Shown here: positions 1-64,000 of the stretch, in pieces
Position numbering within the stretch: the first letter of the stretch is position 1
Layout of the letters: each line of letters begins with the position of its first letter
DNA from: an uncultured Metabacillus sp.
GTDB lineage: Bacteria > Bacillota > Bacilli > Bacillales > Bacillaceae
Direction of reading: 5' to 3'
NCBI RefSeq assembly: GCF_947503125.1
Contig: NZ_CANNCR010000019.1
Location: 1-64,000, forward strand
DNA length: 64,000 nucleotides
Position numbers and translations under genes: made by a program
Notes under the pieces: generated by a model
What the model was told of the DNA's origin: nothing
What the model saw: only the letters and a program-made list of their open reading frames with translations
The model's database searches: none

Positions 1-2
1 CT

Positions 3-101
3 CCACCTATGTTTTCATGTGAAAAATGTGGAGGAGAAATGTACCCTGAGTTTTATAAAGGAATTCATGGAATAGAGTACAAGCTATCGGATATTCGCTA
101 G
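3..101 (+). CDS. C-terminal fragment of a small CxxC protein
   Basis: The gene is open at the left window edge and 32 residues are visible before TAG at 99-101. They contain a CEKCGGEMY stretch, a single CxxC knuckle of the kind that binds zinc, and end in YKLSDIR. An intrinsic terminator follows after about 10 bases, so this is the last gene of a rightward unit. The family cannot be named from the fragment. Confidence 0.5.
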   Translation, partial: PPMFSCEKCGGEMYPEFYKGIHGIEYKLSDIR

Positions 102-111
102 ACAAAAAAGG

Positions 112-137
112 ACCGGGCGGTTTTTGCCCGGTTTTTC
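112..137 (+). terminator. Intrinsic terminator
   Basis: A 7-bp stem ACCGGGC/GCCCGGT is followed by a T-run, directly after the truncated CDS. Confidence 0.85.
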
Positions 138-174
138 TTATTGAAAGATAAAGTATACATTTTTACTTAGTTTT

Positions 175-219
175 GGTGTCTAGCTCCAGCGCCTAGCCCC
201 TCTAGGGTCTTGCGCTTTT
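175..219 (+). repeat. Structured intergenic repeat, copy A (internally deleted)
   Basis: Head TGTCTAGCTCCAGCGCC is joined almost directly to the tail TTGCGCTTTT, so the inner hairpin modules are missing. The AT-rich lead-in (about 150-174) resembles the lead-in of copy B at about 2000-2030. See copies B to K. Confidence 0.75.
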
Positions 220-220
220 C

Positions 221-403
221 TTAATCGCTTAGTCTCTTCCCAGCGATTGCGTAATTTTCCTTTTTCATTTCTTCAATAAAAACCGCGATTTTTTCTGCAG
301 GGGCACCGGTTGTTTCCGAAACAGCAGCTGTTACTTTTTCAACTAAAGCTCTTTTTTGGTCATCTGTTCTACCTTCAAGCATTTTTACTGTTACATATGG
401 CAT
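221..403 (-). CDS. ywhB: 4-oxalocrotonate tautomerase family protein YwhB
   Basis: A 60-residue protein starting MPYVTVKMLEGR. The family's catalytic base is the N-terminal proline exposed after Met removal, and Pro2 is present. Length and sequence fit the small 4-OT subunits that assemble as hexamers and catalyse enol/keto tautomerisation; the physiological substrate of the Bacillus enzyme is not known to me. A ribosome binding site (AAAGGAGAG on the minus strand) precedes the ATG. It is divergent from ywhC, in the same neighbourhood as in B. subtilis. Confidence 0.92.
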   Translation of the reverse strand: MPYVTVKMLEGRTDDQKRALVEKVTAAVSETTGAPAEKIAVFIEEMKKENYAIAGKRLSD

Positions 404-618
404 TGTTTCTCTCTCCTTTACTAATTATGTATGAAAGGGCTTTGTCCCATTTTGACGGATTGTCAACCCCCGACTGCTTTATTATGCTTAATGACAAGCA
501 AATGAATGCGAATAAGCCCTTAATTATAGTATACTTTAAGCAAGTTGGTTTGTATAACATGTTAGGCTGGCAGGACTCATTTTTGAATGTTGAACTTTTA
601 AGTCTAAAGGAGAGAGAG

Positions 619-1302
619 ATGGACAATTTAAGTAGTATAAATAGTTTCCTGGCATTTCCGCTTGAAATGATTCCATATGTTGTCATTACCCTCATGATCG
701 CTTTCACGTTCCATGAATATGCTCATGCCTATGTAGCTTATAAATTTGGTGACCCAACGGCAGAGAAACAGGGCAGATTAACGCTTAATCCAATAGCCCA
801 TTTAGATCCGTTTGGAACGCTGCTCATCTTTATTGCAGGCTTTGGCTGGGCGAGACCTGTTCCTGTGAATCGCTATTTCTTTAAGAAGCCGCGCCTGGCA
901 GGTGTTCTTGTCTCGGTTGCAGGTCCGCTAAGCAATTTGGTGATTGCTTTCCTTGGAACATGTATTTGGTACATACTCTTGGCAACAAATGCAATAACAG
1001 CACTACCTAATCAATATGTAGAAGGGCTGCAGGATTTTTTCAATATATTCGTTTCACTAAATGTGATGCTGTTTATTTTTAATCTGCTTCCATTTCCGCC
1101 ATTGGATGGTTATCGAATCATTGAAGACCTTGCACCGGCAAATATTCGCGCAAAAATGACTCAGTATGAGAGCTATGGCATCATTATTTTTTTAATACTT
1201 GTCATTACACCACTTGATGCATATATCATTCAGCCGATTTTTGATGTTGGCCGAACAGCTGTGATGAATATGTTTCACTTTCTGTTAAGTCCAATATTAT
1301 AG
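619..1302 (+). CDS. ywhC: Site-2 protease family M50 membrane metalloprotease YwhC
   Basis: The start is ATG 619 with AAAGGAGAG just upstream; the frame stays open to position 310, but the extension is not protease-like. The product has 227 residues. The zinc motif HEYAH sits in the first hydrophobic segment, and the second conserved motif appears as NLLPFPPLDGYR in a later membrane segment, giving the Asp ligand typical of M50 proteases. Several membrane spans are evident. The family cleaves transmembrane substrates; no substrate is known to me for YwhC. ywhD follows 26 bases later, so the two are probably cotranscribed. Confidence 0.9.
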   Translation: MDNLSSINSFLAFPLEMIPYVVITLMIAFTFHEYAHAYVAYKFGDPTAEKQGRLTLNPIAHLDPFGTLLIFIAGFGWARPVPVNRYFFKKPRLAGVLVSVAGPLSNLVIAFLGTCIWYILLATNAITALPNQYVEGLQDFFNIFVSLNVMLFIFNLLPFPPLDGYRIIEDLAPANIRAKMTQYESYGIIIFLILVITPLDAYIIQPIFDVGRTAVMNMFHFLLSPIL

Positions 1303-1328
1303 GAAGAGATGATGAAGGAGGTATCTTA

Positions 1329-1841
1329 ATGGAAGAGAACAAAAAGAAAAAAAGTATTGGTTTTAATATCATTAAAAATGATCCAACAGACGGCCATGGC
1401 GGGTTTGGTGTCGGGGCATTAAGTCTTGATAATGTCTCCCCTGTGTTTATTGATATTGAAGAAGGTGAGGCCTTTGTTGATATCGGGGCCATGCATGCTA
1501 GAAGTGTTGTTGAAAAGGGGATAAAATTCCTGCCGAATAAAGAGGATGTCCCTAATGGAAAGCCTTATTGGCTAGTCTGGGTGACGATCGACCGCAAGTT
1601 AGATGGACCGTATTATGCAGGGGTCACTGCTTGCGAATTGACGGTTAACCGTGAAATAAGAAGAGGATACAAATCACTTCCTGAACATGTGAACCGGATG
1701 GATAAATCGTTAAAACGTCATATTATTGTTGATCATATGGATGACCGTTCAAAGGAAATCCTTGCTAGCTTCTTAAAGAAACATGATCATAAAATGTGGG
1801 ATCTTTCTGAGCAAAAATTAAAAGATGATTTAAACGCATAG
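1329..1841 (+). CDS. ywhD: YwhD family protein
   Basis: A 170-residue soluble protein with AAGGAGG upstream of ATG 1329. The sequence (GFNIIKNDPTDGHGGFGVG near the N terminus) matches my memory of the conserved Bacillus YwhD family, which has no established biochemical role. There are no membrane segments or signal peptide. It lies directly behind the M50 protease gene, the conserved ywhC-ywhD order, and a bidirectional terminator follows at about 1945. Confidence 0.9.
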   Translation: MEENKKKKSIGFNIIKNDPTDGHGGFGVGALSLDNVSPVFIDIEEGEAFVDIGAMHARSVVEKGIKFLPNKEDVPNGKPYWLVWVTIDRKLDGPYYAGVTACELTVNREIRRGYKSLPEHVNRMDKSLKRHIIVDHMDDRSKEILASFLKKHDHKMWDLSEQKLKDDLNA

Positions 1842-1944
1842 GAATTTTGTCAAAAGTGTGACAGTTTCGTGAACAAATTGGTAAATTCTTGTGGTTCTTC
1901 ATTAAAATTAGTAGACTAAAAATACAGTTATAAAACTAGGACAT

Positions 1945-1982
1945 AAAAAATCCCGAACCTTAAGCAGTTCGGGGTTTTTTAT
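1945..1982. terminator. Bidirectional intrinsic terminator
   Basis: The hairpin CCCGAAC...GTTCGGGG is flanked by A6 on the left and T6 on the right, so it can terminate both ywhD and leftward pbpG transcription. Confidence 0.85.
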
Positions 1983-2029
1983 GTCTTTTCAAAGTTTAAG
2001 AAAGTATAACTTTTTGTTACTTAGTATTT

Positions 2030-2210
2030 GTGTCTAGCTCCAGCGCCTAGCCCCGAAGCACAGGACGTGCAAGTGCAGTCAAGAGATAAGGACGCCCTAG
2101 TTTTTGACTGCCTCTAGGGTCTAGCCACTCATGAATTGAAGGCAAAGAACGCCTTCTATTCATGAGCGTCTTATTTGCCCTAGGCTGAGCAAGGCGCTTG
2201 CGCTTTTGTT
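2030..2210 (+). repeat. Structured intergenic repeat, copy B
   Basis: Head TGTCTAGCTCCAGCGCC, a GCACAGGACGTGC module, a GCAGTCAA...TTGACTGC hairpin, a hairpin with arms CTCATGAAT/ATTCATGAG around GAAGGC/GCCTTC, and tail AAGGCGCTTGCGCTTTT. Head AGCGCCT pairs with tail AGGCGCT to close the structure. It lies end to end with copy C, and together they fill the ywhD-pbpG gap (1842-2381). Confidence 0.88.
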
Positions 2211-2211
2211 C

Positions 2212-2380
2212 TAATATCAGAATTTATATATTTTCTTAACATAGCTTGCGTTTCTGAATCTAGCTCCAGGCGCCATCGGCTCGAGGTCATAAGTCAAACA
2301 GGAATTGAAGGTAAAGTACACCTTCTATTCCTGTTCGCCTTATGCTTGTCGCCGAATGCTTAGCGCCTTGCGCTTTTTTT
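2212..2380 (+). repeat. Structured intergenic repeat, copy C
   Basis: It shares about 140 bp without a visible difference with copy J (39222 onward), including the AT-rich lead-in TAATATCAGAATTTATATA. Its hairpin arms are ACAGGAAT/ATTCCTGT. The tail TTGCGCTTTTTTT abuts the pbpG stop codon at 2382-2384. Confidence 0.9.
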
Positions 2381-2381
2381 A

Positions 2382-4445
2382 TTACCACCATTTAAACATC
2401 CGATCAAACCAACTGTTCTTTTCTTTTTTATGATCTTGCTTCTTTTCTTCCTTGTTTTTTGTTTGATGCTCTTGGCAATATTCTGTAGGCTCTGTGCCTT
2501 CAATATAATAGGTTAATCTTCGAACAGGACAATCTTTTGTAGCAAGCTTGCCGCTGGCAGGGTTTATATAGACGCCAACAACGCCATCAGGCGGACGGAA
2601 TGCTCTGACCGATTCATCTTCCAACGCTTGTTCCATGAATTTTGCCCATATGGTTTTTGCGTAGCTGCGCTCTTGAACAAGATCGATTGTCTCGTCCTTG
2701 TCATAACCCGTCCACACTCCTGCTGCAAGCTGCGGAGAGTAACCAATCATCCAGCTATCTGTTGACGTCGTCCCGGACTTACCCGCATAGTCTCTAGTTA
2801 AAATATCTGCAATGCTTTGTCCTGTGACAGATGTATAATCATTTAAAGCTGTGTCAAACATCCCTTTCATCATATGGGTGGTTACAAAAGCAGCCTGCTC
2901 ATTTAGAACCTGTTCTTTTGTTTTATCGGCTTTATAAATGACTTCACCATTTGCATCTTCCACCTTTGTGATAAAGGTAGGTTTAATTTTTTTTCCGCCA
3001 TTTCCAAGCATGCCATACGCATTTACCATCTCAACTAAACGTACAGAGGATGTTCCTAATGCTGCTGACGGAACCTTTTTCATTTTAGAAGTAAGGCCAA
3101 ACAAATCCCCTGACTGGATTAGCTTCTCCATCCCAAGGAAAAGATGAGTTTTTACGGCGAAAATATTGTCAGATAATGCAATTGCCTGAAGCATTGTAAT
3201 AAAGTCATTCGCATAATACCCATTATAGTTGCTTGGCTTATAGGTAGCATTGCCGTCATCATAAGAAAATGTCGTTGGCTCACTCATCATTTCTGTAGAT
3301 GGTGTAAACCCATTTTCGACCGCCGTATAATATAATAACGGCTTAATTGTTGAGCCTGGCTGCCTTTTTGCCTGTGTTGCACGGTTGAACGGACTTTGTT
3401 CGTAATCGCGTCCACCTATCAATGCTTTTACATAACCCGTTTTTGGTTCAATCGCGATAAAAGCAGCTTGAATCTCTGATTTCTTTTCGATCGAATTTTT
3501 CACAAGATCCTCAGCAATTTTTTGCATTTCAGGATCTAAGGTTGTATAAATTTTCAATCCTTTTGTTTCAATGATTTGTGCATCGATATTTAATTGATCT
3601 GCCAATGAGCTCATGACAGCATCTTGAAAATACGGGGCGATTCCTTTTTGAACATTTTCTTCTTTTGTCTTATAAGTTAGATTTTCCTGTAAGGCTTGAT
3701 TCAGCTGCTTTTCTGTGATATACCCTTCTTTTTCCATCGTTTCCAAAATCATCGTTTGGCGTTCCTTCGCTCTTTCTTGGTTTGCATAAGGAGAATAAAC
3801 GCTCGGACCCTTTGGAATGCCTGCCAGCATCGCGGCCTCTGCTAAAGATAATTCACTGGAGTTTTTTCCAAAATAATATTTTGCTGCTGCTTCAATTCCG
3901 TATACACCATGACCGTAATAAATCGTATTTAAATAACCTTCTAAAATCTCGTCCTTACTGTAATTTTGTTCAAGACGTATTGTATAAAAGGCTTCCCGTG
4001 CTTTTCTTATCCATGTTTTTTCATGCTCTAAAAACAGATTTCGGGCATATTGCTGGGTAATCGTACTAGCTCCCTGAACCTTTGCCATTGCTCTTAAATC
4101 TGCCAGGGCAGCCCCAGCAATCCGTTTATAATCAAACCCGTTATGATCATAAAAGCTGCGGTCCTCAATCGCAATAGTTGCTTGCAGGACATGTTCGGAA
4201 ATATCATCTAGATTCACCCAATACCGCTTCTGTCCATTATGCATTTCCCCGATTTTTGACCCGTCACTTGCATAAATAATTGTTGATTGTGGCACTGTTA
4301 AGGAAGGAGGACCTTGCCATTTTGCATATAAGACAATACTTAAAATGATCGTCGAAAAAAAGACTAATAATAGCAAACTAATAAAAATAAGTGCACGGAT
4401 GGTTTTTAATGTAATTCTAATTCGTTTAGGTGTGATCACATCCAT
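2382..4445 (-). CDS. pbpG: Class A penicillin-binding protein (PbpG/YwhE-like)
   Basis: A 687-residue bifunctional peptidoglycan synthase anchored by an N-terminal membrane segment (about residues 17-41). The glycosyltransferase domain shows EDRSFYDHNG (Glu94 catalytic) and GASTITQQYARN. The transpeptidase domain shows STIK (Ser365, Lys368), SDN (425-427) and KSGT (556-559). A lysine-rich tail ends the protein. The position next to ywhD and speE matches B. subtilis pbpG, a sporulation-associated class A PBP; orthology is inferred from that synteny. The start ATG has GGAGGTGAG upstream. Confidence 0.93.
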   Translation of the reverse strand: MDVITPKRIRITLKTIRALIFISLLLLVFFSTIILSIVLYAKWQGPPSLTVPQSTIIYASDGSKIGEMHNGQKRYWVNLDDISEHVLQATIAIEDRSFYDHNGFDYKRIAGAALADLRAMAKVQGASTITQQYARNLFLEHEKTWIRKAREAFYTIRLEQNYSKDEILEGYLNTIYYGHGVYGIEAAAKYYFGKNSSELSLAEAAMLAGIPKGPSVYSPYANQERAKERQTMILETMEKEGYITEKQLNQALQENLTYKTKEENVQKGIAPYFQDAVMSSLADQLNIDAQIIETKGLKIYTTLDPEMQKIAEDLVKNSIEKKSEIQAAFIAIEPKTGYVKALIGGRDYEQSPFNRATQAKRQPGSTIKPLLYYTAVENGFTPSTEMMSEPTTFSYDDGNATYKPSNYNGYYANDFITMLQAIALSDNIFAVKTHLFLGMEKLIQSGDLFGLTSKMKKVPSAALGTSSVRLVEMVNAYGMLGNGGKKIKPTFITKVEDANGEVIYKADKTKEQVLNEQAAFVTTHMMKGMFDTALNDYTSVTGQSIADILTRDYAGKSGTTSTDSWMIGYSPQLAAGVWTGYDKDETIDLVQERSYAKTIWAKFMEQALEDESVRAFRPPDGVVGVYINPASGKLATKDCPVRRLTYYIEGTEPTEYCQEHQTKNKEEKKQDHKKEKNSWFDRMFKWW

Positions 4446-4477
4446 CTTAGCTCACCTCCAATCGGTTTTTCTTTTCT

Positions 4478-4727
4478 TAGGAAATTATAAAATTCTTGAA
4501 CTGTGGATAAGCGCTCACGTACCAGCTCCGAAGCACAGGATGTGCAAGTGCAGTCAGTGCGACAGGACGTCGCGTTTTTGACTGCCAGCGCCTATCGCCT
4601 ATCAAACTTCAGATCATCTCCCTACGATAAGTCAACATCGGTTCGCTTCGCTTACCGTGTTTCCTTTATCTCAGTCGATGCTCCTCCAGTTTGTACGGCG
4701 ATGACCAAGGCGCTTGCGCTTTTGTTC
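4478..4727 (+). repeat. Structured intergenic repeat, copy D (long variant)
   Basis: The lead-in TAGGAAATTATAAAATTC and GAACTGTGGATAAGC is shared with copy K (55899). It contains the GAAGCACAGGA...GTGCAAGTGCAGTC module, then a variant core running from CTTCAGATCATCTCCC to CCAGTTTGTACGG, and tail AAGGCGCTTGCGCTTTT. It accounts for most of the 482-bp pbpG-speE gap (4446-4927); the open frames inside it are not genes. Confidence 0.88.
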
Positions 4728-4808
4728 TTTCCAGACATAGATACTATTAGCCATTATTAGTTTTTTATTAGTTTTTTAAACATTTTGCGAAAAGTCATGA
4801 TTTTTTTC

Positions 4809-4836
4809 TTGATTTTTTGCTAGATTCATCTATAGT
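4809..4836 (+). promoter_or_regulatory. Candidate sigma-A promoter for speE
   Basis: TTGATT (4809-4814), a 16-bp spacer and TATAGT (4831-4836), about 90 bp upstream of speE. Confidence 0.5.
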
Positions 4837-4927
4837 TTTAAAAGGAATAATGAAAAGTTTTCCGGATGTTCTGAACAACTCCCGGTTAAAATATAGTAGA
4901 GCTTAAGGCTGAAAGGATGGTAAAAAC

Positions 4928-5758
4928 ATGAGTGAATTATGGTATACAGAAAAGCAAACAAAGAATTTTGGAATCACATTAAAAATTAAACAGACGTTAC
5001 ATACAGAACAAACTGATTTTCAATACTTAGAAATGGTTGAGACAGAAGAATTCGGCAATATGCTTTTCCTTGATGGTATGGTTATGACATCTCAAAAGGA
5101 CGAATTTGTTTATCACGAAATGGTGGCACATGTTCCTTTGTTTACACACCCTAATCCAGAAAATGTGCTTGTTGTCGGCGGCGGGGACGGCGGCGTCATC
5201 CGTGAAGTTCTTAAGCACCCTCAGGTTAAAAAAGCAACGCTTGTTGATATTGATGGCAAGGTAATCGAGTATTCAAAAAAATTCCTGCCTGAAATTGCTG
5301 GAAAGCTTGATGATCCGCGTGTTGATGTAAAAGTAGGGGACGGCTTCATGCATATTGCAGAAAGCGAAAACGAGTATGATGTCATCATGGTTGATTCGAC
5401 AGAACCAGTTGGACCAGCTGTAAACCTATTTACGAAAGGCTTCTATGCAGGAATTTCAAAAGCACTTAAAGAAGACGGTATTTTCGTTGCGCAAACGGAT
5501 AATCCTTGGTTTACACCAGAATTGATTACAAATGTTCAACGTGATGTAAAGGAAATCTTCCCGATTACACGCCTTTACACAGCGAACATTCCAACATATC
5601 CAAGCGGTTTATGGACATTCACGATCGGTTCAAAAAAATATGATCCGCTTGAAGTAAGCGAAGACCGCTTCCACGAAATTGAAACAAAATATTACACAAA
5701 AGAATTGCACAAAGCTTGCTTCGTCTTACCGAAGTTTGTAAGTGACTTAATTAAATAA
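4928..5758 (+). CDS. speE: Spermidine synthase (polyamine aminopropyltransferase)
   Basis: A 276-residue enzyme that transfers aminopropyl from decarboxylated S-adenosylmethionine to putrescine. The N-terminal beta domain is followed by the Rossmann-type core with the nucleotide loop [12 protein letters not shown], the acidic VDID strand end, and DSTEPVGPA, the catalytic aspartate loop. Length is normal for Bacillus SpeE. An AAGGATGG site precedes ATG 4928. speB follows after a repeat copy, so agmatine to putrescine to spermidine is encoded here, as in B. subtilis. Confidence 0.96.
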
Positions 5759-5760
5759 AA

Positions 5761-5936
5761 ACAAAAGCGGAAGCGCCTCGTTCATCCTAGGGCAAATAAG
5801 ACGATTTAGAATAGAAGGCGCTCATTGCCTTCAGTTCTAAATTGGCTAGATCCTAGAGGCAGTCAAAAACTAGGGCGTCCTTATCTCTTGACTGCACTTG
5901 CACGTCCTGTGCTTCGGGGCTAGGCGCTGTAGCTTG
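5761..5936 (-). repeat. Structured intergenic repeat, copy E (inverted orientation)
   Basis: This is the reverse complement of the B-type element. It starts AAAAGCGGAAGCGCC and ends GGGGCTAGGCGCTGTAGC. Read on the minus strand, its hairpin arms are ATTTAGAA/TTCTAAAT with inner GAAGGC/GCCTTC, different bases from the other copies but still complementary. It separates speE from speB by 239 bp. Confidence 0.88.
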
Positions 5937-5997
5937 ACAATAAAACTTAGTAAAGTGAGGGAATCGTTCTCTCACTTTTTTAAGGAGGAAAAAGAAC

Positions 5998-6879
5998 ATG
6001 AGATTTGATGAAGCTTATTCAGGTAATGTATTTATCAAAAGCCACCCGAATTATGAGGAAAGCGAAGCGGTTATTTACGGTATGCCGATGGACTGGACAG
6101 TCAGCTACAGACCGGGCTCACGCTTTGGCCCAGCGCGCATTCGCGAGGTTTCAATCGGCCTTGAGGAATATAGTCCATATTTAGACCGCGAATTGGAAGA
6201 AGTGAAATATTACGATGCGGGTGATATTCCGCTCCCATTTGGCAATCCGCAGCGAAGCATCGAGATGATTGAAGAGTATATTGACCAATTGCTGGCGGAT
6301 GGCAAATACCCATTAGGTATGGGCGGTGAGCATTTAGTATCATGGCCGGTAATGAAGGCGATGTACAAAAAATACCCGGATTTAGCTATTATCCATATGG
6401 ATGCCCATACAGATTTGCGTGATGAATATGAAGGAGAGCCGCTTTCCCATTCAACACCGATTAAAAAAATTGCTGATCATATTGGACCGACAAATGTATA
6501 TTCATTTGGCATTCGTTCCGGGATGAAGGAAGAGTTTAGATGGGCAAAAGAAGTGGGCATGCACATCTCTAAATTTGAGGTCCTTGAGCCATTAAAAGAA
6601 GTGCTGCCAAAGCTTGCCGGCCGTCCGGTTTACGTTACAATTGATATTGATGTTCTTGACCCTGCCCATGCGCCAGGCACAGGCACAGTGGATGCAGGCG
6701 GCATTACGTCAAAAGAGCTGTTAGCAGCGATTCATGAAATTGCAAAATCAGATGTGCGTGTGGTAGGATCTGATTTAGTTGAAGTTGCCCCAATCTATGA
6801 TCATTCTGAACAAACAGCGAATACAGCAAGCAAGATTATTCGCGAGATGATTTTAGGCTGGGTTCAAAAAAAGGGATAA
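5998..6879 (+). CDS. speB: Agmatinase
   Basis: A 293-residue ureohydrolase that converts agmatine to putrescine and urea. All manganese-binding motifs are visible: GMGGEHLVSWP, IIHMDAHTDLRDEY and TIDIDVLDPAHAPGTGT. AAGGAGG lies just upstream of ATG 5998. It pairs functionally with speE; arginase is a family alternative, but length, synteny and motif context favour SpeB. A terminator follows. Confidence 0.96.
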   Translation: MRFDEAYSGNVFIKSHPNYEESEAVIYGMPMDWTVSYRPGSRFGPARIREVSIGLEEYSPYLDRELEEVKYYDAGDIPLPFGNPQRSIEMIEEYIDQLLADGKYPLGMGGEHLVSWPVMKAMYKKYPDLAIIHMDAHTDLRDEYEGEPLSHSTPIKKIADHIGPTNVYSFGIRSGMKEEFRWAKEVGMHISKFEVLEPLKEVLPKLAGRPVYVTIDIDVLDPAHAPGTGTVDAGGITSKELLAAIHEIAKSDVRVVGSDLVEVAPIYDHSEQTANTASKIIREMILGWVQKKG

Positions 6880-6894
6880 GCGATCTTATATACC

Positions 6895-6928
6895 AAAAGA
6901 GAAGTGTGTTTGCAGCACTTCTCTTTTT
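6895..6928 (+). terminator. Intrinsic terminator after speB
   Basis: The stem AAAAGAGAAGTG/CACTTCTCTTTT is followed by T. Confidence 0.85.
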
Positions 6929-7240
6929 CATTACTAGTAAAGGAAAATGGAAGAAATAATCTTAAAATTTGTAATCCTGCCGTAATATCTGTAATAACTA
7001 AAAGGGTTTTCAAAAGACGTCAATAGGAAAATACTAATAAAAAACTGGTTTGTAATCCAGTAAATGGGATCCCTTAGATCAATGAATAACGCATCCTCAC
7101 TCTATGAAACCTCCGATCAATTCTATTAAATAAATAAATTCTGCTAATAATGTTCAAAGGCCGATAAACCATCTTGTAAAATCCTTCCTCAAATATTACA
7201 AAAAACATATGTTAAGATAGTTCCGTAGAAAGCAAGTAAT
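6929..7240. other. Intergenic stretch without recognised content
   Basis: This is AT-rich sequence between the speB terminator and the CAP-domain gene. I see no convincing ORF, repeat or operator. A TTAAGAT-like -10 near 7211 could belong to the downstream gene, but no matching -35 is clear. Confidence 0.4.
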
Positions 7241-7256
7241 AGGGAGGATGAAAAAA

Positions 7257-7991
7257 TTGAAGAAAAAAATGATTTTATCAGTCGTAGCAGGGGCAGCATT
7301 ATTAATGGCTAACCCAATCGCAAATAAAGCTGATGCAGCTTCGAACTCTATGAATGCGGAATCTAAAGTTTATTATTACCAATCAGGTAATATCAATTTT
7401 GATCAAATTGATGAATATATTAACAATTTACTAAAAAACTATCAAATTGAACAACCAACAGAGCAGCCAACTGAAACAGAGCAGCAGCCTAAAGAAGAAA
7501 CGAATACAGTGGAGCAGCCTGCACCAGAACAACCAGAAGCAGCACAGCCTGCTGAACAGCAGCCAGCTCTAACTCAAACAGAGCAAAAACCAGCAGAGCA
7601 AGCTTCATATCAATTAAGTGAATATGAACAACAAGTAGTAGACTTAACAAACCAAGAACGTGCGAAACAAGGCCTGCCTGCACTTAAAGTCGATCTAGAG
7701 CTAAGTAAGGTAGCACGTGAAAAATCAGCGGATATGCAAAGAAATAACTATTTCTCACATACAAGCCCAACATACGGCTCACCGTTTGACATGATGAAGA
7801 AATTTGGCATCACATACAAAACGGCTGGTGAGAACATCGCAAAAGGTCAGCGCACTCCGCAAGAGGTTGTCAATGCTTGGATGAACAGTGAAGGACACCG
7901 CAAAAACATTCTAAGCTCAAACTATACTCATATCGGTGTCGGCTATGTGGCTGAAGGAAATTACTGGACTCAGCAGTTTATTGGAAAATAA
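7257..7991 (+). CDS. Secreted CAP (SCP/PR1) domain protein, YkwD-like
   Basis: TTG 7257 is preferred because AGGGAGG (7241-7247) is 9 bases upstream; the in-frame ATG at 7248 touches that site and would have no spacer. A signal peptide (VVAGAALLMANPIANKADAAS) is followed by a Q/E/P-rich linker (about residues 68-120) and a C-terminal CAP domain with LTNQERAKQGLPAL, NYFSHTSP, AGENIAKGQ and WMNSEGHRKNIL. YkwD-type CAP proteins are secreted or wall-associated in Bacillus, with unclear biochemical activity. It is a monocistronic unit with its own terminator. Confidence 0.88.
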   Translation: MKKKMILSVVAGAALLMANPIANKADAASNSMNAESKVYYYQSGNINFDQIDEYINNLLKNYQIEQPTEQPTETEQQPKEETNTVEQPAPEQPEAAQPAEQQPALTQTEQKPAEQASYQLSEYEQQVVDLTNQERAKQGLPALKVDLELSKVAREKSADMQRNNYFSHTSPTYGSPFDMMKKFGITYKTAGENIAKGQRTPQEVVNAWMNSEGHRKNILSSNYTHIGVGYVAEGNYWTQQFIGK

Positions 7992-8004
7992 GAATAGATT
8001 TAAA

Positions 8005-8032
8005 GTGGCGGCTAATGGTTAGCCGCCTTTTT
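8005..8032 (+). terminator. Intrinsic terminator after the CAP gene
   Basis: The stem GGCGGCTAA/TTAGCCGCC is followed by T5. Confidence 0.88.
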
Positions 8033-8079
8033 ATGTTTTAGTCTTACGTTTGTGTAAATAACTTATAGTTGTAAAAGCG

Positions 8080-8319
8080 TTAAAACTTGTTTGGAAATTG
8101 CTTGATGATCCCTTCTGCAATGGCACTAACGGTATAAGCTCTTGTCCATATCGTATGGTCTATCCAAAGTTTTCTTAAGTCTTCCTTTAATTGAATTGCA
8201 TTTTGACTGACAGTAAGATTTTGTCTGTTTGAATTTTCATTAGCCTCTACTTCAAAAGTAGGAAGAAAAACAGAGAAAGACAGTATTAATAGTGCTATTA
8301 AAATTGAATATTTTTTCAT
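8080..8319 (-). CDS. Short secreted hypothetical protein, possibly truncated
   Basis: A 79-residue protein with a clear signal peptide (hydrophobic core to about residue 20, then EVEANEN). The start has AAAAGGAGAAGG upstream. The segment LRKLWIDHTIWTRAYTVSAI resembles the N-terminal part of a Bacillus family of small secreted or membrane proteins that, as I recall, is usually longer. Here the frame stops soon after this motif, so it may be a truncated copy. Function unknown. It is convergent with the CAP gene. Confidence 0.55.
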   Translation of the reverse strand: MKKYSILIALLILSFSVFLPTFEVEANENSNRQNLTVSQNAIQLKEDLRKLWIDHTIWTRAYTVSAIAEGIIKQFPNKF

Positions 8320-8424
8320 TAGGACCTTCTCCTTTTAAAAAATATATGTTTGCGGATTACTATTTGTTTTTTTGTCGTTATTTCATTCAGAAATCTAGAA
8401 AGGAATATATTAAAAACTTCTCTC

Positions 8425-8453
8425 TTGCGTTGTTGCAAATGGTTCTTTACAAT
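8425..8453 (+). promoter_or_regulatory. Candidate sigma-A promoter for ywiB-argS
   Basis: TTGCGT (8425-8430), a 17-bp spacer and TACAAT (8448-8453), 40 bp upstream of ywiB. Confidence 0.55.
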
Positions 8454-8492
8454 AGTAAAGTTATAGAAGAATGATGGAAAGGGAGTGTCTGG

Positions 8493-8921
8493 ATGTCAGA
8501 AAGCACGCCTGTTCAAATCCATGTTTTGTCGGAAATCCACAATGAGAACGACAAAGAAAAAGATACAATTGAAATCCGTACCAAAGGGGAATTTGTCCTC
8601 AAAGGGAAAACTGCTTATTTAAGGTATGATGAAGAGCATGAGCTTGGTTTTGTAAAGACAACGGTAAAAATCGCGCAAGGTGAGGTCACGGTCATGAGGT
8701 CCGGCGCGGTGACTATGAAGCAGCGCTTTATACAAGGGAAGCCAACCTTAACTGATTACACGACTCCATTTGGAAAGCTGCAGCTTGAAACAAAGACAAA
8801 ATCTTTGGAGGTCAAATCCAAAGGACTTGAAGGCAAGCTCGTGATCTTATATGATTTGCAAATAGATGAGAAGGAAAAACACGTACATACACTAATGCTG
8901 ACATACAAGGAGGAACAATGA
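8493..8921 (+). CDS. ywiB: DUF1934 family protein YwiB
   Basis: A 142-residue beta-rich protein of the DUF1934/YwiB family (lipocalin-like fold as I recall). Its stop codon overlaps the start of argS, so the two are translationally coupled, the arrangement found in B. subtilis. An AAAGGGAG site precedes ATG 8493. No catalytic motif is evident and function is unknown. Confidence 0.88.
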
Positions 8922-10591
8922 TGAATATTGTAGAACAAGTCAAAGAACGTTTAAAGGAAGAGATCAAGGCTTCTGTCATCAAAGCGGGACTTGCTGAAGC
9001 GGCGCAAATTCCCGACGTCCTTTTAGAAATCCCAAAAGAAAAAGCACATGGCGATTATTCAACAAATATGGCAATGCAGCTTGCGCGTGTGGCAAAAAAG
9101 GCGCCTCGTATGATCGCAGAAGACATTGTTGCGAATTTTGATAAAGAAAAGGGATCAATTGATAAAATTGAAATCGCCGGCCCTGGCTTTATTAATTTTT
9201 ATATGAACAATAGCTATTTAACTGAATTAATCCCAACTATTTTAAAAGCAGGCGAAAGCTATGGTGAAACAAATATCGGGAACAATGAAAGGGTTCAAGT
9301 GGAGTTTGTTTCGGCAAACCCAACTGGAGATCTTCACTTAGGCCATGCGCGCGGCGCGGCAGTAGGGGATTCCTTATGCAATGTGCTAGCGAAAGCAGGC
9401 TATGATGTATCACGCGAATACTACATCAATGATGCAGGGAACCAAATTAACAATTTGGCGCGTTCTGTTGAAGCCCGTTATTTGCAAGCTTTAGGCAAGG
9501 AAGCTGAAATGCCCGAGGATGGCTACCATGGCGAGGACATTGTCGGAATCGGTAAAAAGCTTGCCGAAGAATTTGACGACCGCTTTGTGAACGAAGACAG
9601 TGATGAGCGTTTAGGCTTCTTTAGAGAATATGGTCTTAAATATGAGATGGACAAACTAAGAGCTGATTTAGAAGAATTCCGTGTAGCATTTGATGTATGG
9701 TATTCAGAGACATCGCTCTATCATAATGGGAAAATTGATGAGGCACTTGCAGTATTAAGAGAAAAAGGCCATATCTATGAAGAAGACGGAGCAACTTGGT
9801 TCCGGTCCACAACATTTGGTGATGACAAAGATCGTGTATTAATTAAAAAAGACGGTTCTTATACGTATTTAACACCAGATATTGCATATCACAAGGACAA
9901 GCTCGACCGCGGCTTTACAAAGCTGATCAATGTATGGGGAGCAGACCATCACGGCTATATTCCGCGGATGAAAGCAGCGATTGAAGCACTTGGCTATAGT
10001 AAAGAAACACTTGAAGTTGAGATCATTCAGCTTGTTCACCTATACAAAAATGGCGAAAAAATGAAAATGAGTAAACGTACTGGTAAAGCTGTCACAATGA
10101 GGGAGCTAATTGAAGAGGTTGGTCTTGATGCCGTACGTTACTTCTTTGCAATGAGAAGCGCTGATACGCATATGGATTTTGACCTTGATCTTGCTGTATC
10201 AAAATCAAATGAGAACCCAGTTTACTATGCACAATATGCACATGCACGGATTTGCAGCATGCTCCGCCAAGGTGATGAGCAGGGCTTAACGTATGTGGAA
10301 AACTTAAAGCTTGATGAGATTTCTTCTGAAAAGGAATTTGATTTATTGAAAAAGCTTGGAGAATTCCCTCAAGCCGTTGCAGAAGCAGCGCAAAAGAGGA
10401 TCCCGCACCGCATCACAAACTATATTTATGATGTCGCATCAGCCCTTCACAGCTTTTACAATGCTGAGAAGGTATTGGATCCTGAAAACACAGAAAAAAG
10501 TCGTGCAAGACTTGGCTTAATGAAAGCAACACAAATTACATTACAAAGCGCTCTTACATTGATTGGGGTTTCGGCTCCTGAAAAAATGTAG
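8921..10591 (+). CDS. argS: Arginyl-tRNA synthetase
   Basis: A 556-residue class I synthetase. ATG 8921 is preferred over ATG 8918 because it sits 7 bases after GGAGG and gives the usual MN start. Visible features are the N-terminal tRNA-binding domain, the HLGH form of the HIGH signature (residues 139-142) within [16 protein letters not shown], and KMSKRTG for KMSKS, followed by the DALR anticodon-binding C terminus. It charges tRNA-Arg in the cytoplasm. The last gene of the ywiB-argS unit. Confidence 0.97.
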
Positions 10592-10600
10592 GTCGAAGAT

Positions 10601-10678
10601 AGGCTGACTCATACGGGTTTCTTCCTCTCCAAAACATTAAAAGTTTGGTAGAGGGCCCTTAATTGAGTCAGCCTTTTT
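10601..10678 (+). terminator. Long bipartite terminator after argS
   Basis: The outer stem AGGCTGACTCA/TGAGTCAGCCT encloses an inner hairpin (CCTCTCCAAA...TTTGGTAGAGG) and is followed by a T-run. Confidence 0.8.
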
Positions 10679-10718
10679 ATTTTGTATCCTTTCAACAAAA
10701 AAAGCTTGATTATTAAAT

Positions 10719-10732
10719 TTAAAACGTTTACA
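10719..10732 (+). promoter_or_regulatory. Candidate CcpA cre site upstream of the sodium symporter
   Basis: TTAAAACGTTTACA matches the cre consensus TGWAANCGNTNNCA at all fixed positions but one. It lies just before the first LacI-type operator, suggesting dual global and local carbon control. Confidence 0.45.
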
Positions 10733-10745
10733 CTAAAAAATAAGT

Positions 10746-10755
10746 TAAGCGCTTA
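10746..10755. promoter_or_regulatory. LacI-type operator site 1
   Basis: Perfect palindrome TAAGCGCTTA in context GTTAAGCGCTTATC, about 210 bp upstream of the symporter start. The central CG is typical of LacI/GalR-family operators. Confidence 0.6.
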
Positions 10756-10872
10756 TCTTAAAAATCGTTTGTTGAATGAAAGAGAGTTTAGCAGCCGACA
10801 GATTCTTTTTTTGGAGAGTATTATGACTGCTTTCTACAAATATATGATTTCTTTTATTTTTGGTTATTTTGT

Positions 10873-10882
10873 TAAGCGCTTA
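10873..10882. promoter_or_regulatory. LacI-type operator site 2
   Basis: Perfect TAAGCGCTTA in context GTTAAGCGCTTACC, about 80 bp upstream of the symporter start and 127 bp from site 1. A pair at this spacing could support looping. Confidence 0.62.
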
Positions 10883-10962
10883 CCTTGAAAAGGAGGAAGA
10901 TAAGTAGTCGTATTAATTGTCTACAACATTGTTTTGAAATCAATTCAAATGGAGGGGTACAA

Positions 10963-12687
10963 ATGATTTGGGTCATATTTGCGACATTTCTGATTTACAC
11001 GGTTTTTGTCATGTGGTTTTCTTGGTACAAAACAAAGGGGACGGATCTGGATAGTTCAGATGGCTACTTTCTTGGCGGGAGAAGTCTGACAGGGATTGTC
11101 ATTGCAAGCTCGATCATTTTGACTAACCTGTCTACAGAACAAATTGTCGGATTAAATGGCCAGGCATTTAGTGAATCAATGGTTGTTATGGCTTGGGAAG
11201 TATCAGCGCCGCTGGCATTGATATTTATGGCGTTTGTTTTTTTACCAAGATATTTAAAGACAGGTATTACAACGATTCCGGATTTCCTTGAACAACGCTA
11301 TGATAAGCGAACAAGACAAATCATTTCCGTCTTGTTTATCCTGGGCTATGCGGTTGCTTATTTGCCAACGGTTTTATATTCCGGTGCATTAGTTCTAGAT
11401 AGCATTTTCTCCTTAACGACAATTACAAATATGAGTCCGTTTATGATTGTTTTACTCATCTCAGTGGCTATTGGTGTGATTGGCTGTGGATATGTCATTT
11501 TAGGTGGTCTGAAAGCTACCGCAATGAGTGATACGATTAATGGTGTTGGATTAGTAATTGGAGGTTTGCTTATTCCGATCCTGGCACTAGTTGCTCTTGG
11601 TGGCGGAAATTTAGCTGATGGGGTCAATAAGCTTTTAACAGCAAATCCGGCAAAATTAAATGCAATCGGCAACCACTCATCATCCGTACCTTGGTCGGTG
11701 TTACTAACCGGCATGTTATTTAACAATCTGTTTTACTGGACAACGAATCAAACAATTATTCAACGAAGCTTAGGAGCAAAAAATTTAGCTGAGGGGCAAA
11801 AGGGTGTCCTTTACGCAGGCTTATTTAAAGTGTTTGGGGTAACCTTCTTAGCCTTACCGGGAATTATCGCTTATCTGCTATATGGCAATGAGATCACAAA
11901 TCCGGATATGGCTTATCCTTTACTAGTAGTTGATGTATTGCCGGTTGCTTTATCAGGGTTTTTGGCAGCGGTGTTATTTGGGGCAATTATGAGCTCGTTT
12001 AATAATGCTTTGAATGCCTCGATTACATTGTTTACATTGGACATTTATAAACCAATTTTCAAACCTCAGGCAAAGGAAAAGGAGCTTGTCAATGCAGGGA
12101 AAATTTTCTCGGCCATCTTAGCGGCGATATCAGTTATCGTGGCACCTTTTATTATTTTTGCTCCATCTGGACTTTATGCTTATTTACAGGAAATGTTCGG
12201 ATTTTATAATTTACCAATCCTGGCGATGGTTATTGTAGGATTTTTCAGTAAAAGAGTGCCAGCCAGTGCACCAAAAATAGCGATTATTGTGCATGTCGTG
12301 TTGTATGGCATATCAAAACTGGTATTAGGGCATATCAACTTCCTTTATGTGTTATCCGTGTTATTACCAATCAATATTTTAGTGATGGTGATTGTTGGAA
12401 GATTAAAGCCTAGAGAAACGCCTTTCGAGCTCCATGATGCAAATGTGGTGGATATGAAGCCTTGGAAGTATGCAAAAACATTTTCAGCTTTCATTCTGGC
12501 AGTGATGATCGGTGTTTATGCTTTCTTCTCACCAATTGGCGTTGCAGAAGTAAATGGCAGCTATTCAATATGGTCTGTTGTCTTTTTCCTTGCCGTAATC
12601 TTATTAATTGGCGGAGTCATCTGGTTCTGGCGAAAGACAGAGAAGCGATTTGAACCAACTGAAACAAAGCAAAAAAATGCTTCTTGA
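10963..12687 (+). CDS. Sodium:solute symporter (SSS family), probable sugar or inositol uptake
   Basis: A 574-residue polytopic membrane protein. The start is ATG 10963, with GGAGGGG 7 bases upstream. Family features include GYFLGGRSLTGIVIASSIILTNLSTEQ near the N terminus (split here as read) and many hydrophobic helices across the length. SLC5-type carriers couple sodium to solute uptake. Substrate is inferred only from the neighbours: an inositol-dehydrogenase-like oxidoreductase and a LacI regulator. Two TAAGCGCTTA operators and a possible cre lie upstream. The terminal 20 residues are charged and cytoplasmic. Confidence 0.88.
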   Translation: MIWVIFATFLIYTVFVMWFSWYKTKGTDLDSSDGYFLGGRSLTGIVIASSIILTNLSTEQIVGLNGQAFSESMVVMAWEVSAPLALIFMAFVFLPRYLKTGITTIPDFLEQRYDKRTRQIISVLFILGYAVAYLPTVLYSGALVLDSIFSLTTITNMSPFMIVLLISVAIGVIGCGYVILGGLKATAMSDTINGVGLVIGGLLIPILALVALGGGNLADGVNKLLTANPAKLNAIGNHSSSVPWSVLLTGMLFNNLFYWTTNQTIIQRSLGAKNLAEGQKGVLYAGLFKVFGVTFLALPGIIAYLLYGNEITNPDMAYPLLVVDVLPVALSGFLAAVLFGAIMSSFNNALNASITLFTLDIYKPIFKPQAKEKELVNAGKIFSAILAAISVIVAPFIIFAPSGLYAYLQEMFGFYNLPILAMVIVGFFSKRVPASAPKIAIIVHVVLYGISKLVLGHINFLYVLSVLLPINILVMVIVGRLKPRETPFELHDANVVDMKPWKYAKTFSAFILAVMIGVYAFFSPIGVAEVNGSYSIWSVVFFLAVILLIGGVIWFWRKTEKRFEPTETKQKNAS

Positions 12688-12741
12688 TTAGTGATGAAAA
12701 TCATAGAATTAATAATATGTTTAAATCGAAACGAATAAAGT

Positions 12742-12751
12742 TAAGCGCTTC
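12742..12751. promoter_or_regulatory. LacI-type operator site 3 (imperfect)
   Basis: TAAGCGCTTC in context GTTAAGCGCTTCAT, one mismatch to the palindrome, between the symporter and the dehydrogenase. Confidence 0.5.
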
Positions 12752-12800
12752 ATTTCGGAGTTGGTGGATATGACAAAACGAACAACTTTAACGCAGTAGA

Positions 12801-12810
12801 TAAGCGCTTA
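12801..12810. promoter_or_regulatory. LacI-type operator site 4
   Basis: Perfect TAAGCGCTTA, 59 bp after site 3 and about 46 bp upstream of the dehydrogenase start, implying that gene also has its own regulated promoter. Confidence 0.6.
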
Positions 12811-12855
12811 AATGATAATGTGATATGAACAAAACGAAAATGGCAGGTGTTTATA

Positions 12856-13899
12856 ATGATGAAAAAGGTAAAAGTAGGAATCGTTGGTCTTGGCCGATTA
12901 GGACGTCAGCATGCAGAAAATCTCTGCTTTCGAATTCCGAACTGTGAGCTTACAGCAGTATGTAGTGTAATCGAAGAGGAAATAAAAGAAATTCAAGAAA
13001 AATGGGGAATTCCATATAGCTATACGAATTATGAGGAAATGCTCACAAACAAAGAATTAGATGCAATTTTTATTGCATCACCATCAGGCTTTCATTGTGA
13101 GCAAATCATCAAAGCGCTTGATGCGGGCTTCCATGTCTTTAGTGAAAAGCCGCTTGGCCTTTATCTTGAGGAAGCAGTACAAGTTGAAAAGGCGGTTGAA
13201 GCACATCAAGATAAGGTGTTTATGCTTGGATTTATGCGCAGATATGATCGGTCTTATGCCGCTGCGAAACAAAAAATTGATAAGGGGGATATCGGTGACC
13301 CGATTTTAATTCGCTGCTATGGACTAGATCCAGCAAGTCAGATGGACAATTTCTTGAAATTTGCACGTGCAAATTACAGTGGTGGCCTTTTCTTAGATAT
13401 GTCGATTCATGACTTGGATTTGGCTAGGTGGTATATGGGAGCTGAGGCACAGGAGGTTTGGGCAATTGGCGGAGGCTATGCTCGACCGGAATTTGAAGAA
13501 ATTCAAGATGCGGAAACAGGTGCCGCAATGGTCCGTTTTGAAAATAATGCGATCGGCATTTTTGTTGCTGGTCGAAATTGTGCACACGGCTACCATATCG
13601 AAACAGAAATCATTGGTACAAAAGGCAGTATCCGAATTGGTACACTTCCAGAGCGCAATCAAATTGTTCTGCTTCAGGAAAATGGCGCAGTTAAGGAATG
13701 CTATGATGGATTTTTAGAGCGTTTTGAACAAGCCTATTTAAGTGAGGTTGAAGAGTTTGTAAATTGTATATTAGAAGGAAGAAAGCCGGCGGTTACAGTC
13801 CAAGATGGGGTAGAATCAACCAGACTAGGCTATGCCTGCAAAAAATCGTTTGAAACTCGTAAACTAGTAAATTTACAGAATGAAAAGGTAACAATATAA
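12856..13899 (+). CDS. Gfo/Idh/MocA family oxidoreductase (inositol 2-dehydrogenase-like)
   Basis: ATG 12856 is chosen; GTG 12847 and ATG 12859 are alternatives. The protein has about 347 residues. The N-terminal Rossmann domain carries VGIVGLGRLGRQHAEN (GxGxxG), followed by the EKPLG motif and the C-terminal substrate domain with SIHDLDLARW, whose His/Asp pattern is typical of inositol and sugar dehydrogenases. It oxidises a polyol or sugar with NAD(P). Genetic linkage to a symporter and a LacI regulator suggests one inositol-type substrate, which is not proven. The ribosome binding site is weak. Confidence 0.85.
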   Translation: MMKKVKVGIVGLGRLGRQHAENLCFRIPNCELTAVCSVIEEEIKEIQEKWGIPYSYTNYEEMLTNKELDAIFIASPSGFHCEQIIKALDAGFHVFSEKPLGLYLEEAVQVEKAVEAHQDKVFMLGFMRRYDRSYAAAKQKIDKGDIGDPILIRCYGLDPASQMDNFLKFARANYSGGLFLDMSIHDLDLARWYMGAEAQEVWAIGGGYARPEFEEIQDAETGAAMVRFENNAIGIFVAGRNCAHGYHIETEIIGTKGSIRIGTLPERNQIVLLQENGAVKECYDGFLERFEQAYLSEVEEFVNCILEGRKPAVTVQDGVESTRLGYACKKSFETRKLVNLQNEKVTI

Positions 13900-14015
13900 A
13901 AAGAGAATTTTGACTATACCTACTTTTGTTTTTCAGGTGCATACCTTTTTCAACTGTGGTACTCTTTTAGCAAAGAAGATTAAACCATAGGGAAAGTAGA
14001 GATGAGACAAAAGGG

Positions 14016-15029
14016 ATGAAGGTAACAATCTATGACGTTGCTAAAAAGGCGGGCGTATCGATCGCTACTGTTTCAAAAGTCATAAATAATACAGGAAATA
14101 TGCGGGAGTCCACAAGAAAAAAGGTAAAAGTGGCAATGAAAGAACTTAATTATCACCCCAATGTCATGGCATCTGCTTTAATGGGAAAACGAACGGAAAC
14201 ATTGGGACTATTGGTGCCTGATATATCGAATCCTTTCTTTTCTGAAATGGCCCGAACCATCGAGGATCGCGCCCATGAACGGGGAATGAGCGTCATCATG
14301 TGCAGCACAGATGAAAGCGCTGAGAAAGAAAAGAAATATATTGAGTTATTGCAACGAAAGCAAGTCGATGGTTTTATTGTCGGTTCGACGTTTCAAGACA
14401 AAGCTGTGCTGCAGGATCTTATAAAGAATAATATTCCGCTTGTTATGCTTACACAGGACGATGCCTCACTGGATGTTTCAAAGGTTTCAGTCGATGACTT
14501 TATCGGAGGCTATGAAGCGACATCCTATCATTTTGCCAATGGACATCGCAGGGTAGCCATTATTGCGGAAAACGCCCATAGCAGCAATCTTCGCATCTAT
14601 GGCTACCGGGAGGCACATGAAGCATATGGCATAGCAATTAAGGAAGAGTATATTGTGCGGACGAGTGCATCAATTCCGAATGGAAAGAAATTTTTCGAAC
14701 AGCTTTTTAGCCAAACAGATATTGCTCTTCCGACAGCCATTTTTGCATGTAATGATCTGCTTGCTATTGGCGTCATTCAAGGGGCAAAAGAAAGAGGTCT
14801 TGAGATTCCAAGGGACTTATCGATTATTGGCTTTGATAATACGATTTTAGCTACTACCACAGTGCCAGGACTAACGACGATCGCGCAGCCGATCTCACTG
14901 ATGGGCAAGAAAATTGTAGATGTGCTGATCGAAGAAATAAATGCCGGACAATCATTGAAGGAGCGAATCCTTTATAACCCTGAATTAATTGTCAGAGGTA
15001 CTACTGCAATGGTTAAAACCATAGGCTGA
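14016..15029 (+). CDS. LacI/GalR family transcriptional regulator
   Basis: A 337-residue protein. The N-terminal helix-turn-helix and hinge helix are seen in TIYDVAKKAGVSIATVSKVI, followed by RKKVKVAMKELNYHPN and a periplasmic-binding-protein-like sugar domain (LLVPDISNPFFSEMAR, FACNDLLAIG). It is the natural candidate to bind the four TAAGCGCTTA sites at 10746-12810. No such site is visible in front of this gene itself. The ribosome binding site is weak. Confidence 0.92.
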   Translation: MKVTIYDVAKKAGVSIATVSKVINNTGNMRESTRKKVKVAMKELNYHPNVMASALMGKRTETLGLLVPDISNPFFSEMARTIEDRAHERGMSVIMCSTDESAEKEKKYIELLQRKQVDGFIVGSTFQDKAVLQDLIKNNIPLVMLTQDDASLDVSKVSVDDFIGGYEATSYHFANGHRRVAIIAENAHSSNLRIYGYREAHEAYGIAIKEEYIVRTSASIPNGKKFFEQLFSQTDIALPTAIFACNDLLAIGVIQGAKERGLEIPRDLSIIGFDNTILATTTVPGLTTIAQPISLMGKKIVDVLIEEINAGQSLKERILYNPELIVRGTTAMVKTIG

Positions 15030-15060
15030 TGCTATTTATATAGTGATCAGCCGCTTTTGT
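15024..15060 (+). terminator. Terminator overlapping the LacI-gene stop codon
   Basis: The stem GGCTGAT/ATCAGCC (15024-15030, 15046-15052) includes the TGA and is followed by a T-rich stretch. Confidence 0.65.
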
Positions 15061-15078
15061 TTTAAAAGAATTTTGACA

Positions 15079-16035
15079 TTACCATTGAATCGCAGCTCCG
15101 CCAATCCGTTTTACCCCTCTTACTCTCGATAGATCCTCACAGAGCTTCAGCGCGGCTTTATCCTTCTGTTTCGCCTCAATCATGAAGTCAACATCGACAT
15201 TCAATTCCTTTAGTATCTTTACAAAAGGCAGCAAAAATTCAGGATCGACATAATCAGCATGGCTTCTAAATTCATTATCCGATTTAGGTGAGGACACATG
15301 AATTTTCGGCTTAAGACCAACCCAGTTCCATGTTTGAAAGATTTCTGGCAGCAGTTCCTCAACAGCCTCATCTTCTGCTTTATTCGCCATAAAATGATGA
15401 TAATCAAATAGCATTGGAATCCGTTCTTTTTTGCATATCATTAAAGTTTCTGATGCAGTGTAGGTTTTATCATCATTTTCAAGGGTCATTCTTTTTTTGA
15501 TCGCAGCAGGGAGCTTTTTTATATTTTCATGAAATCGCTTGGTTGCCGCATGCTTGTTTCCGTAAGCTCCGCCAACATGGATGTTAATAATCGCTTCCTC
15601 AGCTAGGCCCATGGCATCAAGCATATCATAATGGTAAGTCATATCGATCACGGCATTGTTCGTAATATGCGGCTGACCGCTCGTAAATAGCGTAAATTGA
15701 TTTGGATGAAAGCTAGTACGAAGCCTATGCTTTTTGACAAGCTTACCAATTTCTTTAAATAAATCCTTAAAAGGTGTTTTGTAATCCCAAAGCACCTCTG
15801 GATGGGTAGCTAACGGAACAATTGAGGAGGAAAACCGATATAAAGATATTTCTTGGGCAATATTGTAATGAATCATCCTTATTGTGTGTTCAAGATTTTG
15901 CTTTGTCACATAAAAAAGCTGTTCCTTTCTATCGGATTCAGTGAGCTTTTTCCATCTCGTAAATGTTAATGCTTTTGCCGGCGAGCAATCCCAAAGAGAA
16001 AGAGCATGTGACACATATCCAAACCGAATAATCAT
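15079..16035 (-). CDS. uvsE: UV damage endonuclease UvsE
   Basis: A 318-residue TIM-barrel endonuclease that nicks 5' of UV photoproducts in an alternative excision-repair pathway. The start at ATG 16035 is fixed by GAGGAGG upstream and by [12 protein letters not shown], the normal family N terminus; the frame continues upstream without meaning. Metal-ligand motifs are visible, such as [27 protein letters not shown] and [12 protein letters not shown]. Adjacent to a cardiolipin synthase gene, as ywjD-ywjE in B. subtilis. Confidence 0.94.
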
Positions 16036-16105
16036 CCAATTCCTCCTCTCAAAAAGAAAAGCGTCTTGCTGATCTGATAAAAACGGCGGCAAGACACCAT
16101 CAATT

Positions 16106-17308
16106 CTATAAAAAATGCGAAACAAGTGTCGCAACAGCTTCCTTGCCTCTTTGCATAAACGGACGTTTTTGATAGGCTGCATAAGTTAATTGTTCAGAAC
16201 GGTGAAAATCTTCATAGATTTGTTTTTTTACACCTTGGATAAACTCTTTGTCATAAATTAAGCAATTCATCTCATCATTTAAATACAAGCTTCGTTTATC
16301 AAAATTGGCAGTTCCGATGTCACATAGATGATCATCAATGACAATTACCTTCGAATGATAAAATCCATGGTAATAACGATAAATCTCACATCCTGCTAAA
16401 AGAAGCTTGTCAAAGTAAGGAAAGGAGGCTTCCATGACTAATGGATGATCCTGCTTCATCGGTACCATAACCTTTACTTTTACTCCTCTTGCTAACGCAG
16501 CAAGCAATTCATTAAAGATCGTTTTTCCAGGAATAAAGTAAGGGGAGCAAATAATAATTTCCTTTTTTGCGTCTTTAATAAACGTAATAAAATGATGAGT
16601 TAAGTTTTCTCCATATGTCGAAATAAACGTGTGGGTGTTCTTTCCAGCTGGCTGATCAAGAAAATAGTAAGAATCGTTCAGAAGATGTTCTCCGGTAGCA
16701 TCATACCAATCTTTTAAAAATTGCTCCTGTAAATCTGTTACCCCTTCACCTGTAATCTTTAAGTGATAATCCCGCCAGAACCCAAACTTAGGGTCTTTGC
16801 CGATATATTCCCTTGCGATATTAAAACCACCTAAATAAGAGGTCTTTCCGTCAATAACGGTAATTTTTCGGTGATTTCTCGCTTGGAATGTATAAAAAAG
16901 GTACGGTAGCTTTGGTTTATGAGTGTAAGCAAACATAACCCCATTTGCCCTAAGTTCATAGATTTTTTGTTTTTTTAGCTGAAGACTTCCTACATAATCA
17001 AGCAAAAGGCGCACTTTAATCCCTTTGCTGGCTTTTTCGCTTAATAAGGATAGAAACTCCTGACTGATTCCATCATTTTTAACGATATAAAATAATACAT
17101 GAATGCTATGTTGGCTATCTCTTATTTCATTAAAAAAGTCTTCATACAGGCTTTGACCATCAGTAAAAAGCTGAATATCACTTTTCTTAGGGGAATACTG
17201 GGTATATTTCGATTTTGAAAGATGATCCTTTCTTCCTAAATGATAATCAATCGTTAACCAGCAAATAATGACCGCTAAAATGAAGCATATGAAAATTAAC
17301 AGGCTCAC
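16106..17308 (-). CDS. ywjE: Cardiolipin synthase-like phospholipase D family protein (YwjE-like)
   Basis: A 400-residue protein starting at GTG 17308 with AGGAGG 8 bases upstream. It has one N-terminal membrane anchor (residues 3-21) and two HKD motifs: HRKITVID (His146, Lys148, Asp153) and HSKVIVID (His318, Lys320, Asp325). Family members condense phosphatidylglycerol to cardiolipin at the membrane. There is one membrane segment rather than the two of some ClsA proteins. It precedes uvsE by 70 bp and probably shares its transcript. Confidence 0.9.
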
Positions 17309-17441
17309 GTTGCATTCCTCCTAACTGCAAGAGACTTTATAATAGTCTTTTCGTAATGGCTTTTTTTTATGTATTTTGAACGTGTGCTGCATATTTTGGC
17401 CTATACCTTAATATCATTTCATTGTGAAGCGTGAAAAAGTA

Positions 17442-17471
17442 TTGACTGAATGCTCATTCATTATTTATGAT
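17442..17471 (+). promoter_or_regulatory. fadF promoter with TetR-type palindrome between -35 and -10
   Basis: TTGACT (17442-17447), an 18-bp spacer and TATGAT (17466-17471). The palindrome TGAATG-CT-CATTCA (17447-17460) fills the spacer, as expected for repression by a TetR-family fatty acid regulator of the FadR type (known B. subtilis boxes contain TGAATGA and TCATTCA halves). Confidence 0.7.
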
Positions 17472-17553
17472 AGGAATATAGGATAAATGAACAAAGGGGA
17501 GAAAGACCAGTTAGCAATTGGGGTGCTGAAACTGGCAGATTGGGGGAAAACGA

Positions 17554-19665
17554 ATGGATGCATTATTATGGGTGAATTTTATTGCATTCGCAATTGTAAC
17601 CGCTTACGCAATCTATTTATTTAGCTACCTGATTAAAACAAGACTAGCTTACATCAAGCTTGGGAAAAAGGTTGAGTTCGATGGAAAGGTGAAAGAAAGG
17701 CTTCAAAAAATATGGGTAAATGTATTTGGCCAGAAAAAACTTTTAAAAGATAAAAAGAGCGGAATCATTCATGTCATGTTCTTTTATGGGTTTATTCTCG
17801 TTCAGTTTGGGGCCATTGACTTTATTATGAAAGGGCTTATACCTGGAGCCCATTTACCTCTTGGACCGCTCTATCCAGCGTTCACCTTTTTCCAAGAAAT
17901 TGTGACATTTATGATTTTAGTTGCTGTCGTATGGGCATTTCATCGCCGCTATGTTGAAAAGCTTGTGAGATTAAAGCGTGGCTTTAAGTCCGGATTAGTA
18001 TTGATCTTTATCGGCGGACTTATGCTATCTGTTCTGCTTGGAAATGGAATGAGCCTTATTTGGCATCAACATGAGCTTACCTGGACTGAGCCGATTGTCT
18101 CTGCCATTGCATTCCTGCTTAGCTTTGCAGGAGAAACAGGTTCTATCGTCATCTTCTATATCGCCTGGTGGATCCATTTATTATTCCTGTTAACGTTTTT
18201 AGTATATGTTCCGCAATCAAAGCATGCTCACTTAATTGCAGGACCGGCAAATGTGTATTTTAATCGCCTATCTGCTCCCGGAAAACTTGAAAAGATTGAT
18301 TTTGAGGATGAATCACAAGAAACCTTTGGCGTAGGAAAAATTCAGGATTTTACCCAGACTCAGCTAATTGATTTGTACGCATGTGTTGAATGCGGCCGTT
18401 GTACAAATATGTGTCCTGCTACAGGCTCCGGTAAAATGCTTTCGCCGATGGATTTGATTTTAAAGCTGCGTGACCATTTAACGCTTACTGGGGCTGCAGT
18501 GACCCAAAAGCAGCCATGGGTGCCTGCTGCAGCTTTTAGTCATACAAAAGGCAATCAAATTGCGATGATGGCCGCAAGCTCCGGTGCTCAGGAATCGGCC
18601 GCTGCTGCTGTTGATTACAATCCATCATTGATCGGTGATGTCATTACAGAAGAGGAGATCTGGGCATGTACAACCTGCCGGAACTGTGAGGATCAATGTC
18701 CGGTTATGAATGAGCATGTGGATAAGATCATTGATATGCGCCGTTACCTTGTGTTAACAGAAGGGAAAATGGATGCAGATGCCCAGCGTGCGATGACAAA
18801 TATCGAACGCCAAGGCAACCCATGGGGCTTAAACCGCAAAGAGCGTGAGACATGGCGCGAGGCCCGCGAAGATGTGTCTGTCCCGACAGTAAAGGAAATG
18901 AGCAAGGCTGGTGAAGAGTTTGAGTACTTATTCTGGGTTGGCTCAATGGGCTCCTATGATAACCGCAGCCAAAAAATCGCGTTATCCTTTGCAAAGCTTC
19001 TCAATGAAGCGGGTGTGAAGTTTGCGATTCTCGGTAATAAGGAAAAGAACTCTGGAGATACTCCGCGTCGCCTTGGAAACGAGTTTTTATTCCAAGAGCT
19101 TGCAACTAAGAATATCGATGAATTTGTTAAAAACGATGTGAAAAAAATCGTCACCATTGATCCGCATGCTTATAACATCTTTAAAAATGAGTACCCTGAC
19201 TTTGGCTTAGAGGCTGAGGTGTACCATCATACAGAGCTGTTGGCGCAATTGGTGGCTGAAGGCAAATTAAAGCCGGTGCATCAAGTCAATGAAACGATTA
19301 CCTTCCATGATTCCTGTTATCTGGGAAGATATAACGAGGTATATGATGCTCCAAGGAATATCCTTAAAGCCATTCCTGGAGTGAAGATTATTGAAATGGA
19401 ACGAAATCGTGAGAAAGGCATGTGCTGCGGCGCTGGCGGGGGACTTATGTGGATGGAAGAAGACACAGGGAGCCGGATAAATGTCGCGAGAACAGAACAG
19501 GCACTCACTGTGAATCCATCTGTTATCAGCTCAGGCTGCCCATACTGCTTAACCATGCTAAGCGATGGCACAAAAGCGAAGGAAATCGAGGATCAAGTCA
19601 GCACATATGACGTCGCAGAACTGCTGGAGAAATCTATCTTTGGGGATCGAAAAGAAGTTTCTTAA
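17554..19665 (+). CDS. fadF: FadF-type iron-sulfur oxidoreductase with membrane domain
   Basis: A 703-residue protein. The N-terminal half holds several membrane spans resembling a cytochrome b/NarI-like domain. Two 4Fe-4S clusters follow (CVECGRCTNMCP and CTTCRNCEDQCP), then two CCG-type domains (HDSCYLGRYNE...MCCGAGGG and the end motif SSGCPYC). In B. subtilis fadF belongs to the FadR regulon and is thought to pass electrons from acyl-CoA dehydrogenation to the membrane. Here it heads the acyl-CoA gene block and is preceded by a FadR-like box. Confidence 0.92.
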   Translation: MDALLWVNFIAFAIVTAYAIYLFSYLIKTRLAYIKLGKKVEFDGKVKERLQKIWVNVFGQKKLLKDKKSGIIHVMFFYGFILVQFGAIDFIMKGLIPGAHLPLGPLYPAFTFFQEIVTFMILVAVVWAFHRRYVEKLVRLKRGFKSGLVLIFIGGLMLSVLLGNGMSLIWHQHELTWTEPIVSAIAFLLSFAGETGSIVIFYIAWWIHLLFLLTFLVYVPQSKHAHLIAGPANVYFNRLSAPGKLEKIDFEDESQETFGVGKIQDFTQTQLIDLYACVECGRCTNMCPATGSGKMLSPMDLILKLRDHLTLTGAAVTQKQPWVPAAAFSHTKGNQIAMMAASSGAQESAAAAVDYNPSLIGDVITEEEIWACTTCRNCEDQCPVMNEHVDKIIDMRRYLVLTEGKMDADAQRAMTNIERQGNPWGLNRKERETWREAREDVSVPTVKEMSKAGEEFEYLFWVGSMGSYDNRSQKIALSFAKLLNEAGVKFAILGNKEKNSGDTPRRLGNEFLFQELATKNIDEFVKNDVKKIVTIDPHAYNIFKNEYPDFGLEAEVYHHTELLAQLVAEGKLKPVHQVNETITFHDSCYLGRYNEVYDAPRNILKAIPGVKIIEMERNREKGMCCGAGGGLMWMEEDTGSRINVARTEQALTVNPSVISSGCPYCLTMLSDGTKAKEIEDQVSTYDVAELLEKSIFGDRKEVS

Positions 19666-19666
19666 A

Positions 19667-19692
19667 ACAAGGGGGGACTAATCCCCTCTTTG
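19667..19692 (+). terminator. Weak hairpin after fadF
   Basis: GGGGA-CTAA-TCCCC followed by TCTTT; it may partially terminate before the thiolase promoter. Confidence 0.45.
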
Positions 19693-19703
19693 GTCATGCT
19701 TTC

Positions 19704-19725
19704 TGACTGAGCGAGCGTTCGGTCA
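19704..19725. promoter_or_regulatory. TetR-type operator upstream of the thiolase
   Basis: A 22-bp palindrome with halves TGACTGAGCGA and GCGTTCGGTCA, about 80 bp upstream of the thiolase gene. It shares the TGACTGA half with the fadF box. A possible cre (CGAAAGCGATTACT, 19732-19745) adjoins it. Confidence 0.6.
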
Positions 19726-19802
19726 AGCTTTGCGAAAGCGATTACTTATATACTTATACAATTATTTTTTTAATATAAAAATGTTTAAAGGGGAGAAAAT
19801 CA

Positions 19803-20981
19803 ATGGGAAAAACAGTGATCTTAAGCGGAGTAAGAACACCGGTTGGCAAATTTGGAGGTGCGCTGTCAACATTAACAGCCTCTGAACTTGGCGGGATTGC
19901 CATTAAAGAAGCATTAAAGCGTGCAGAGGTTGAAGGCACTCAGGTTGATGAAGTGATTCTAGGTAATGTTCTTCAAGGAGGGCAGGGGCAAATTCCTTCA
20001 CGTCAAGCAGCACGTCATGCCGAGCTTCCTTGGGATGTAAAAACAGAGACAATTAATAAAGTATGTGCATCAGGACTAAGAAGCGTGACCTTAGCGGATC
20101 AAATCATTCGTACGGGTGATGAAGATGTGATCGTCGCAGGTGGAATGGAATCAATGAGCAATGCGCCGTATATTTTGCCAAAGGCACGCTGGGGACTAAG
20201 AATGGGAGATGGCGCGGTGAAGGATTTAATGATTCACGATGGCCTAACATGCAGTTTTACAGGCGTTCATATGGGCACATATGGCAACAGCACATCTGCC
20301 GAATTAGGGCTAACAAGACAGCAGCAGGATGAATGGGCATTAAGAAGCCATCAGCGCGCAATTCATGCGCAAGAAACTGGGCTTCTTCGTGAAGAAATCG
20401 TGCCGGTTGCTGTACCGCAACGTAAAGGAGAGCCAATAGTGGTCGAAAAGGATGAGGCACCACGCAAAGATACATCGATTGAACGGCTTTCAAAGCTGGC
20501 ACCTGTGTTTGAACATGATGGCACGATTACGGCTGGAAATGCGCCAGGAATAAATGATGGTGCGGCTGCACTTGTTTTAATGAGCAGCGAACGGGCTGAA
20601 AGAGAAGGACGCAAGCCATTAGCAACAATTATCGGCCACACAGCGATCGCCGTTGAAGCGAAGGATTTTCCAAAAACACCTGGTCTTGTTATAAATGAGC
20701 TATTAAAGAAAACAGGCAAAACCGTTGATGATATAGATTTATTCGAAATTAATGAAGCCTTTGCCGCAGTGGCATTAGCTTCAAATCAAATTGCTAATCT
20801 TGACCCGGAAAAAGTGAATGTGAACGGAGGGGCGGTAGCAATCGGACATCCAATTGGCGCAAGCGGAGCAAGAATTATCATTACCTTGATTCATGAGCTA
20901 AAGCGCAGCGGCGGCGGAATTGGCATTGCTGCCATTTGCAGCGGCGGCGGTCAAGGTGATGCGATTATGATAGAGGTTTAA
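19803..20981 (+). CDS. Acetyl-CoA acetyltransferase (thiolase)
   Basis: A 392-residue thiolase. The acyl-accepting Cys88 lies in [11 protein letters not shown], the [10 protein letters not shown] histidine motif is present, and the C-terminal catalytic Cys379 is in [11 protein letters not shown]. It condenses or cleaves acetyl-/acyl-CoA. It is followed by a 3-hydroxyacyl-CoA dehydrogenase and acyl-CoA dehydrogenases in the same direction, so the block contains the acyl-CoA dehydrogenase, 3-hydroxyacyl-CoA dehydrogenase and thiolase steps of beta-oxidation; no enoyl-CoA hydratase is visible here. The gene resembles mmgA. GGGGAG precedes ATG 19803. Confidence 0.94.
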
Positions 20982-21000
20982 TTGATAAAGCTGAGGGGAC

Positions 21001-21036
21001 TGCCCCCAATATTAGACCCTTGGGGCATTCCTCCGT
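21001..21036. other. Intra-operon hairpin between thiolase and dehydrogenase
   Basis: TGCCCC/GGGGCA arms (21001-21006, 21022-21027) without a following T-run. It may stabilise or process the mRNA rather than terminate it. Confidence 0.4.
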
Positions 21037-21072
21037 GTTTTATATTAATAGATTAATAGGGGGATGTTTAGC

Positions 21073-21921
21073 ATGAGTATTAAAACAATCATGGTGATTG
21101 GCGCCGGGCAGATGGGCTCAGGGATTGCCCAGGTATGCGCGATGGCAGGCTTTGACGTTGTGCTTCATGATTTATCAGAGGAATTGGTCAATAGAGGGGT
21201 AGCATCGATTGAGAAGCAGCTGCAAAGGCAGGTCGAAAAGGAAAAAATCCAGCCGCAGGAAAAAGACTTTGCACTACAACGAATTACCCCTTCAATCAGC
21301 CTCTCAAATGCAGCTTCAGCAGATCTTGTCATTGAAGCAGCGGTTGAAAAGATGGACGTAAAGACAGCGCTTTTTCACGAGCTTGATCAACTGGCACCGG
21401 AACATACGATTCTAGCGACAAATACCTCATCATTGCCGATTACAGAAATTGCCGCAGCAACAAAGCGGCCGGAAAAGGTCATAGGCATGCATTTTATGAA
21501 TCCAGTACCAATTATGAAGCTCGTGGAGATTATCCGCGGCCTTGCAACAGCTAATGAGGTATATCAGCAAATCGAGGAACTGACGAAAACCTTAAAGAAA
21601 GTCCCCGTTGAAGTAAATGACTTCCCAGGCTTTGTCTCAAACAGAATTTTAATGCCAATGATTAATGAAGCCATCTACACTGTTTATGAGGGTGTTGCTG
21701 CACCTGAGGCGGTCGATGAAGTGATGAAGCTGGGAATGAACCACCCGATGGGACCGCTTACCCTGGCAGACTTCATTGGCTTAGATACTTGCTTATATAT
21801 AATGGAAACCCTTCATGAAGGGTTTGGCGATGATAAATACCGCCCATGCCCGCTGTTACGTAAATATGTAAAAGCAGGGTGGCTCGGCAGAAAAACAGGC
21901 AAAGGCTTCTACACGTATTAA
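21073..21921 (+). CDS. 3-hydroxybutyryl-CoA dehydrogenase
   Basis: ATG 21073 is chosen because AGGGGG (to 21063) lies about 9 bases upstream; the ATG at 21064 would touch it. The protein has 282 residues. The Rossmann NAD site is [15 protein letters not shown], and catalytic motifs include [17 protein letters not shown] and [18 protein letters not shown]. It interconverts 3-hydroxyacyl-CoA and 3-ketoacyl-CoA. Resembles MmgB/Hbd, the expected partner of the upstream thiolase. Confidence 0.94.
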
Positions 21922-21955
21922 AAAAGACTGACTTATTCCAAAGGGGTGGCATCAC

Positions 21956-23095
21956 GTGAGGTTAGAATTTACGGAAGAACAAGTCATGATGCGGAAAATG
22001 GTTCGGGATTTTGCCAAACATGAGGTGGAACCAGTTGTCGAGGAAATGGAAAAGGGTGTTTTTCCGCGAGAAACCCTGAAAAAAATGGGGGAGCTTGGGC
22101 TTATGGGAATCCCGGTTCCCCAACAGTATGAAGGGGCTGGAATGGATTATACCTCCTCTATTATCGCAATCCATGAAATTTCAAAGGTAAGCGCAGCACT
22201 TGGCGTGATTTTATCTGTTCATACATCGGTTGGCACCTATCCGATTTTAGCCTTTGGAACAGAGGATCAAAAGCAAAAATATGTAACAAAGCTGGCCAAA
22301 GGTGAACAATTAGCTGCATTTTGCTTAACCGAACCAAGTTCCGGCTCAGATGCAGCCAGCATGAAGGCAAAAGCAGTGAAGCAAAATGATCATTTTCTGC
22401 TTAATGGCTCAAAGATGTTTATTACAAACGGCGGTGAAGCAGATATTTATATTGTTTTTGCCAGAACGTCCAGCGGTTTGAGAAGCGAAGGGATTTCAGC
22501 TTTTATCGTTGAAAGGGATACACCAGGCTTTATCATCGGAAAAGATGAACATAAGATGGGACTCAACGGTTCGAGAACCGTTCAATTAATCTTTGAAAAT
22601 GCGAAGGTGCCTGTCGAGAATCTCCTTGGTAAAGAAGGTGAAGGATTTAAAATTGCTATGGCAAACCTTGATGGCGGGAGAATTGGAATCGCGGCTCAAT
22701 CGCTTGGTATTGCCGAGGCTGCACTCGAAAAAGCTACCTTATATGCAAAGGAACGAGAGCAATTTGGTAAACCAATTGCAAGTCAGCAAGGAGTAGCCTT
22801 TAAACTGGCAGACATGGCAACAAATGTGGAAGCGGCAAAGCTATTAGTCTATCAAGCTGCATACTTGAAACAACATCAGCTTCCCTGTGGCAAGCAGGCG
22901 GCGATGGCAAAGCTGTTTGCTTCAAAGATCGCGATGGAGGCTGCGATTGAGGCAGTTCAAATTTTTGGCGGTTATGGCTATACAAAAGATTATCCGGTTG
23001 AAAGATATTTTCGTGATGCAAAGGTCTGTGAAATCTATGAAGGCACAAGTGAAATCCAACGCATTGTCATAAGCAAGCATTTACTAAAGGCGTGA
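21956..23095 (+). CDS. Acyl-CoA dehydrogenase (first of a tandem pair, MmgC-like)
   Basis: 379 residues from GTG 21956, with AAGGGGTGG upstream. FAD and substrate motifs are typical: CLTEPSSGSDAASM, FITNGGEADIY, the catalytic base region EGTSEIQRIVISKHL and the [17 protein letters not shown] motif. It introduces the alpha-beta double bond in a short-chain or branched acyl-CoA. It is clearly homologous to, but distinct from, the next gene, so the two probably differ in chain preference. Confidence 0.93.
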   Translation: MRLEFTEEQVMMRKMVRDFAKHEVEPVVEEMEKGVFPRETLKKMGELGLMGIPVPQQYEGAGMDYTSSIIAIHEISKVSAALGVILSVHTSVGTYPILAFGTEDQKQKYVTKLAKGEQLAAFCLTEPSSGSDAASMKAKAVKQNDHFLLNGSKMFITNGGEADIYIVFARTSSGLRSEGISAFIVERDTPGFIIGKDEHKMGLNGSRTVQLIFENAKVPVENLLGKEGEGFKIAMANLDGGRIGIAAQSLGIAEAALEKATLYAKEREQFGKPIASQQGVAFKLADMATNVEAAKLLVYQAAYLKQHQLPCGKQAAMAKLFASKIAMEAAIEAVQIFGGYGYTKDYPVERYFRDAKVCEIYEGTSEIQRIVISKHLLKA

Positions 23096-23116
23096 AGTAG
23101 ATAAGGGGATGAGCAT

Positions 23117-24256
23117 ATGAATTTTAAGCTGTCTGAAGAACATGAAATGATCAGAAAAATGGTGAGGGATTTTGCAAGGAAAGAGGTTGAACCATCTGCC
23201 GCAGAACGTGATGAACAGGAACGCTTTGATATGGACATCCTCAGGAAAATGGCAGATTTAGGCTTGTTAGGTATTCCATGGCCGGAAAAGTATGGCGGGA
23301 TTGGAAGCGATTATTTATCCTATGTGATTGCAGTTGAAGAGCTATCAAGAGTTTGTGCCTCAACAGGTGTAACACTATCTGCCCACACCTCTTTAGCAGG
23401 ATGGCCGCTCTTTAAATTTGGCACAGAGGAGCAAAAGCAAAAATATTTAAAACCGATGGCGTTAGGAGAAAAAATCGGTGCCTACGGTTTAACTGAGCCA
23501 GGTTCGGGGTCTGATGCCGGCGGAATGAGAACAAATGCCAGATTGGAAGGCGATACGTATATTCTGAACGGCTCAAAAATTTTCATCACAAATGGAGGAA
23601 TCGCCGATATCTATATCGTTTTTGCGGTAACCGATCCCTCTAGCAAGCATAAAGGGACAACAGCGTTTATCATCGAAAAGGATTTCGAAGGCTTTTCAAT
23701 CGGGAAAAAAGAAAGCAAGCTGGGAATCCGCTCCTCGCCAACAACAGAGATCATCTTTGAAAATTGTAAAGTCCCTAAAGATAACGTACTAGGGAACATC
23801 GGAGAAGGTTTTAAGATTGCGATGATGACATTGGATGGCGGTCGAAATGGAATTGCTGCACAAGCGGTCGGCATTGCTCAAGGAGCGTTGGACGCGGCCG
23901 TTGCCTATGCAAAAGAACGAGAGCAGTTTGGAAAACCAATTGCCGCTCAGCAAGGAATCAGCTTTAAGCTGGCCGATATGGCAACAAATATTGAAGCAGC
24001 TCGTCTCTTAACCTATCAGGCAGCATGGCTGGAATCTGAAGGACTGCCATATGGAAAGGAATCAGCGATGTCTAAGCTATTTGCAGGCGATACGGCAATG
24101 AAAGTCACAACAGAAGCAGTCCAAGTGTTTGGTGGTTATGGCTATACAAAGGATTATCCTGTAGAACGATATATGCGCGATGCAAAGATTACGCAAATCT
24201 ATGAGGGAACACAAGAGATTCAAAGGCTCGTAATTTCAAGAATGCTGACAAAATGA
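23117..24256 (+). CDS. acdA: Acyl-CoA dehydrogenase AcdA
   Basis: 379 residues starting [20 protein letters not shown], very close to my memory of B. subtilis AcdA. The FAD motif [25 protein letters not shown] and the catalytic segment [15 protein letters not shown] are present. It lies 21 bp after its paralogue and in the fadF-acdA-rpoE synteny block of B. subtilis, here with extra genes on both sides. Likely a short-chain enzyme passing electrons to ETF and FadF. Confidence 0.94.
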
Positions 24257-24295
24257 TGAGATGCACCTTACTTAAATGAGAAAGGTGGGAGATCG

Positions 24296-24919
24296 TTGAA
24301 AAAACGCGAGGTGCATGCATCTGTCAAGGATGAGAGATTAATTGAAAAAAGGCGGGAGCAGATGATAAAGGGAGCGGTAACTCTTTTTAAGGAAAAAGGC
24401 TTCCACAGGACGACAACGAGGGAAATCGCACGTGCAGCAGGTTTTAGTATTGGGACGTTATATGAATATATTCGCCAAAAGGAAGATGTTTTGTACTTGG
24501 TCTGCGATACGATTTATGACCAAGTGCATATCAGGCTTGAACAGGATATTGATACGAAGCAAGGTACAATCGAGAGTTTAAAGCTTGCAATCCATCACTA
24601 TTTTAAGGTTGTCGATGATATGCAGGATGAAGTGTTGGTCATGTATCAGGAAGCGAAATCTTTATCCAAGGATGCTCTTCCTTATGTTTTGAATAAGGAA
24701 AATGAAATGGCGGCAATGTTTAAAAAGATTATTGACAGCTGTGTGACAAAAGGGGAGCTGAAGTTATCGGAGCAGGAGGCAGAGCTTATATCCCATAACA
24801 TTATTGTCCAAGGACAAATGTGGGCGTTTCGAAGATGGGCATTGCAAAAGCTCTATACAATCGATCAATATATTGAACTGCAAACGAAAGTGATTTTACA
24901 GGGAGTTGTGGAGAAATAG
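24296..24919 (+). CDS. TetR/AcrR family regulator (FadR-like)
   Basis: 207 residues from TTG 24296, with AAAGGTGGG upstream. The N-terminal helix-turn-helix is seen in TRREIARAAGFSIGTLYEYI-type sequence (about residues 42-61), and the rest is the helical ligand domain. It sits between acdA and icmF in the same direction. It is the likely reader of the palindromes at 17447 and 19704; the effector would be an acyl-CoA by analogy with B. subtilis FadR. That assignment is inferred. Confidence 0.88.
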   Translation: MKKREVHASVKDERLIEKRREQMIKGAVTLFKEKGFHRTTTREIARAAGFSIGTLYEYIRQKEDVLYLVCDTIYDQVHIRLEQDIDTKQGTIESLKLAIHHYFKVVDDMQDEVLVMYQEAKSLSKDALPYVLNKENEMAAMFKKIIDSCVTKGELKLSEQEAELISHNIIVQGQMWAFRRWALQKLYTIDQYIELQTKVILQGVVEK

Positions 24920-24943
24920 CATTCACTTAAGGGGGGATAGCAG

Positions 24944-27900
24944 ATGGCGGCAATTGACATTTATAAACCGAAGCATCCGATACGATTTGTGACAGCATCA
25001 AGTCTTTTCGACGGCCATGATGCTTCAATTAACATTATGCGTCGCATTTTGCAGTCAAGTGGAGCTGAAGTCATTCATCTTGGTCATAACCGATCAGTAG
25101 ACGAAATTGTTTCAGCAGCCATTCAAGAGGATGTTCAAGGAATTGCAATATCGTCCTATCAAGGAGGACATGTCGAGTTTTTTAAATATATGTATGATCT
25201 ATTAGTGGAAAAAGGGTCAGGACATATTAAAATTTTTGGCGGTGGCGGTGGAGTCATTATTCCCCGCGAAATAAAAGAGCTGCACGAGTATGGAATTGCG
25301 AAAATCTTTTCACCTGAAGATGGCAGGGAATTAGGTCTTCAAGGCATGATTAATTACATGCTTAAGGAATGTGATTTTTCGACGATTACCGAGCATGATA
25401 TGGAGCTTGATCGGCTTAAAGCAGGCGAACTGAAGACTGTTGCGAAATTTATTTCCTATGCGGAAGCAAAGGTTCTTCATAATGAGGTATCAGCAAGTGT
25501 TGAGAGTGTGTTTAATCAGGCTAAACAGCTTGAATCAGCTGCACCTGTTATTGGGATAACCGGGACTGGCGGTGCTGGAAAAAGCTCATTAACAGATGAA
25601 TTGATCCGGAGGTTTTTAAATGAAATCCCAGAATTAACGATTGCGGTTCTTTCCGTCGATCCGACAAAGCAAAAAACTGGTGGAGCCCTTTTAGGGGATC
25701 GAATCCGCATGAATGCAATTTTTTCACCGAGAGTATATATGAGGAGTTTGGCGACAAGACAATCGAAAACAGAGCTATCACTTGCAATTCAAGATGCCAT
25801 TTCCGTTGTGAAGAGTGCTGGATATGGATTAGTGATCGTTGAGACGAGCGGAATTGGCCAGGGTGATGCGGAGATTACTCAGATTTGCGACCTTTCCTTA
25901 TATGTGATGACAAGTGAATTTGGCGCACCATCACAGTTGGAGAAAATCGATATGATTGATTATGCCGATTTAATAGTCATTAATAAATTTGAACGAAAGG
26001 GCTCGGAGGATGCAAAACGTCAAGTGCAAAAGCAGTACCAGCGCAGCAGACAATTATTTGACATGCCGCCGGATGAGATGCCTGTGTATGGAACCATTGC
26101 CAGCCAGTTCAATGATTTAGGGACAAACACGCTATTTGCAAAGCTTTTGGAGCTAATAAATGAAAAGGCTAACAAAGACTGGCAGACATCCTTGCCGATC
26201 GTAAAGGATGTTGCAAAGCAAAACGTCATTATCCCATCAGAAAGAAGATATTATTTACGGGAAATCAGTGAGACGGTACGAAATTATCACAAGCACGCTG
26301 AGGAACAAGCAAAGCTTGCAACAAAGCTCTTCCAAGTAAACGGAACATTGGAGACCTTGTCTGAACAAGAAGGGAATGAAGCGGTTATTCATTCTCTTGA
26401 AGCCCTACAAAAACGACTTGAAGACAAGTTAACGCCACAATCGAAAGCGCTTCTTTCCGAATGGAAGGAAATGAAGGAAAAATATGCACAGGATGAGTTT
26501 AAGATAGTCATTCGCAATAAAGAAATCGTGACAACATTAAAAACGACTTCATTATCAGGCTTACCAATTCCTAAAGTGTCATTACCGAAGTATCGAAATG
26601 ACGGCGACATTTTAGCTTGGCTTTATAAAGAAAATGTTCCGGGCTCTTTCCCTTACACAGCTGGAGTTTTCCCGTTTAAACGAGAAGGAGAAGATCCGAA
26701 ACGGCAATTTGCCGGGGAAGGCACACCTGAGCGAACAAACCGCCGCTTCCATTATTTATCAAAGGATGACCATGCAAAACGCTTAAGCACAGCATTTGAT
26801 TCCGTTACTTTATATGGCGAGGATCCAGCACACCGTCCTGATATTTATGGAAAAATCGGAGAAAGCGGGGTGAGCATTTGTACGCTCGATGACATGAAAA
26901 AGCTCTATCACGGCTTTGATCTTTGTGCACCATCCACATCGGTATCAATGACAATCAACGGACCGGCACCAATCATCCTTGCGATGTTTATGAATACAGC
27001 CATCGACCAGCAGGTGAAGAAAAAAGAAGCAGAGCTTAATCGTTCGTTAACCGAAGAAGAGTATGAAGAGGTAAAGGCCGATACGTTGCAAACCGTTAGA
27101 GGGACGGTTCAGGCTGATATTTTAAAGGAAGACCAGGGGCAAAATACATGTATTTTCTCAACGGAATTTGCCTTAAGGCTGATGGGTGATATTCAACAAT
27201 ATTTTATTGATCACAAGGTGAGAAATTATTATTCTGTGTCTATTTCCGGTTATCATATCGCAGAAGCCGGGGCAAACCCAATCTCTCAGCTGGCATTTAC
27301 TCTTTCAAATGGCTTTACGTATGTAGAATATTATTTAAGCAGAGGTATGAATATTAACGATTTTGCGCCAAATCTTTCCTTTTTCTTTAGTAATGGGCTT
27401 GATCCTGAATATACGGTAATTGGCCGTGTTGCGAGAAGGATTTGGGCAACGGTCATGAGAGATAAATATGGGGCTAATGAGCGCAGCCAAAAACTTAAAT
27501 ACCATGTCCAAACCTCAGGTCGTTCTTTACATGCTCAGGAAATTGATTTTAATGATATTCGCACAACCTTACAGGCGCTTATGGCATTGCATGATAATTG
27601 TAATTCACTTCATACAAATGCATACGATGAAGCGATCACCACACCTACTGAGGAATCGGTCCGCAGAGCGATGGCGATCCAAATGATTATTACAAAAGAG
27701 CATGGGTTAACGAAAAATGAAAATCCGCTCCAAGGCTCATTTATTATCGAAGAATTAACCGATTTAGTCGAGGAGGCCGTTCTGCAAGAATTCGATCGCA
27801 TTAATGAACGCGGCGGGGTGCTTGGCGCAATGGAAACGCAGTATCAACGCGGAAAAATCCAAGAGGAATCAATGCATTATGAAATGAAAAAGCACACAGG

Positions 27901-28204
27901 TGAGCTGCCGATAATCGGTGTTAATACGTATCTGAATCCAAATCCGCCATCACAGGAATCTGTCGATAATATGGAGCTTGCACGTGCAACGAAAGAAGAG
28001 AAGGAAACACAAATTGTCAACCTCCGTGCTTTCCATCAAAAGCATGAACAAGTGGTTGAGGAGGCTCTGCAGAAATTAAAACTTACAGCAATCAATAACG
28101 GAAATATTTTTGCTGAGCTAATGGAAACGGTGAAAGTTGCTAGTCTTGGGCAAATAACGCAGGCACTTTATGAGGTTGGCGGTCAGTATAGACGGAATAT
28201 GTAA
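24944..28204 (+). CDS. icmF: Fused isobutyryl-CoA mutase IcmF (B12-dependent)
   Basis: 1086 residues in the IcmF order. The N-terminal cobalamin domain (FDGHDASIN; His25 is the cobalt ligand) comes first, then the MeaI-type G-protein chaperone with Walker A GTGGAGKS (207-214), then the large mutase TIM barrel with [12 protein letters not shown]. It interconverts isobutyryl- and n-butyryl-CoA with coenzyme B12, linking valine or branched-chain degradation to beta-oxidation. The neighbours (TetR, acyl-CoA dehydrogenases, thiolase) fit. No internal stop or truncation is seen. Confidence 0.95.
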
Positions 28205-28210
28205 ATCGTT

Positions 28211-28250
28211 TGCTCATGAATGGAAGCCTCTGTTCATGAGCAGCTTTTTA
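28211..28250 (+). terminator. Intrinsic terminator after icmF
   Basis: The stem TGCTCATGAA/TTCATGAGCA is followed by GCTTTTTA. Confidence 0.8.
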
Positions 28251-28300
28251 ATTAAAAGATAAATTAGCTTCAAATTTATAAAATGCTAGAATAAACGAAA

Positions 28301-28405
28301 AAGTTGCAAGATTATTCCTCAAAGTTGCAAAATTCTCTTCTAAAGTTGCAAAAAAACCACTAATAGTTGCAAGATTTTGAATCAAAGTTGCAAAATCCTC
28401 CTAAA
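28301..28405. repeat. Five-unit tandem array with exact 21-bp period
   Basis: AGTTGCAA begins at 28302, 28323, 28344, 28365 and 28386, exactly 21 bp apart; the unit consensus is AAAGTTGCAARATT plus a variable C/T-rich end. It is non-coding, between the icmF terminator and the rpoE promoter. No insertion or deletion breaks the register. Confidence 0.92.
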
Positions 28406-28502
28406 TAAAAGGTTGGAGGCCAAATTTAAAGTATTTTTTACGTGATAAATGTGGCATAAACTGCTAGAATTTGTTTATAATGAATGGTATGTGACTTAAA
28501 GC

Positions 28503-28531
28503 TTGACTTTATACATATTTTTACGTATGAA
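28503..28531 (+). promoter_or_regulatory. Candidate sigma-A promoter for rpoE
   Basis: TTGACT (28503-28508), a 17-bp spacer and TATGAA (28526-28531), 34 bp upstream of the start codon. Confidence 0.6.
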
Positions 28532-28565
28532 ATAGATTTAGTATTTTAGAAAGGATGTGCCGTAC

Positions 28566-29135
28566 TTGAGTCTAAAGGATTTAACTGAGGAACAAATCAA
28601 AGAAATGGCAATGGTTGAAGTTGCATATGAGCTTTTTACAGAAAACAAAAAACCATATCTTTTTAGTGACCTAGTAGAGGAAGTAGCAACTCTTCTTGGT
28701 TTAACAAAAGAGCAGGTTGAAGATAGAATCGCTCAATTTTATACAGATATTAATATTGATGGCCGCTTCATATGTGTAGGAGAAAACATGTGGGGATTAC
28801 GTACTTGGTACCCTTACGAACAAATCGAAGAAGAAATTTTACCTGCTGCGAAACCTAAGAAGAAAAAGGCGAAGAAAGGCCTTGAGGATGATCTTGAGGA
28901 TGACTTCGATGAAATTGAAGAAGATCTGGATTATGATGAGCTAGATGAGCTAGATGACTTCGATGATACGGATGAAGATGATGATGAGGATGAAGATGAA
29001 GATTTCGATGATCTTGATGACACAGATTTAGATGATGACGATGATCTCATCGATGATGACGATGAATTTGATTTAGAAGATGAAGATGAAGATTTAGACG
29101 AACTTGATGAGCTAGATGACGAGGAAGAAAAATAA
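28566..29135 (+). CDS. rpoE: RNA polymerase delta subunit
   Basis: TTG 28566 is chosen, about 10 bases after AAAGGA; GTG 28557 would leave only two bases. The protein has 189 residues. The folded N-terminal HARE-HTH domain (about 90 residues, ending IDGRFICVGENMWGLRTWYPYE) is followed by KPKKKKAKK and a C-terminal tail of almost only Asp and Glu, the delta-factor signature. It displaces nucleic acid from RNA polymerase and modulates initiation. It lies just before pyrG, as in B. subtilis. Confidence 0.94.
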   Translation: MSLKDLTEEQIKEMAMVEVAYELFTENKKPYLFSDLVEEVATLLGLTKEQVEDRIAQFYTDINIDGRFICVGENMWGLRTWYPYEQIEEEILPAAKPKKKKAKKGLEDDLEDDFDEIEEDLDYDELDELDDFDDTDEDDDEDEDEDFDDLDDTDLDDDDDLIDDDDEFDLEDEDEDLDELDELDDEEEK

Positions 29136-29149
29136 GATTATAATTCGTC

Positions 29150-29268
29150 TTGACTTTCCCTTTTCAACTAGGTAGAATCTATTTTGGGCTCTTAAAAAAG
29201 CATTCGTTTGTATTTAGTATACAATTACAGCTCCCTTTCAACTTGTTTGAAAGGGGGCTTTCTATTTT
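29150..29268 (+). promoter_or_regulatory. pyrG promoter and CTP-sensing attenuator leader
   Basis: Promoter TTGACT (29150-29155), 17 bp, TAGAAT (29173-29178); the transcript should start at GGGC (29186-29189). A terminator follows with 5' arm AGCTCCCTTTCAA (29229-29241) and 3' arm TTTGAAAGGGGGCT (29246-29259), then T-rich sequence. This is the B. subtilis pyrG design, in which low CTP causes reiterative G addition at the 5' end and the G-run pairs with the C/T-rich arm to block termination. The mechanism is transferred from that system; the elements are seen directly. Confidence 0.88.
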
Positions 29269-29395
29269 TATGTAGAAAAAGAAGGTTTTTAATGATTGTT
29301 AGTGGATGCGGAATTGCTCGATTTTATACATCGTGAGCATGGTGCTTTTAGCTTGTTCAAAAATAAATAAGTTTATGATTTGAATTGGGTTTCAA

Positions 29396-29571
29396 TGTCT
29401 AGCTCCAGCGCCTAGCCCCGAAGCACAGGACGTGCAAATGCTGTCAGTGTGACAGGATGTCTCGTTTTTGACTGCCTCGAGGTCACAAGCCAATCAGGAA
29501 TTGAAGGTAAAGAACATCTTCTATTCCTGAACGTCTTGTTGCCCGAGGCCGAGCAAGGCGCTTCCGCTTTT
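29396..29571 (+). repeat. Structured intergenic repeat, copy F
   Basis: A B-type element (head TGTCTAGCTCCAGCGCC, GCACAGGACGTGC module, hairpin arms TCAGGAAT/ATTCCTGA, tail AAGGCGCTTCCGCTTTT) sitting inside the pyrG leader between the attenuator and the pyrG ribosome binding site. Confidence 0.88.
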
Positions 29572-29613
29572 CTAATGATTTTATTGTCTTTTGTACAAAA
29601 TAAATATATATAG

Positions 29614-31239
<1,626 letters not shown>

Positions 31240-31246
31240 GAAATAA

Positions 31247-31279
31247 GAAAAGCTAACGTCTTGTGCGTTAGCTTTTTTA
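31247..31279. terminator. Bidirectional terminator between pyrG and ywjG
   Basis: The stem AAAAGCTAACG/CGTTAGCTTTT serves the convergent genes pyrG and ywjG. Confidence 0.88.
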
Positions 31280-31286
31280 TATAGAG

Positions 31287-31829
31287 TTAATACTCATCTT
31301 CATATTCATTTAAGATCTCCTTAATGGTAAAGCTCAGTGCATAATAGACATATAAGGAGGTCATTAAAGCAGGAAATCCATATCTTTCACCGTCATCGCC
31401 GGGGATTAGAGGCTGGCGAAGTTTTGCATCTATATGAAGATCGGCGACAGATTCCAAGCCTGCTTCCACATTTTTGATTAAGGCGGAAACACCAACTAGC
31501 TGAATCCCTTGATCAGAAAGAGCTTTAGCAATGGAGATTGCTTCCTCATCTGTTGATCGATAGGTAAATAACAGCACGCGATCTTCTGGTGAAAGCTCCT
31601 TTATCTGTCCATTTTCGTCAAGAAGCGCTTCAGCCCTATCTAATGGTTCACTGCTTTGCAATGCCTCCAATACGACACCATGGAGCTCCCTGTATCCGTA
31701 AAGGTACAATTTTCCTTCGCCAATTAAAGCCTGGGCAAGAAGTCTTGCGCTATCTTCTATATTCATCTCTTCCTGTTCTTGAATCCGATTAAATTGTCCG
31801 GTCAATTGAGTCGTGAAAATCTTCATCAT
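31287..31829 (-). CDS. ywjG: DUF2529 family protein YwjG
   Basis: 180 residues starting MMKIFTTQLTGQFNRIQEQ; the second Met is an equally possible start. The DUF2529/YwjG family looks SIS-like: a GEGKLYLYGYRELHGV segment and the TYRSTDEEAI region recall phosphosugar isomerase folds. Function is unknown. The gene between pyrG and spo0F on the opposite strand is conserved in Bacillus. Confidence 0.85.
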   Translation of the reverse strand: MMKIFTTQLTGQFNRIQEQEEMNIEDSARLLAQALIGEGKLYLYGYRELHGVVLEALQSSEPLDRAEALLDENGQIKELSPEDRVLLFTYRSTDEEAISIAKALSDQGIQLVGVSALIKNVEAGLESVADLHIDAKLRQPLIPGDDGERYGFPALMTSLYVYYALSFTIKEILNEYEDEY

Positions 31830-31945
31830 GGTTTATAAAATCTCCTTCCACAAATCCCATGTATAAGGTATTATAACGAAAAGTAAAAAAATCTGAAAGA
31901 AAAGCAAAAAACGCATTTTCAAATTATGACAAAGATAAGCAGAAA

Positions 31946-31999
31946 TTGTCGACAAATGATCAAAGTCATTTTGCAGGAGATACAAGGTAAAAAAAGAAT
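31946..31999 (+). promoter_or_regulatory. spo0F control region: Spo0A-box-like site and sigma-H-like promoter
   Basis: The palindrome TTGTCGACAA (31946-31955) resembles the Spo0A box (TTGTCGAA). It lies 17 bp upstream of a sigma-H-like promoter, GCAGGAGAT (31973-31981), 14 bp, GAATT (31996-32000). B. subtilis spo0F is known to use Spo0A and sigma-H. The rest of the 355-bp gap (31830-32184) shows only AT-rich sequence. Confidence 0.55.
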
Positions 32000-32184
32000 T
32001 AATAACAAAGGTAAAATTGAACATTTTTATTCAACTATTTGTATAAAGGCAATTACAAATCATGAACGAAGCTGATACTAATGTATGTTTGGAACCTAAG
32101 AGAACATGTCGCAGTTCATCATTAAAAAGGTCTGAACCTTTGTACATATTGAATGGGAAAAAATAAAACGAAGAGGTGTATGAA

Positions 32185-32565
32185 ATGACAATGTTAAAGG
32201 AAAAAATCTTGATTGTAGATGACCAATATGGAATCCGAATTTTATTAAATGAGGTTTTTCAAAAAGAGGGCTATCAAACGTTTCAAGCTGCCAGTGGTTT
32301 CCAGGCTTTGGAAATAGTTGAAAAGCATTCCCCTGATTTAGTGTTATTAGATATGAAAATTCCGGGTATGGATGGGATCGAAATATTAAAACGAATGAAA
32401 GTAATTGACCAGGATATTCGCGTTATTATTATGACTGCTTACGGGGAGTTGGATATGATTCAGGAAGCAAAGGATCTAGGGGCACTTACGCATTTTGCAA
32501 AGCCATTTGACATTGATGAAATTCGTGATGCCGTAAAAAAGTACTTACCAATTAAAACAAACTAA
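32185..32565 (+). CDS. spo0F: Sporulation phosphorelay response regulator Spo0F
   Basis: A 126-residue stand-alone receiver domain with no output domain. ATG 32185 follows AAGAGGTG. Acidic pocket Asp12-Asp13, phospho-acceptor Asp56 (in [12 protein letters not shown], corresponding to B. subtilis Asp54), and the conserved Thr and Lys in IIMTAYGE and FAKPFD are present. It receives phosphate from sporulation kinases and passes it to Spo0B. Located between ywjG and fbaA as in B. subtilis. Confidence 0.96.
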
Positions 32566-32742
32566 AAACATTATATTACCCAAATATATGTCGAAATGTT
32601 GCCGATTTTCGAAGAAATTGGTATGCTATTAATTGTGAAAAGTATCATGCAGACTCTACATATTCGTGAATATTCTGGTCAAGCTAGGTATGATATACTT
32701 TTCTGTATCAGAAAATAAGGTTCATTAGGAGGATTTTACGAT

Positions 32743-33600
32743 ATGCCTTTAGTTTCAATGACAGAAATGTTGAACAAAGCAAAAGATGAAGGTTATGCAG
32801 TAGGTCAATTTAATATCAATAACCTTGAGTTTACTCAAGCAATCCTACAGGCTGCAGAAGAAGAGAAATCTCCAGTAATTCTTGGTGTATCTGAAGGTGC
32901 AGGACGCTATATCGGCGGATTCAAAACGGTTGTAAAAATGGTTGAAGGTCTTATTGAAGACTATAAAATCACTGTACCTGTAGCTATTCACCTTGACCAC
33001 GGTTCAAGCTTTGAAAAATGTAAAGAAGCAATCGATGCTGGATTTACTTCCGTTATGATTGATGCTTCACACCACCCATTTGAAGAAAACGTTGAAACAA
33101 CTGCTAAAGTTGTTGAGTACGCTCATTCAAAAGGCGTTTCTGTTGAAGCTGAGCTAGGAACTGTTGGTGGACAAGAAGATGACGTTGTAGCAGACGGCGT
33201 AATCTATGCAGATCCTCAAGAATGTGCAGAACTTGTTAAACGTACAGGTATTGACTGCTTAGCACCAGCATTAGGTTCTGTTCACGGACCATACAAAGGT
33301 GAGCCAAACCTAGGCTATAAAGAAATGGAAGAGATTGCGAATCTTACAAACATGCCATTAGTTCTTCACGGCGGAACTGGTATCCCAACAAAAGATATCC
33401 AAAAAGCGATTTCTTTCGGTACAGCAAAAATCAACGTTAACACTGAAAACCAAATTGCTTCTGCAAAAGTAGTTCGTGAAGTGTTAGCTGCAAAACCAAA
33501 TGAATATGATCCACGTAAATACTTAGGACCAGCTCGTGACGCGATTAAAGAAACTGTAATCGGCAAAATGCGTGAATTTGGTTCTTCAAACAAAGCATAA
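32743..33600 (+). CDS. fbaA: Class II fructose-1,6-bisphosphate aldolase
   Basis: 285 residues. The zinc and active-site motif is HLDHGSSFE (His83, Asp85, His86), followed by [22 protein letters not shown] and [12 protein letters not shown]. It cleaves fructose-1,6-bisphosphate in glycolysis and works in reverse in gluconeogenesis. TTAGGAGG lies upstream. Codon use looks like that of a highly expressed gene. A short hairpin follows the stop. Confidence 0.96.
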
Positions 33601-33609
33601 TAGCAATAT

Positions 33610-33634
33610 GGCCGCCTTCTCCTAAAGGCGGTTA
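33610..33634 (+). terminator. Hairpin after fbaA
   Basis: GCCGCCTT-CTCCT-AAAGGCGGT followed by TATATT; a moderate terminator. A cre-like AGAAAGCGCTAACA (33648-33661) follows. Confidence 0.6.
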
Positions 33635-33746
33635 TATTCTGAAAATTGAGAAAGCGCTAACAAGCAGCGCATATCATTAACCTAGCTGACCAATTATCAA
33701 GATCTTATAAAAAACGGACTTGCAGATGCTTGTTCGTTTTATTTTA

Positions 33747-33918
33747 CTATCAGAATTTTTATATATTTTCTTAACCATAGCTTGCGTTTCTGAATCTAGC
33801 TCCAGGCGCCATCGGCTCGAGGTCATAAGTCAAACAGGAATTGAAGGTAAAGAACACCTTCTATTCCTGTTCGCCTTATGCTTGTCGCCGATAGGCAGGC
33901 GCCTTGCGCTTTTTTTAT
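33747..33918 (+). repeat. Structured intergenic repeat, copy G
   Basis: C/J-type element with lead-in CTATCAGAATTTTTATATA, closing stem AGGCGCC and ATCGGC pairing with GCCGAT and GGCGCCT, hairpin arms ACAGGAAT/ATTCCTGT, and tail TTGCGCTTTTTTT. It and copy H are the only recognisable content of the 967-bp fbaA-murZ gap (33601-34567). Confidence 0.9.
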
Positions 33919-34222
33919 TTGATTAAACTCTGACCTCTTTATGATCGTTAATCCCCAAACCACAAAAGTTGGTATTTTTTTCTTAAAAGAAGATTTCTTT
34001 GTAGTAAAACGTTGTTGTCCTGCTTAATAGATGGTTTAATAGTAAGAGATCCTATTTTTAAAAACGAATAAATGGTTTGTTCATGGTGGCTGAAAAAAAC
34101 AAACGTAAAGGAAGTTTTATAAATCATTTAAATAATGTATTTCCAAAGGCATAAAAGGAAATAAAAGAGATAACAGCTTGTATTTTTTAGAAGTAAGAAG
34201 ATATAAATTGGTATTAGTTTTT

Positions 34223-34344
34223 GGTGTCTGGCTCCAAGAGAATCGGCTCTGGAGTCTGGTCAAATAGGAATTGAAGGTAATGAAACACCTTCTATTCCTA
34301 TTCGCCATATGCTTGTCGCCGATCAGCAGGCGTCTTGCGCTTTT
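34223..34344 (+). repeat. Structured intergenic repeat, copy H (diverged)
   Basis: The head GGTGTCTGGCTCCA and tail GGCGTCTTGCGCTTTT are diverged, yet the hairpin arms AATAGGAAT/ATTCCTATT remain perfectly complementary. Confidence 0.85.
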
Positions 34345-34567
34345 AAAGCTAACAGGCAATAAGAACTAACCCTTTCCTCATAAGAGTTTTTCTAATCTTA
34401 TATCGGAAAAATTTTGTTGACAAGAGATATCCTTATATTCGGAAAACATGATGGCTAAGGAAGGTTAGGCATATTTCGTGTGAAGTGAATACATAGATGT
34501 GCGAATTTGTGCAAAGCTCACCCTCCATGTTCTTTCCGGAGTCAACTTCATAAGAAGGGAGACTATC

Positions 34568-35857
34568 ATGGAAAAATTAAAAGTTGCCGGTGGAGATTTA
34601 TTGAAAGGTACCGTAAATATTAGCGGGGCGAAAAACAGTGCCGTGGCGCTCATTCCTGCAACAATATTAGCGGATTCTGTCGTTACGATCGAAGGATTAC
34701 CAAATATTTCTGATGTGAATATACTCGGAGATCTATTAGAAGAAATCGGCGGAAAGGTCGAATTGAAAGATCATGAAATGGTGGTTGATCCATCATCGAT
34801 GATTTCAATGCCGTTGCCGAATGGAAAAGTAAAAAAACTGCGGGCATCGTACTACTTAATGGGAGCTATGCTTGGTCGGTTTAAAAAAGCTGTTATTGGG
34901 CTGCCGGGCGGATGTCATCTAGGTCCAAGACCAATTGATCAGCATATTAAAGGTTTTGAAGCACTAGGTGCACAGGTAACAAATGAACAAGGTGCGATCT
35001 ACCTACGGGCAGAAGAACTCCGCGGCGCACGAATCTATCTAGATGTTGTTAGTGTTGGAGCAACGATTAATATTATGCTTGCAGCTGTACTGGCAAAAGG
35101 AAGAACAATTATTGAAAACGCTGCAAAAGAACCGGAAATCATTGATGTTGCCACATTGCTGACAAGCATGGGAGCAAAAATTAAAGGGGCAGGTACAGAC
35201 GTTATTCGAATAGATGGAGTTGAAAAACTGCATGGCTGCCGTCATTCCATTATCCCTGACCGGATTGAAGCAGGGACCTATATGATAATTGGAGCTGCGA
35301 TGGGAAAAGAAATAATGATTGATAACGTCATTCCATTACATTTAGAATCCCTTATTGCAAAGCTTAGAGAAATGGGGCTGCATATAGAAACGAGCAACGA
35401 TCAAATCTTAATAGTCGGTGGTCAAAAGGAGCTTAAGGCCGTTGATATTAAAACACTCGTTTACCCTGGATTCCCGACAGACCTTCAACAGCCGTTCACC
35501 TCTCTATTAACAAAAGCTTCTGGAACAAGTGTTGTAACAGATACCATTTACTCTGCACGATTTAAGCATATCGATGAACTGAGAAGAATGGGAGCGGCCA
35601 TAAAGGTTGAAGGTCGTTCAGCGATTGTTTCTGGTCCAACAAAATTACAAGGTGCAAAGGTGAAAGCAAATGATTTACGTGCTGGAGCCGCGCTTGTATG
35701 TGCAGGGCTTATGGCAGATGGTGTGACGGAAATAACTGGACTTGAGCATATTGATCGCGGCTATAGTCAGCTCGTTGAGAAACTTTCAGGGCTTGGGGCA
35801 ACCATTTGGCGTGAAAAATTATCGGATAAAGAAATCGAGCAACTGCAAAATTCATAA
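34568..35857 (+). CDS. murZ: UDP-N-acetylglucosamine 1-carboxyvinyltransferase (MurA2/MurZ)
   Basis: 429 residues from ATG 34568, with AAGGGAG upstream; the frame extends to 34499 but the family starts MEKLKVAGG. Active-site Cys116 is in [13 protein letters not shown], and the substrate motif [13 protein letters not shown] is near the N terminus. It transfers enolpyruvate from PEP to UDP-GlcNAc, the first committed step of peptidoglycan synthesis. The Cys makes it fosfomycin-type. The position between fbaA and rho matches the B. subtilis paralogue murZ (murAB). Confidence 0.94.
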
Positions 35858-35999
35858 AAACAGCATGTTTGAGATTAAGATTTTGTAGATGTGTGGCCTT
35901 ATTAAAAGGCGCATTAGGGACAACCTATTTCTTTAAAAAGGTATACCCTTAAAAAGTAAAAACTAGAAAGTAGATAAAAGATAGATACCTGCAAAATAG

Positions 36000-36028
36000 A
36001 AAAGCGAGGTTTTAAAATCTCGCTTTCT
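36000..36028. terminator. Intrinsic terminator downstream of murZ
   Basis: AAAGCGAG/CTCGCTTT around GTTTTAAAAT, usable on both strands, about 145 bp after murZ. Confidence 0.75.
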
Positions 36029-36135
36029 CCAGGTGAAAACCCCTTACTTCTAAATGATTTTCCAAAAATGATTGATTAAATCTGAGAAATAGGGTAAAAA
36101 TAAAGAGTGCTGCATTGAATGAATTACTGCATAAT

Positions 36136-36321
36136 CTACTTCAAGCTCACCTTCATTTTCCTTCTCGATCCAATTGTGCAAGATATTTCTTCATTCGTAT
36201 ATAGCGAGACTTCCAACAGTGGGGTTTTCTCCCTCCCCACTGTTGGTTAGCGAGACTTATCGGATCTTTACGGGCAGTTATCCCCTACGTATTTCTCAGC
36301 TTCTCTTAAATCTTGAAGTAG
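36136..36321. repeat. 186-bp element with 10-bp terminal inverted repeat and central hairpin
   Basis: The ends CTACTTCAAG (36136-36145) and CTTGAAGTAG (36312-36321) are exact inverted repeats. Inside is a perfect 12-bp stem CCAACAGTGGGG/CCCCACTGTTGG (36213-36224, 36235-36246), flanked by direct repeats TAGCGAGACTT (36202-36212, 36248-36258). There is no convincing ORF. It may be a MITE-like element; it occupies part of the 624-bp murZ-rho gap. Confidence 0.6.
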
Positions 36322-36481
36322 GGATTTTACTGCCTGTTAAGATTGGGATAAATGTTGGTAAATCTCTTATTGAGTTATATAACGATCTGATACATTTTTT
36401 AATACCAGCAGAAATGAATTTGACAATCGATAGATGGAAAACAACGGTATAAAATTGAAAAATAAAAAGAGTGGTGTTTTT

Positions 36482-37753
36482 ATGAATCAAGTTTCAATTT
36501 CTTCATTAGAACATATGAAACTAAAAGAATTATATGAGCTTGCACGTCATTTTAAAATTTCCTATTATAGCAAGCTAACGAAAAAGGAATTAATTTTTGC
36601 TATTTTAAAGGCAAATGCAGAGCAAGAGGATCTATTGTTTATGGAAGGTGTCTTAGAAATCATTCAATCGGAGGGTTTTGGTTTCTTAAGACCGATTAAT
36701 TACTCACCAAGCTCTGAGGATATCTACATTTCAGCTTCGCAAATCAGACGTTTTGACTTGCGTAATGGGGACAAGGTTTCCGGTAAGGTTCGACCTCCAA
36801 AAGAAAATGAACGTTACTACGGATTGCTTCATGTAGAAGCAGTTAATGGTGAAGACCCTGAAACGGCTAAAGAACGTGTGCACTTCCCAGCATTAACTCC
36901 TCTCTATCCAGATAGACAAATTTACCTTGAAACAAAACCAAACTATCTATCAACTAGAATCATGGATTTAATTGCACCGGTAGGCTTTGGTCAACGCGGA
37001 TTAATCGTTGCCCCTCCTAAAGCAGGTAAGACGATGCTGTTAAAAGAAATCGCAAACAGCATTACAACCAATAATCCGGAAGCCGAATTAATTGTTCTAT
37101 TAATCGATGAGAGACCGGAAGAGGTAACAGATATTGAACGCTCAGTAGCAGGGGATGTTGTCAGCTCAACATTCGATGAAGTGCCTGAAAATCATATAAA
37201 AGTTGCTGAACTCGTTTTAGAACGTGCAATGCGTCTTGTTGAACATAAAAAGGATGTTATTATTTTAATGGATAGCATTACACGCTTGGCGCGTGCCTAT
37301 AACCTTGTCATTCCGCCAAGCGGCCGTACTCTTTCAGGCGGTATCGACCCGGCTGCGTTCCATCGTCCTAAACGATTCTTTGGAGCTGCACGTAATATTG
37401 AAGAGGGCGGAAGCTTAACTATTCTTGCAACTGCATTAGTTGACACTGGCTCCCGTATGGATGACGTCATTTATGAGGAGTTCAAAGGAACAGGTAACAT
37501 GGAGCTTCATCTTGATCGTTCACTTGCAGAAAAACGAATCTTCCCAGCAATTGACATCCGTCGTTCTGGAACTAGAAAAGAAGAGCTTCTCATTCCGAAA
37601 GATCACCTTGATAAGCTTTGGGCGATCCGCAAATCAATGGCAGATACCCCAGACTTTATCGAGAAGTTTTTAAGAAAATTACGTCAAACAAAATCAAATG
37701 AAGAATTCTTTAGTCAATTAGATGCTGAAATGAAGACGGCTAGAAATAGGTAG
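36482..37753 (+). CDS. rho: Transcription termination factor Rho
   Basis: 423 residues from ATG 36482 (start [10 protein letters not shown], as in other Bacillus Rho proteins; the upstream frame is not family sequence). It contains the N-terminal helix bundle, the cold-shock RNA-binding domain (EGFGFLRP), Walker A APPKAGKT (177-184) and Walker [17 protein letters not shown]. The hexameric helicase ends untranslated transcripts. The ribosome binding site is weak (AAGAGTGGTG). Confidence 0.97.
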
Positions 37754-37761
37754 GGATTGTG

Positions 37762-37786
37762 GAGCAAGGCGTTTCCGCTTGTGTCC
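37762..37786 (+). repeat. Repeat fragment (isolated tail module)
   Basis: GAGCAAGGCGTTTCCGCTTG matches the tail of copy F without a head, 9 bases after rho. It is probably a remnant of an older copy. Confidence 0.55.
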
Positions 37787-37820
37787 AGAGAAAAAGCACA
37801 ATTTTTTTGAGCATAGTGTT

Positions 37821-37960
37821 GGTGTCTAGCTCCAGGCGCCATCGGCGAAGCACAGGACGTCGCGTTTTTAACTGCCTCTAGGGTCTAGTCAAATCGGAAT
37901 TAAAGGTAAAGAACATCTTCTATTCCGATTCGCCTTATGCTTGTCGCCTTGCGTCTTTCT
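37821..37960 (+). repeat. Structured intergenic repeat, copy I
   Basis: Head GGTGTCTAGCTCCAGGCGCC, a shortened GAAGCACAGGACG module, hairpin arms AATCGGAAT/ATTCCGATT, and tail CTTGCGTCTTTC. It fills the middle of the 356-bp rho-rpmE gap. Confidence 0.86.
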
Positions 37961-38109
37961 AGTAAAATTTAACTTCAGCTTGCTTTTACTCTTAGCACTT
38001 GTTATAATTTCATCATGTGCTTTTCTAGAAATGATATCGTCAATCGGACGAGTCACCTAGAATATTTAACTCTGTTTCAGATGATTCAGGGCGGAAGGAG
38101 ATGAAAAGA

Positions 38110-38316
38110 ATGAAAACAGGAATTCATCCAAACTATAATAAGGTTATGGTGAAATGCGCTTGTGGCAACGAATTCGAAACAGGTTCTGTAAAACCAGAAA
38201 TCCGCGTTGAGGTTTGTTCTGAGTGCCATCCATTCTACACAGGACGTCAAAAATTTGCAGATGCAGGTGGACGTGTAGATAAATTCAATAAAAAATACGG
38301 CCTTAAGCAACAGTAA
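38110..38316 (+). CDS. rpmE: 50S ribosomal protein L31 (zinc-binding type A)
   Basis: 68 residues from ATG 38110; the in-frame ATG 38101 sits one base from the GGAAGGAG site and is less likely. The sequence has CACGNEF and [14 protein letters not shown], the Cys ligands of the C+ form, so this is the zinc-containing rather than the zinc-independent paralogue. It lies after rho as in B. subtilis and has its own terminator. Confidence 0.95.
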
Positions 38317-38329
38317 TAAAGGTTTTTTC

Positions 38330-38364
38330 AACAGGCAAGACGAACTGCACTTGCCTGTTTTTTC
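38330..38364 (+). terminator. Intrinsic terminator after rpmE
   Basis: ACAGGCAAG/CTTGCCTGT followed by T6. Confidence 0.88.
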
Positions 38365-38551
38365 ACGCCAACTTTTACGTAGAACTATGATCATGGTTCC
38401 GATATAATGGTGATCCTACATATATTAAAGTAGGTATTTTCAAAATGATTTATTCCATGAAAAACATGTCTATATAGATGATGAAGGTACCAATGAACGG
38501 TACGGTCAATCGACTCGGAAAGCATTGACGACGAAGGGAGAGGCCGTTTTC

Positions 38552-39166
38552 ATGTATGTAATGAAACAAAGTGGATGGCTTGAAATGATATGCGGCAGCA
38601 TGTTTTCAGGCAAATCGGAGGAACTCATTCGCAGAGTGCGAAGAGCGCAATTTGCAAAACAAGAGGTCAAGGTTTTTAAGCCGGTCATCGATAACCGCTA
38701 TAGTGAAGAAGAGGTCGTGTCCCATAATGGCACCGCCATCGTATGTAAACCAATTGCCTCATCTCTTGAAATTTTGGAACATATTACTGAAAAAACAGAT
38801 GTCATCGCTGTTGATGAAGTTCAGTTTTTTGATGAACAGATTTGTGATGTCTTAACACTTCTTGCAAATCAAGGATACCGTGTCATCGCAGCAGGTCTTG
38901 ATCAGGACTTCAGAGGAGAACCATTTAGCGTTGTGCCGAAATTATTGGCTATTGCTGAGCTAGTAACAAAGCTTCAGGCTGTTTGCTCGGTATGCGGATC
39001 ACCTGCAAGTCGTACACAACGACTAATCAACGGCAAGCCGGCTTCCTATCACGATCCGATAATTTTAGTAGGGGCATCTGAATCCTATGAACCTAGATGC
39101 AGACATCACCACGAAGTTCCAGGAGCACCTGTGAGGCATTTTAAAAAAGAGAACAGCACGATGTAA
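38552..39166 (+). CDS. tdk: Thymidine kinase
   Basis: 204 residues from ATG 38552 (MYVMKQSGW, the family start). P-loop [14 protein letters not shown], the VDEVQFFD Walker B with catalytic Glu, zinc Cys pairs ([13 protein letters not shown] and the later CRHHHE) and the lasso-loop [16 protein letters not shown] are visible. It phosphorylates thymidine in the salvage pathway. malS and ywkB, next to tdk in B. subtilis, are absent here. Confidence 0.95.
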
Positions 39167-39186
39167 TCGTTAATATAGATGGAGAG

Positions 39187-39220
39187 CACCAAGCCTGAAT
39201 GAAAGGCTTGGTGTTTTTTT
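39187..39220 (+). terminator. Intrinsic terminator after tdk
   Basis: CACCAAGCCT/AGGCTTGGTG followed by T7. Confidence 0.9.
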
Positions 39221-39221
39221 G

Positions 39222-39391
39222 TAATATCAGAATTTATATATTTTCTTAACATAGCTTGCGTTTCTGAATCTAGCTCCAGGCGCCATCGGCTCGAGGTCAT
39301 AAGTCAAACAGGAATTGAAGGTAAAGTACACCTTCTATTCCTGTTCGCCTTATGCTTGTCGCCGATAGGCAGGCGCCTTGCGCTTTTTTTA
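39222..39391 (+). repeat. Structured intergenic repeat, copy J
   Basis: It appears identical to copy C for about 140 bp from TAATATCAG onward, with the G-type end GCCGATAGGCAGGCGCC and tail TTGCGCTTTTTTT. The IS200-type element begins directly behind its tail. Confidence 0.9.
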
Positions 39392-40135
39392 TGGTTTCGA
39401 AAACCCCTGGCTATGCCGGGGTTCTAAAGAGCTTCAAGCGTGGTATTAAAAAAACCTCACTTCACATGGTAGGATAAAATTGGTTTCCCGACCACTTTAT
39501 CTCGCCATAGAAGGAGGTATGCCCTTTGAAGGACATGAATAGTTTAGCACACACAACATGGAATTGTAAGTACCACATTGTGTTTGCACCAAAGTACAGA
39601 AGACAAATTATTTATGGAAAATACAAAAAGAGTATTGGACAGATCATCCGGGATTTGTGTGAACGAAAGGGTGTTGTCATTCATGAAGCCAATGCTTGTC
39701 CCGAGCACATTCATATGTTAGTAAGTATCCCACCAAAATTAAGCGTGTCTCAATTCATGGGTTACTTGAAAGGAAAGAGCAGTCTCATGATTTTCGATAG
39801 GCATGCGAATTTAAAGTATCGATATGGAAATCGAAAATTTTGGTGCCGTGGCTTCTATGTTGATACAGTAGGCCGAAATAAAAAGCAAATACAAGAATAT
39901 ATTAGAAATCAGCTGGCAGAAGACTACCGAGCTGACCAGTTAACATTGTTCGAAGAGTTTGATCCGTTCACAGAAGAAAAAAATAAAAAGAAATAGCGAA
40001 ATTCTTTAGAATTGGTGAGTGAATGTGGTGCAAAAGGGAAACCTTTCAGTGGGCCTTTAAGGCCAAGGCCGGTAAGAGAGGCTTTCAGCCGCAGAGCAAG
40101 CCACCAGTTCACACTGGTGGTTTTGATTTTCGGAA
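39392..40135 (+). mobile_element. IS200/IS605-family element carrying only tnpA
   Basis: The left-end hairpin AACCCC-T-GGC/GCC-GGGGTT (39402-39423) and right-end hairpin CCACCAGT/ACTGGTGG (40101-40120) flank an intact HUH transposase. No terminal inverted repeats and no tnpB are seen, as expected for the IS200 group. The exact cleavage sites are not determined, so the ends are approximate. A 5' leader hairpin (39474-39500) precedes the ribosome binding site. Confidence 0.8.
39526..39996 (+). CDS. tnpA: IS200-type transposase TnpA
   Basis: 156 residues from TTG 39526, 8 bases after AAGGAGG (ATG 39535 is the alternative). The HUH motif is HIH (His61, His63) and the nucleophile is Tyr125 in QIQEYIRNQ. 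Such single-tyrosine transposases move single-stranded DNA by recognising subterminal hairpins. The frame is uninterrupted and length is normal, so the enzyme may be active. Downstream sequence to about 40135 is non-coding and GC-richer than its surroundings, with a strong right-end hairpin. Confidence 0.93.
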   Translation: MKDMNSLAHTTWNCKYHIVFAPKYRRQIIYGKYKKSIGQIIRDLCERKGVVIHEANACPEHIHMLVSIPPKLSVSQFMGYLKGKSSLMIFDRHANLKYRYGNRKFWCRGFYVDTVGRNKKQIQEYIRNQLAEDYRADQLTLFEEFDPFTEEKNKKK

Positions 40136-40247
40136 CCCACCCAAGTATATCCGTATTAAGACCCTTGTTTTTTGGTTTAATAATAGCGATCGTACGTTAG
40201 CGGATTTTAACGCACATTTACAAAAAAATAAGAGGGAACAATAGCCC

Positions 40248-40760
40248 TCAAAAGCTGAAAATTGAACTTATGAAATTTTTTCTTCGCGGTTTTTTCTGTT
40301 CGGAGCCTTGATCAAATACAAAAACATTATCTTTTATCGGCTCACGTTTTTGTTGGGACCGTTCAAGCTCTTCGACCCTTTTCTCTAGCGATTGAACTTT
40401 GTTCAGCAAATCTTCCATTTCCCTGCGGTGCTGGAGAAGCTGATAGGAGACAACATCATCCGCTTTGCCGCGAATCTTTCGTTCAAGCTCATCCATACGC
40501 TCGCTCAATGTATCCACCTTAGGATCATTAACAACTGTAGTGTTGATTAACGTCCCCTTTCTGCTTGTTTCCGTCATAGCTTGAGGCTGCGGCTGATTAT
40601 TTAGTTGTTCCTGCAATTCTTTTAATCTTGCCAGATCGTCGTCGTTAAACTGATAGTGCCCCAGTTCATTTTTTTCCAATTCCATATCCAATTGATGGAC
40701 CCATCTCATTAACGTTCTTCTGGAAACTCCCAGTGCTTTTGCTGCGGCTGCTGTACTCAT
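40248..40760 (-). CDS. racA: Chromosome-anchoring protein RacA
   Basis: 170 residues with AAGGAGG upstream of ATG 40760. The N-terminal MerR-like winged helix-turn-helix (STAAAAKALGVSRRTLMRWV, then HYQFNDDDLARLKEL) is followed by a long coiled coil (about 85-145), a basic stretch and a hydrophobic end (NFISSIFSF). RacA binds origin-proximal DNA and tethers it to the cell pole during sporulation via DivIVA. The position after tdk and before ywkD-prfA agrees with B. subtilis racA. Confidence 0.88.
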   Translation of the reverse strand: MSTAAAAKALGVSRRTLMRWVHQLDMELEKNELGHYQFNDDDLARLKELQEQLNNQPQPQAMTETSRKGTLINTTVVNDPKVDTLSERMDELERKIRGKADDVVSYQLLQHRREMEDLLNKVQSLEKRVEELERSQQKREPIKDNVFVFDQGSEQKKPRRKNFISSIFSF

Positions 40761-40932
40761 ATTAATTCCTCCTTAAACTTTTAAGTACAATCCAAAACAC
40801 AAGGCGGCCAACCAACTATATAGCAAATTCGACCTCCGCAGCAAATCACCTTCACGTTAGACAAAACAAGTATCAATTCGGCAAAGAAAGTGGATGTTTT
40901 ACATATTATGAAATGGCTCTGTCGATAACCGC

Positions 40933-41319
40933 TTATGCTTCATAAAGCTCGAGCGGCAGTCCATCTGGATCCTGGAAGAATGTAAACCATTTACCGGTAT
41001 GTGGATCTACTCTGATTGGTTCTACCTCCACACCTTTTTGATTAAGCTCAAGTACTGCCTCTTCAATATTCGGTACTTCAAACGCAAGATGCCTAAGTCC
41101 GGCTGCTTCAGGTTGTGTCGGCCTTTTAGGCGGATTTGGAAAGGAGAATAGTTCAATTTGATATGTATCATTTACCATTAAATCTAATTTGTATGAGCCG
41201 CGCTCCTCACGAAAAACCTCAGATAAAATCTTTAAGCCAAGTGTTTCTGTATAAAAAGCTTTAGAAGCTTCATAATTAGAGCAAATGATGGCGATATGGT
41301 GAATTTTATTAAATTTCAT
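40933..41319 (-). CDS. ywkD: VOC family (glyoxalase/bleomycin resistance-like) protein YwkD
   Basis: 128 residues with paired beta-alpha-beta-beta-beta modules: KIHHIAIICSNYEASKAFY at the start, RHLAFEVPNIEEA in the middle and FFQDPDGLPLELYE at the end. Metal ligands His8-type, His in LRHLAFEV and the terminal Glu are present. A glyoxalase I or related VOC activity is possible; substrate unknown. It is between racA and prfA as in B. subtilis. Confidence 0.88.
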   Translation of the reverse strand: MKFNKIHHIAIICSNYEASKAFYTETLGLKILSEVFREERGSYKLDLMVNDTYQIELFSFPNPPKRPTQPEAAGLRHLAFEVPNIEEAVLELNQKGVEVEPIRVDPHTGKWFTFFQDPDGLPLELYEA

Positions 41320-41499
41320 GACAAGAACCCTCTTTTCTTAAAATTGATTTCCATGATTTTAGGTACCTATATTATAAAATAACAATTTTTGAGAAAGCTT
41401 ACTATAATATGAAGAAAAATTTTGTCAATTTGCTTTTGACGCGTTCAGTGACCTATACTATAATTATAATGTTATGCATGAAAATTGAGGTGAACATGT

Positions 41500-42570
41500 G
41501 TGTTAGATCGTTTACAATCGGTAGAAGACCGTTATGAAAAATTAAATCAGCTTTTAATGGATCCTGATATTATCAATGATCCAAAGAAGCTGCGTGAATA
41601 TTCGAAGGAACAATCTGATTTACAAGAAACAGTTGAAGCATATCGCGAATATAAAGAGGTACGTGAGCAAATTTCTGATACAAAATCAATGCTTGAAGAA
41701 AAGCTTGATCCAGAAATGCGCGAGATGGCAAAAGAAGAGCTGTCCGAATTAGAGGAACGTGAAGAAGAACTAACAGCTAGGTTAAAATTGCTTCTCATCC
41801 CTAAAGATCCGAACGATGATAAAAACGTTATCATGGAAATCCGTGGGGCTGCTGGTGGAGATGAGGCTGCTTTATTTGCTTCGGATTTATATCGTATGTA
41901 CAGTCGCTTTGCAGAAACGCAGGGCTGGAAAACAGAAGTAATGGAGGCAAACGCAACTGGAACGGGCGGATATAAAGAGATTATCTTTATGATTAATGGT
42001 AAAGGGGCATATTCGAAGCTAAAATTCGAAAATGGTGCACATCGTGTCCAACGTGTTCCAGAAACGGAATCAGGCGGTCGTATCCATACCTCTACTGCAA
42101 CGGTTGCGGTATTACCTGAGGCAGAAGAGGTTGAGGTGGAAATCCATGAAAAGGATATCCGTGTAGATACCTTTGCATCTAGTGGTCCAGGGGGACAAAG
42201 TGTTAATACAACGATGTCTGCTGTTCGTTTAACACACTTGCCAACAGGAACCGTTGTTTCCTGTCAGGATGAAAAGTCGCAAATTAAAAACAAAGAGAAA
42301 GCAATGAAGGTACTTCGTGCCCGTGTTTACGACAAGTTCCAGCAAGAAGCACAGGCGGAATATGATCAAAATCGTAAGCTTGCCGTTGGAACAGGTGACC
42401 GTTCAGAGCGTATTAGAACGTATAACTTCCCGCAAAATCGTGTAACGGACCATAGAATTGGCTTAACGATTCAAAAGCTTGACCAAATCTTAGAAGGAAA
42501 GCTTGATGAGGTAGTTGAGGCGTTAATCGTTGAAGACCAATCAAGCCGACTTCAAGCAGCGGAAGAATAA
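41500..42570 (+). CDS. prfA: Peptide chain release factor 1
   Basis: 356 residues from GTG 41500, with GAGGTG 7 bases upstream. The GGQ peptidyl-hydrolysis motif is at 231-233 in [12 protein letters not shown]. The stop-recognition segment has PET (187-189) in the PxT position, consistent with RF1 reading UAA and UAG. prmC, whose product methylates the GGQ glutamine, starts 6 bases downstream. Confidence 0.97.
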
Positions 42571-42576
42571 AAAAGA

Positions 42577-43446
42577 ATGAAATTTGTATACGAAGCCCTC
42601 AACTGGGCTTCTTCTTTTTTAAAGGAAGCGGGAAGAGATGAAAATGCCGGTGAGCTTCTGCTGCGCCACCATTTACAGATGGATCGGGCAGCATTGCTTT
42701 CGAATTTGAGAATGGTCCTCTCAAATGAACAGCTGCAAGCATTTAAAGCGGATGTCGAAAAACACGGGGACGGTATCCCTGTTCAATACTTAATCGGTTA
42801 TGAAGAATTTTATGGCAGGAAATTTAAAGTTAATCAAGAAGTGCTTATTCCACGTCCCGAAACGGAGGAATTAGTGGAAGGTGTACTTCAGCGTGCCGCC
42901 AGCTATTTTAAGGAAAAAGATGTGCTGCAGGTAGTTGACGTCGGCACAGGTAGCGGAGCAATTGCTATTACCTTGGCACTCGAAAACCCGAGATTTTGTG
43001 TGAGGGCCATCGATATTGCAGAGCCATCATTAAAAGTTGCTGAAGAAAATGCTAAACAACTACAGGCAAACGTTCAATTCCTGCACGGTGATCTTCTTGA
43101 GCCAATCACAAAAAATCCGGAAGTGGAAAAAATTGATATCCTCGTCTCAAATCCGCCATATATCCCTGATTGGGAAATTGACACACTTTCCCCAGTCGTA
43201 AAAGATCACGAACCTATTCGTGCACTAGCAGGTGGAAAGGACGGCTTGGATTTTTACAGAAGACTTGTGAAAGATATGAAGGATCTACTCAACTCACCAG
43301 CTATGGTTGCGTTTGAGATTGGAGTAGGACAAGGCATCGATGTGAAAAACCTAATTTTGCAAACCTTCCCTGCTGCCGAAGTAGACATTGTAAATGATAT
43401 AAATGGCAAGGATCGGATGGTGTTTGGATTGGTGGAGGGGGAATGA
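42577..43446 (+). CDS. prmC: Release factor glutamine methyltransferase
   Basis: 289 residues. The helical N-terminal RF-binding domain is followed by a SAM-binding Rossmann domain with VVDVGTGSGAIAITLA and the catalytic NPPY (192-195). It methylates the glutamine of the GGQ motif of release factors. Directly downstream of prfA, so cotranscribed. A GC hairpin (43449-43470) follows the stop. Confidence 0.96.
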   Translation: MKFVYEALNWASSFLKEAGRDENAGELLLRHHLQMDRAALLSNLRMVLSNEQLQAFKADVEKHGDGIPVQYLIGYEEFYGRKFKVNQEVLIPRPETEELVEGVLQRAASYFKEKDVLQVVDVGTGSGAIAITLALENPRFCVRAIDIAEPSLKVAEENAKQLQANVQFLHGDLLEPITKNPEVEKIDILVSNPPYIPDWEIDTLSPVVKDHEPIRALAGGKDGLDFYRRLVKDMKDLLNSPAMVAFEIGVGQGIDVKNLILQTFPAAEVDIVNDINGKDRMVFGLVEGE

Positions 43447-43495
43447 AGCGGGGGACATTCCCCTCCCGCCAAATCGAAGTCGCACTTTTTCAGTG

Positions 43496-43630
43496 TTCGC
43501 CGATAAATTTTGGATTTCGCTGATATATTTTAAATATCGCCGATATATTTTTAAATTCGCCGATAAAATGAATTTTTCGCTGATATATTGGCCGAATCCG
43601 CCGATAAAACAAGAGAAGTCGCTGATATCT
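43496..43630. repeat. Seven-unit tandem array with 20-21-bp period
   Basis: The core CGCYGATAWA recurs with GATA at 43502, 43522, 43542, 43562, 43582, 43603 and 43624 (steps of 20, 20, 20, 20, 21, 21). Units mostly alternate CGCCGATAAA and CGCTGATATA, separated by AT-rich spacers. It is non-coding, between prmC and spoIIR, and unrelated in sequence to the array at 28301. Confidence 0.9.
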
Positions 43631-43683
43631 TAATTCGGGGGAACTGTTCCATACCCCTATTAAACTATTTTTCCAAAAAGGTA

Positions 43684-43713
43684 GTTTAAGAATCTCTCAT
43701 GCTGTCCATACTG
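43684..43713 (+). promoter_or_regulatory. Candidate forespore sigma-F promoter for spoIIR
   Basis: GTTTA (43684-43688), 15 bp, GTCCATACTG (43704-43713), a partial match to the sigma-F consensus GYWTA-N15-GGNRANAMTW. B. subtilis spoIIR is sigma-F controlled. Confidence 0.4.
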
Positions 43714-43733
43714 TTTACCAAGGGAGGCGTGAG

Positions 43734-44387
43734 ATGATGAAAAAACAAAAACTTGCATTTATATATATTCTTTTATTATTGGTTGGGGCGATTGCAAATG
43801 TGTATAAAGAACCGGTGGCTGCGAGTACTCAGGAGCCGGTTGTGATACCAGATGAGGCGATTCGCCTGCGGATTTTGGCAAATAGTAATTCGGAGGAAGA
43901 CCAAGAGCTAAAAAGAAAGGTTCGAGATGCGGTTAACAAGGAAATTACTGAATGGGTAGAAGAGCTAACGTCAGTCGAAGCAGCAAGGGAATTAATTCAG
44001 TCGAGACTTCCTCAAATTGAAAAAATCGTTGCGGATGTTCTGGAAAAGGAAGACATGCAGCAATCCTATTCAGTTGACTTTGGTAATATAAGCTTTCCAA
44101 CAAAGCTCTATGGAAACTTTGTTTATCCTGCTGGTGAATATGAAGCGATTTTAATTAGTCTTGGTGAGGCAAAAGGTGCCAATTGGTGGTGTGTGCTATT
44201 CCCGCCGCTATGTTTCCTGGATTTCTCTAACGGTGAAGCCGTTCAAGCTGCAGAAGCTGAAACAACAAACGATAAAGAAAAAACAGATGAAAAGCTAAAA
44301 GAGCTTGTTGTCGATGAAGAGGAAGAAAAAGAAGAAGTAGAAGTGAAATTCTTTTTAGTAGAATGGTTCCAAGGCTTGTTTGCATAA
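43734..44387 (+). CDS. spoIIR: Stage II sporulation protein R
   Basis: 217 residues with AGGGAGG upstream. An N-terminal signal or anchor segment (LAFIYILLLLVGAIANV) is followed by the family core IRLRILANSNSEEDQELKRKVRDAVN and GANWWCVLFPPLCFLD. The forespore protein is exported across the septum and triggers SpoIIGA to process pro-sigma-E. A Glu/Lys-rich region after residue 175 is variable. Position after prmC agrees with B. subtilis. Confidence 0.95.
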   Translation: MMKKQKLAFIYILLLLVGAIANVYKEPVAASTQEPVVIPDEAIRLRILANSNSEEDQELKRKVRDAVNKEITEWVEELTSVEAARELIQSRLPQIEKIVADVLEKEDMQQSYSVDFGNISFPTKLYGNFVYPAGEYEAILISLGEAKGANWWCVLFPPLCFLDFSNGEAVQAAEAETTNDKEKTDEKLKELVVDEEEEKEEVEVKFFLVEWFQGLFA

Positions 44388-44494
44388 TTTAAGAACTCCT
44401 TTAAAAAAGATGACGGATGTCCTTCTAAAATAAAGAATAAAACTAGTTTTCACCTCATAGTGTTGTAATAGGAAAATTAAATGGGGTGAAAATG

Positions 44495-44938
44495 ATGTTT
44501 TATCAGTTGAAAATAGCAGAGGAAAAAGATTTTAACCGGCTGACTAGCTTTGTTGAAAAGGCTGGGGTTAGTTCAGAAGGATTTGAAAGTCTAATAGATT
44601 ACTTTGTCATAATGGAAAGTGGAGAGCATGAAGTGGTGGCTTGCATAGGCGTTGAGCCGATGGAGGAATATGGTTTATTGCGTTCACTTGTCGTGTCGGA
44701 CAAGCTAAAGCAGGCCCATATTTTAACGCTCTTTCAAAGCATTCAAGCATTGGCTGAGCAAAAAGGCATTAAGCATTTATTTTTAGTTACGAATAAGGAT
44801 GCTTCCGTACAGTTTTTGTCGCTAATGGGTTTTGATGAGATTGAGCAAACATCCATTCCTAATCAGCTCTTATCTATCGATCATTTAAAGGGATCTCTTG
44901 AACAAGCCAATGCGAAAATTATGGTAAAGTCATCATAA
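44495..44938 (+). CDS. ywlB: GNAT-like protein YwlB
   Basis: 147 residues from ATG 44495, 6 bases after GGGGTG (ATG 44492 also possible). The pattern EKDFNRLTSFVEKAG near the start, VACIGVEPMEEYGLLRSLVVSDKLKQ and the C-terminal FLSLMGFDEIEQTSIP resemble an N-acetyltransferase with a degenerate acetyl-CoA loop. Substrate unknown. The gene before ywlC is ywlB in B. subtilis. Confidence 0.8.
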   Translation: MFYQLKIAEEKDFNRLTSFVEKAGVSSEGFESLIDYFVIMESGEHEVVACIGVEPMEEYGLLRSLVVSDKLKQAHILTLFQSIQALAEQKGIKHLFLVTNKDASVQFLSLMGFDEIEQTSIPNQLLSIDHLKGSLEQANAKIMVKSS

Positions 44939-44945
44939 TGTGGGT

Positions 44946-45320
44946 ATATCCACATACTTTTCCACAAAAGTCACAGCCTTATCCACAATTTGTGGATAAG
45001 GCTTGTTTTATTGTGCTTCTTTTTATATACTTTCTGAGAGTTATTTATCTACGAAATGCGAAAAATAGAGTAGAAATGATCGGTTATTAAGGAGTTAGAA
45101 CATATGAATACAAAAGTATGGGTTGTGGATGATCGAGCAAATTTATCCACTAGTTATCCACATATTTCACAGGCTGCACAGTTATTAAGAGAGAATGAAG
45201 TGGTTGCTTTTCCGACAGAAACGGTTTATGGCTTAGGAGCCAATGCTTTTTCAGATGAAGCAGTGCGCAAAATCTATGAAGCGAAAGGGAGACCAAGTGA
45301 TAATCCACTTATTGTCCACA
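44946..45320. promoter_or_regulatory. DnaA-box cluster spanning ywlB-ywlC
   Basis: Perfect TTATCCACA at 44979-44987, 44991-44999 (reverse) and 45154-45162. One-mismatch boxes lie at 44946-44954, 44958-44966, 45124-45132 (reverse), 45143-45151 and 45312-45320. As I recall, the ywlB-ywlC region is one of the few DnaA-bound clusters outside oriC in B. subtilis; binding here is inferred. Confidence 0.75.
44975..45010 (+). terminator. Terminator after ywlB built from two DnaA boxes
   Basis: The 13-bp stem AGCCTTATCCACA/TGTGGATAAGGCT with a 3-base loop is followed by TGTTTTAT. Its arms contain inverted DnaA boxes. Confidence 0.75.
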
Positions 45321-46150
45321 TTGCTTCTAAAAGCAAGCTTGATGAAATTGCAAAGGACATTCCCGATTATGCCTATAAATTAATCAATGAATATTGGCCA
45401 GGACCGTTAACATTAATCTTGCCGAAAAAAGGGAAGCTTTTATCGACTATTGTAACTGCGGGGCTTGATACGGTAGGTGTAAGAATGCCGGACCACCCGA
45501 TTGCGCTTTCCCTCATCCGTGAGGCAGATGTCCCGATTGCAGCCCCGAGTGCCAATCGGTCCGGAAAGCCAAGTCCAACACAGGCATCACATGTATACCA
45601 TGATTTAAACGGAAAAATCAGTGGTATTGTGGATGGCGGGGCAACAGGAGTTGGCGTTGAATCGACAGTGCTGGATTGCTCTACCGCAGTCCCAACGATT
45701 TTACGACCGGGAGGCATAACGAAAGAACAGCTTGAAGCAATAATCGGAGAAGTGAAAATTGATCAAGCGCTTGTAGAGGAAGGACATGCTCCTAAATCTC
45801 CTGGGATGAAATACACCCATTACGCTCCAAATGCTCCTGTTGTTGTTGTAAAAGGGAGTTTAGAGTTTCTGCAGAAGGTAATCAATAAGCATCAATCAGA
45901 AGGTAAAAAAGTGGGTGTACTGACGACAATGGAAAATGTCAACCAGCTTGAAGCAGATACAATCATTCCATGCGGAAGTCGTGCGGATTTACCATCAGTT
46001 GCTGCCCAGCTTTATGATGGCCTAAGAAAGTTTGATAAAGAAGATATCGACATCATTATAAGTGAAAGCTTCCCGCAAGAAGGTGTAGGGGAAGCGATTA
46101 TGAACCGGTTGTTGAAGGCTGCAGGAAACAACTTCATTTTCGAACAGTAA
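45104..46150 (+). CDS. ywlC: Threonylcarbamoyl-AMP synthase (YwlC/Sua5)
   Basis: 348 residues. The YrdC domain (about 20-210) shows FPTETVYGLGANAF, the KGRPSDNPLIVHI substrate motif and PSANRSGKPSPT; a linker and the C-terminal Sua5 domain follow (SPGMKYTHYAPNAP). It makes threonylcarbamoyl-AMP for the tRNA t6A modification. Its first 60 bases carry DnaA boxes that may influence expression. AAGGAG lies upstream. Confidence 0.95.
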   Translation: MNTKVWVVDDRANLSTSYPHISQAAQLLRENEVVAFPTETVYGLGANAFSDEAVRKIYEAKGRPSDNPLIVHIASKSKLDEIAKDIPDYAYKLINEYWPGPLTLILPKKGKLLSTIVTAGLDTVGVRMPDHPIALSLIREADVPIAAPSANRSGKPSPTQASHVYHDLNGKISGIVDGGATGVGVESTVLDCSTAVPTILRPGGITKEQLEAIIGEVKIDQALVEEGHAPKSPGMKYTHYAPNAPVVVVKGSLEFLQKVINKHQSEGKKVGVLTTMENVNQLEADTIIPCGSRADLPSVAAQLYDGLRKFDKEDIDIIISESFPQEGVGEAIMNRLLKAAGNNFIFEQ

Positions 46151-46238
46151 AGAAAACTCGCCGACTGGCTAGCCTGAAAAGCGAAGACAGAGGCATAGTT
46201 GCCCTGGTCCTTAATACTTATTAAAAGTGAATAAAGAG

Positions 46239-46272
46239 GGGACAGTCCATAAGAAAATTTAGGGACTGTCCC
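46239..46272. terminator. Hairpin between convergent ywlC and the GntR gene
   Basis: Perfect 10-bp stem GGGACAGTCC/GGACTGTCCC with an A/T loop and no clear T-run. Confidence 0.5.
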
Positions 46273-46283
46273 ACGCTTCCCAA

Positions 46284-46985
46284 TTATTCCCCAGTAGAAA
46301 GCTTTAGCACCTTTTGCCGCACATAATTCAGATGGTTATACATATGTTGAAACGCTTCCTGTGGATTTCGCTGTTCAAGAGCTGAGTAGATTGCTTCATG
46401 ATGGGAGACGGTTAGGTCACGTTCCCGGGTTTCAATTAAGCTGTCTATTTTATGATGAGTGATGAGCAGTGAATCAATCATTCCCTCGACAATTGGATTA
46501 TTTGCACTTACTGCAATGATGCGGTGAAATTCCTTGTCATAGTCACCGTAATTATTGTCTTTGCTGTTTGCGATGCCGTCAATCGTTTCTCGCAGTGCAG
46601 CAAGCTGTTCGTCTGTTATTTTTTCAGCTGCCATTGTGACAAGCCCGAGCTCAAGGGCCATTCGTGCTTCAATAATCGCCGGTAAATTATCCACGGCAAG
46701 TGCCAGCATAACAGAAAACGGATGACTTCCGATTTTATTATTAAAAAATGTACCTTCCCTCGTTTTGCGGGTAATAACACCTAGTGTTTCAAGTGCGCTA
46801 AGGGCTTCGCGGATAACAGGCCTGCTCACATCGAGCTCCTCCATAAGCTCGGTTTCAGGGGGAAGCTTATCTCCAGCTTTCATTTGTCCGCTTACGAGCA
46901 GCTGAACAATCCGGTCTACCACCTGTTTCGCAAGTGTACTGCGGCTAACCGATTGAACGCCGATTTTTTTTGATGGGACACTCAT
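46284..46985 (-). CDS. GntR family (FadR subfamily) regulator of glucarate utilisation
   Basis: 233 residues. The N-terminal winged helix (GDKLPPETELMEELDVSRPVIREALSALE, read in parts) is followed by the helical FCD ligand domain with the metal-type residues of that fold. It is the last gene of the leftward glucarate set, matching the role of ycbG in B. subtilis. TTGTCTTAC-type palindromes in front of this gene, gudP and kdgD are its likely targets, implying autoregulation. Confidence 0.9.
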   Translation of the reverse strand: MSVPSKKIGVQSVSRSTLAKQVVDRIVQLLVSGQMKAGDKLPPETELMEELDVSRPVIREALSALETLGVITRKTREGTFFNNKIGSHPFSVMLALAVDNLPAIIEARMALELGLVTMAAEKITDEQLAALRETIDGIANSKDNNYGDYDKEFHRIIAVSANNPIVEGMIDSLLITHHKIDSLIETRERDLTVSHHEAIYSALEQRNPQEAFQHMYNHLNYVRQKVLKLSTGE

Positions 46986-47020
46986 TATGTAAACCTCTTT
47001 TCATGACAGATTCAATTTAC

Positions 47021-47039
47021 TTGTTATTGTAAGACTAAT
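47021..47039 (-). promoter_or_regulatory. Glucarate-regulator operator in front of the GntR gene
   Basis: On the minus strand TAGTCTTACAATAACAA, matching the sites upstream of gudP and kdgD, 36 bp before the regulator start; TACAAT may serve as its -10. Confidence 0.6.
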
Positions 47040-47145
47040 TATATAATATCATGTAAAAATTTTCATGTTTGGAAAAGAAATAGGCGCTAATAATAAATGC
47101 GCCACTCAACAGAGTGACGCAAATGTTCAAAGATAACGAAGGAGC

Positions 47146-48504
47146 TTATCTCACAAGGCAAGGACGTTTCGGATCAAATTTCCAACCAGGAATTAAAAAT
47201 TGCATGGCGATGGCATCATCTCGTGCTCCGAGCCCTTTTTGTAAATAGAGCTGATGAGCCTTTTCAATTTGCTCCATATCGATTTCAACCCCAAGCCCGG
47301 GCTTATCTGGTACATCGACCATGCCGCCAACAATGGTAAAGGGTTCTTTAGTTAACCGCTGTCCGTCCTGCCAAATCCAGTGGGTATCAATCGCAGTGAT
47401 TTTTCCTGGAGCAGCAGCGGCAACATGAGTAAACATCGCTAGTGAAATATCAAAGTGGTTATTAGAATGTGACCCCCATGTCAACCCCCATTCATGGCAC
47501 ATTTGTGCAACACGGACGGAACCTTGCATTGTCCAGAAATGCGGGTCGGCAAGTGGGATGTCAACTGACTGAAGCTGGATGGAATGGCCCATTTGCCGCC
47601 AATCGGTTGCGATCATGTTTGTGGCAGTAGGCAAACCGGTTGCCCGTCTAAATTCTGCCATGATCTCTCGTGCGGAATAGCCATTCTCTGCCCCGCAAGG
47701 ATCCTCTGCATAGGCTAAGACATGATGTTGGTCTCTGCAAAGCCTAATCGCATCCTCTAACAGCCAGCCGCCATTTGGATCAAGGGTAATGCGTGCGTCC
47801 GGGAAGCGCTCAGCAAGTGCTGTCACTGCTTCAATTTCTTCCTCTCCGCGTAAAACACCGCCCTTTAACTTAAAGTCATTGAATCCATAACGGGCATGGG
47901 CCGCTTCGGCTAACCGTACAATGGCTTCAGGGGTTAACGCTTGTTCATGGCGCAGGCGAAACCACTCATCATCAGCATCCATGTCACTTAAATAAGGAAG
48001 GTCTGTTTGGTTCCTGTCTCCAACATAAAAAAGGTAGCCAAGCATTTCTACTTGATCGCGCTGCTGTCCTTCGCCAAGAAGTGCCGCAACCGGGACACCA
48101 AGATATTGTCCAACTAAATCAAGCAGGGCTGCTTCTAAGGCTGTGACAGCGTGAATGGTGATCCGCAGGTCAAAGGTCTGCAAACCCCGTCCGCCTGAAT
48201 CCCGATCTGCAAATTGCCTCCGAACTTTGTTCAGGATATTGTTATAAGTACCTATCGATTGCCCCATGACCAATGGCTTTGCATCTTCAAGCGTTTTGCG
48301 AATTTTTTCACCGCCTGGAACTTCACCAACTCCGATATTGCCTAGATTATCTTTTAAAATAACGATATTGCGTGTAAAGTACGGGGCATGGGCACCGCTC
48401 AAATTGAGAAGCATACTGTCATGTCCTGCAACAGGAATTACTTGCATTTCTTTAATAACCGGTGTACTTGCTTTAATGTTTTCTTTTACTAATTGAGTAT
48501 TCAT
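47146..48504 (-). CDS. gudD: Glucarate dehydratase
   Basis: 452 residues from ATG 48504 (8 bases after GGGAG). An enolase-superfamily protein with the mandelate racemase/glucarate dehydratase pattern: [13 protein letters not shown] (KxK), LDPNGGW and YAEDPCG metal ligands, and TNMIATDW with the later HSNNHFDIS (His-Asp base). It dehydrates D-glucarate to 5-dehydro-4-deoxyglucarate. It sits between gudP and the GntR gene. Confidence 0.94.
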
Positions 48505-48536
48505 TTTCATCGCTCCCATTCAACTAGAATAATAGA

Positions 48537-49880
48537 TTAAGATGTTAATTCTACCCGTTTAATTTCACCGACGAGGAATAAATAGCTGAAAATAGCCACA
48601 AGTGCATTAGCGCCAACGAAGATAAGCGCTCCATTAAATGACCCTGTTACGCCAATAATATAGCCGATAATAATCGGTGTAGTGATACCGGCTATGTTAC
48701 CAAACGTATTAAAAAGACCTCCGCTTACTCCAGACATTTCCTTAGGTGATGTATCAGATACAACTGCCCAGCCTAGTGCACCAAATCCTTTTCCAAAAAA
48801 GGCTAGAGCCATAACAAAAATGACAACCCATTGTGTCTCTACATAGTTTGCAGCAACTAAACTCATTGACATAACCATTCCAATAACAATAGGGGTTTTA
48901 CGAGCAACTGTTAACGAAAAGCCTTTTCGCAGGAGGAAATCTGAAAACAATCCCCCAAGAATCCCGCCCAAAAAGCCGCAGATTGCAGGAAGGGATGCAA
49001 TAAAACCAACCTCCAGGATGGTCATCCCTCTTTCTTGCACAAGATAGACTGGAAACCAAGTTAAAAAGAAATAGGTTAAGGTTGTAATGCAATATTGCCC
49101 CAGATAAATTCCTAATAACATCCGGTTTGATAGCAGTTTTTTAACATTACTCCAGTTTGCACCTTTCTTTGCTTCAGTTTGATCCATATGAATTAAAGCT
49201 CCGCCAGCTTCAATATAATCAAGCTCCGCCTTGTTTATGTGCGGATGTTCCTTTGGGCTATATATGGTTTTTAGCCAGATAAAGGCGACAATAATACCGA
49301 TCACACCCATGAAGTAAAAGACATACTCCCAGCCAAAGGTGTATGTAATGTAACCCATGACCGGCGCGAAGAGAACGGTTGCAAAATACTGGGCAGAATT
49401 AAAGGTAGCTGCCGCTGTACCTCGCTCATGACCTGGAAACCATGATGCTACAATTCTACTATTAGCAGGGAAGGATGGGGCCTCTGCCAATCCTACAAGA
49501 AACCGGAGTCCAAACAGAACGGTGACGGCTGTTCCAACAGAACCGAAGATACCGATCATTCCTTGTAATAGAGTAAAACAGGACCAGAGGAAGATGCTCC
49601 AAAAGTAAACCTTTTTTGACCCGAAGCGGTCGAGGAGCCATCCGCCTGGAATTTGTCCTGCCACGTATGACCATGCAAATGCTGAGAAAACATAGCCCAT
49701 CATAACGGAATCTAAGCCAAGCTGATTGGACATATCGGATCCCGCAATTGATAAAGTAGCACGATCTGCATAATTTATCGCTGTGACAAGAAAGAGCATA
49801 ACAACAATCATCCAACGGGTGCGTGTCTTCTTTTCATTATTTGGAATGATGGGATTAACTACTTTTTCAAGTGCGCTCAT
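48537..49880 (-). CDS. gudP: Glucarate transporter (MFS, anion:cation symporter family)
   Basis: 447 residues from ATG 49880, with AAAGGAAG upstream; the reading frame extends to 49943 without family sequence. Twelve membrane helices are expected. The MFS loop motif GGWLLDRFGSKKVYFWS and the N-terminal RWMIVVMLFLVTAINYADRA match the D-galactonate/glucarate transporter group. It imports glucarate (or galactarate) for gudD. A strong promoter and a cre site lie upstream. Confidence 0.92.
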   Translation of the reverse strand: MSALEKVVNPIIPNNEKKTRTRWMIVVMLFLVTAINYADRATLSIAGSDMSNQLGLDSVMMGYVFSAFAWSYVAGQIPGGWLLDRFGSKKVYFWSIFLWSCFTLLQGMIGIFGSVGTAVTVLFGLRFLVGLAEAPSFPANSRIVASWFPGHERGTAAATFNSAQYFATVLFAPVMGYITYTFGWEYVFYFMGVIGIIVAFIWLKTIYSPKEHPHINKAELDYIEAGGALIHMDQTEAKKGANWSNVKKLLSNRMLLGIYLGQYCITTLTYFFLTWFPVYLVQERGMTILEVGFIASLPAICGFLGGILGGLFSDFLLRKGFSLTVARKTPIVIGMVMSMSLVAANYVETQWVVIFVMALAFFGKGFGALGWAVVSDTSPKEMSGVSGGLFNTFGNIAGITTPIIIGYIIGVTGSFNGALIFVGANALVAIFSYLFLVGEIKRVELTS

Positions 49881-49905
49881 AATCTCACTTCCTTTTGTAT
49901 TGTAG

Positions 49906-49919
49906 TGGTATCGCTTACA
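49906..49919 (-). promoter_or_regulatory. CcpA cre site in the gudP leader
   Basis: Minus-strand TGTAAGCGATACCA fits TGWAANCGNTNNCA at every fixed position, 26 bp upstream of gudP and about 90 bp downstream of its promoter, where it could act as a roadblock. Confidence 0.7.
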
Positions 49920-50003
49920 AAAGACAAAGAAAAACAGGTTCAAATTTTATAAGTTTATTATAAGGGCATCTCTCCTTTTTGAAGAAATTTTCAAAATATT
50001 ATT

Positions 50004-50039
50004 TTGTCTAATAGTAAGACAAATAAATTTGATTGTCAA
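50004..50039 (-). promoter_or_regulatory. gudP promoter with overlapping operator
   Basis: On the minus strand TTGACA (50034-50039), 17 bp, TACTAT (50011-50016). The operator palindrome TTGTCT-N7-AGACAA (50004-50022) covers the -10. Confidence 0.75.
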
Positions 50040-50099
50040 TCATTTTCCAAGGTGAAAAATTGATAGGTTTTATTTTTTCAAAAATAGTAAAACTTCTTG

Positions 50100-50135
50100 T
50101 TGAAACATTCGTCTATTTGTCTTACAATAAAACAA
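50100..50135 (+). promoter_or_regulatory. kdgD promoter with overlapping operator
   Basis: TTGAAA (50100-50105), 17 bp, TACAAT (50123-50128). TTGTCTTACAATAAAACAA (50117-50135) covers the -10, the same geometry as the divergent gudP promoter. Confidence 0.72.
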
Positions 50136-50158
50136 AACGAAAAGGAGGAGGAATGGTT

Positions 50159-51091
50159 GTGAATCAATTTCGCAATTCGCCATCTGGAATTTTAGGATTT
50201 CCAATTGCTCCATTTACAGTAAATAATAAGCTTGATGAAAAGTTGCTTGCCCAAAATATTCAGTTTTTACTTAATGAAGGGCTTGAAGCGATCTTTGTCG
50301 CATGTGCAGCTGGAGAATATCCTTCATTAAGTAAAGAGGAATATGAAGCAATGGTAGAGGTAGCTGTGACTGTAACTAATGGAAAGGTTCCTGTTTACAC
50401 AGGAGTTGGCGGCAATATCCAAACTTCTTTGGAATTTGCCGAGATATCAGCTAAAAAGGGTGCAGATGGTTATTTAATATTACCGCCATATCTGGTAACA
50501 GGGGAGCAATCAGGTCTTGCAGATTATTTCAAAACGATTGCAGAAAGTACAGATTTAAACGCCATTGTTTACCAGAGAGATCAGGTTTCTTTATCAGTGG
50601 AAACATTGGAAACGCTTGCTAAGATACCGCAGGTTGTTGGTGTAAAGGATGGACTGGGGAATATGGAGTTAAATACGCTTCTTACGCAAACCTTTAAACA
50701 GCGATTTGGCTGGCTAAATGGCATGCCATTGGCTGAAGTGACGATGCCGGCCTATGTTCCGCTTGGATTTAACTCTTACTCATCAGCAATTTCAAATTAT
50801 ATCCCGCATATCTCTAGAATCTTCTATCAATCCGTTTTAAACCAAAATCAAGAAACGGTGGATGATCTTTATCAGCATGTCATCTTACCAATCAACAACA
50901 TTCGCCGTAAGCGGAATGGATATGCCGTATCTCTTATTAAAGCCGGGATGGAAATCATGGGTCTTCCTGTAGGGCAAAACGTCAGAAAACCGATTCAGCC
51001 AGTGGAAAGAGAGCATTATGTAGAATTAGAAACGATTTTGAAACAGGCATTGGATCGATATCCAAAACCAATAACAGCTAAATTACTTTAA
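50159..51091 (+). CDS. kdgD: 5-dehydro-4-deoxyglucarate dehydratase
   Basis: About 310 residues from GTG 50159 ([15 protein letters not shown], the family start); the ATG two codons earlier is possible. AAGGAGGAGG lies upstream. DapA-superfamily TIM barrel with YLILPPYL and the Schiff-base Lys in [10 protein letters not shown]. It decarboxylates and dehydrates 5-dehydro-4-deoxyglucarate to 2,5-dioxopentanoate. It forms an operon with gucD, 16 bp apart. Confidence 0.94.
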
Positions 51092-51107
51092 AAAAGGGGA
51101 TGAGCAA

Positions 51108-52571
51108 ATGGTCGTAACAGTTGAGACAAAAACATATCTTAATTTTATCAATGGTGAGTGGGTGACATCGATTAGTAATGAAGTGGAAAAAAGCTTGAAT
51201 CCGGCAAATAAGGATCTGGTTGTAGGCTATGTGCAAAAATCCGCTAAAGAGGATTTAGATTATGCTGTAAAGTCTGCCAAGGAAGCGAAGGAGGCATGGC
51301 GGAAGCTTTCTGGAGCTGAACGGGGAGAATATTTATACAAAGCAGTTTCGATCCTTGAAAAACGAATCGATGAAATTGCTGAATGTGCAACGAGTGAAAT
51401 GGGAAAAACACTTGCCGAAACGAAGGGTGAAACAGCTCGCGGCATTGCTATTTTAAAGTATTATGCTGGAGAGGGGATGCGCAAAGTAGGGGATGTGATT
51501 CCTTCAACAGATCCAACTGCCCTCATGTTAACAACAAGGGTGCCGCTTGGCGTTGTTGGGGTAATCACACCTTGGAACTTCCCGATTGCGATTCCAATCT
51601 GGAAAATGGCTCCTGCGCTTGTATATGGGAACACTGTTGTGATTAAACCGGCGACAGAAACAGCGATTACCTGTGCAAAAATTATCGAGTGCTTTGAAGA
51701 AGCGGGATTCCCTCCTGGGGTTGTCAATATGATTACAGGCCCTGGCAGCGTCGTAGGTCAAGGGATTGCGGATCATAAGGATGTTAATGGGATAACGTTT
51801 ACTGGCTCAAACAAAATTGGAAAGCAAATTGGTCAGGCAGCTCTTGCAAGAGGAGCGAAATATCAGCTTGAAATGGGAGGGAAAAACCCTGTTATTGTTG
51901 CTGCGGATGCCGATTTAAGCCTTGCGGTAGATGCGGTCATCGCAGGTGCTTTCCGTTCAACCGGACAAAAATGTACAGCGACTAGCCGCGTTATCGTTTT
52001 ATCCGAAGTCTATGAGGAATTTAAGCAGCTCCTTGTCGAGAAAACGAAAGAGATTACCCTTGGAGATGGGGCTGACAGCAACACTTGGATGGGACCATGT
52101 GCAAATGAAAGCCAGCTTCATACCGTGCTTTCCTATATAAACAAAGGCTTAGAAGAAGGAGCAACACTATTAACCGGCGGGAAACGTGCTGAAGATGGGG
52201 AACTGAAAAAAGGCTATTATGTGGAGCCGACGATCTTTGACAGCTGTACTCCAGAAATGACCATCGTTCAGGAGGAAATTTTCGGGCCGGTGATTGCTCT
52301 GCTAAAAGCAGAATCCGTACAAGAGGCTATTAAACTAGCTAACAATGTAGAATATGGTCTTAGCGCTTCGATTTTTACAGCCAATATCCAAAACCTGTTG
52401 TCATTCATTGAAGATATGGATGCAGGATTAATCCGTGTCAATGCAGAAAGTGCCGGTGTTGAATTGCAAGCACCATTTGGAGGGATGAAAAACTCCAGCT
52501 CCCATTCACGTGAACAGGGAGAAGCAGCGAAGGAATTTTTCACATCGATTAAGACTGTCTTTATTAAATAA
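51108..52571 (+). CDS. gucD: 2,5-dioxovalerate (alpha-ketoglutarate semialdehyde) dehydrogenase
   Basis: 487 residues. Aldehyde dehydrogenase features are NAD-binding [13 protein letters not shown] and FTGSNKIGK, catalytic Glu in LEMGGKNPV and catalytic Cys in [12 protein letters not shown]. It completes glucarate breakdown to 2-oxoglutarate. The context with kdgD fixes the likely substrate; sequence alone would allow other semialdehydes. Confidence 0.93.
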
Positions 52572-52626
52572 ATGTGAGAGGCGGACATTTGTATTTGCGA
52601 ATTGACCTAAAATTGGAGGAAACCTT

Positions 52627-52767
52627 ATGTGGATCATCACGCTGTATTCACAGACAACGATCTCAATGTTTGAATTTGCTTCAGAAAAAGAAGCGAGAGA
52701 GGTCTTCAATAAACTCCAAGGCTGTAAGATTCTTTCTCACGTTATTTACTATAATGATTCTTTTTAA
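52627..52767 (+). CDS. Small conserved-looking protein, 46 aa
   Basis: ATG 52627 lies 7 bases after GGAGG. The product starts MWIITLYSQTTISMFEFASE and ends in a DSF tail after KILSHVIYYND. It looks like a small alpha/beta protein with no membrane segment; similar short proteins near mntP occur in Bacillus as far as I remember, without known function. It is 56 bp after gucD and may be cotranscribed with it or with mntP. Confidence 0.65.
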   Translation: MWIITLYSQTTISMFEFASEKEAREVFNKLQGCKILSHVIYYNDSF

Positions 52768-52780
52768 GTAAAAGAGGAAC

Positions 52781-52817
52781 GAGTAAGGCAAGCGAGCATC
52801 CGCCAATTGCCTTACTC
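52781..52817 (+). terminator. Hairpin after the 46-aa gene
   Basis: Perfect 11-bp stem GAGTAAGGCAA/TTGCCTTACTC but no T-run behind it; termination is uncertain. Confidence 0.45.
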
Positions 52818-52859
52818 CCGCCTCGCATCTCTCTATTGTCATATCAGTTCTAATCCAAA

Positions 52860-52893
52860 TCGGACGTGCATAAAGTTAAATAGGCGTGTCCGA
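52860..52893 (+). promoter_or_regulatory. Hairpin abutting the mntP ribosome binding site
   Basis: TCGGACGTGC/GCGTGTCCGA (10 pairs including two G-U) ends immediately before GGGGG of the mntP ribosome binding site. It does not match the yybP-ykoY manganese riboswitch as I know it. Confidence 0.4.
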
Positions 52894-52904
52894 GGGGGTA
52901 AAAG

Positions 52905-53465
52905 ATGAACATAGAAGCGATCATGGGAGAGTTGCTAACATTACTGATTATGGCACTGGCTTTAGGTATGGATGCATTTTCTGTTGGCCTTGGCATGGGG
53001 TTAATTCGATTAAAGGCCAGGCAAATCTTTTACATAGGAATCACAATCGGCATCTTTCATATATGGATGCCATTAGTAGGGATGTTAATCGGAAAAGCCC
53101 TTAGTGATACATTTGGAACAATCGCAACATTGTTAGGCGGCGGTTTGTTAATCTTGCTTGGTGTCCAGATGGTGTTCGCCTCGTTTAAAAAAGATGAGAA
53201 GCCGTTGATTACACCAGTCGGGTTTGGATTAATTGTATTTGCGCTTAGTGTCAGCCTGGATAGCTTTTCTGTCGGCTTAAGCCTAGGCATTTACGGGGCA
53301 AAAACCGTTCTAACGGTTGTTGTTTTTGGAATCGTAAGTATGGTGTTAACCTGGATTGGCCTGTTAACAGGTAAACGTGTACAGGCATGGTTGGGCTCAT
53401 ATAGTGAAGCGCTCGGCGGAAGCATCTTATTGGCATTTGGTGTAAAATTAATCTTTCCTTTTTAA
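52905..53465 (+). CDS. mntP: Manganese efflux pump MntP (YwlD)
   Basis: 186 residues with six hydrophobic segments. The duplicated motif [14 protein letters not shown] near the start and [14 protein letters not shown] in the second half are the MntP hallmarks; the acidic residues bind manganese. It exports Mn2+ across the cytoplasmic membrane. Equivalent to ywlD between ywlC and ywlE in B. subtilis, here separated from them by inserted genes on both sides. Confidence 0.93.
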
Positions 53466-53467
53466 GT

Positions 53468-53498
53468 AACGACCGGTTGGGAGCAGCCGGTCGTTTGT
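53468..53498 (+). terminator. Intrinsic terminator after mntP
   Basis: ACGACCGG/CCGGTCGT followed by TTGT; moderate. Confidence 0.7.
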
Positions 53499-53670
53499 AA
53501 AGAAAATAACTTCTTTGTAAATTTGTGTAAATATCTACCTGCGTATTTTTTACTAATTAGTGAAAAGGATGGTAGAATATTCAACTATCATATAGTCTTT
53601 TATACCTAATAATAATCCGTTTATTGCTAATAATCCCCTTTATCTAGTTCCATTCGATCGATTATCTCCA

Positions 53671-53724
53671 TTTACAAAACTATTACATTTCCTTAAAAGT
53701 ACATTAAAACTACCAAACTATAAT
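53671..53724 (+). promoter_or_regulatory. PhoP box and promoter of the alkaline phosphatase gene
   Basis: Four hexamers at an exact 11-bp period: TTTACA (53671), ATTACA (53682), TTAAAA (53693), TTAAAA (53704), fitting the Bacillus PhoP repeat TT(A/T/C)A(C/T)A-N5. TATAAT follows at 53719-53724, with no normal -35, as in PhoP-activated promoters. Confidence 0.78.
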
Positions 53725-53759
53725 CAGCCTTGTCACATAAAGATTAGGAGGAATTATTC

Positions 53760-55142
53760 ATGTTTAATAAAAGATTTAAAAAGAAGCTTCTGCCTTTAGC
53801 AGTTATGACTGCTGTCGCTTTTGGTAGTTTAGGAGGAACATTCTCTGTTGCGGAAGCTAAGGAAGCAAAAAATAATGCAAAAATCAAAAATGTCATCTTC
53901 CTTATTGGAGATGGAATGGGTGTTTCATATACCTCTGCATACCGTTATTTGCAGGACAGCAATAACTCAAAATTTGTCGATCGTACAGAGCTTGATAAAT
54001 ATTTAGTCGGCCAGCAAATGACCTACCCTGAGGATCCAGAACAAAATGTAACAGATTCCGCATCTGCAGCCACTGCAATGTCAGCTGGTATTAAAACCTA
54101 TAATAATGCCATTGCCGTTGATAACGATGGATCAGAAGTTAAAACTGTACTTGAAGCTGCAAAGGAACAAGGAAAAGCAACAGGCCTTGTCGCAACATCT
54201 GAAATTACGCACGCAACACCTGCTTCATTCGGATCACATGATCACAGCCGTCAAAACATGAACGCCATTGCGGAGGACTATTTTGATGAGTTAATAAATG
54301 GCGAACATAAAGTGGACGTGCTTCTTGGCGGAGGAACGGACTTATTTATTCGCGATGACCGCAATTTAGTTGAAGAATTTAAAAAGGATGGCTTCAGCTA
54401 TGTCACGAATAAAAATGAGCTGTTAAAAGATGATAACGAACAGGTTCTTGGTTTATTCGCAGAACGCGGAATGCCAAAAATGATAGACCGTACAAAAGAC
54501 ATTCCATCATTAGAAGATATGACAACCTCTGCGATTGATCGTTTAAGTGAAGACAAGGATGGCTTTTTCCTTATGATTGAAGGAAGCCAAATTGACTGGG
54601 CGGGACATGATAATGATATCGTTTCTGCCATGAGTGAAATGGAAGACTTTGAAAAAGCCTTTAAAGCAGCAATTGAATTTGCGAAAAAGGACAAGCATAC
54701 ATTAGTTGTTGCGACAGCTGACCATTCAACTGGCGGTTATTCAATTGGTGCAAATGGCATTTACAACTGGTTTGGCGAGCCGATCAAAGCAGCGAAACGC
54801 ACACCTGATTTCATGGCAAGTGAAATTGCAAGCGGTGCGGATGTAGAAGAAACATTGAAAAAATATATCGATCTTGAATTAACTTCTGAGGAAATTCAAT
54901 CTGTAAAGGATGCTGCTTCTAAAGAAGAAGTAGATATTGATAATGCAATCGAGAAAATTTTCGATAACAGATCGCATACAGGCTGGACGACTGGCGGCCA
55001 TACTGGTGAAGACGTCCCAGTGTATGCATTTGGTCCTGCATCTGATCGATTTGCAGGAAATATTGATAATACGGACAACGCAAAAATTATTTTTGAGCTT
55101 ATAGAAAAAGGCAAAAATAAAACAGTGATTGAAGATAAGTAA
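53760..55142 (+). CDS. phoA: Secreted alkaline phosphatase
   Basis: 460 residues. A signal peptide (LLPLAVMTAVAFGSLGGTFSVAEA) is followed by the mature enzyme. Metal and active-site motifs: IFLIGDGMG, nucleophile Ser100 in TDSASAATAMSAG, THATPASFGSHDHSR, EGSQIDWAGHDND, TADHSTGGY and TTGGHTGEDVPVYAFGP. It releases phosphate from monoesters outside the cell. Expression is expected under phosphate starvation from the PhoP box. It does not belong to the ywl locus in B. subtilis, so it is an insertion here. Confidence 0.95.
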   Translation: MFNKRFKKKLLPLAVMTAVAFGSLGGTFSVAEAKEAKNNAKIKNVIFLIGDGMGVSYTSAYRYLQDSNNSKFVDRTELDKYLVGQQMTYPEDPEQNVTDSASAATAMSAGIKTYNNAIAVDNDGSEVKTVLEAAKEQGKATGLVATSEITHATPASFGSHDHSRQNMNAIAEDYFDELINGEHKVDVLLGGGTDLFIRDDRNLVEEFKKDGFSYVTNKNELLKDDNEQVLGLFAERGMPKMIDRTKDIPSLEDMTTSAIDRLSEDKDGFFLMIEGSQIDWAGHDNDIVSAMSEMEDFEKAFKAAIEFAKKDKHTLVVATADHSTGGYSIGANGIYNWFGEPIKAAKRTPDFMASEIASGADVEETLKKYIDLELTSEEIQSVKDAASKEEVDIDNAIEKIFDNRSHTGWTTGGHTGEDVPVYAFGPASDRFAGNIDNTDNAKIIFELIEKGKNKTVIEDK

Positions 55143-55167
55143 GAAGAATTTTGTAACAGATAGAGAA

Positions 55168-55213
55168 ATAGAAGGGTCTGGCATCTCGCTTTACGTCAGC
55201 TCCTTCTTTTTTA
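55168..55213 (+). terminator. Possible terminator after phoA
   Basis: GAAGG...CCTTC arms around a long loop, followed by T7. Confidence 0.5.
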
Positions 55214-55229
55214 AATGGAGGGTTTTCTT

Positions 55230-55865
55230 ATGAAAAGAACCATTGTTCTTATAGCATTATTATCTGTCATGTTAGTTGCATGTTCGAATAGCAACAACAG
55301 CGGTGCTCCTGAGCGAGAAAAACAAATCGACACCGGGTATTTGGATGACTACTCATCAAACCCGCAGGTAACGGATGATCGAAACTTGCTTGAGGTAGGA
55401 AAATCGGTTTCCGATGAAAAAGGGAAGGCAACATTAAAGGCGATTAATTTTGTTGATAAAGCATACGAAATTGGCCCGATCCAGCTTCGCGTCAAAGATG
55501 CAAAGGTCATCCACCTGCGACCGGATTACAGCCTGATTGATTATTTTCATGTGTTAACACATGAGGAAGAATTCGATTTTACAAAGGTGTTTGTTGAAAT
55601 TGAGAACACATCTGATGAAAAAGTCAGCTTTGCCCCAATCGCGCTGATTAAAACAAGCACAGGTGAGACATTTGATTGGGAAAAAGATATCTATTTGGAA
55701 GATTTAAATGGTGAAATAGCTGGAAAGTCTGCGAAAAAAGGCAACCTGGGCTTTATCATTGATTCTTCGAAGGAGCTTGAATGGATTGAAATCACAACGA
55801 GTGATGTTTTTGATCAAAATCAAAAGAAAATCCATGACTCGCAAAAAATAAAGATTGAATTCTAA
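55230..55865 (+). CDS. Lipoprotein with a DUF4352-like beta domain
   Basis: About 211 residues from ATG 55230, with TGGAGGG upstream. The lipobox is MLVAC, with lipidation on the Cys and the SNSNNSG linker behind it. The remainder is a single beta-rich domain with paired strands (KATLKAINFVDKAYEIGPIQ; FTKVFVEIENTSDEKVSFAP) like the Telomeric/DUF4352 immunoglobulin-like lipoproteins. Function unknown. It is separated from phoA by a weak terminator, so partial cotranscription is possible. Confidence 0.72.
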   Translation: MKRTIVLIALLSVMLVACSNSNNSGAPEREKQIDTGYLDDYSSNPQVTDDRNLLEVGKSVSDEKGKATLKAINFVDKAYEIGPIQLRVKDAKVIHLRPDYSLIDYFHVLTHEEEFDFTKVFVEIENTSDEKVSFAPIALIKTSTGETFDWEKDIYLEDLNGEIAGKSAKKGNLGFIIDSSKELEWIEITTSDVFDQNQKKIHDSQKIKIEF

Positions 55866-55893
55866 AGCATAGGGTCTTCTCTATGCTTTTTTG
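55866..55893 (+). terminator. Intrinsic terminator after the lipoprotein gene
   Basis: AAGCATAG/CTATGCTT followed by T-rich sequence. Confidence 0.85.
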
Positions 55894-55898
55894 TTGTT

Positions 55899-56093
55899 TA
55901 GGAAATTATAAAATTCATTGAACTGTGGATAAGCACTGCGACATCCAGCTCCAGCGCCTATCGCCTAACAAACTTCAGATCATCTCCCTACGATAAGTCA
56001 ACATCGGTTCGCTTCGCTTACCGTGTTTCCTTTATCTCAGTCGATGCTCCTCCAGTTTGTACGGCGATGATCAAGGCGCTTGCGCTTTTGTTC
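55899..56093 (+). repeat. Structured intergenic repeat, copy K (long variant)
   Basis: It shares with copy D the lead-in GGAAATTATAAAATTC, GAACTGTGGATAAGC and the long core from CTTCAGATCATCTCCC to CCAGTTTGTACGG, but lacks the GAAGCACAGGA module. Closing stem AGCGCCT and ATCGCC pairs with GGCGAT and AGGCGCT. Confidence 0.88.
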
Positions 56094-56159
56094 CTCTAAG
56101 CATGTGACTATTTTCTTTACAACGTTTCCATTATAATAAATAGAAAGGAGTGTTATGAC

Positions 56160-56618
56160 ATGACAAATGTATTATTCGTTTGTACCGGAAATACATGCAG
56201 AAGCCCGATGGCAGAAGCGCTTTTAAAGCATTTGAAGAGCTCTGATCAGCTGGATGTAAAGTCAGCTGGTGTATTTGCCCTCGATGGCAGTGATGCAACA
56301 CGATATGCCCAAGAGGCCTTAAACGAAAAAGGAATCACGTGCGACCATCAATCCTCAAGTTTAAGTGAAGAGCTTGTTAATTGGGCAACAATTATTTTAA
56401 CGATGACGAATCAGCATAAGCAATCTGTGATCGAGTTTTACCCGCATGCAGGTCGTAAAACATATACCCTTGCTGAATATGTTGCTGAGAATGACGAAGA
56501 ACGAAAAGATATCATCGACCCGTTTGGAGGACAACTGGATATCTATCGTCAAACATTAGCAGATTTAGAAAAGTTGATTCATAAATTAGTCAATAAGCTT
56601 GAGGAAAATAAAGCCTAA
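56160..56618 (+). CDS. ywlE: Protein-arginine-phosphate phosphatase YwlE
   Basis: 152 residues of the low-molecular-weight tyrosine phosphatase fold. The P-loop is CTGNTCRS (Cys8, Thr12, Arg14); the Thr in the loop marks phosphoarginine specificity in YwlE. The general acid Asp lies in DIIDPFGGQ. It reverses McsB arginine phosphorylation and so affects Clp degradation and the stress response. It heads the ywlE-rpiB-ywlG run. AAAGGAG lies upstream. Confidence 0.94.
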   Translation: MTNVLFVCTGNTCRSPMAEALLKHLKSSDQLDVKSAGVFALDGSDATRYAQEALNEKGITCDHQSSSLSEELVNWATIILTMTNQHKQSVIEFYPHAGRKTYTLAEYVAENDEERKDIIDPFGGQLDIYRQTLADLEKLIHKLVNKLEENKA

Positions 56619-56710
56619 GTTACAAAGGAAATAATTGATCGTATGACAGGATAAGCGATACAATAAAAGAAGAGATTTTACTAAATATCGTTCATTATAG
56701 GAGGACCAAA

Positions 56711-57157
56711 ATGAAAGTAGCAGTTGCATCAGATCACGGCGGAGTAAATATTCGGAAAGAAATCATCTCACTACTAGAAGAATTGAAGATTGAATATACA
56801 GATATGGGCTGCGAATGTGAAACATCTGTAGATTACCCTGATTATGCATTACCAGTGGCAGAGCGTGTAGCAAGCGGGGAATTTGATCGCGGAATCTTGA
56901 TTTGCGGCACAGGCATTGGCATGAGCATTGCGGCGAATAAAGTAAAGGGCATCCGCTGCGCACTTGTTCATGATATGTTTAGCGCCCAAGCAACACGTGA
57001 ACATAACGATAGCAACATCCTTGCAATGGGTGAACGTGTAATCGGACCTGGCCTAGCAAGAGAAATCGCAAAAATTTGGTTAACAACAGAATATCTAGGC
57101 GGGCGCCATGCAACACGTGTGGGCAAAATTGACAAATACGAAAATGAACACGCTTAA
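56711..57157 (+). CDS. rpiB: Ribose-5-phosphate isomerase B
   Basis: 148 residues. N-terminal VAVASDHGGVNIRKEI, GCECETSVDYPDYALPVA and the catalytic Cys in GILICGTGIGMSIAANK are those of the RpiB/LacAB family. It interconverts ribulose-5-phosphate and ribose-5-phosphate. TAGGAGG lies upstream of ATG 56711. Equivalent to ywlF in B. subtilis. Confidence 0.94.
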   Translation: MKVAVASDHGGVNIRKEIISLLEELKIEYTDMGCECETSVDYPDYALPVAERVASGEFDRGILICGTGIGMSIAANKVKGIRCALVHDMFSAQATREHNDSNILAMGERVIGPGLAREIAKIWLTTEYLGGRHATRVGKIDKYENEHA

Positions 57158-57176
57158 TAAGGAAGTCGGATAAACG

Positions 57177-57749
57177 ATGACAAATCTAGAAAATTGGCAG
57201 CGGGAGTTATCCACTTTATTGACTGACTTTCGCACCCAAGCAAACGTTGGCAAAGGCGATATTGTGATAATCGGCTGCAGTACAAGCGAAGTAATCGGAG
57301 AAAAAATCGGAACAGCAGGCTCAGAGGACGTAGCAAAAATGATTTTTGACACGCTGGCAACGTTTAAGGAGGAAACAGGTGTACAGTTCGCCTTCCAATG
57401 CTGTGAGCATTTAAACCGCGCCCTCGTGATCGAAAGGTCCGCTGCGAAAGTGAACGGATTTGAAGAGGTTACCGTCATTCCAGTTAGAAAGGCAGGAGGC
57501 GCGATGGCCACATATGCCTATCAGCATATGGAAAACCCTGTAGTCGTTGAATTCATAAAAGCAGATGCTGGAATCGATATCGGCGATACATTCATCGGAA
57601 TGCACTTAAAACATGTCGCCGTCCCATTGCGCAGCACCATAAAGCAAATCGGTTCCGCCCACGTCACCATGGCGAAAACACGTCCAAAGCTCATCGGCGG
57701 TGCAAGAGCTGTCTATGAAGCAACAAAAGAAAATACATCCTGTCATTGA
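57177..57749 (+). CDS. ywlG: DUF436/TIGR01440 family protein YwlG
   Basis: 190 residues, 19 bp after rpiB. The family motifs [19 protein letters not shown] and [15 protein letters not shown] are present, with cysteines that suggest metal or thiol chemistry. Function is unknown. The fixed position between rpiB and glyA in Bacillus is kept. Confidence 0.9.
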
Positions 57750-57757
57750 TAAGCGGA

Positions 57758-57786
57758 GAATCAACTTAATGTTGGTTCTTTTTATT
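57758..57786 (+). terminator. Intrinsic terminator after ywlG
   Basis: GAGAATCAAC/GTTGGTTCTT followed by TTTATTT. Confidence 0.65.
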
Positions 57787-58050
57787 TGGTTAAAGGAATC
57801 ATTCCCAACCACTCACGTCCTTCTACTACAAAAAGTGAAAAAACACAAAATATTCTTTCAATAAAGGTTGACTTTGTTAGAAAAACTAACCAAAATAGGT
57901 TGTATCAATTTCTGCAATTATAAAAATACTAAATGAGGATAGCTTATTGTATCAAACGAATATTACAATTGAGAAAACCTTATAATATTCGTATTTAAGC
58001 CGACTAAACGGCAAATTTCATAAAAAAAATAAAAATATTTCAGAAAATCT
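57787..58050. other. AT-rich gap between ywlG and glyA
   Basis: No ORF, repeat or recognisable operator is seen. The glyA promoter lies at its right end. Confidence 0.4.
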
Positions 58051-58080
58051 TTTACAATACAGCATATTAACGTGTACAAT
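58051..58080 (+). promoter_or_regulatory. Candidate sigma-A promoter for glyA
   Basis: TTTACA (58051-58056), 18 bp, TACAAT (58075-58080), 78 bp upstream of the start. Confidence 0.6.
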
Positions 58081-58158
58081 ATAGTTGGAATTAGACGTTG
58101 AAAAAGCTGTGTAGGACAAATTCATAACAAGGTTTTGATTGAAGGGAGATTGTAACGA

Positions 58159-59400
58159 ATGAAATTTTTACCAGAACAAGATGCGAAAGTTTTTGAAGCG
58201 ATTCAGCTTGAGCGTACTCGTCAAGAAACAAAAATTGAATTGATTGCTTCTGAAAACTTTGTAAGTGAAGCTGTCATGGAAGCACAAGGATCAGTGCTTA
58301 CAAATAAATATGCAGAGGGATATCCTGGTCGTCGTTATTATGGTGGCTGTGAGCATGTTGACGTTGTTGAGGATATTGCAAGAGACCGTGCAAAAGAAAT
58401 CTTCGGTGCAGAATATGTAAATGTTCAGCCGCACTCAGGTGCGCAAGCGAATATGGGTGTTTATTTCACGATTTTAGAGCATGGTGACACAGTATTAGGA
58501 ATGAACTTATCACATGGCGGTCACTTAACACACGGCAGCCCTGTAAACTTTAGTGGTGTTCAATACAACTTTGTTGAATATGGTGTTGATGAAAAAACAC
58601 ACCGCATCAATTATGAGGATGTATTAGAAAAAGCTAGACTTCATAAGCCAAAGCTAATTGTTGCTGGTGCTAGTGCATATCCGAGAGCAATTGATTTTAA
58701 AAAATTCCGTGAAATCGCTGATGAAGTTGGCGCTTATTTCATGGTGGATATGGCTCATATCGCAGGTTTAGTTGCTGCTGGTTTACATGAAAACCCGGTA
58801 CCATATGCTGATTTTGTGACAACAACAACACACAAAACACTTCGTGGCCCACGCGGTGGTATGATTTTATGTAAAGAAGAGTTTGGCAAGAAAATTGACA
58901 AATCGATCTTCCCTGGAATTCAAGGCGGTCCGCTTATGCATGTTATCGCTGCAAAAGCAGTTGCATTTGGCGAAGCTCTTCAAGACAGCTTTAAAACATA
59001 TGCACAAAACATTATTGACAATGCAAAGCATTTAGCTGGAAAATTACAAGCAGAAGGACTTACTCTTGTATCTGGCGGTACTGATAATCACCTATTATTA
59101 GTTGATGTTCGTTCCCTTGGATTAACAGGAAAAGTTGCAGAGCATGTATTGGATGAAATCGGAATTACTGTCAATAAAAACACCATTCCATTCGAAACAG
59201 AAAGTCCGTTTGTAACAAGCGGTATCCGTATCGGAACAGCTGCTGTAACAAGCCGCGGATTTGGATTAGAGGAAATGGATGAAATCGGCAGCATCATTGC
59301 GTTCGCATTAAAAAATCACGAAGATTCATCAAAGCTTGCTGAGGCAAAACAACGCGTAGAAGACTTAACAAGCAAATTCCCTTTATATCGTAACCTATAA
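58159..59400 (+). CDS. glyA: Serine hydroxymethyltransferase
   Basis: 413 residues. The PLP-binding Lys226 is in [14 protein letters not shown]; other conserved pieces are [32 protein letters not shown] and the aspartate-containing VDMAHIAGL. It makes glycine and methylene-tetrahydrofolate from serine. The start has GAAGGGAG upstream. A terminator follows, so it is monocistronic. Confidence 0.97.
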
Positions 59401-59408
59401 TTAAAAGA

Positions 59409-59438
59409 TGGGCGGCTTCCTATGAAGCCGTCCTTTTT
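59409..59438 (+). terminator. Intrinsic terminator after glyA
   Basis: GGGCGGCTTC/GAAGCCGTCC followed by T5. Confidence 0.9.
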
Positions 59439-59576
59439 GCACTCTACTAACCATTCTCACACTAGAAAATCCTCTCCCATTCTACCAACAATGTTTCCTG
59501 GTAACGTCTTATTAAAACCATAAGATGGTGTATAATTAATAAGATCGAACTTGAAACTATGATTGAATTTCTGTAA

Positions 59577-60242
<666 letters not shown>

Positions 60243-60248
60243 ATTATA

Positions 60249-60286
60249 GAAATAGGGAAATCTCAGAAATGGGGTTTCCTATTTTT
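60249..60286 (+). terminator. Intrinsic terminator after upp
   Basis: AATAGGGAAA/TTTCCTATT (one bulge) followed by T5. Confidence 0.7.
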
Positions 60287-60349
60287 ATGCCTTCTACAGT
60301 ACATGTTTTTCGAAATGAAAGAACAGAATAACGATAGAGGTGGTTTTTA

Positions 60350-62578
60350 ATGGGAACTAAGAAACAATTTATTTTGTATTTGATCTTATTCATTGTCATT
60401 TCGATAAGCACCACAGCAAATGGTGAAACCTTTCCTAAAAGACCGCCCTTGCCATCGGATGAAGAGGCAAGCATGCAAAAGCTTATGTTGGTTGTGAAAA
60501 AAGATGATTTTCTTCCTATTAAGAACAAGCTGGAGCAACAATCCAAGATCACGATCCATCAAATGTATCAACATGTTTTTTATGGTTTTTCTATAGAAGG
60601 GCCTGCTGAAAAAGTAATGGCTCTCAGTAATGATCCTGCAGTTCTGCATTCTAGCCCTGTTGTTTCCTATCGCCCGTTCATCAAAGAAAGTGTGCCATTT
60701 ATCGGTGGAGGTGATGTGAGAGGATTATTTGACCGTGATCACCACAGGTTAACCGGCAAAGGAGTAAAAGTAGCTGTCATCGATACAGGGGTTGATTATC
60801 ACCATCCTGATTTACATCGAAACTATAAAGGCGGCTATGATGTCATTGATGATGATAAAGATCCAATGGAGACGAAGGCTAAGGATGGAAATGAAACCAT
60901 TCATGGCACACATGTGGCAGGGATTATTGCAGCAAATGGAAAATTAATGGGCGTTGCTCCAGAGGCGGAAATCTATGCATATCGAGCATTAGGGCCTGGT
61001 GGTATGGGCACCTCTGATCAGGTGATCGCGGCAATCGAAAAGGCAATCAAGGATAAAGTGGATATAATCAATCTTTCTTTAGGGAATAGTGTGAATGGTC
61101 CTGATTGGCCAACAAGTCTTGCGCTTGACCGTGCTGTTGAAGCGGGGATCGTTGCTGTGACATCAAGCGGTAATTCGGGGCCAGCTGTCTGGTCGGTTGG
61201 TTCACCTGGTACATCCGCTAAAGCCATTTCGGTTGGAGCGTCATCACCACCGCTTCAAATGCCCTATTTAAAAATTTCAGGTGTAAGAACTCTCATTAAA
61301 ATGAATCAAATCCAGGGAGCAAAGCCTTGGGAAATGCATGGATTAGATGAGGTCGTTTTAGGAGGAATAGGGGCGAAGCAAGATCTAAAGAAGTCGGTAA
61401 ACGGTAAAATAGTTCTCATCGAAAGAGGAAAAATTACTTTTACAGAAAAGGTGCTCAATGCAAAGCAGCGGGGAGCAAAGGCGGTTATTATTTACAATAA
61501 TGTAAAAGGCAATTTTTCAGGATCATTAGAAATACCACTAGAAATTCCTGTAGTATCGATCTCAAAAGAAGCAGGGGCCCTAATTAAAAAACAGTTAAAC
61601 AAGCAGCCTAGCGTTCGAACCATTTATAAAAAGGAAGAAGATGAGCTTGCTGATTTTAGCTCGAGGGGTCCAGTAACAAATACATGGGGGATAAAACCGG
61701 ATGTTGTTGCCCCTGGTGTTGCAATCGATAGCACGATTCCAAATGGATATTTAGCAATGCAAGGAACAAGCATGGCCGCTCCGCATGTCGCTGGAGCCTG
61801 CGCATTATTAAAACAAGCACACCCAAACTGGAGACCTGAACAAATAAAAGCTGCTTTAATGAATACAGCATCACCTTTAACGAATGCACGAAAGGAAAGG
61901 CTGAAGCCTATTGAACAAGGTACTGGGAGAATTAATCTAAAAGAGGCAATTAAGGCGAAGGTGCTGATCTATCCAGGATCCCTTACTTTTGGGAAATATA
62001 AGACACGGCATCCGCGCACAAAAAAACAACAAAAAATCACTTTTGATAATCAGTCAAATCTTGTGCAAACGGCATATGTAAAAACACCGTACAATGAGCC
62101 TGGAATCCAATGGGTGCTTCCACCAAAAATCACATTACAGCCTGGTGAGAAAAAACAAGTGGAAATTGGACTGGACATAACACCAAGTCGATTAAAGCCA
62201 GGGATTCATCAGGGATGGCTGCACGTTATACAAGGTGAAAGGCAAATCGAAATTCCCTATTTATTTGTAGTGGATGAACCGAATTACCCTAGAGTGATGG
62301 GCTTTGAGTTTGCCTATGGTGACCAACCAAAATCATATAAGTATCAGCTTTATTTGCCAGGCGGGGCTGATGAGATGGGAATTGCCTTATATGATCCGGA
62401 CACATTGACGTTTGCAGGTTTTTTGGATTGGCGCAGAAATGTACCAAGAGGGGTGGTTGAAAAAGAGGTGAAAAAGGAAAAATTGAAATTGAAAAAAGGA
62501 TTGTACAAAGCACTCATTTTTGCCAAAAAAAGCGGAAAGGAAGATCAGATTGAGGTTGATATTTTACTAAGTGAATAA
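60350..62578 (+). CDS. Secreted subtilisin-like serine protease with PA domain (Vpr-like)
   Basis: 742 residues. Signal peptide (to about residue 25), inhibitor I9 propeptide (about 43-108), then an S8 catalytic domain with Asp145 (VIDTGVD), His185 (HGTHVAG), Asn275 (SSGNSGP) and Ser474 (GTSMAAP). A protease-associated domain (about 335-425) interrupts the catalytic domain, as in minor extracellular protease Vpr. The C-terminal 190 residues look like fibronectin-type beta domains. It is not present between upp and atp in B. subtilis. AGAGGTGG lies upstream. Confidence 0.92.
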   Translation: MGTKKQFILYLILFIVISISTTANGETFPKRPPLPSDEEASMQKLMLVVKKDDFLPIKNKLEQQSKITIHQMYQHVFYGFSIEGPAEKVMALSNDPAVLHSSPVVSYRPFIKESVPFIGGGDVRGLFDRDHHRLTGKGVKVAVIDTGVDYHHPDLHRNYKGGYDVIDDDKDPMETKAKDGNETIHGTHVAGIIAANGKLMGVAPEAEIYAYRALGPGGMGTSDQVIAAIEKAIKDKVDIINLSLGNSVNGPDWPTSLALDRAVEAGIVAVTSSGNSGPAVWSVGSPGTSAKAISVGASSPPLQMPYLKISGVRTLIKMNQIQGAKPWEMHGLDEVVLGGIGAKQDLKKSVNGKIVLIERGKITFTEKVLNAKQRGAKAVIIYNNVKGNFSGSLEIPLEIPVVSISKEAGALIKKQLNKQPSVRTIYKKEEDELADFSSRGPVTNTWGIKPDVVAPGVAIDSTIPNGYLAMQGTSMAAPHVAGACALLKQAHPNWRPEQIKAALMNTASPLTNARKERLKPIEQGTGRINLKEAIKAKVLIYPGSLTFGKYKTRHPRTKKQQKITFDNQSNLVQTAYVKTPYNEPGIQWVLPPKITLQPGEKKQVEIGLDITPSRLKPGIHQGWLHVIQGERQIEIPYLFVVDEPNYPRVMGFEFAYGDQPKSYKYQLYLPGGADEMGIALYDPDTLTFAGFLDWRRNVPRGVVEKEVKKEKLKLKKGLYKALIFAKKSGKEDQIEVDILLSE

Positions 62579-62684
62579 TTTAGTTTGTTTAACAAAGTCA
62601 AGGGGTTGACTAGTGAAATTGTGAACGATTTGTGAGATTTTGTGACGATTGCGGTAGATTGTGAATATTTTAACTTTAAACAGA

Positions 62685-62713
62685 TTGACATCAACTATGT
62701 GCTATTGTATGCT
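62685..62713 (+). promoter_or_regulatory. Sigma-A promoter of the ATP synthase operon
   Basis: TTGACA (62685-62690), 17 bp, TATGCT (62708-62713), about 95 bp upstream of atpZ. Confidence 0.7.
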
Positions 62714-62808
62714 ATACGAGGGTGTAATGATAAGGTTTACAATACCATTCTAGAACCCGCTTTTCAACTCCTAATTCCGTTATAAATCAAGTAGCGAGGA
62801 TTTATAGA

Positions 62809-63030
62809 ATGCGACAAAAACACCGCCATCCGCTTCATGCGATGGGCCTAATGTCTGCCATCCTTTCCCAATTAGCAGGCTCTGTCTTGCTGGGCATTTT
62901 TGCTGGGAAATGGGTAGATGAATATTTTCATACTGAACCGTTGTTTTTGATCGTAGGCCTTCTGCTTGGGCTAGCTGTTGGGATTTATGCCATGCTCAGA
63001 TTAGTCCACCACTATTTCTCAGGAGAATAA
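62809..63030 (+). CDS. atpZ: AtpZ/AtpI family protein
   Basis: 73 residues with two membrane helices (MSAILSQLAGSVLLGIFAG; PLFLIVGLLLGLAVGIYAML). This short protein precedes atpI in many Bacillaceae; the family has been linked to Mg/Ca transport and ATP synthase assembly. A GCGAGG-type site precedes the ATG. It is the first gene of the atp operon, 6 bp before atpI. Confidence 0.85.
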   Translation: MRQKHRHPLHAMGLMSAILSQLAGSVLLGIFAGKWVDEYFHTEPLFLIVGLLLGLAVGIYAMLRLVHHYFSGE

Positions 63031-63036
63031 CATTTC

Positions 63037-63405
63037 ATGTTTGATATGCATCTGATGTTTCGCAGATATCGTAAGTACATATTATATCTACTTTCCCTCT
63101 ATGTAGCAGGGTGGGGGTTTACGGAATATCAGTCTGTTTTCCTAGGTTTAGTACTCGGGACAAGCATAAGTCTTTACAATTTGTGGATCATGGTACGAAA
63201 GCACAATCAGTTCGATCGTGCCATCCAGGAAGGAAGGAAGACGGGGTCGCTGGGAACGACATCGCGAATGGCAGCAGCTGGTGTTGCAGTCTTTTTCGCA
63301 ATTAAGTTTCCTGACTATTTTCATTTGGTTAGTGTAGTTATTGGATTAATGACGATGTACATCGTTATTATGATAGATTATGTAGTTCAACATTCACGCG
63401 CTTAG
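63037..63405 (+). CDS. atpI: ATP synthase subunit I
   Basis: 122 residues with four predicted membrane helices (LYVAGWGF, FLGLVLGTSISLYNLWIM, AAAGVAVFFAIKF, VIGLMTMYIVIMIDYV). AtpI assists c-ring assembly in the F1Fo complex. It lies between atpZ and atpB. No strong ribosome binding site is seen, so coupling to atpZ is likely. Confidence 0.88.
   Translation: MFDMHLMFRRYRKYILYLLSLYVAGWGFTEYQSVFLGLVLGTSISLYNLWIMVRKHNQFDRAIQEGRKTGSLGTTSRMAAAGVAVFFAIKFPDYFHLVSVVIGLMTMYIVIMIDYVVQHSRA

Positions 63406-64000
<595 letters not shown>

Follow-up and report, generated by a model that had tools for sequence, protein, structure and literature searches.

A modular family of intergenic repeats in a Metabacillus genome, probably mobile and inserted just 3' of intrinsic terminators

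The intergenic repeats of the window (the whole 64,000-nt stretch of DNA that was analysed) probably represent a mobile element of about 80-250 bp, modular and non-autonomous, whose insertion site lies immediately 3' of an intrinsic terminator and whose orientation follows that terminator. An arriving element would land directly 3' of a hairpin and T-run, oriented as the terminator is; the hairpin and T-run at its own right end would leave the host gene with a stop signal, and its terminator-like tail would also constitute a fresh target. Since each new copy would offer a new target, copies and other elements would come to be stacked head to tail. Transposition is the presumed cause of the placement, and its enzyme would read the hairpin in single-stranded DNA or in a cruciform.

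Build and abundance of the repeats

The preliminary description counted at least 11 related intergenic repeats, and related repeats are indeed found at all 11 places. The scores below refer to R1, a profile made from the eight copies that contain the inner hairpin M2; those eight match it by construction.

142..219, + strand: copy A; H1 head and tail, no inner modules; its tail is a weak R1 match
1991..2208, + strand: copy B; H1 head, M1, M2 and tail; R1 105.6 bits
2215..2381, + strand: copy C; H3 head, M2 and tail, stacked after the tail of copy B; R1 107.3 bits
4476..4724, + strand: copy D; H2 head, M1, M3 and tail; R1 matches the tail only, 22.2 bits
5763..5952, - strand: copy E, inverted; head, M1, M2 and tail; R1 97.3 bits
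29362..29571, + strand: copy F; H1-like head, M1, M2 and tail; R1 94.3 bits
33748..33919, + strand: copy G; H3 head, M2 and tail; R1 112.6 bits
34190..34346, + strand: copy H; H1-like head, M2 and tail; R1 101.8 bits
37791..37962, + strand: copy I; head, short M1, M2 and degenerate tail; R1 86.7 bits
39225..39390, + strand: copy J; H3 head, M2 and tail; R1 111.4 bits
55894..56091, + strand: copy K; H2 head, M3 and tail; 99% identical to copy D over 143 nt

Read by eye, the family has three head types (H1, H2 and H3), an optional module M1 (copies B, D, E and F; shortened in I), the inner hairpin M2 (B, C, E, F, G, H, I and J) and an alternative body M3 (D and K); copy A has neither M1 nor M2. 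The right end is a small terminator-like hairpin and T-run of the element's own (GCG-loop-CGC-TTTT). The common head proposed for the family needs correction: TGTCTAGCTCC is exact in A, B, F and I, has one mismatch in H and two in C, E, G and J, but D and K have different heads. Taken alone it is a weak marker, with 17 matches at up to two mismatches against 9.3 expected, a number that 2 of 100 shuffles reach. The common tail is likewise present but variable (GGCGCTTGCGCTTTT, AGCGCCTTGCGCTTTT, GGCGCTTCCGCTTTT), and in copy I degenerate. All copies lie outside long ORFs, as had been stated (D and H do meet two chance ORFs, 80-85 aa long), and the + strand carries 10 of the 11, in keeping with the nearly uniform direction reported.

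The 5.4 Mb genome holds at least 146 full-length copies, a lower bound because 150 of 1,023 candidates were scored; copies A, D and K fall outside the R1 counts. The repeats are MITE-like in being short, non-coding, dispersed and numerous. The family is found in all 20 same-genus relatives searched and also in named Bacillaceae. Among the 55 H3 heads listed in the genome, 29 copies have one 75-nt core in common (one base free) in different flanks. Where the left gene could be read (117 copies), it is on the strand of the copy in 95, which bears out the claim that copies are oriented like the gene upstream. For several counts the 175 matches were collapsed to 136, with loss of genuine near-identical H3 copies (copy J included); of these rows 121 served for gene orientation, 128 for left flanks, and 125 and 130 for two of the terminator counts below. 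Spread via plasmids or phages was considered and is not supported: copy F, the sole query, has no match in either collection.

Terminator-like hairpins in front of the copies

In the window, terminator-like or small hairpins lie just in front of these copies:

112..138, + strand: terminator-like hairpin and T-run before copy A (ACCGGGC..GCCCGGT and T-run, by direct reading)
1952..1979, + strand: terminator-like hairpin before copy B, also in three relatives
about 5981-5953, - strand: small hairpin and short T-run before copy E, seen by eye and unflagged by the detector
33714..33746, + strand: terminator-like hairpin and T-run before copy G
39186..39220, + strand: terminator-like hairpin and T-run before copy J
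55864..55889, + strand: terminator-like hairpin before copy K, from a stock terminator scan

That scan lists the A and B hairpins on the - strand only, and those of E, G and J are absent from it. No terminator is seen in front of copy D or directly in front of copy F; copy H lies behind a T-run with no evident stem, and what precedes copy I is, by eye, the remnant of a tail (about 37757-37780).

Across the genome, 104 of 150 copies have a terminator-like stem whose end falls at -5 to +12 nt relative to the left edge, versus 194 of 1,840 matched points. The 150 are what is left of 175 rows, taken by place, after removal of 7 short, 3 locus-end and 15 repeated ones; the control consists of 184 repeat-free genes, defined by a simple ORF rule, with ten distance-matched points each. 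Terminator-like stems are common behind these genes (114 of the 184 have one within 150 nt), yet the distance-matched points seldom coincide with them. The detector was purpose-built and its threshold set once. By head type the stem is at the edge in 40 of 74 H1, 12 of 16 H2 and 52 of 60 H3 copies, types being set by best alignment and H3 including weak assignments. A cruder count agrees (87 of 125 copies versus 198 of 2,210 points), as does one with a wider window, in which 93 of 130 copies, a few of them repeated or antisense rows, compare with 226 of 1,300 points placed at random and, for right flanks, 18 of 127; reverse-strand left flanks also score there (48 of 130), terminator palindromes being partly symmetric. 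In the named genomes (80 of 91 stretches covered) 48 of 80 copies have a stem, versus 272 of 1,443; on the downstream side of the copy, 20 of 77 windows score too. Copies with no stem at the edge by our own detector (46 of 150, including 34 of the 74 with H1) count against a mobile element of this kind, as do the downstream and reverse-strand scores.

An untargeted mobile element that survives only where it is harmless, behind terminators, would also leave copies that are intergenic and mostly 3' of genes. Such a filter is very unlikely, given an edge-stem rate of 69% for copies and 10.5% for points at the same distances behind genes; moreover H3, the type richest in near-identical copies, fits tightest, the opposite of what a slow filter would yield. 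Homology between T-runs, with slippage or illegitimate recombination inserting copies and the hairpins incidental, is about equally improbable. The flanks are T-rich on both sides, copy H sits at a T-run with no evident hairpin, and H3 edges display short microhomology; against this, a stem stands directly before the T-run in the same 104 copies, and the head and tail edges of H3 copies are almost constant.

The reading as a mobile element targeted to terminators is favoured also by comparison with relatives. G011 has the hairpin and T-run of copies G and J, and the copies are absent; in G009 another insertion occupies the terminator of copy B and a different repeat the T-run of copy H; and relatives have R1-type copies at sites that are vacant in the window. 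The left flank of a copy is another repeat's tail in 15 of 128 cases. Against this reading, a stack in G014, at 21.92 kb, occupies a site whose version in the window shows no terminator. A primary terminator or 3'-end role, which had been thought plausible, is disfavoured because a native terminator usually precedes the copy, and because G011 has the G and J hairpins without the copies; the repeats may serve as back-up terminators, since the tail itself resembles one.

The edges argue weakly for a sharp target-site duplication. Among 44 H3 copies, out of the 55 H3 heads listed, 10 have a four-base flank duplication versus 3.8 (k = 4), which none of 400 permutations reached; a five-base duplication is found in 3, and the four-base form is missing in 34 of the 44. 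HUH transposition is not known to generate short duplications; this, and the 34 copies that lack the four-base form, weigh against the mobile reading.

Possible mobilisation and comparable elements

An IS200-type element lies directly behind the tail of copy J:

39391..40128, + strand: IS200-type element, outer limits by eye
39526-39996, + strand: its tnpA ORF (Y1_Tnp, 134.8 bits)
40098-40123, + strand: its right end, a terminator-like hairpin

Elements of this type in the order have their left ends behind a terminator-like stem in 20 of 22 cases measured (8 of 30 loci were dropped, with no start motif or no left end found by pattern), versus 76 of 1,200 random points, a control that is not restricted to gene ends. 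They and the repeats occupy the same class of insertion site, and because they do so within the same order, the mobilising enzyme of the repeats is possibly an HUH (Y1, IS200-like) transposase acting in trans. A parallel is offered by PATEs, described in the part of the source available as ends-only derivatives moved in trans (PMC7290912). By eye, IS200 ends show no resemblance to those of the repeats, in hairpins or in cleavage sites, and this counts against the mobile interpretation. One may tentatively go further, at rather less than an even chance: intrinsic terminators might be a general landing platform for HUH/IS200-type single-strand transposition in Bacillales, with IS200 and satellite repeats homing to hairpin and T-run, and with their own terminator-like ends preserving termination, recreating the target and building stacks behind genes.

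An autonomous element with the ends of the repeat (H3 head, TATCAGAAAGTATAAAAT end or H1 head) is not seen among the heads read, which were 30 of the 55 with H3 and 30 of the 35 listed with H1, several at contig ends, with an end pattern that misses GGCGCCTTGCGC-type tails; the lack of a carrier among these heads likewise weighs against mobility. So does the want of correlation between copy number and the number of Y1 or RVT_1 genes across 25 genomes in which both were sought: R1 matches number 100 in G011 and 89 in G014, and neither genome has a Y1 match. An origin from RAYT/REP systems is not supported, no matching head or tail being found beside Y1 loci, including the RAYT-like L160 and L161, by a flank pattern that overlooked copy J next to the L157 IS200 and picked up a single tail, at reverse transcriptase locus L173. 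A group II intron remnant was rejected as well: the window has no Rfam match to one, and the elements are too short for a reverse transcriptase.

Group IIC introns are self-splicing RNAs of kilobase size with a reverse transcriptase; the repeats have neither group II ribozyme nor reverse transcriptase, although they share the location 3' of terminators. RVT_1 open frames of about 424-447 aa, which we take to be a group IIC-like length, are present in several genomes of the genus. As far as the available part of the source goes, these introns integrate behind a stem-loop that belongs to a terminator or an attC site (PMC7923331), and this common target class speaks for retro-mobility of the repeats, or for a group IIC intron reverse transcriptase as the enzyme that moves them. 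That origin is highly doubtful, the window being devoid of a group II intron match in Rfam and G033 (another family of the same order) having 50 R1 matches and zero RVT_1.

A mobile element aimed at terminators has partial parallels, drawn here from those parts of the sources that were available. The bcr1-bcr3 repeats of B. cereus, MITE-like and often parts of UTRs (PMC3446304), and Bhal-1 of B. halodurans, a 74-bp stem-loop family (PMC2267715), are folding intergenic repeats like these; compared by description only, they differ in that those parts describe no terminator-specific site. In S. pneumoniae SPRITE is terminator-like and BOX modular, and such elements (RUP is another) are clustered or nested and enriched 3' of genes (PMC3049150, PMC10969869), all of which recalls the present family; there the repeat itself is terminator-like, whereas here the copy also follows a separate terminator-like hairpin. 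REP elements are extragenic palindromes of 20-40 bp with GTAG/CGTC tags, mostly head-to-head dimers and, as here, sometimes clustered (PMC3733652); the present repeats are of 80-250 bp, form head-to-tail stacks and, by reading, lack an unpaired GTAG/CGTC tag.

The literature covered explains the pile-up of repeats at gene 3' ends by tolerance or terminator function; that the near-identical H3 copies and IS200 elements have a terminator-like stem no more than about a dozen bases away points to active targeting. If true, this would supply a rule for insertion sites and account for the strand bias and the tandem stacks. In a partial literature search, which does not establish absence from print, we recognised no report of the repeat family or of terminator targeting by IS200.

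Inner hairpin M2 and module M1

The arms of the inner hairpin co-vary, as the preliminary description had it. When 124 copies from the genome, 90 of them distinct, are aligned, 97.8% of cells are paired, versus 87.2% in shuffled controls and 34.7-54.1% with the partner slid, and double-change cells number 167, versus 53.4 shuffled; among the eight M2-bearing copies of the window, both sides have changed at 6 of 18 pairs. Variation at the outer five pairs takes the form of a few block haplotypes (AACAG, AATAG, CTCAT, ATTTA, AATTG, AATCG and rarer ones), with full pairing there in 80 of the 90 distinct rows, two rows combining the arms of two haplotypes; one-sided intermediates are few in the aligned arms. 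The further step, that such compensatory change implies selection on a folded RNA, is not established: block haplotypes with few one-sided intermediates could equally come from a small number of mobile lineages, from template-switch correction of palindromic DNA or from RNA selection.

A rival reading takes the repeats for functional RNA at 3' ends, acting as terminator, mRNA stabiliser or processing site, with selection on the fold. The strong compensatory pairing, the same-strand placement behind genes and the terminator-like tail are what it would predict; the terminator-like hairpin already in front of most copies, the different copy sets of relatives at the same genes, the near-identical copies in unlike flanks and the small number of block haplotypes make it unlikely, if less so than the other alternatives. 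For a mobile element, the co-varying arms would maintain a hairpin of DNA or RNA, and might stem in part from the spread of few lineages or from palindrome correction. This, if true, cautions against taking co-variation in mobile palindromes as proof of functional RNA.

The preliminary description recognised no named family, and neither M2 nor the whole copy has an Rfam match; for M1 of copy D this needs a qualification:

4532..4596, - strand: M1 of copy D, which on the strand opposite to the repeat matches RF01690 (Bacillaceae-1 RNA) with 35.3 bits, the cut-off being 35

Both hairpins of Bacillaceae-1 are present in M1, on the opposite strand, but M1 is an optional part of a larger element. 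In the genome 8 of 25 RF01690 matches pass the cut-off and 17 fall below it, and an opposite-strand R1 place lies within 150 nt of 12 of the 25; the matches above the cut-off include that of copy D and one of 75.3 bits near an rRNA operon.

The repeat family, its parts and its relatives

The family of structured repeats is real and widespread. All eleven intergenic repeats of the preliminary description (copies A-K, E inverted) were located where it had placed them; of the head and tail that it took to be shared, what stands is that related repeats lie at all these places, but the exact head is confined to four copies, the tail is variable and the body is modular. A search model, R1, made from the eight window copies with the inner hairpin, recovers its source copies in the window, matches D, K and A weakly and at their tails only, and also gives weak opposite-strand matches in several copies, as for a palindrome. 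The window's own genome holds at least 146 full-length R1 matches (150 of 1023 candidates scored), and at E<=1e-4 R1 matches this genome, 20 of 20 genomes of the same genus, 4 of 4 of the same family and 7 of 16 of the same order. A 37-nt piece of the repeat has 91 matching stretches in genome_contigs, the genera among the 80 listed being Metabacillus, Sutcliffiella, Peribacillus, Cytobacillus, Neobacillus, Fredinandcohnia, Niallia and others; copy F matched nothing in the plasmid collection or the phage collection.

Head types of the repeat, written from the copies
H1: AAAGTTTAAGAAAGTATAAAATTTTGTACTTAGTTTTAGTGTCTAGCTCC
H2: ...GGAAATTATAAAATTCTTGAACTGTGGATAAGCGC...CCAGCTCC
H3: TATCAGAATTTATATATTTTCTTAACATAGCTTGCGTTTCTGAATCTAGCTCC

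The body draws on the modules M1, M2 (the inner hairpin) and M3, or is absent, and the tail contains a small GCG-loop-CGC hairpin with TTTT behind it; several tails score as terminator-like in a standard (stock) terminator scan. The long heads are not universal, because in other genera and in the genome G014 the element can start straight at TGTCTAGC, behind the tail of another copy (by eye). Loci L328 and L329 hold, starting near 1500, a second type of repeat with a similar left end, TATCAGAAAGTATAAAAT, and a different body, ACTAAGGCTTTCGCCAT...AAGCCAAGT; this type too lies behind a T-run, and an H3 copy comes next. At the end of L354, which is a contig end, the repeat tail is followed by two tandem TAATATCAGAATTTATATGTTGCCCCTTT units, an H3-like left end that is apparently iterated.

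Rfam family RF01690 (Bacillaceae-1) has 25 matches in the genome, 8 of them over the cut-off. An opposite-strand R1 place lies within 150 nt of 12 of the 25, and these 12 adjoin M2 at the position of M1, so RF01690 and the repeat have sequence in common. Copy D adds another case, without M2. One match, of 75.3 bits, adjoins an rRNA operon: at L001:730-960 (G000:C65) it lies within 5S-like sequence behind the operon, its flanks resembling the 5S gene at L001:284-399, with Bacillaceae-1 hairpins in place of a loop region (by eye). A further partial 5S-like copy lies at about L001:590-715.

Pairing of the hairpin arms

The changes in the arms had been read as compensatory. Pairing holds in 97.8% of cells over the 124 aligned copies (90 distinct) and falls to 34.7-54.1% when the partner is slid; double-change cells, spread over six pairs, number 167 against 53.4 in shuffles. 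Pairs showing a double change are no more numerous than in shuffles (398 of 500 attain this count), and the count of pair types lies under the shuffle mean (15 against 16.6). The stem changes fall into a few block haplotypes; the outer five pairs are fully paired in 80 of 90 rows, and the arms of two haplotypes are combined in two rows. Pairing has therefore been kept, as claimed, but the copies represent a few related lineages, and the causes may lie at the level of DNA.

The site behind genes and terminators

The repeat family bears the marks of a mobile element and has a preferred address behind terminators. A same-strand gene precedes 95 of the 117 copies whose left neighbour could be read, the median distance behind its stop being 79 nt, and 4 of 121 copies overlap an ORF. 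In the fullest count, 104 of 150 copies have a stem end between -5 and +12 nt of the left edge (H1, 40/74; H2, 12/16; H3, 52/60), against 194 of 1840 control points at matched distances behind 184 repeat-free genes; 114 of these genes show a terminator-like stem no farther than 150 nt away. The odds of the readings are unaltered by this 150-copy recount. An earlier count on a collapsed set, with a cruder gene rule, gave 87/125 copies against 198/2210 control points; a 60-nt-window count, also on a collapsed set, gave 93/130 copies against 226/1300 random points, 18/127 right flanks and 48/130 reverse-strand left flanks. In the named genomes 48/80 score against 272/1443, but so do 20/77 downstream windows. 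The upstream hairpins vary between copies and are thus not part of the element.

Left edges of the window copies (detector, our own scorer of terminator stems; other entries by eye or stock scan)
B, C, G, J: flagged by detector; C sits behind the tail of B
E, F, H: unflagged by detector
A, K: preceded by a hairpin
I: preceded by a remnant repeat tail
E: preceded by a small hairpin and short T-run, on its own strand
H: preceded by a T-run only
D, F: no preceding hairpin

The same sites were compared in three relatives. G011 lacks copies G and J, with hairpins and T-runs present; at the B/C place it retains just a short repeat-tail remnant behind the same terminator; D is missing and a different R1 copy, inverted, lies in the D region; E is shorter and diverged; and variants fill the places of F, H, I and K. 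G009 bears an H2+M3 copy at the terminator that precedes B in the window, and another repeat at the T-run that precedes H. The short spacer of the window at 21.92 kb, which has no evident terminator, corresponds in G014 to two stacked copies. The I place is filled in all three relatives and the E place in G014. Old shared copies thus coexist with private ones.

At H3 edges, flank bases of the two sides agree in a single register, with four shared bases in 10 of 44 copies (3.8 expected); for the maximum over all registers, 0 of 400 permutations reach the observed value at k=4 or at k=5, and at k=3 P=0.0025. Three H3 copies share five flank bases, and the agreement is missing in most H3 copies.

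IS200-type elements and other features of the window

The window's Y1 transposase gene is part of an IS200-type element that adjoins the tail of copy J on its downstream side; the right end of this IS200 element is itself terminator-like in the stock scan. By eye, 6 of 6 IS200-type left ends lie behind terminator-like hairpins (a Y1 locus of another type, L151, left out). In a sample from 199 genomes of the order that overlaps some of these loci, a terminator-like stem lies <=30 nt before the left-end hairpin in 20 of 22 left ends, the measurable ones among 30 loci (8 dropped), against 76 of 1200 random points. IS200 elements and repeats are alike in site class and design, but their end sequences are not shared, and genomes rich in repeat copies can be without Y1 matches. 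Because site class and design are common to both, we propose that an enzyme related to the HUH enzyme of IS200 may move the repeats. Parts of PMC3733652, PMC2267715, PMC9208149, PMC7923331, PMC7290912, PMC10969869, PMC3049150 and PMC3446304 form the literature basis.

Further features of the window are:
28278-28400, intergenic: five GTTGCAA-containing units at exact 21-bp spacing
43496-43589, intergenic: four TCGC[CT]GATA units at exact 20-bp spacing
29186-29269 and 38070-38100: PyrG leader and L31 ribosomal protein leader, Rfam matches over cut-off

GTTGCAA-like units also occur in G011 (about L226:8860-8990) and next to another repeat copy (L015).
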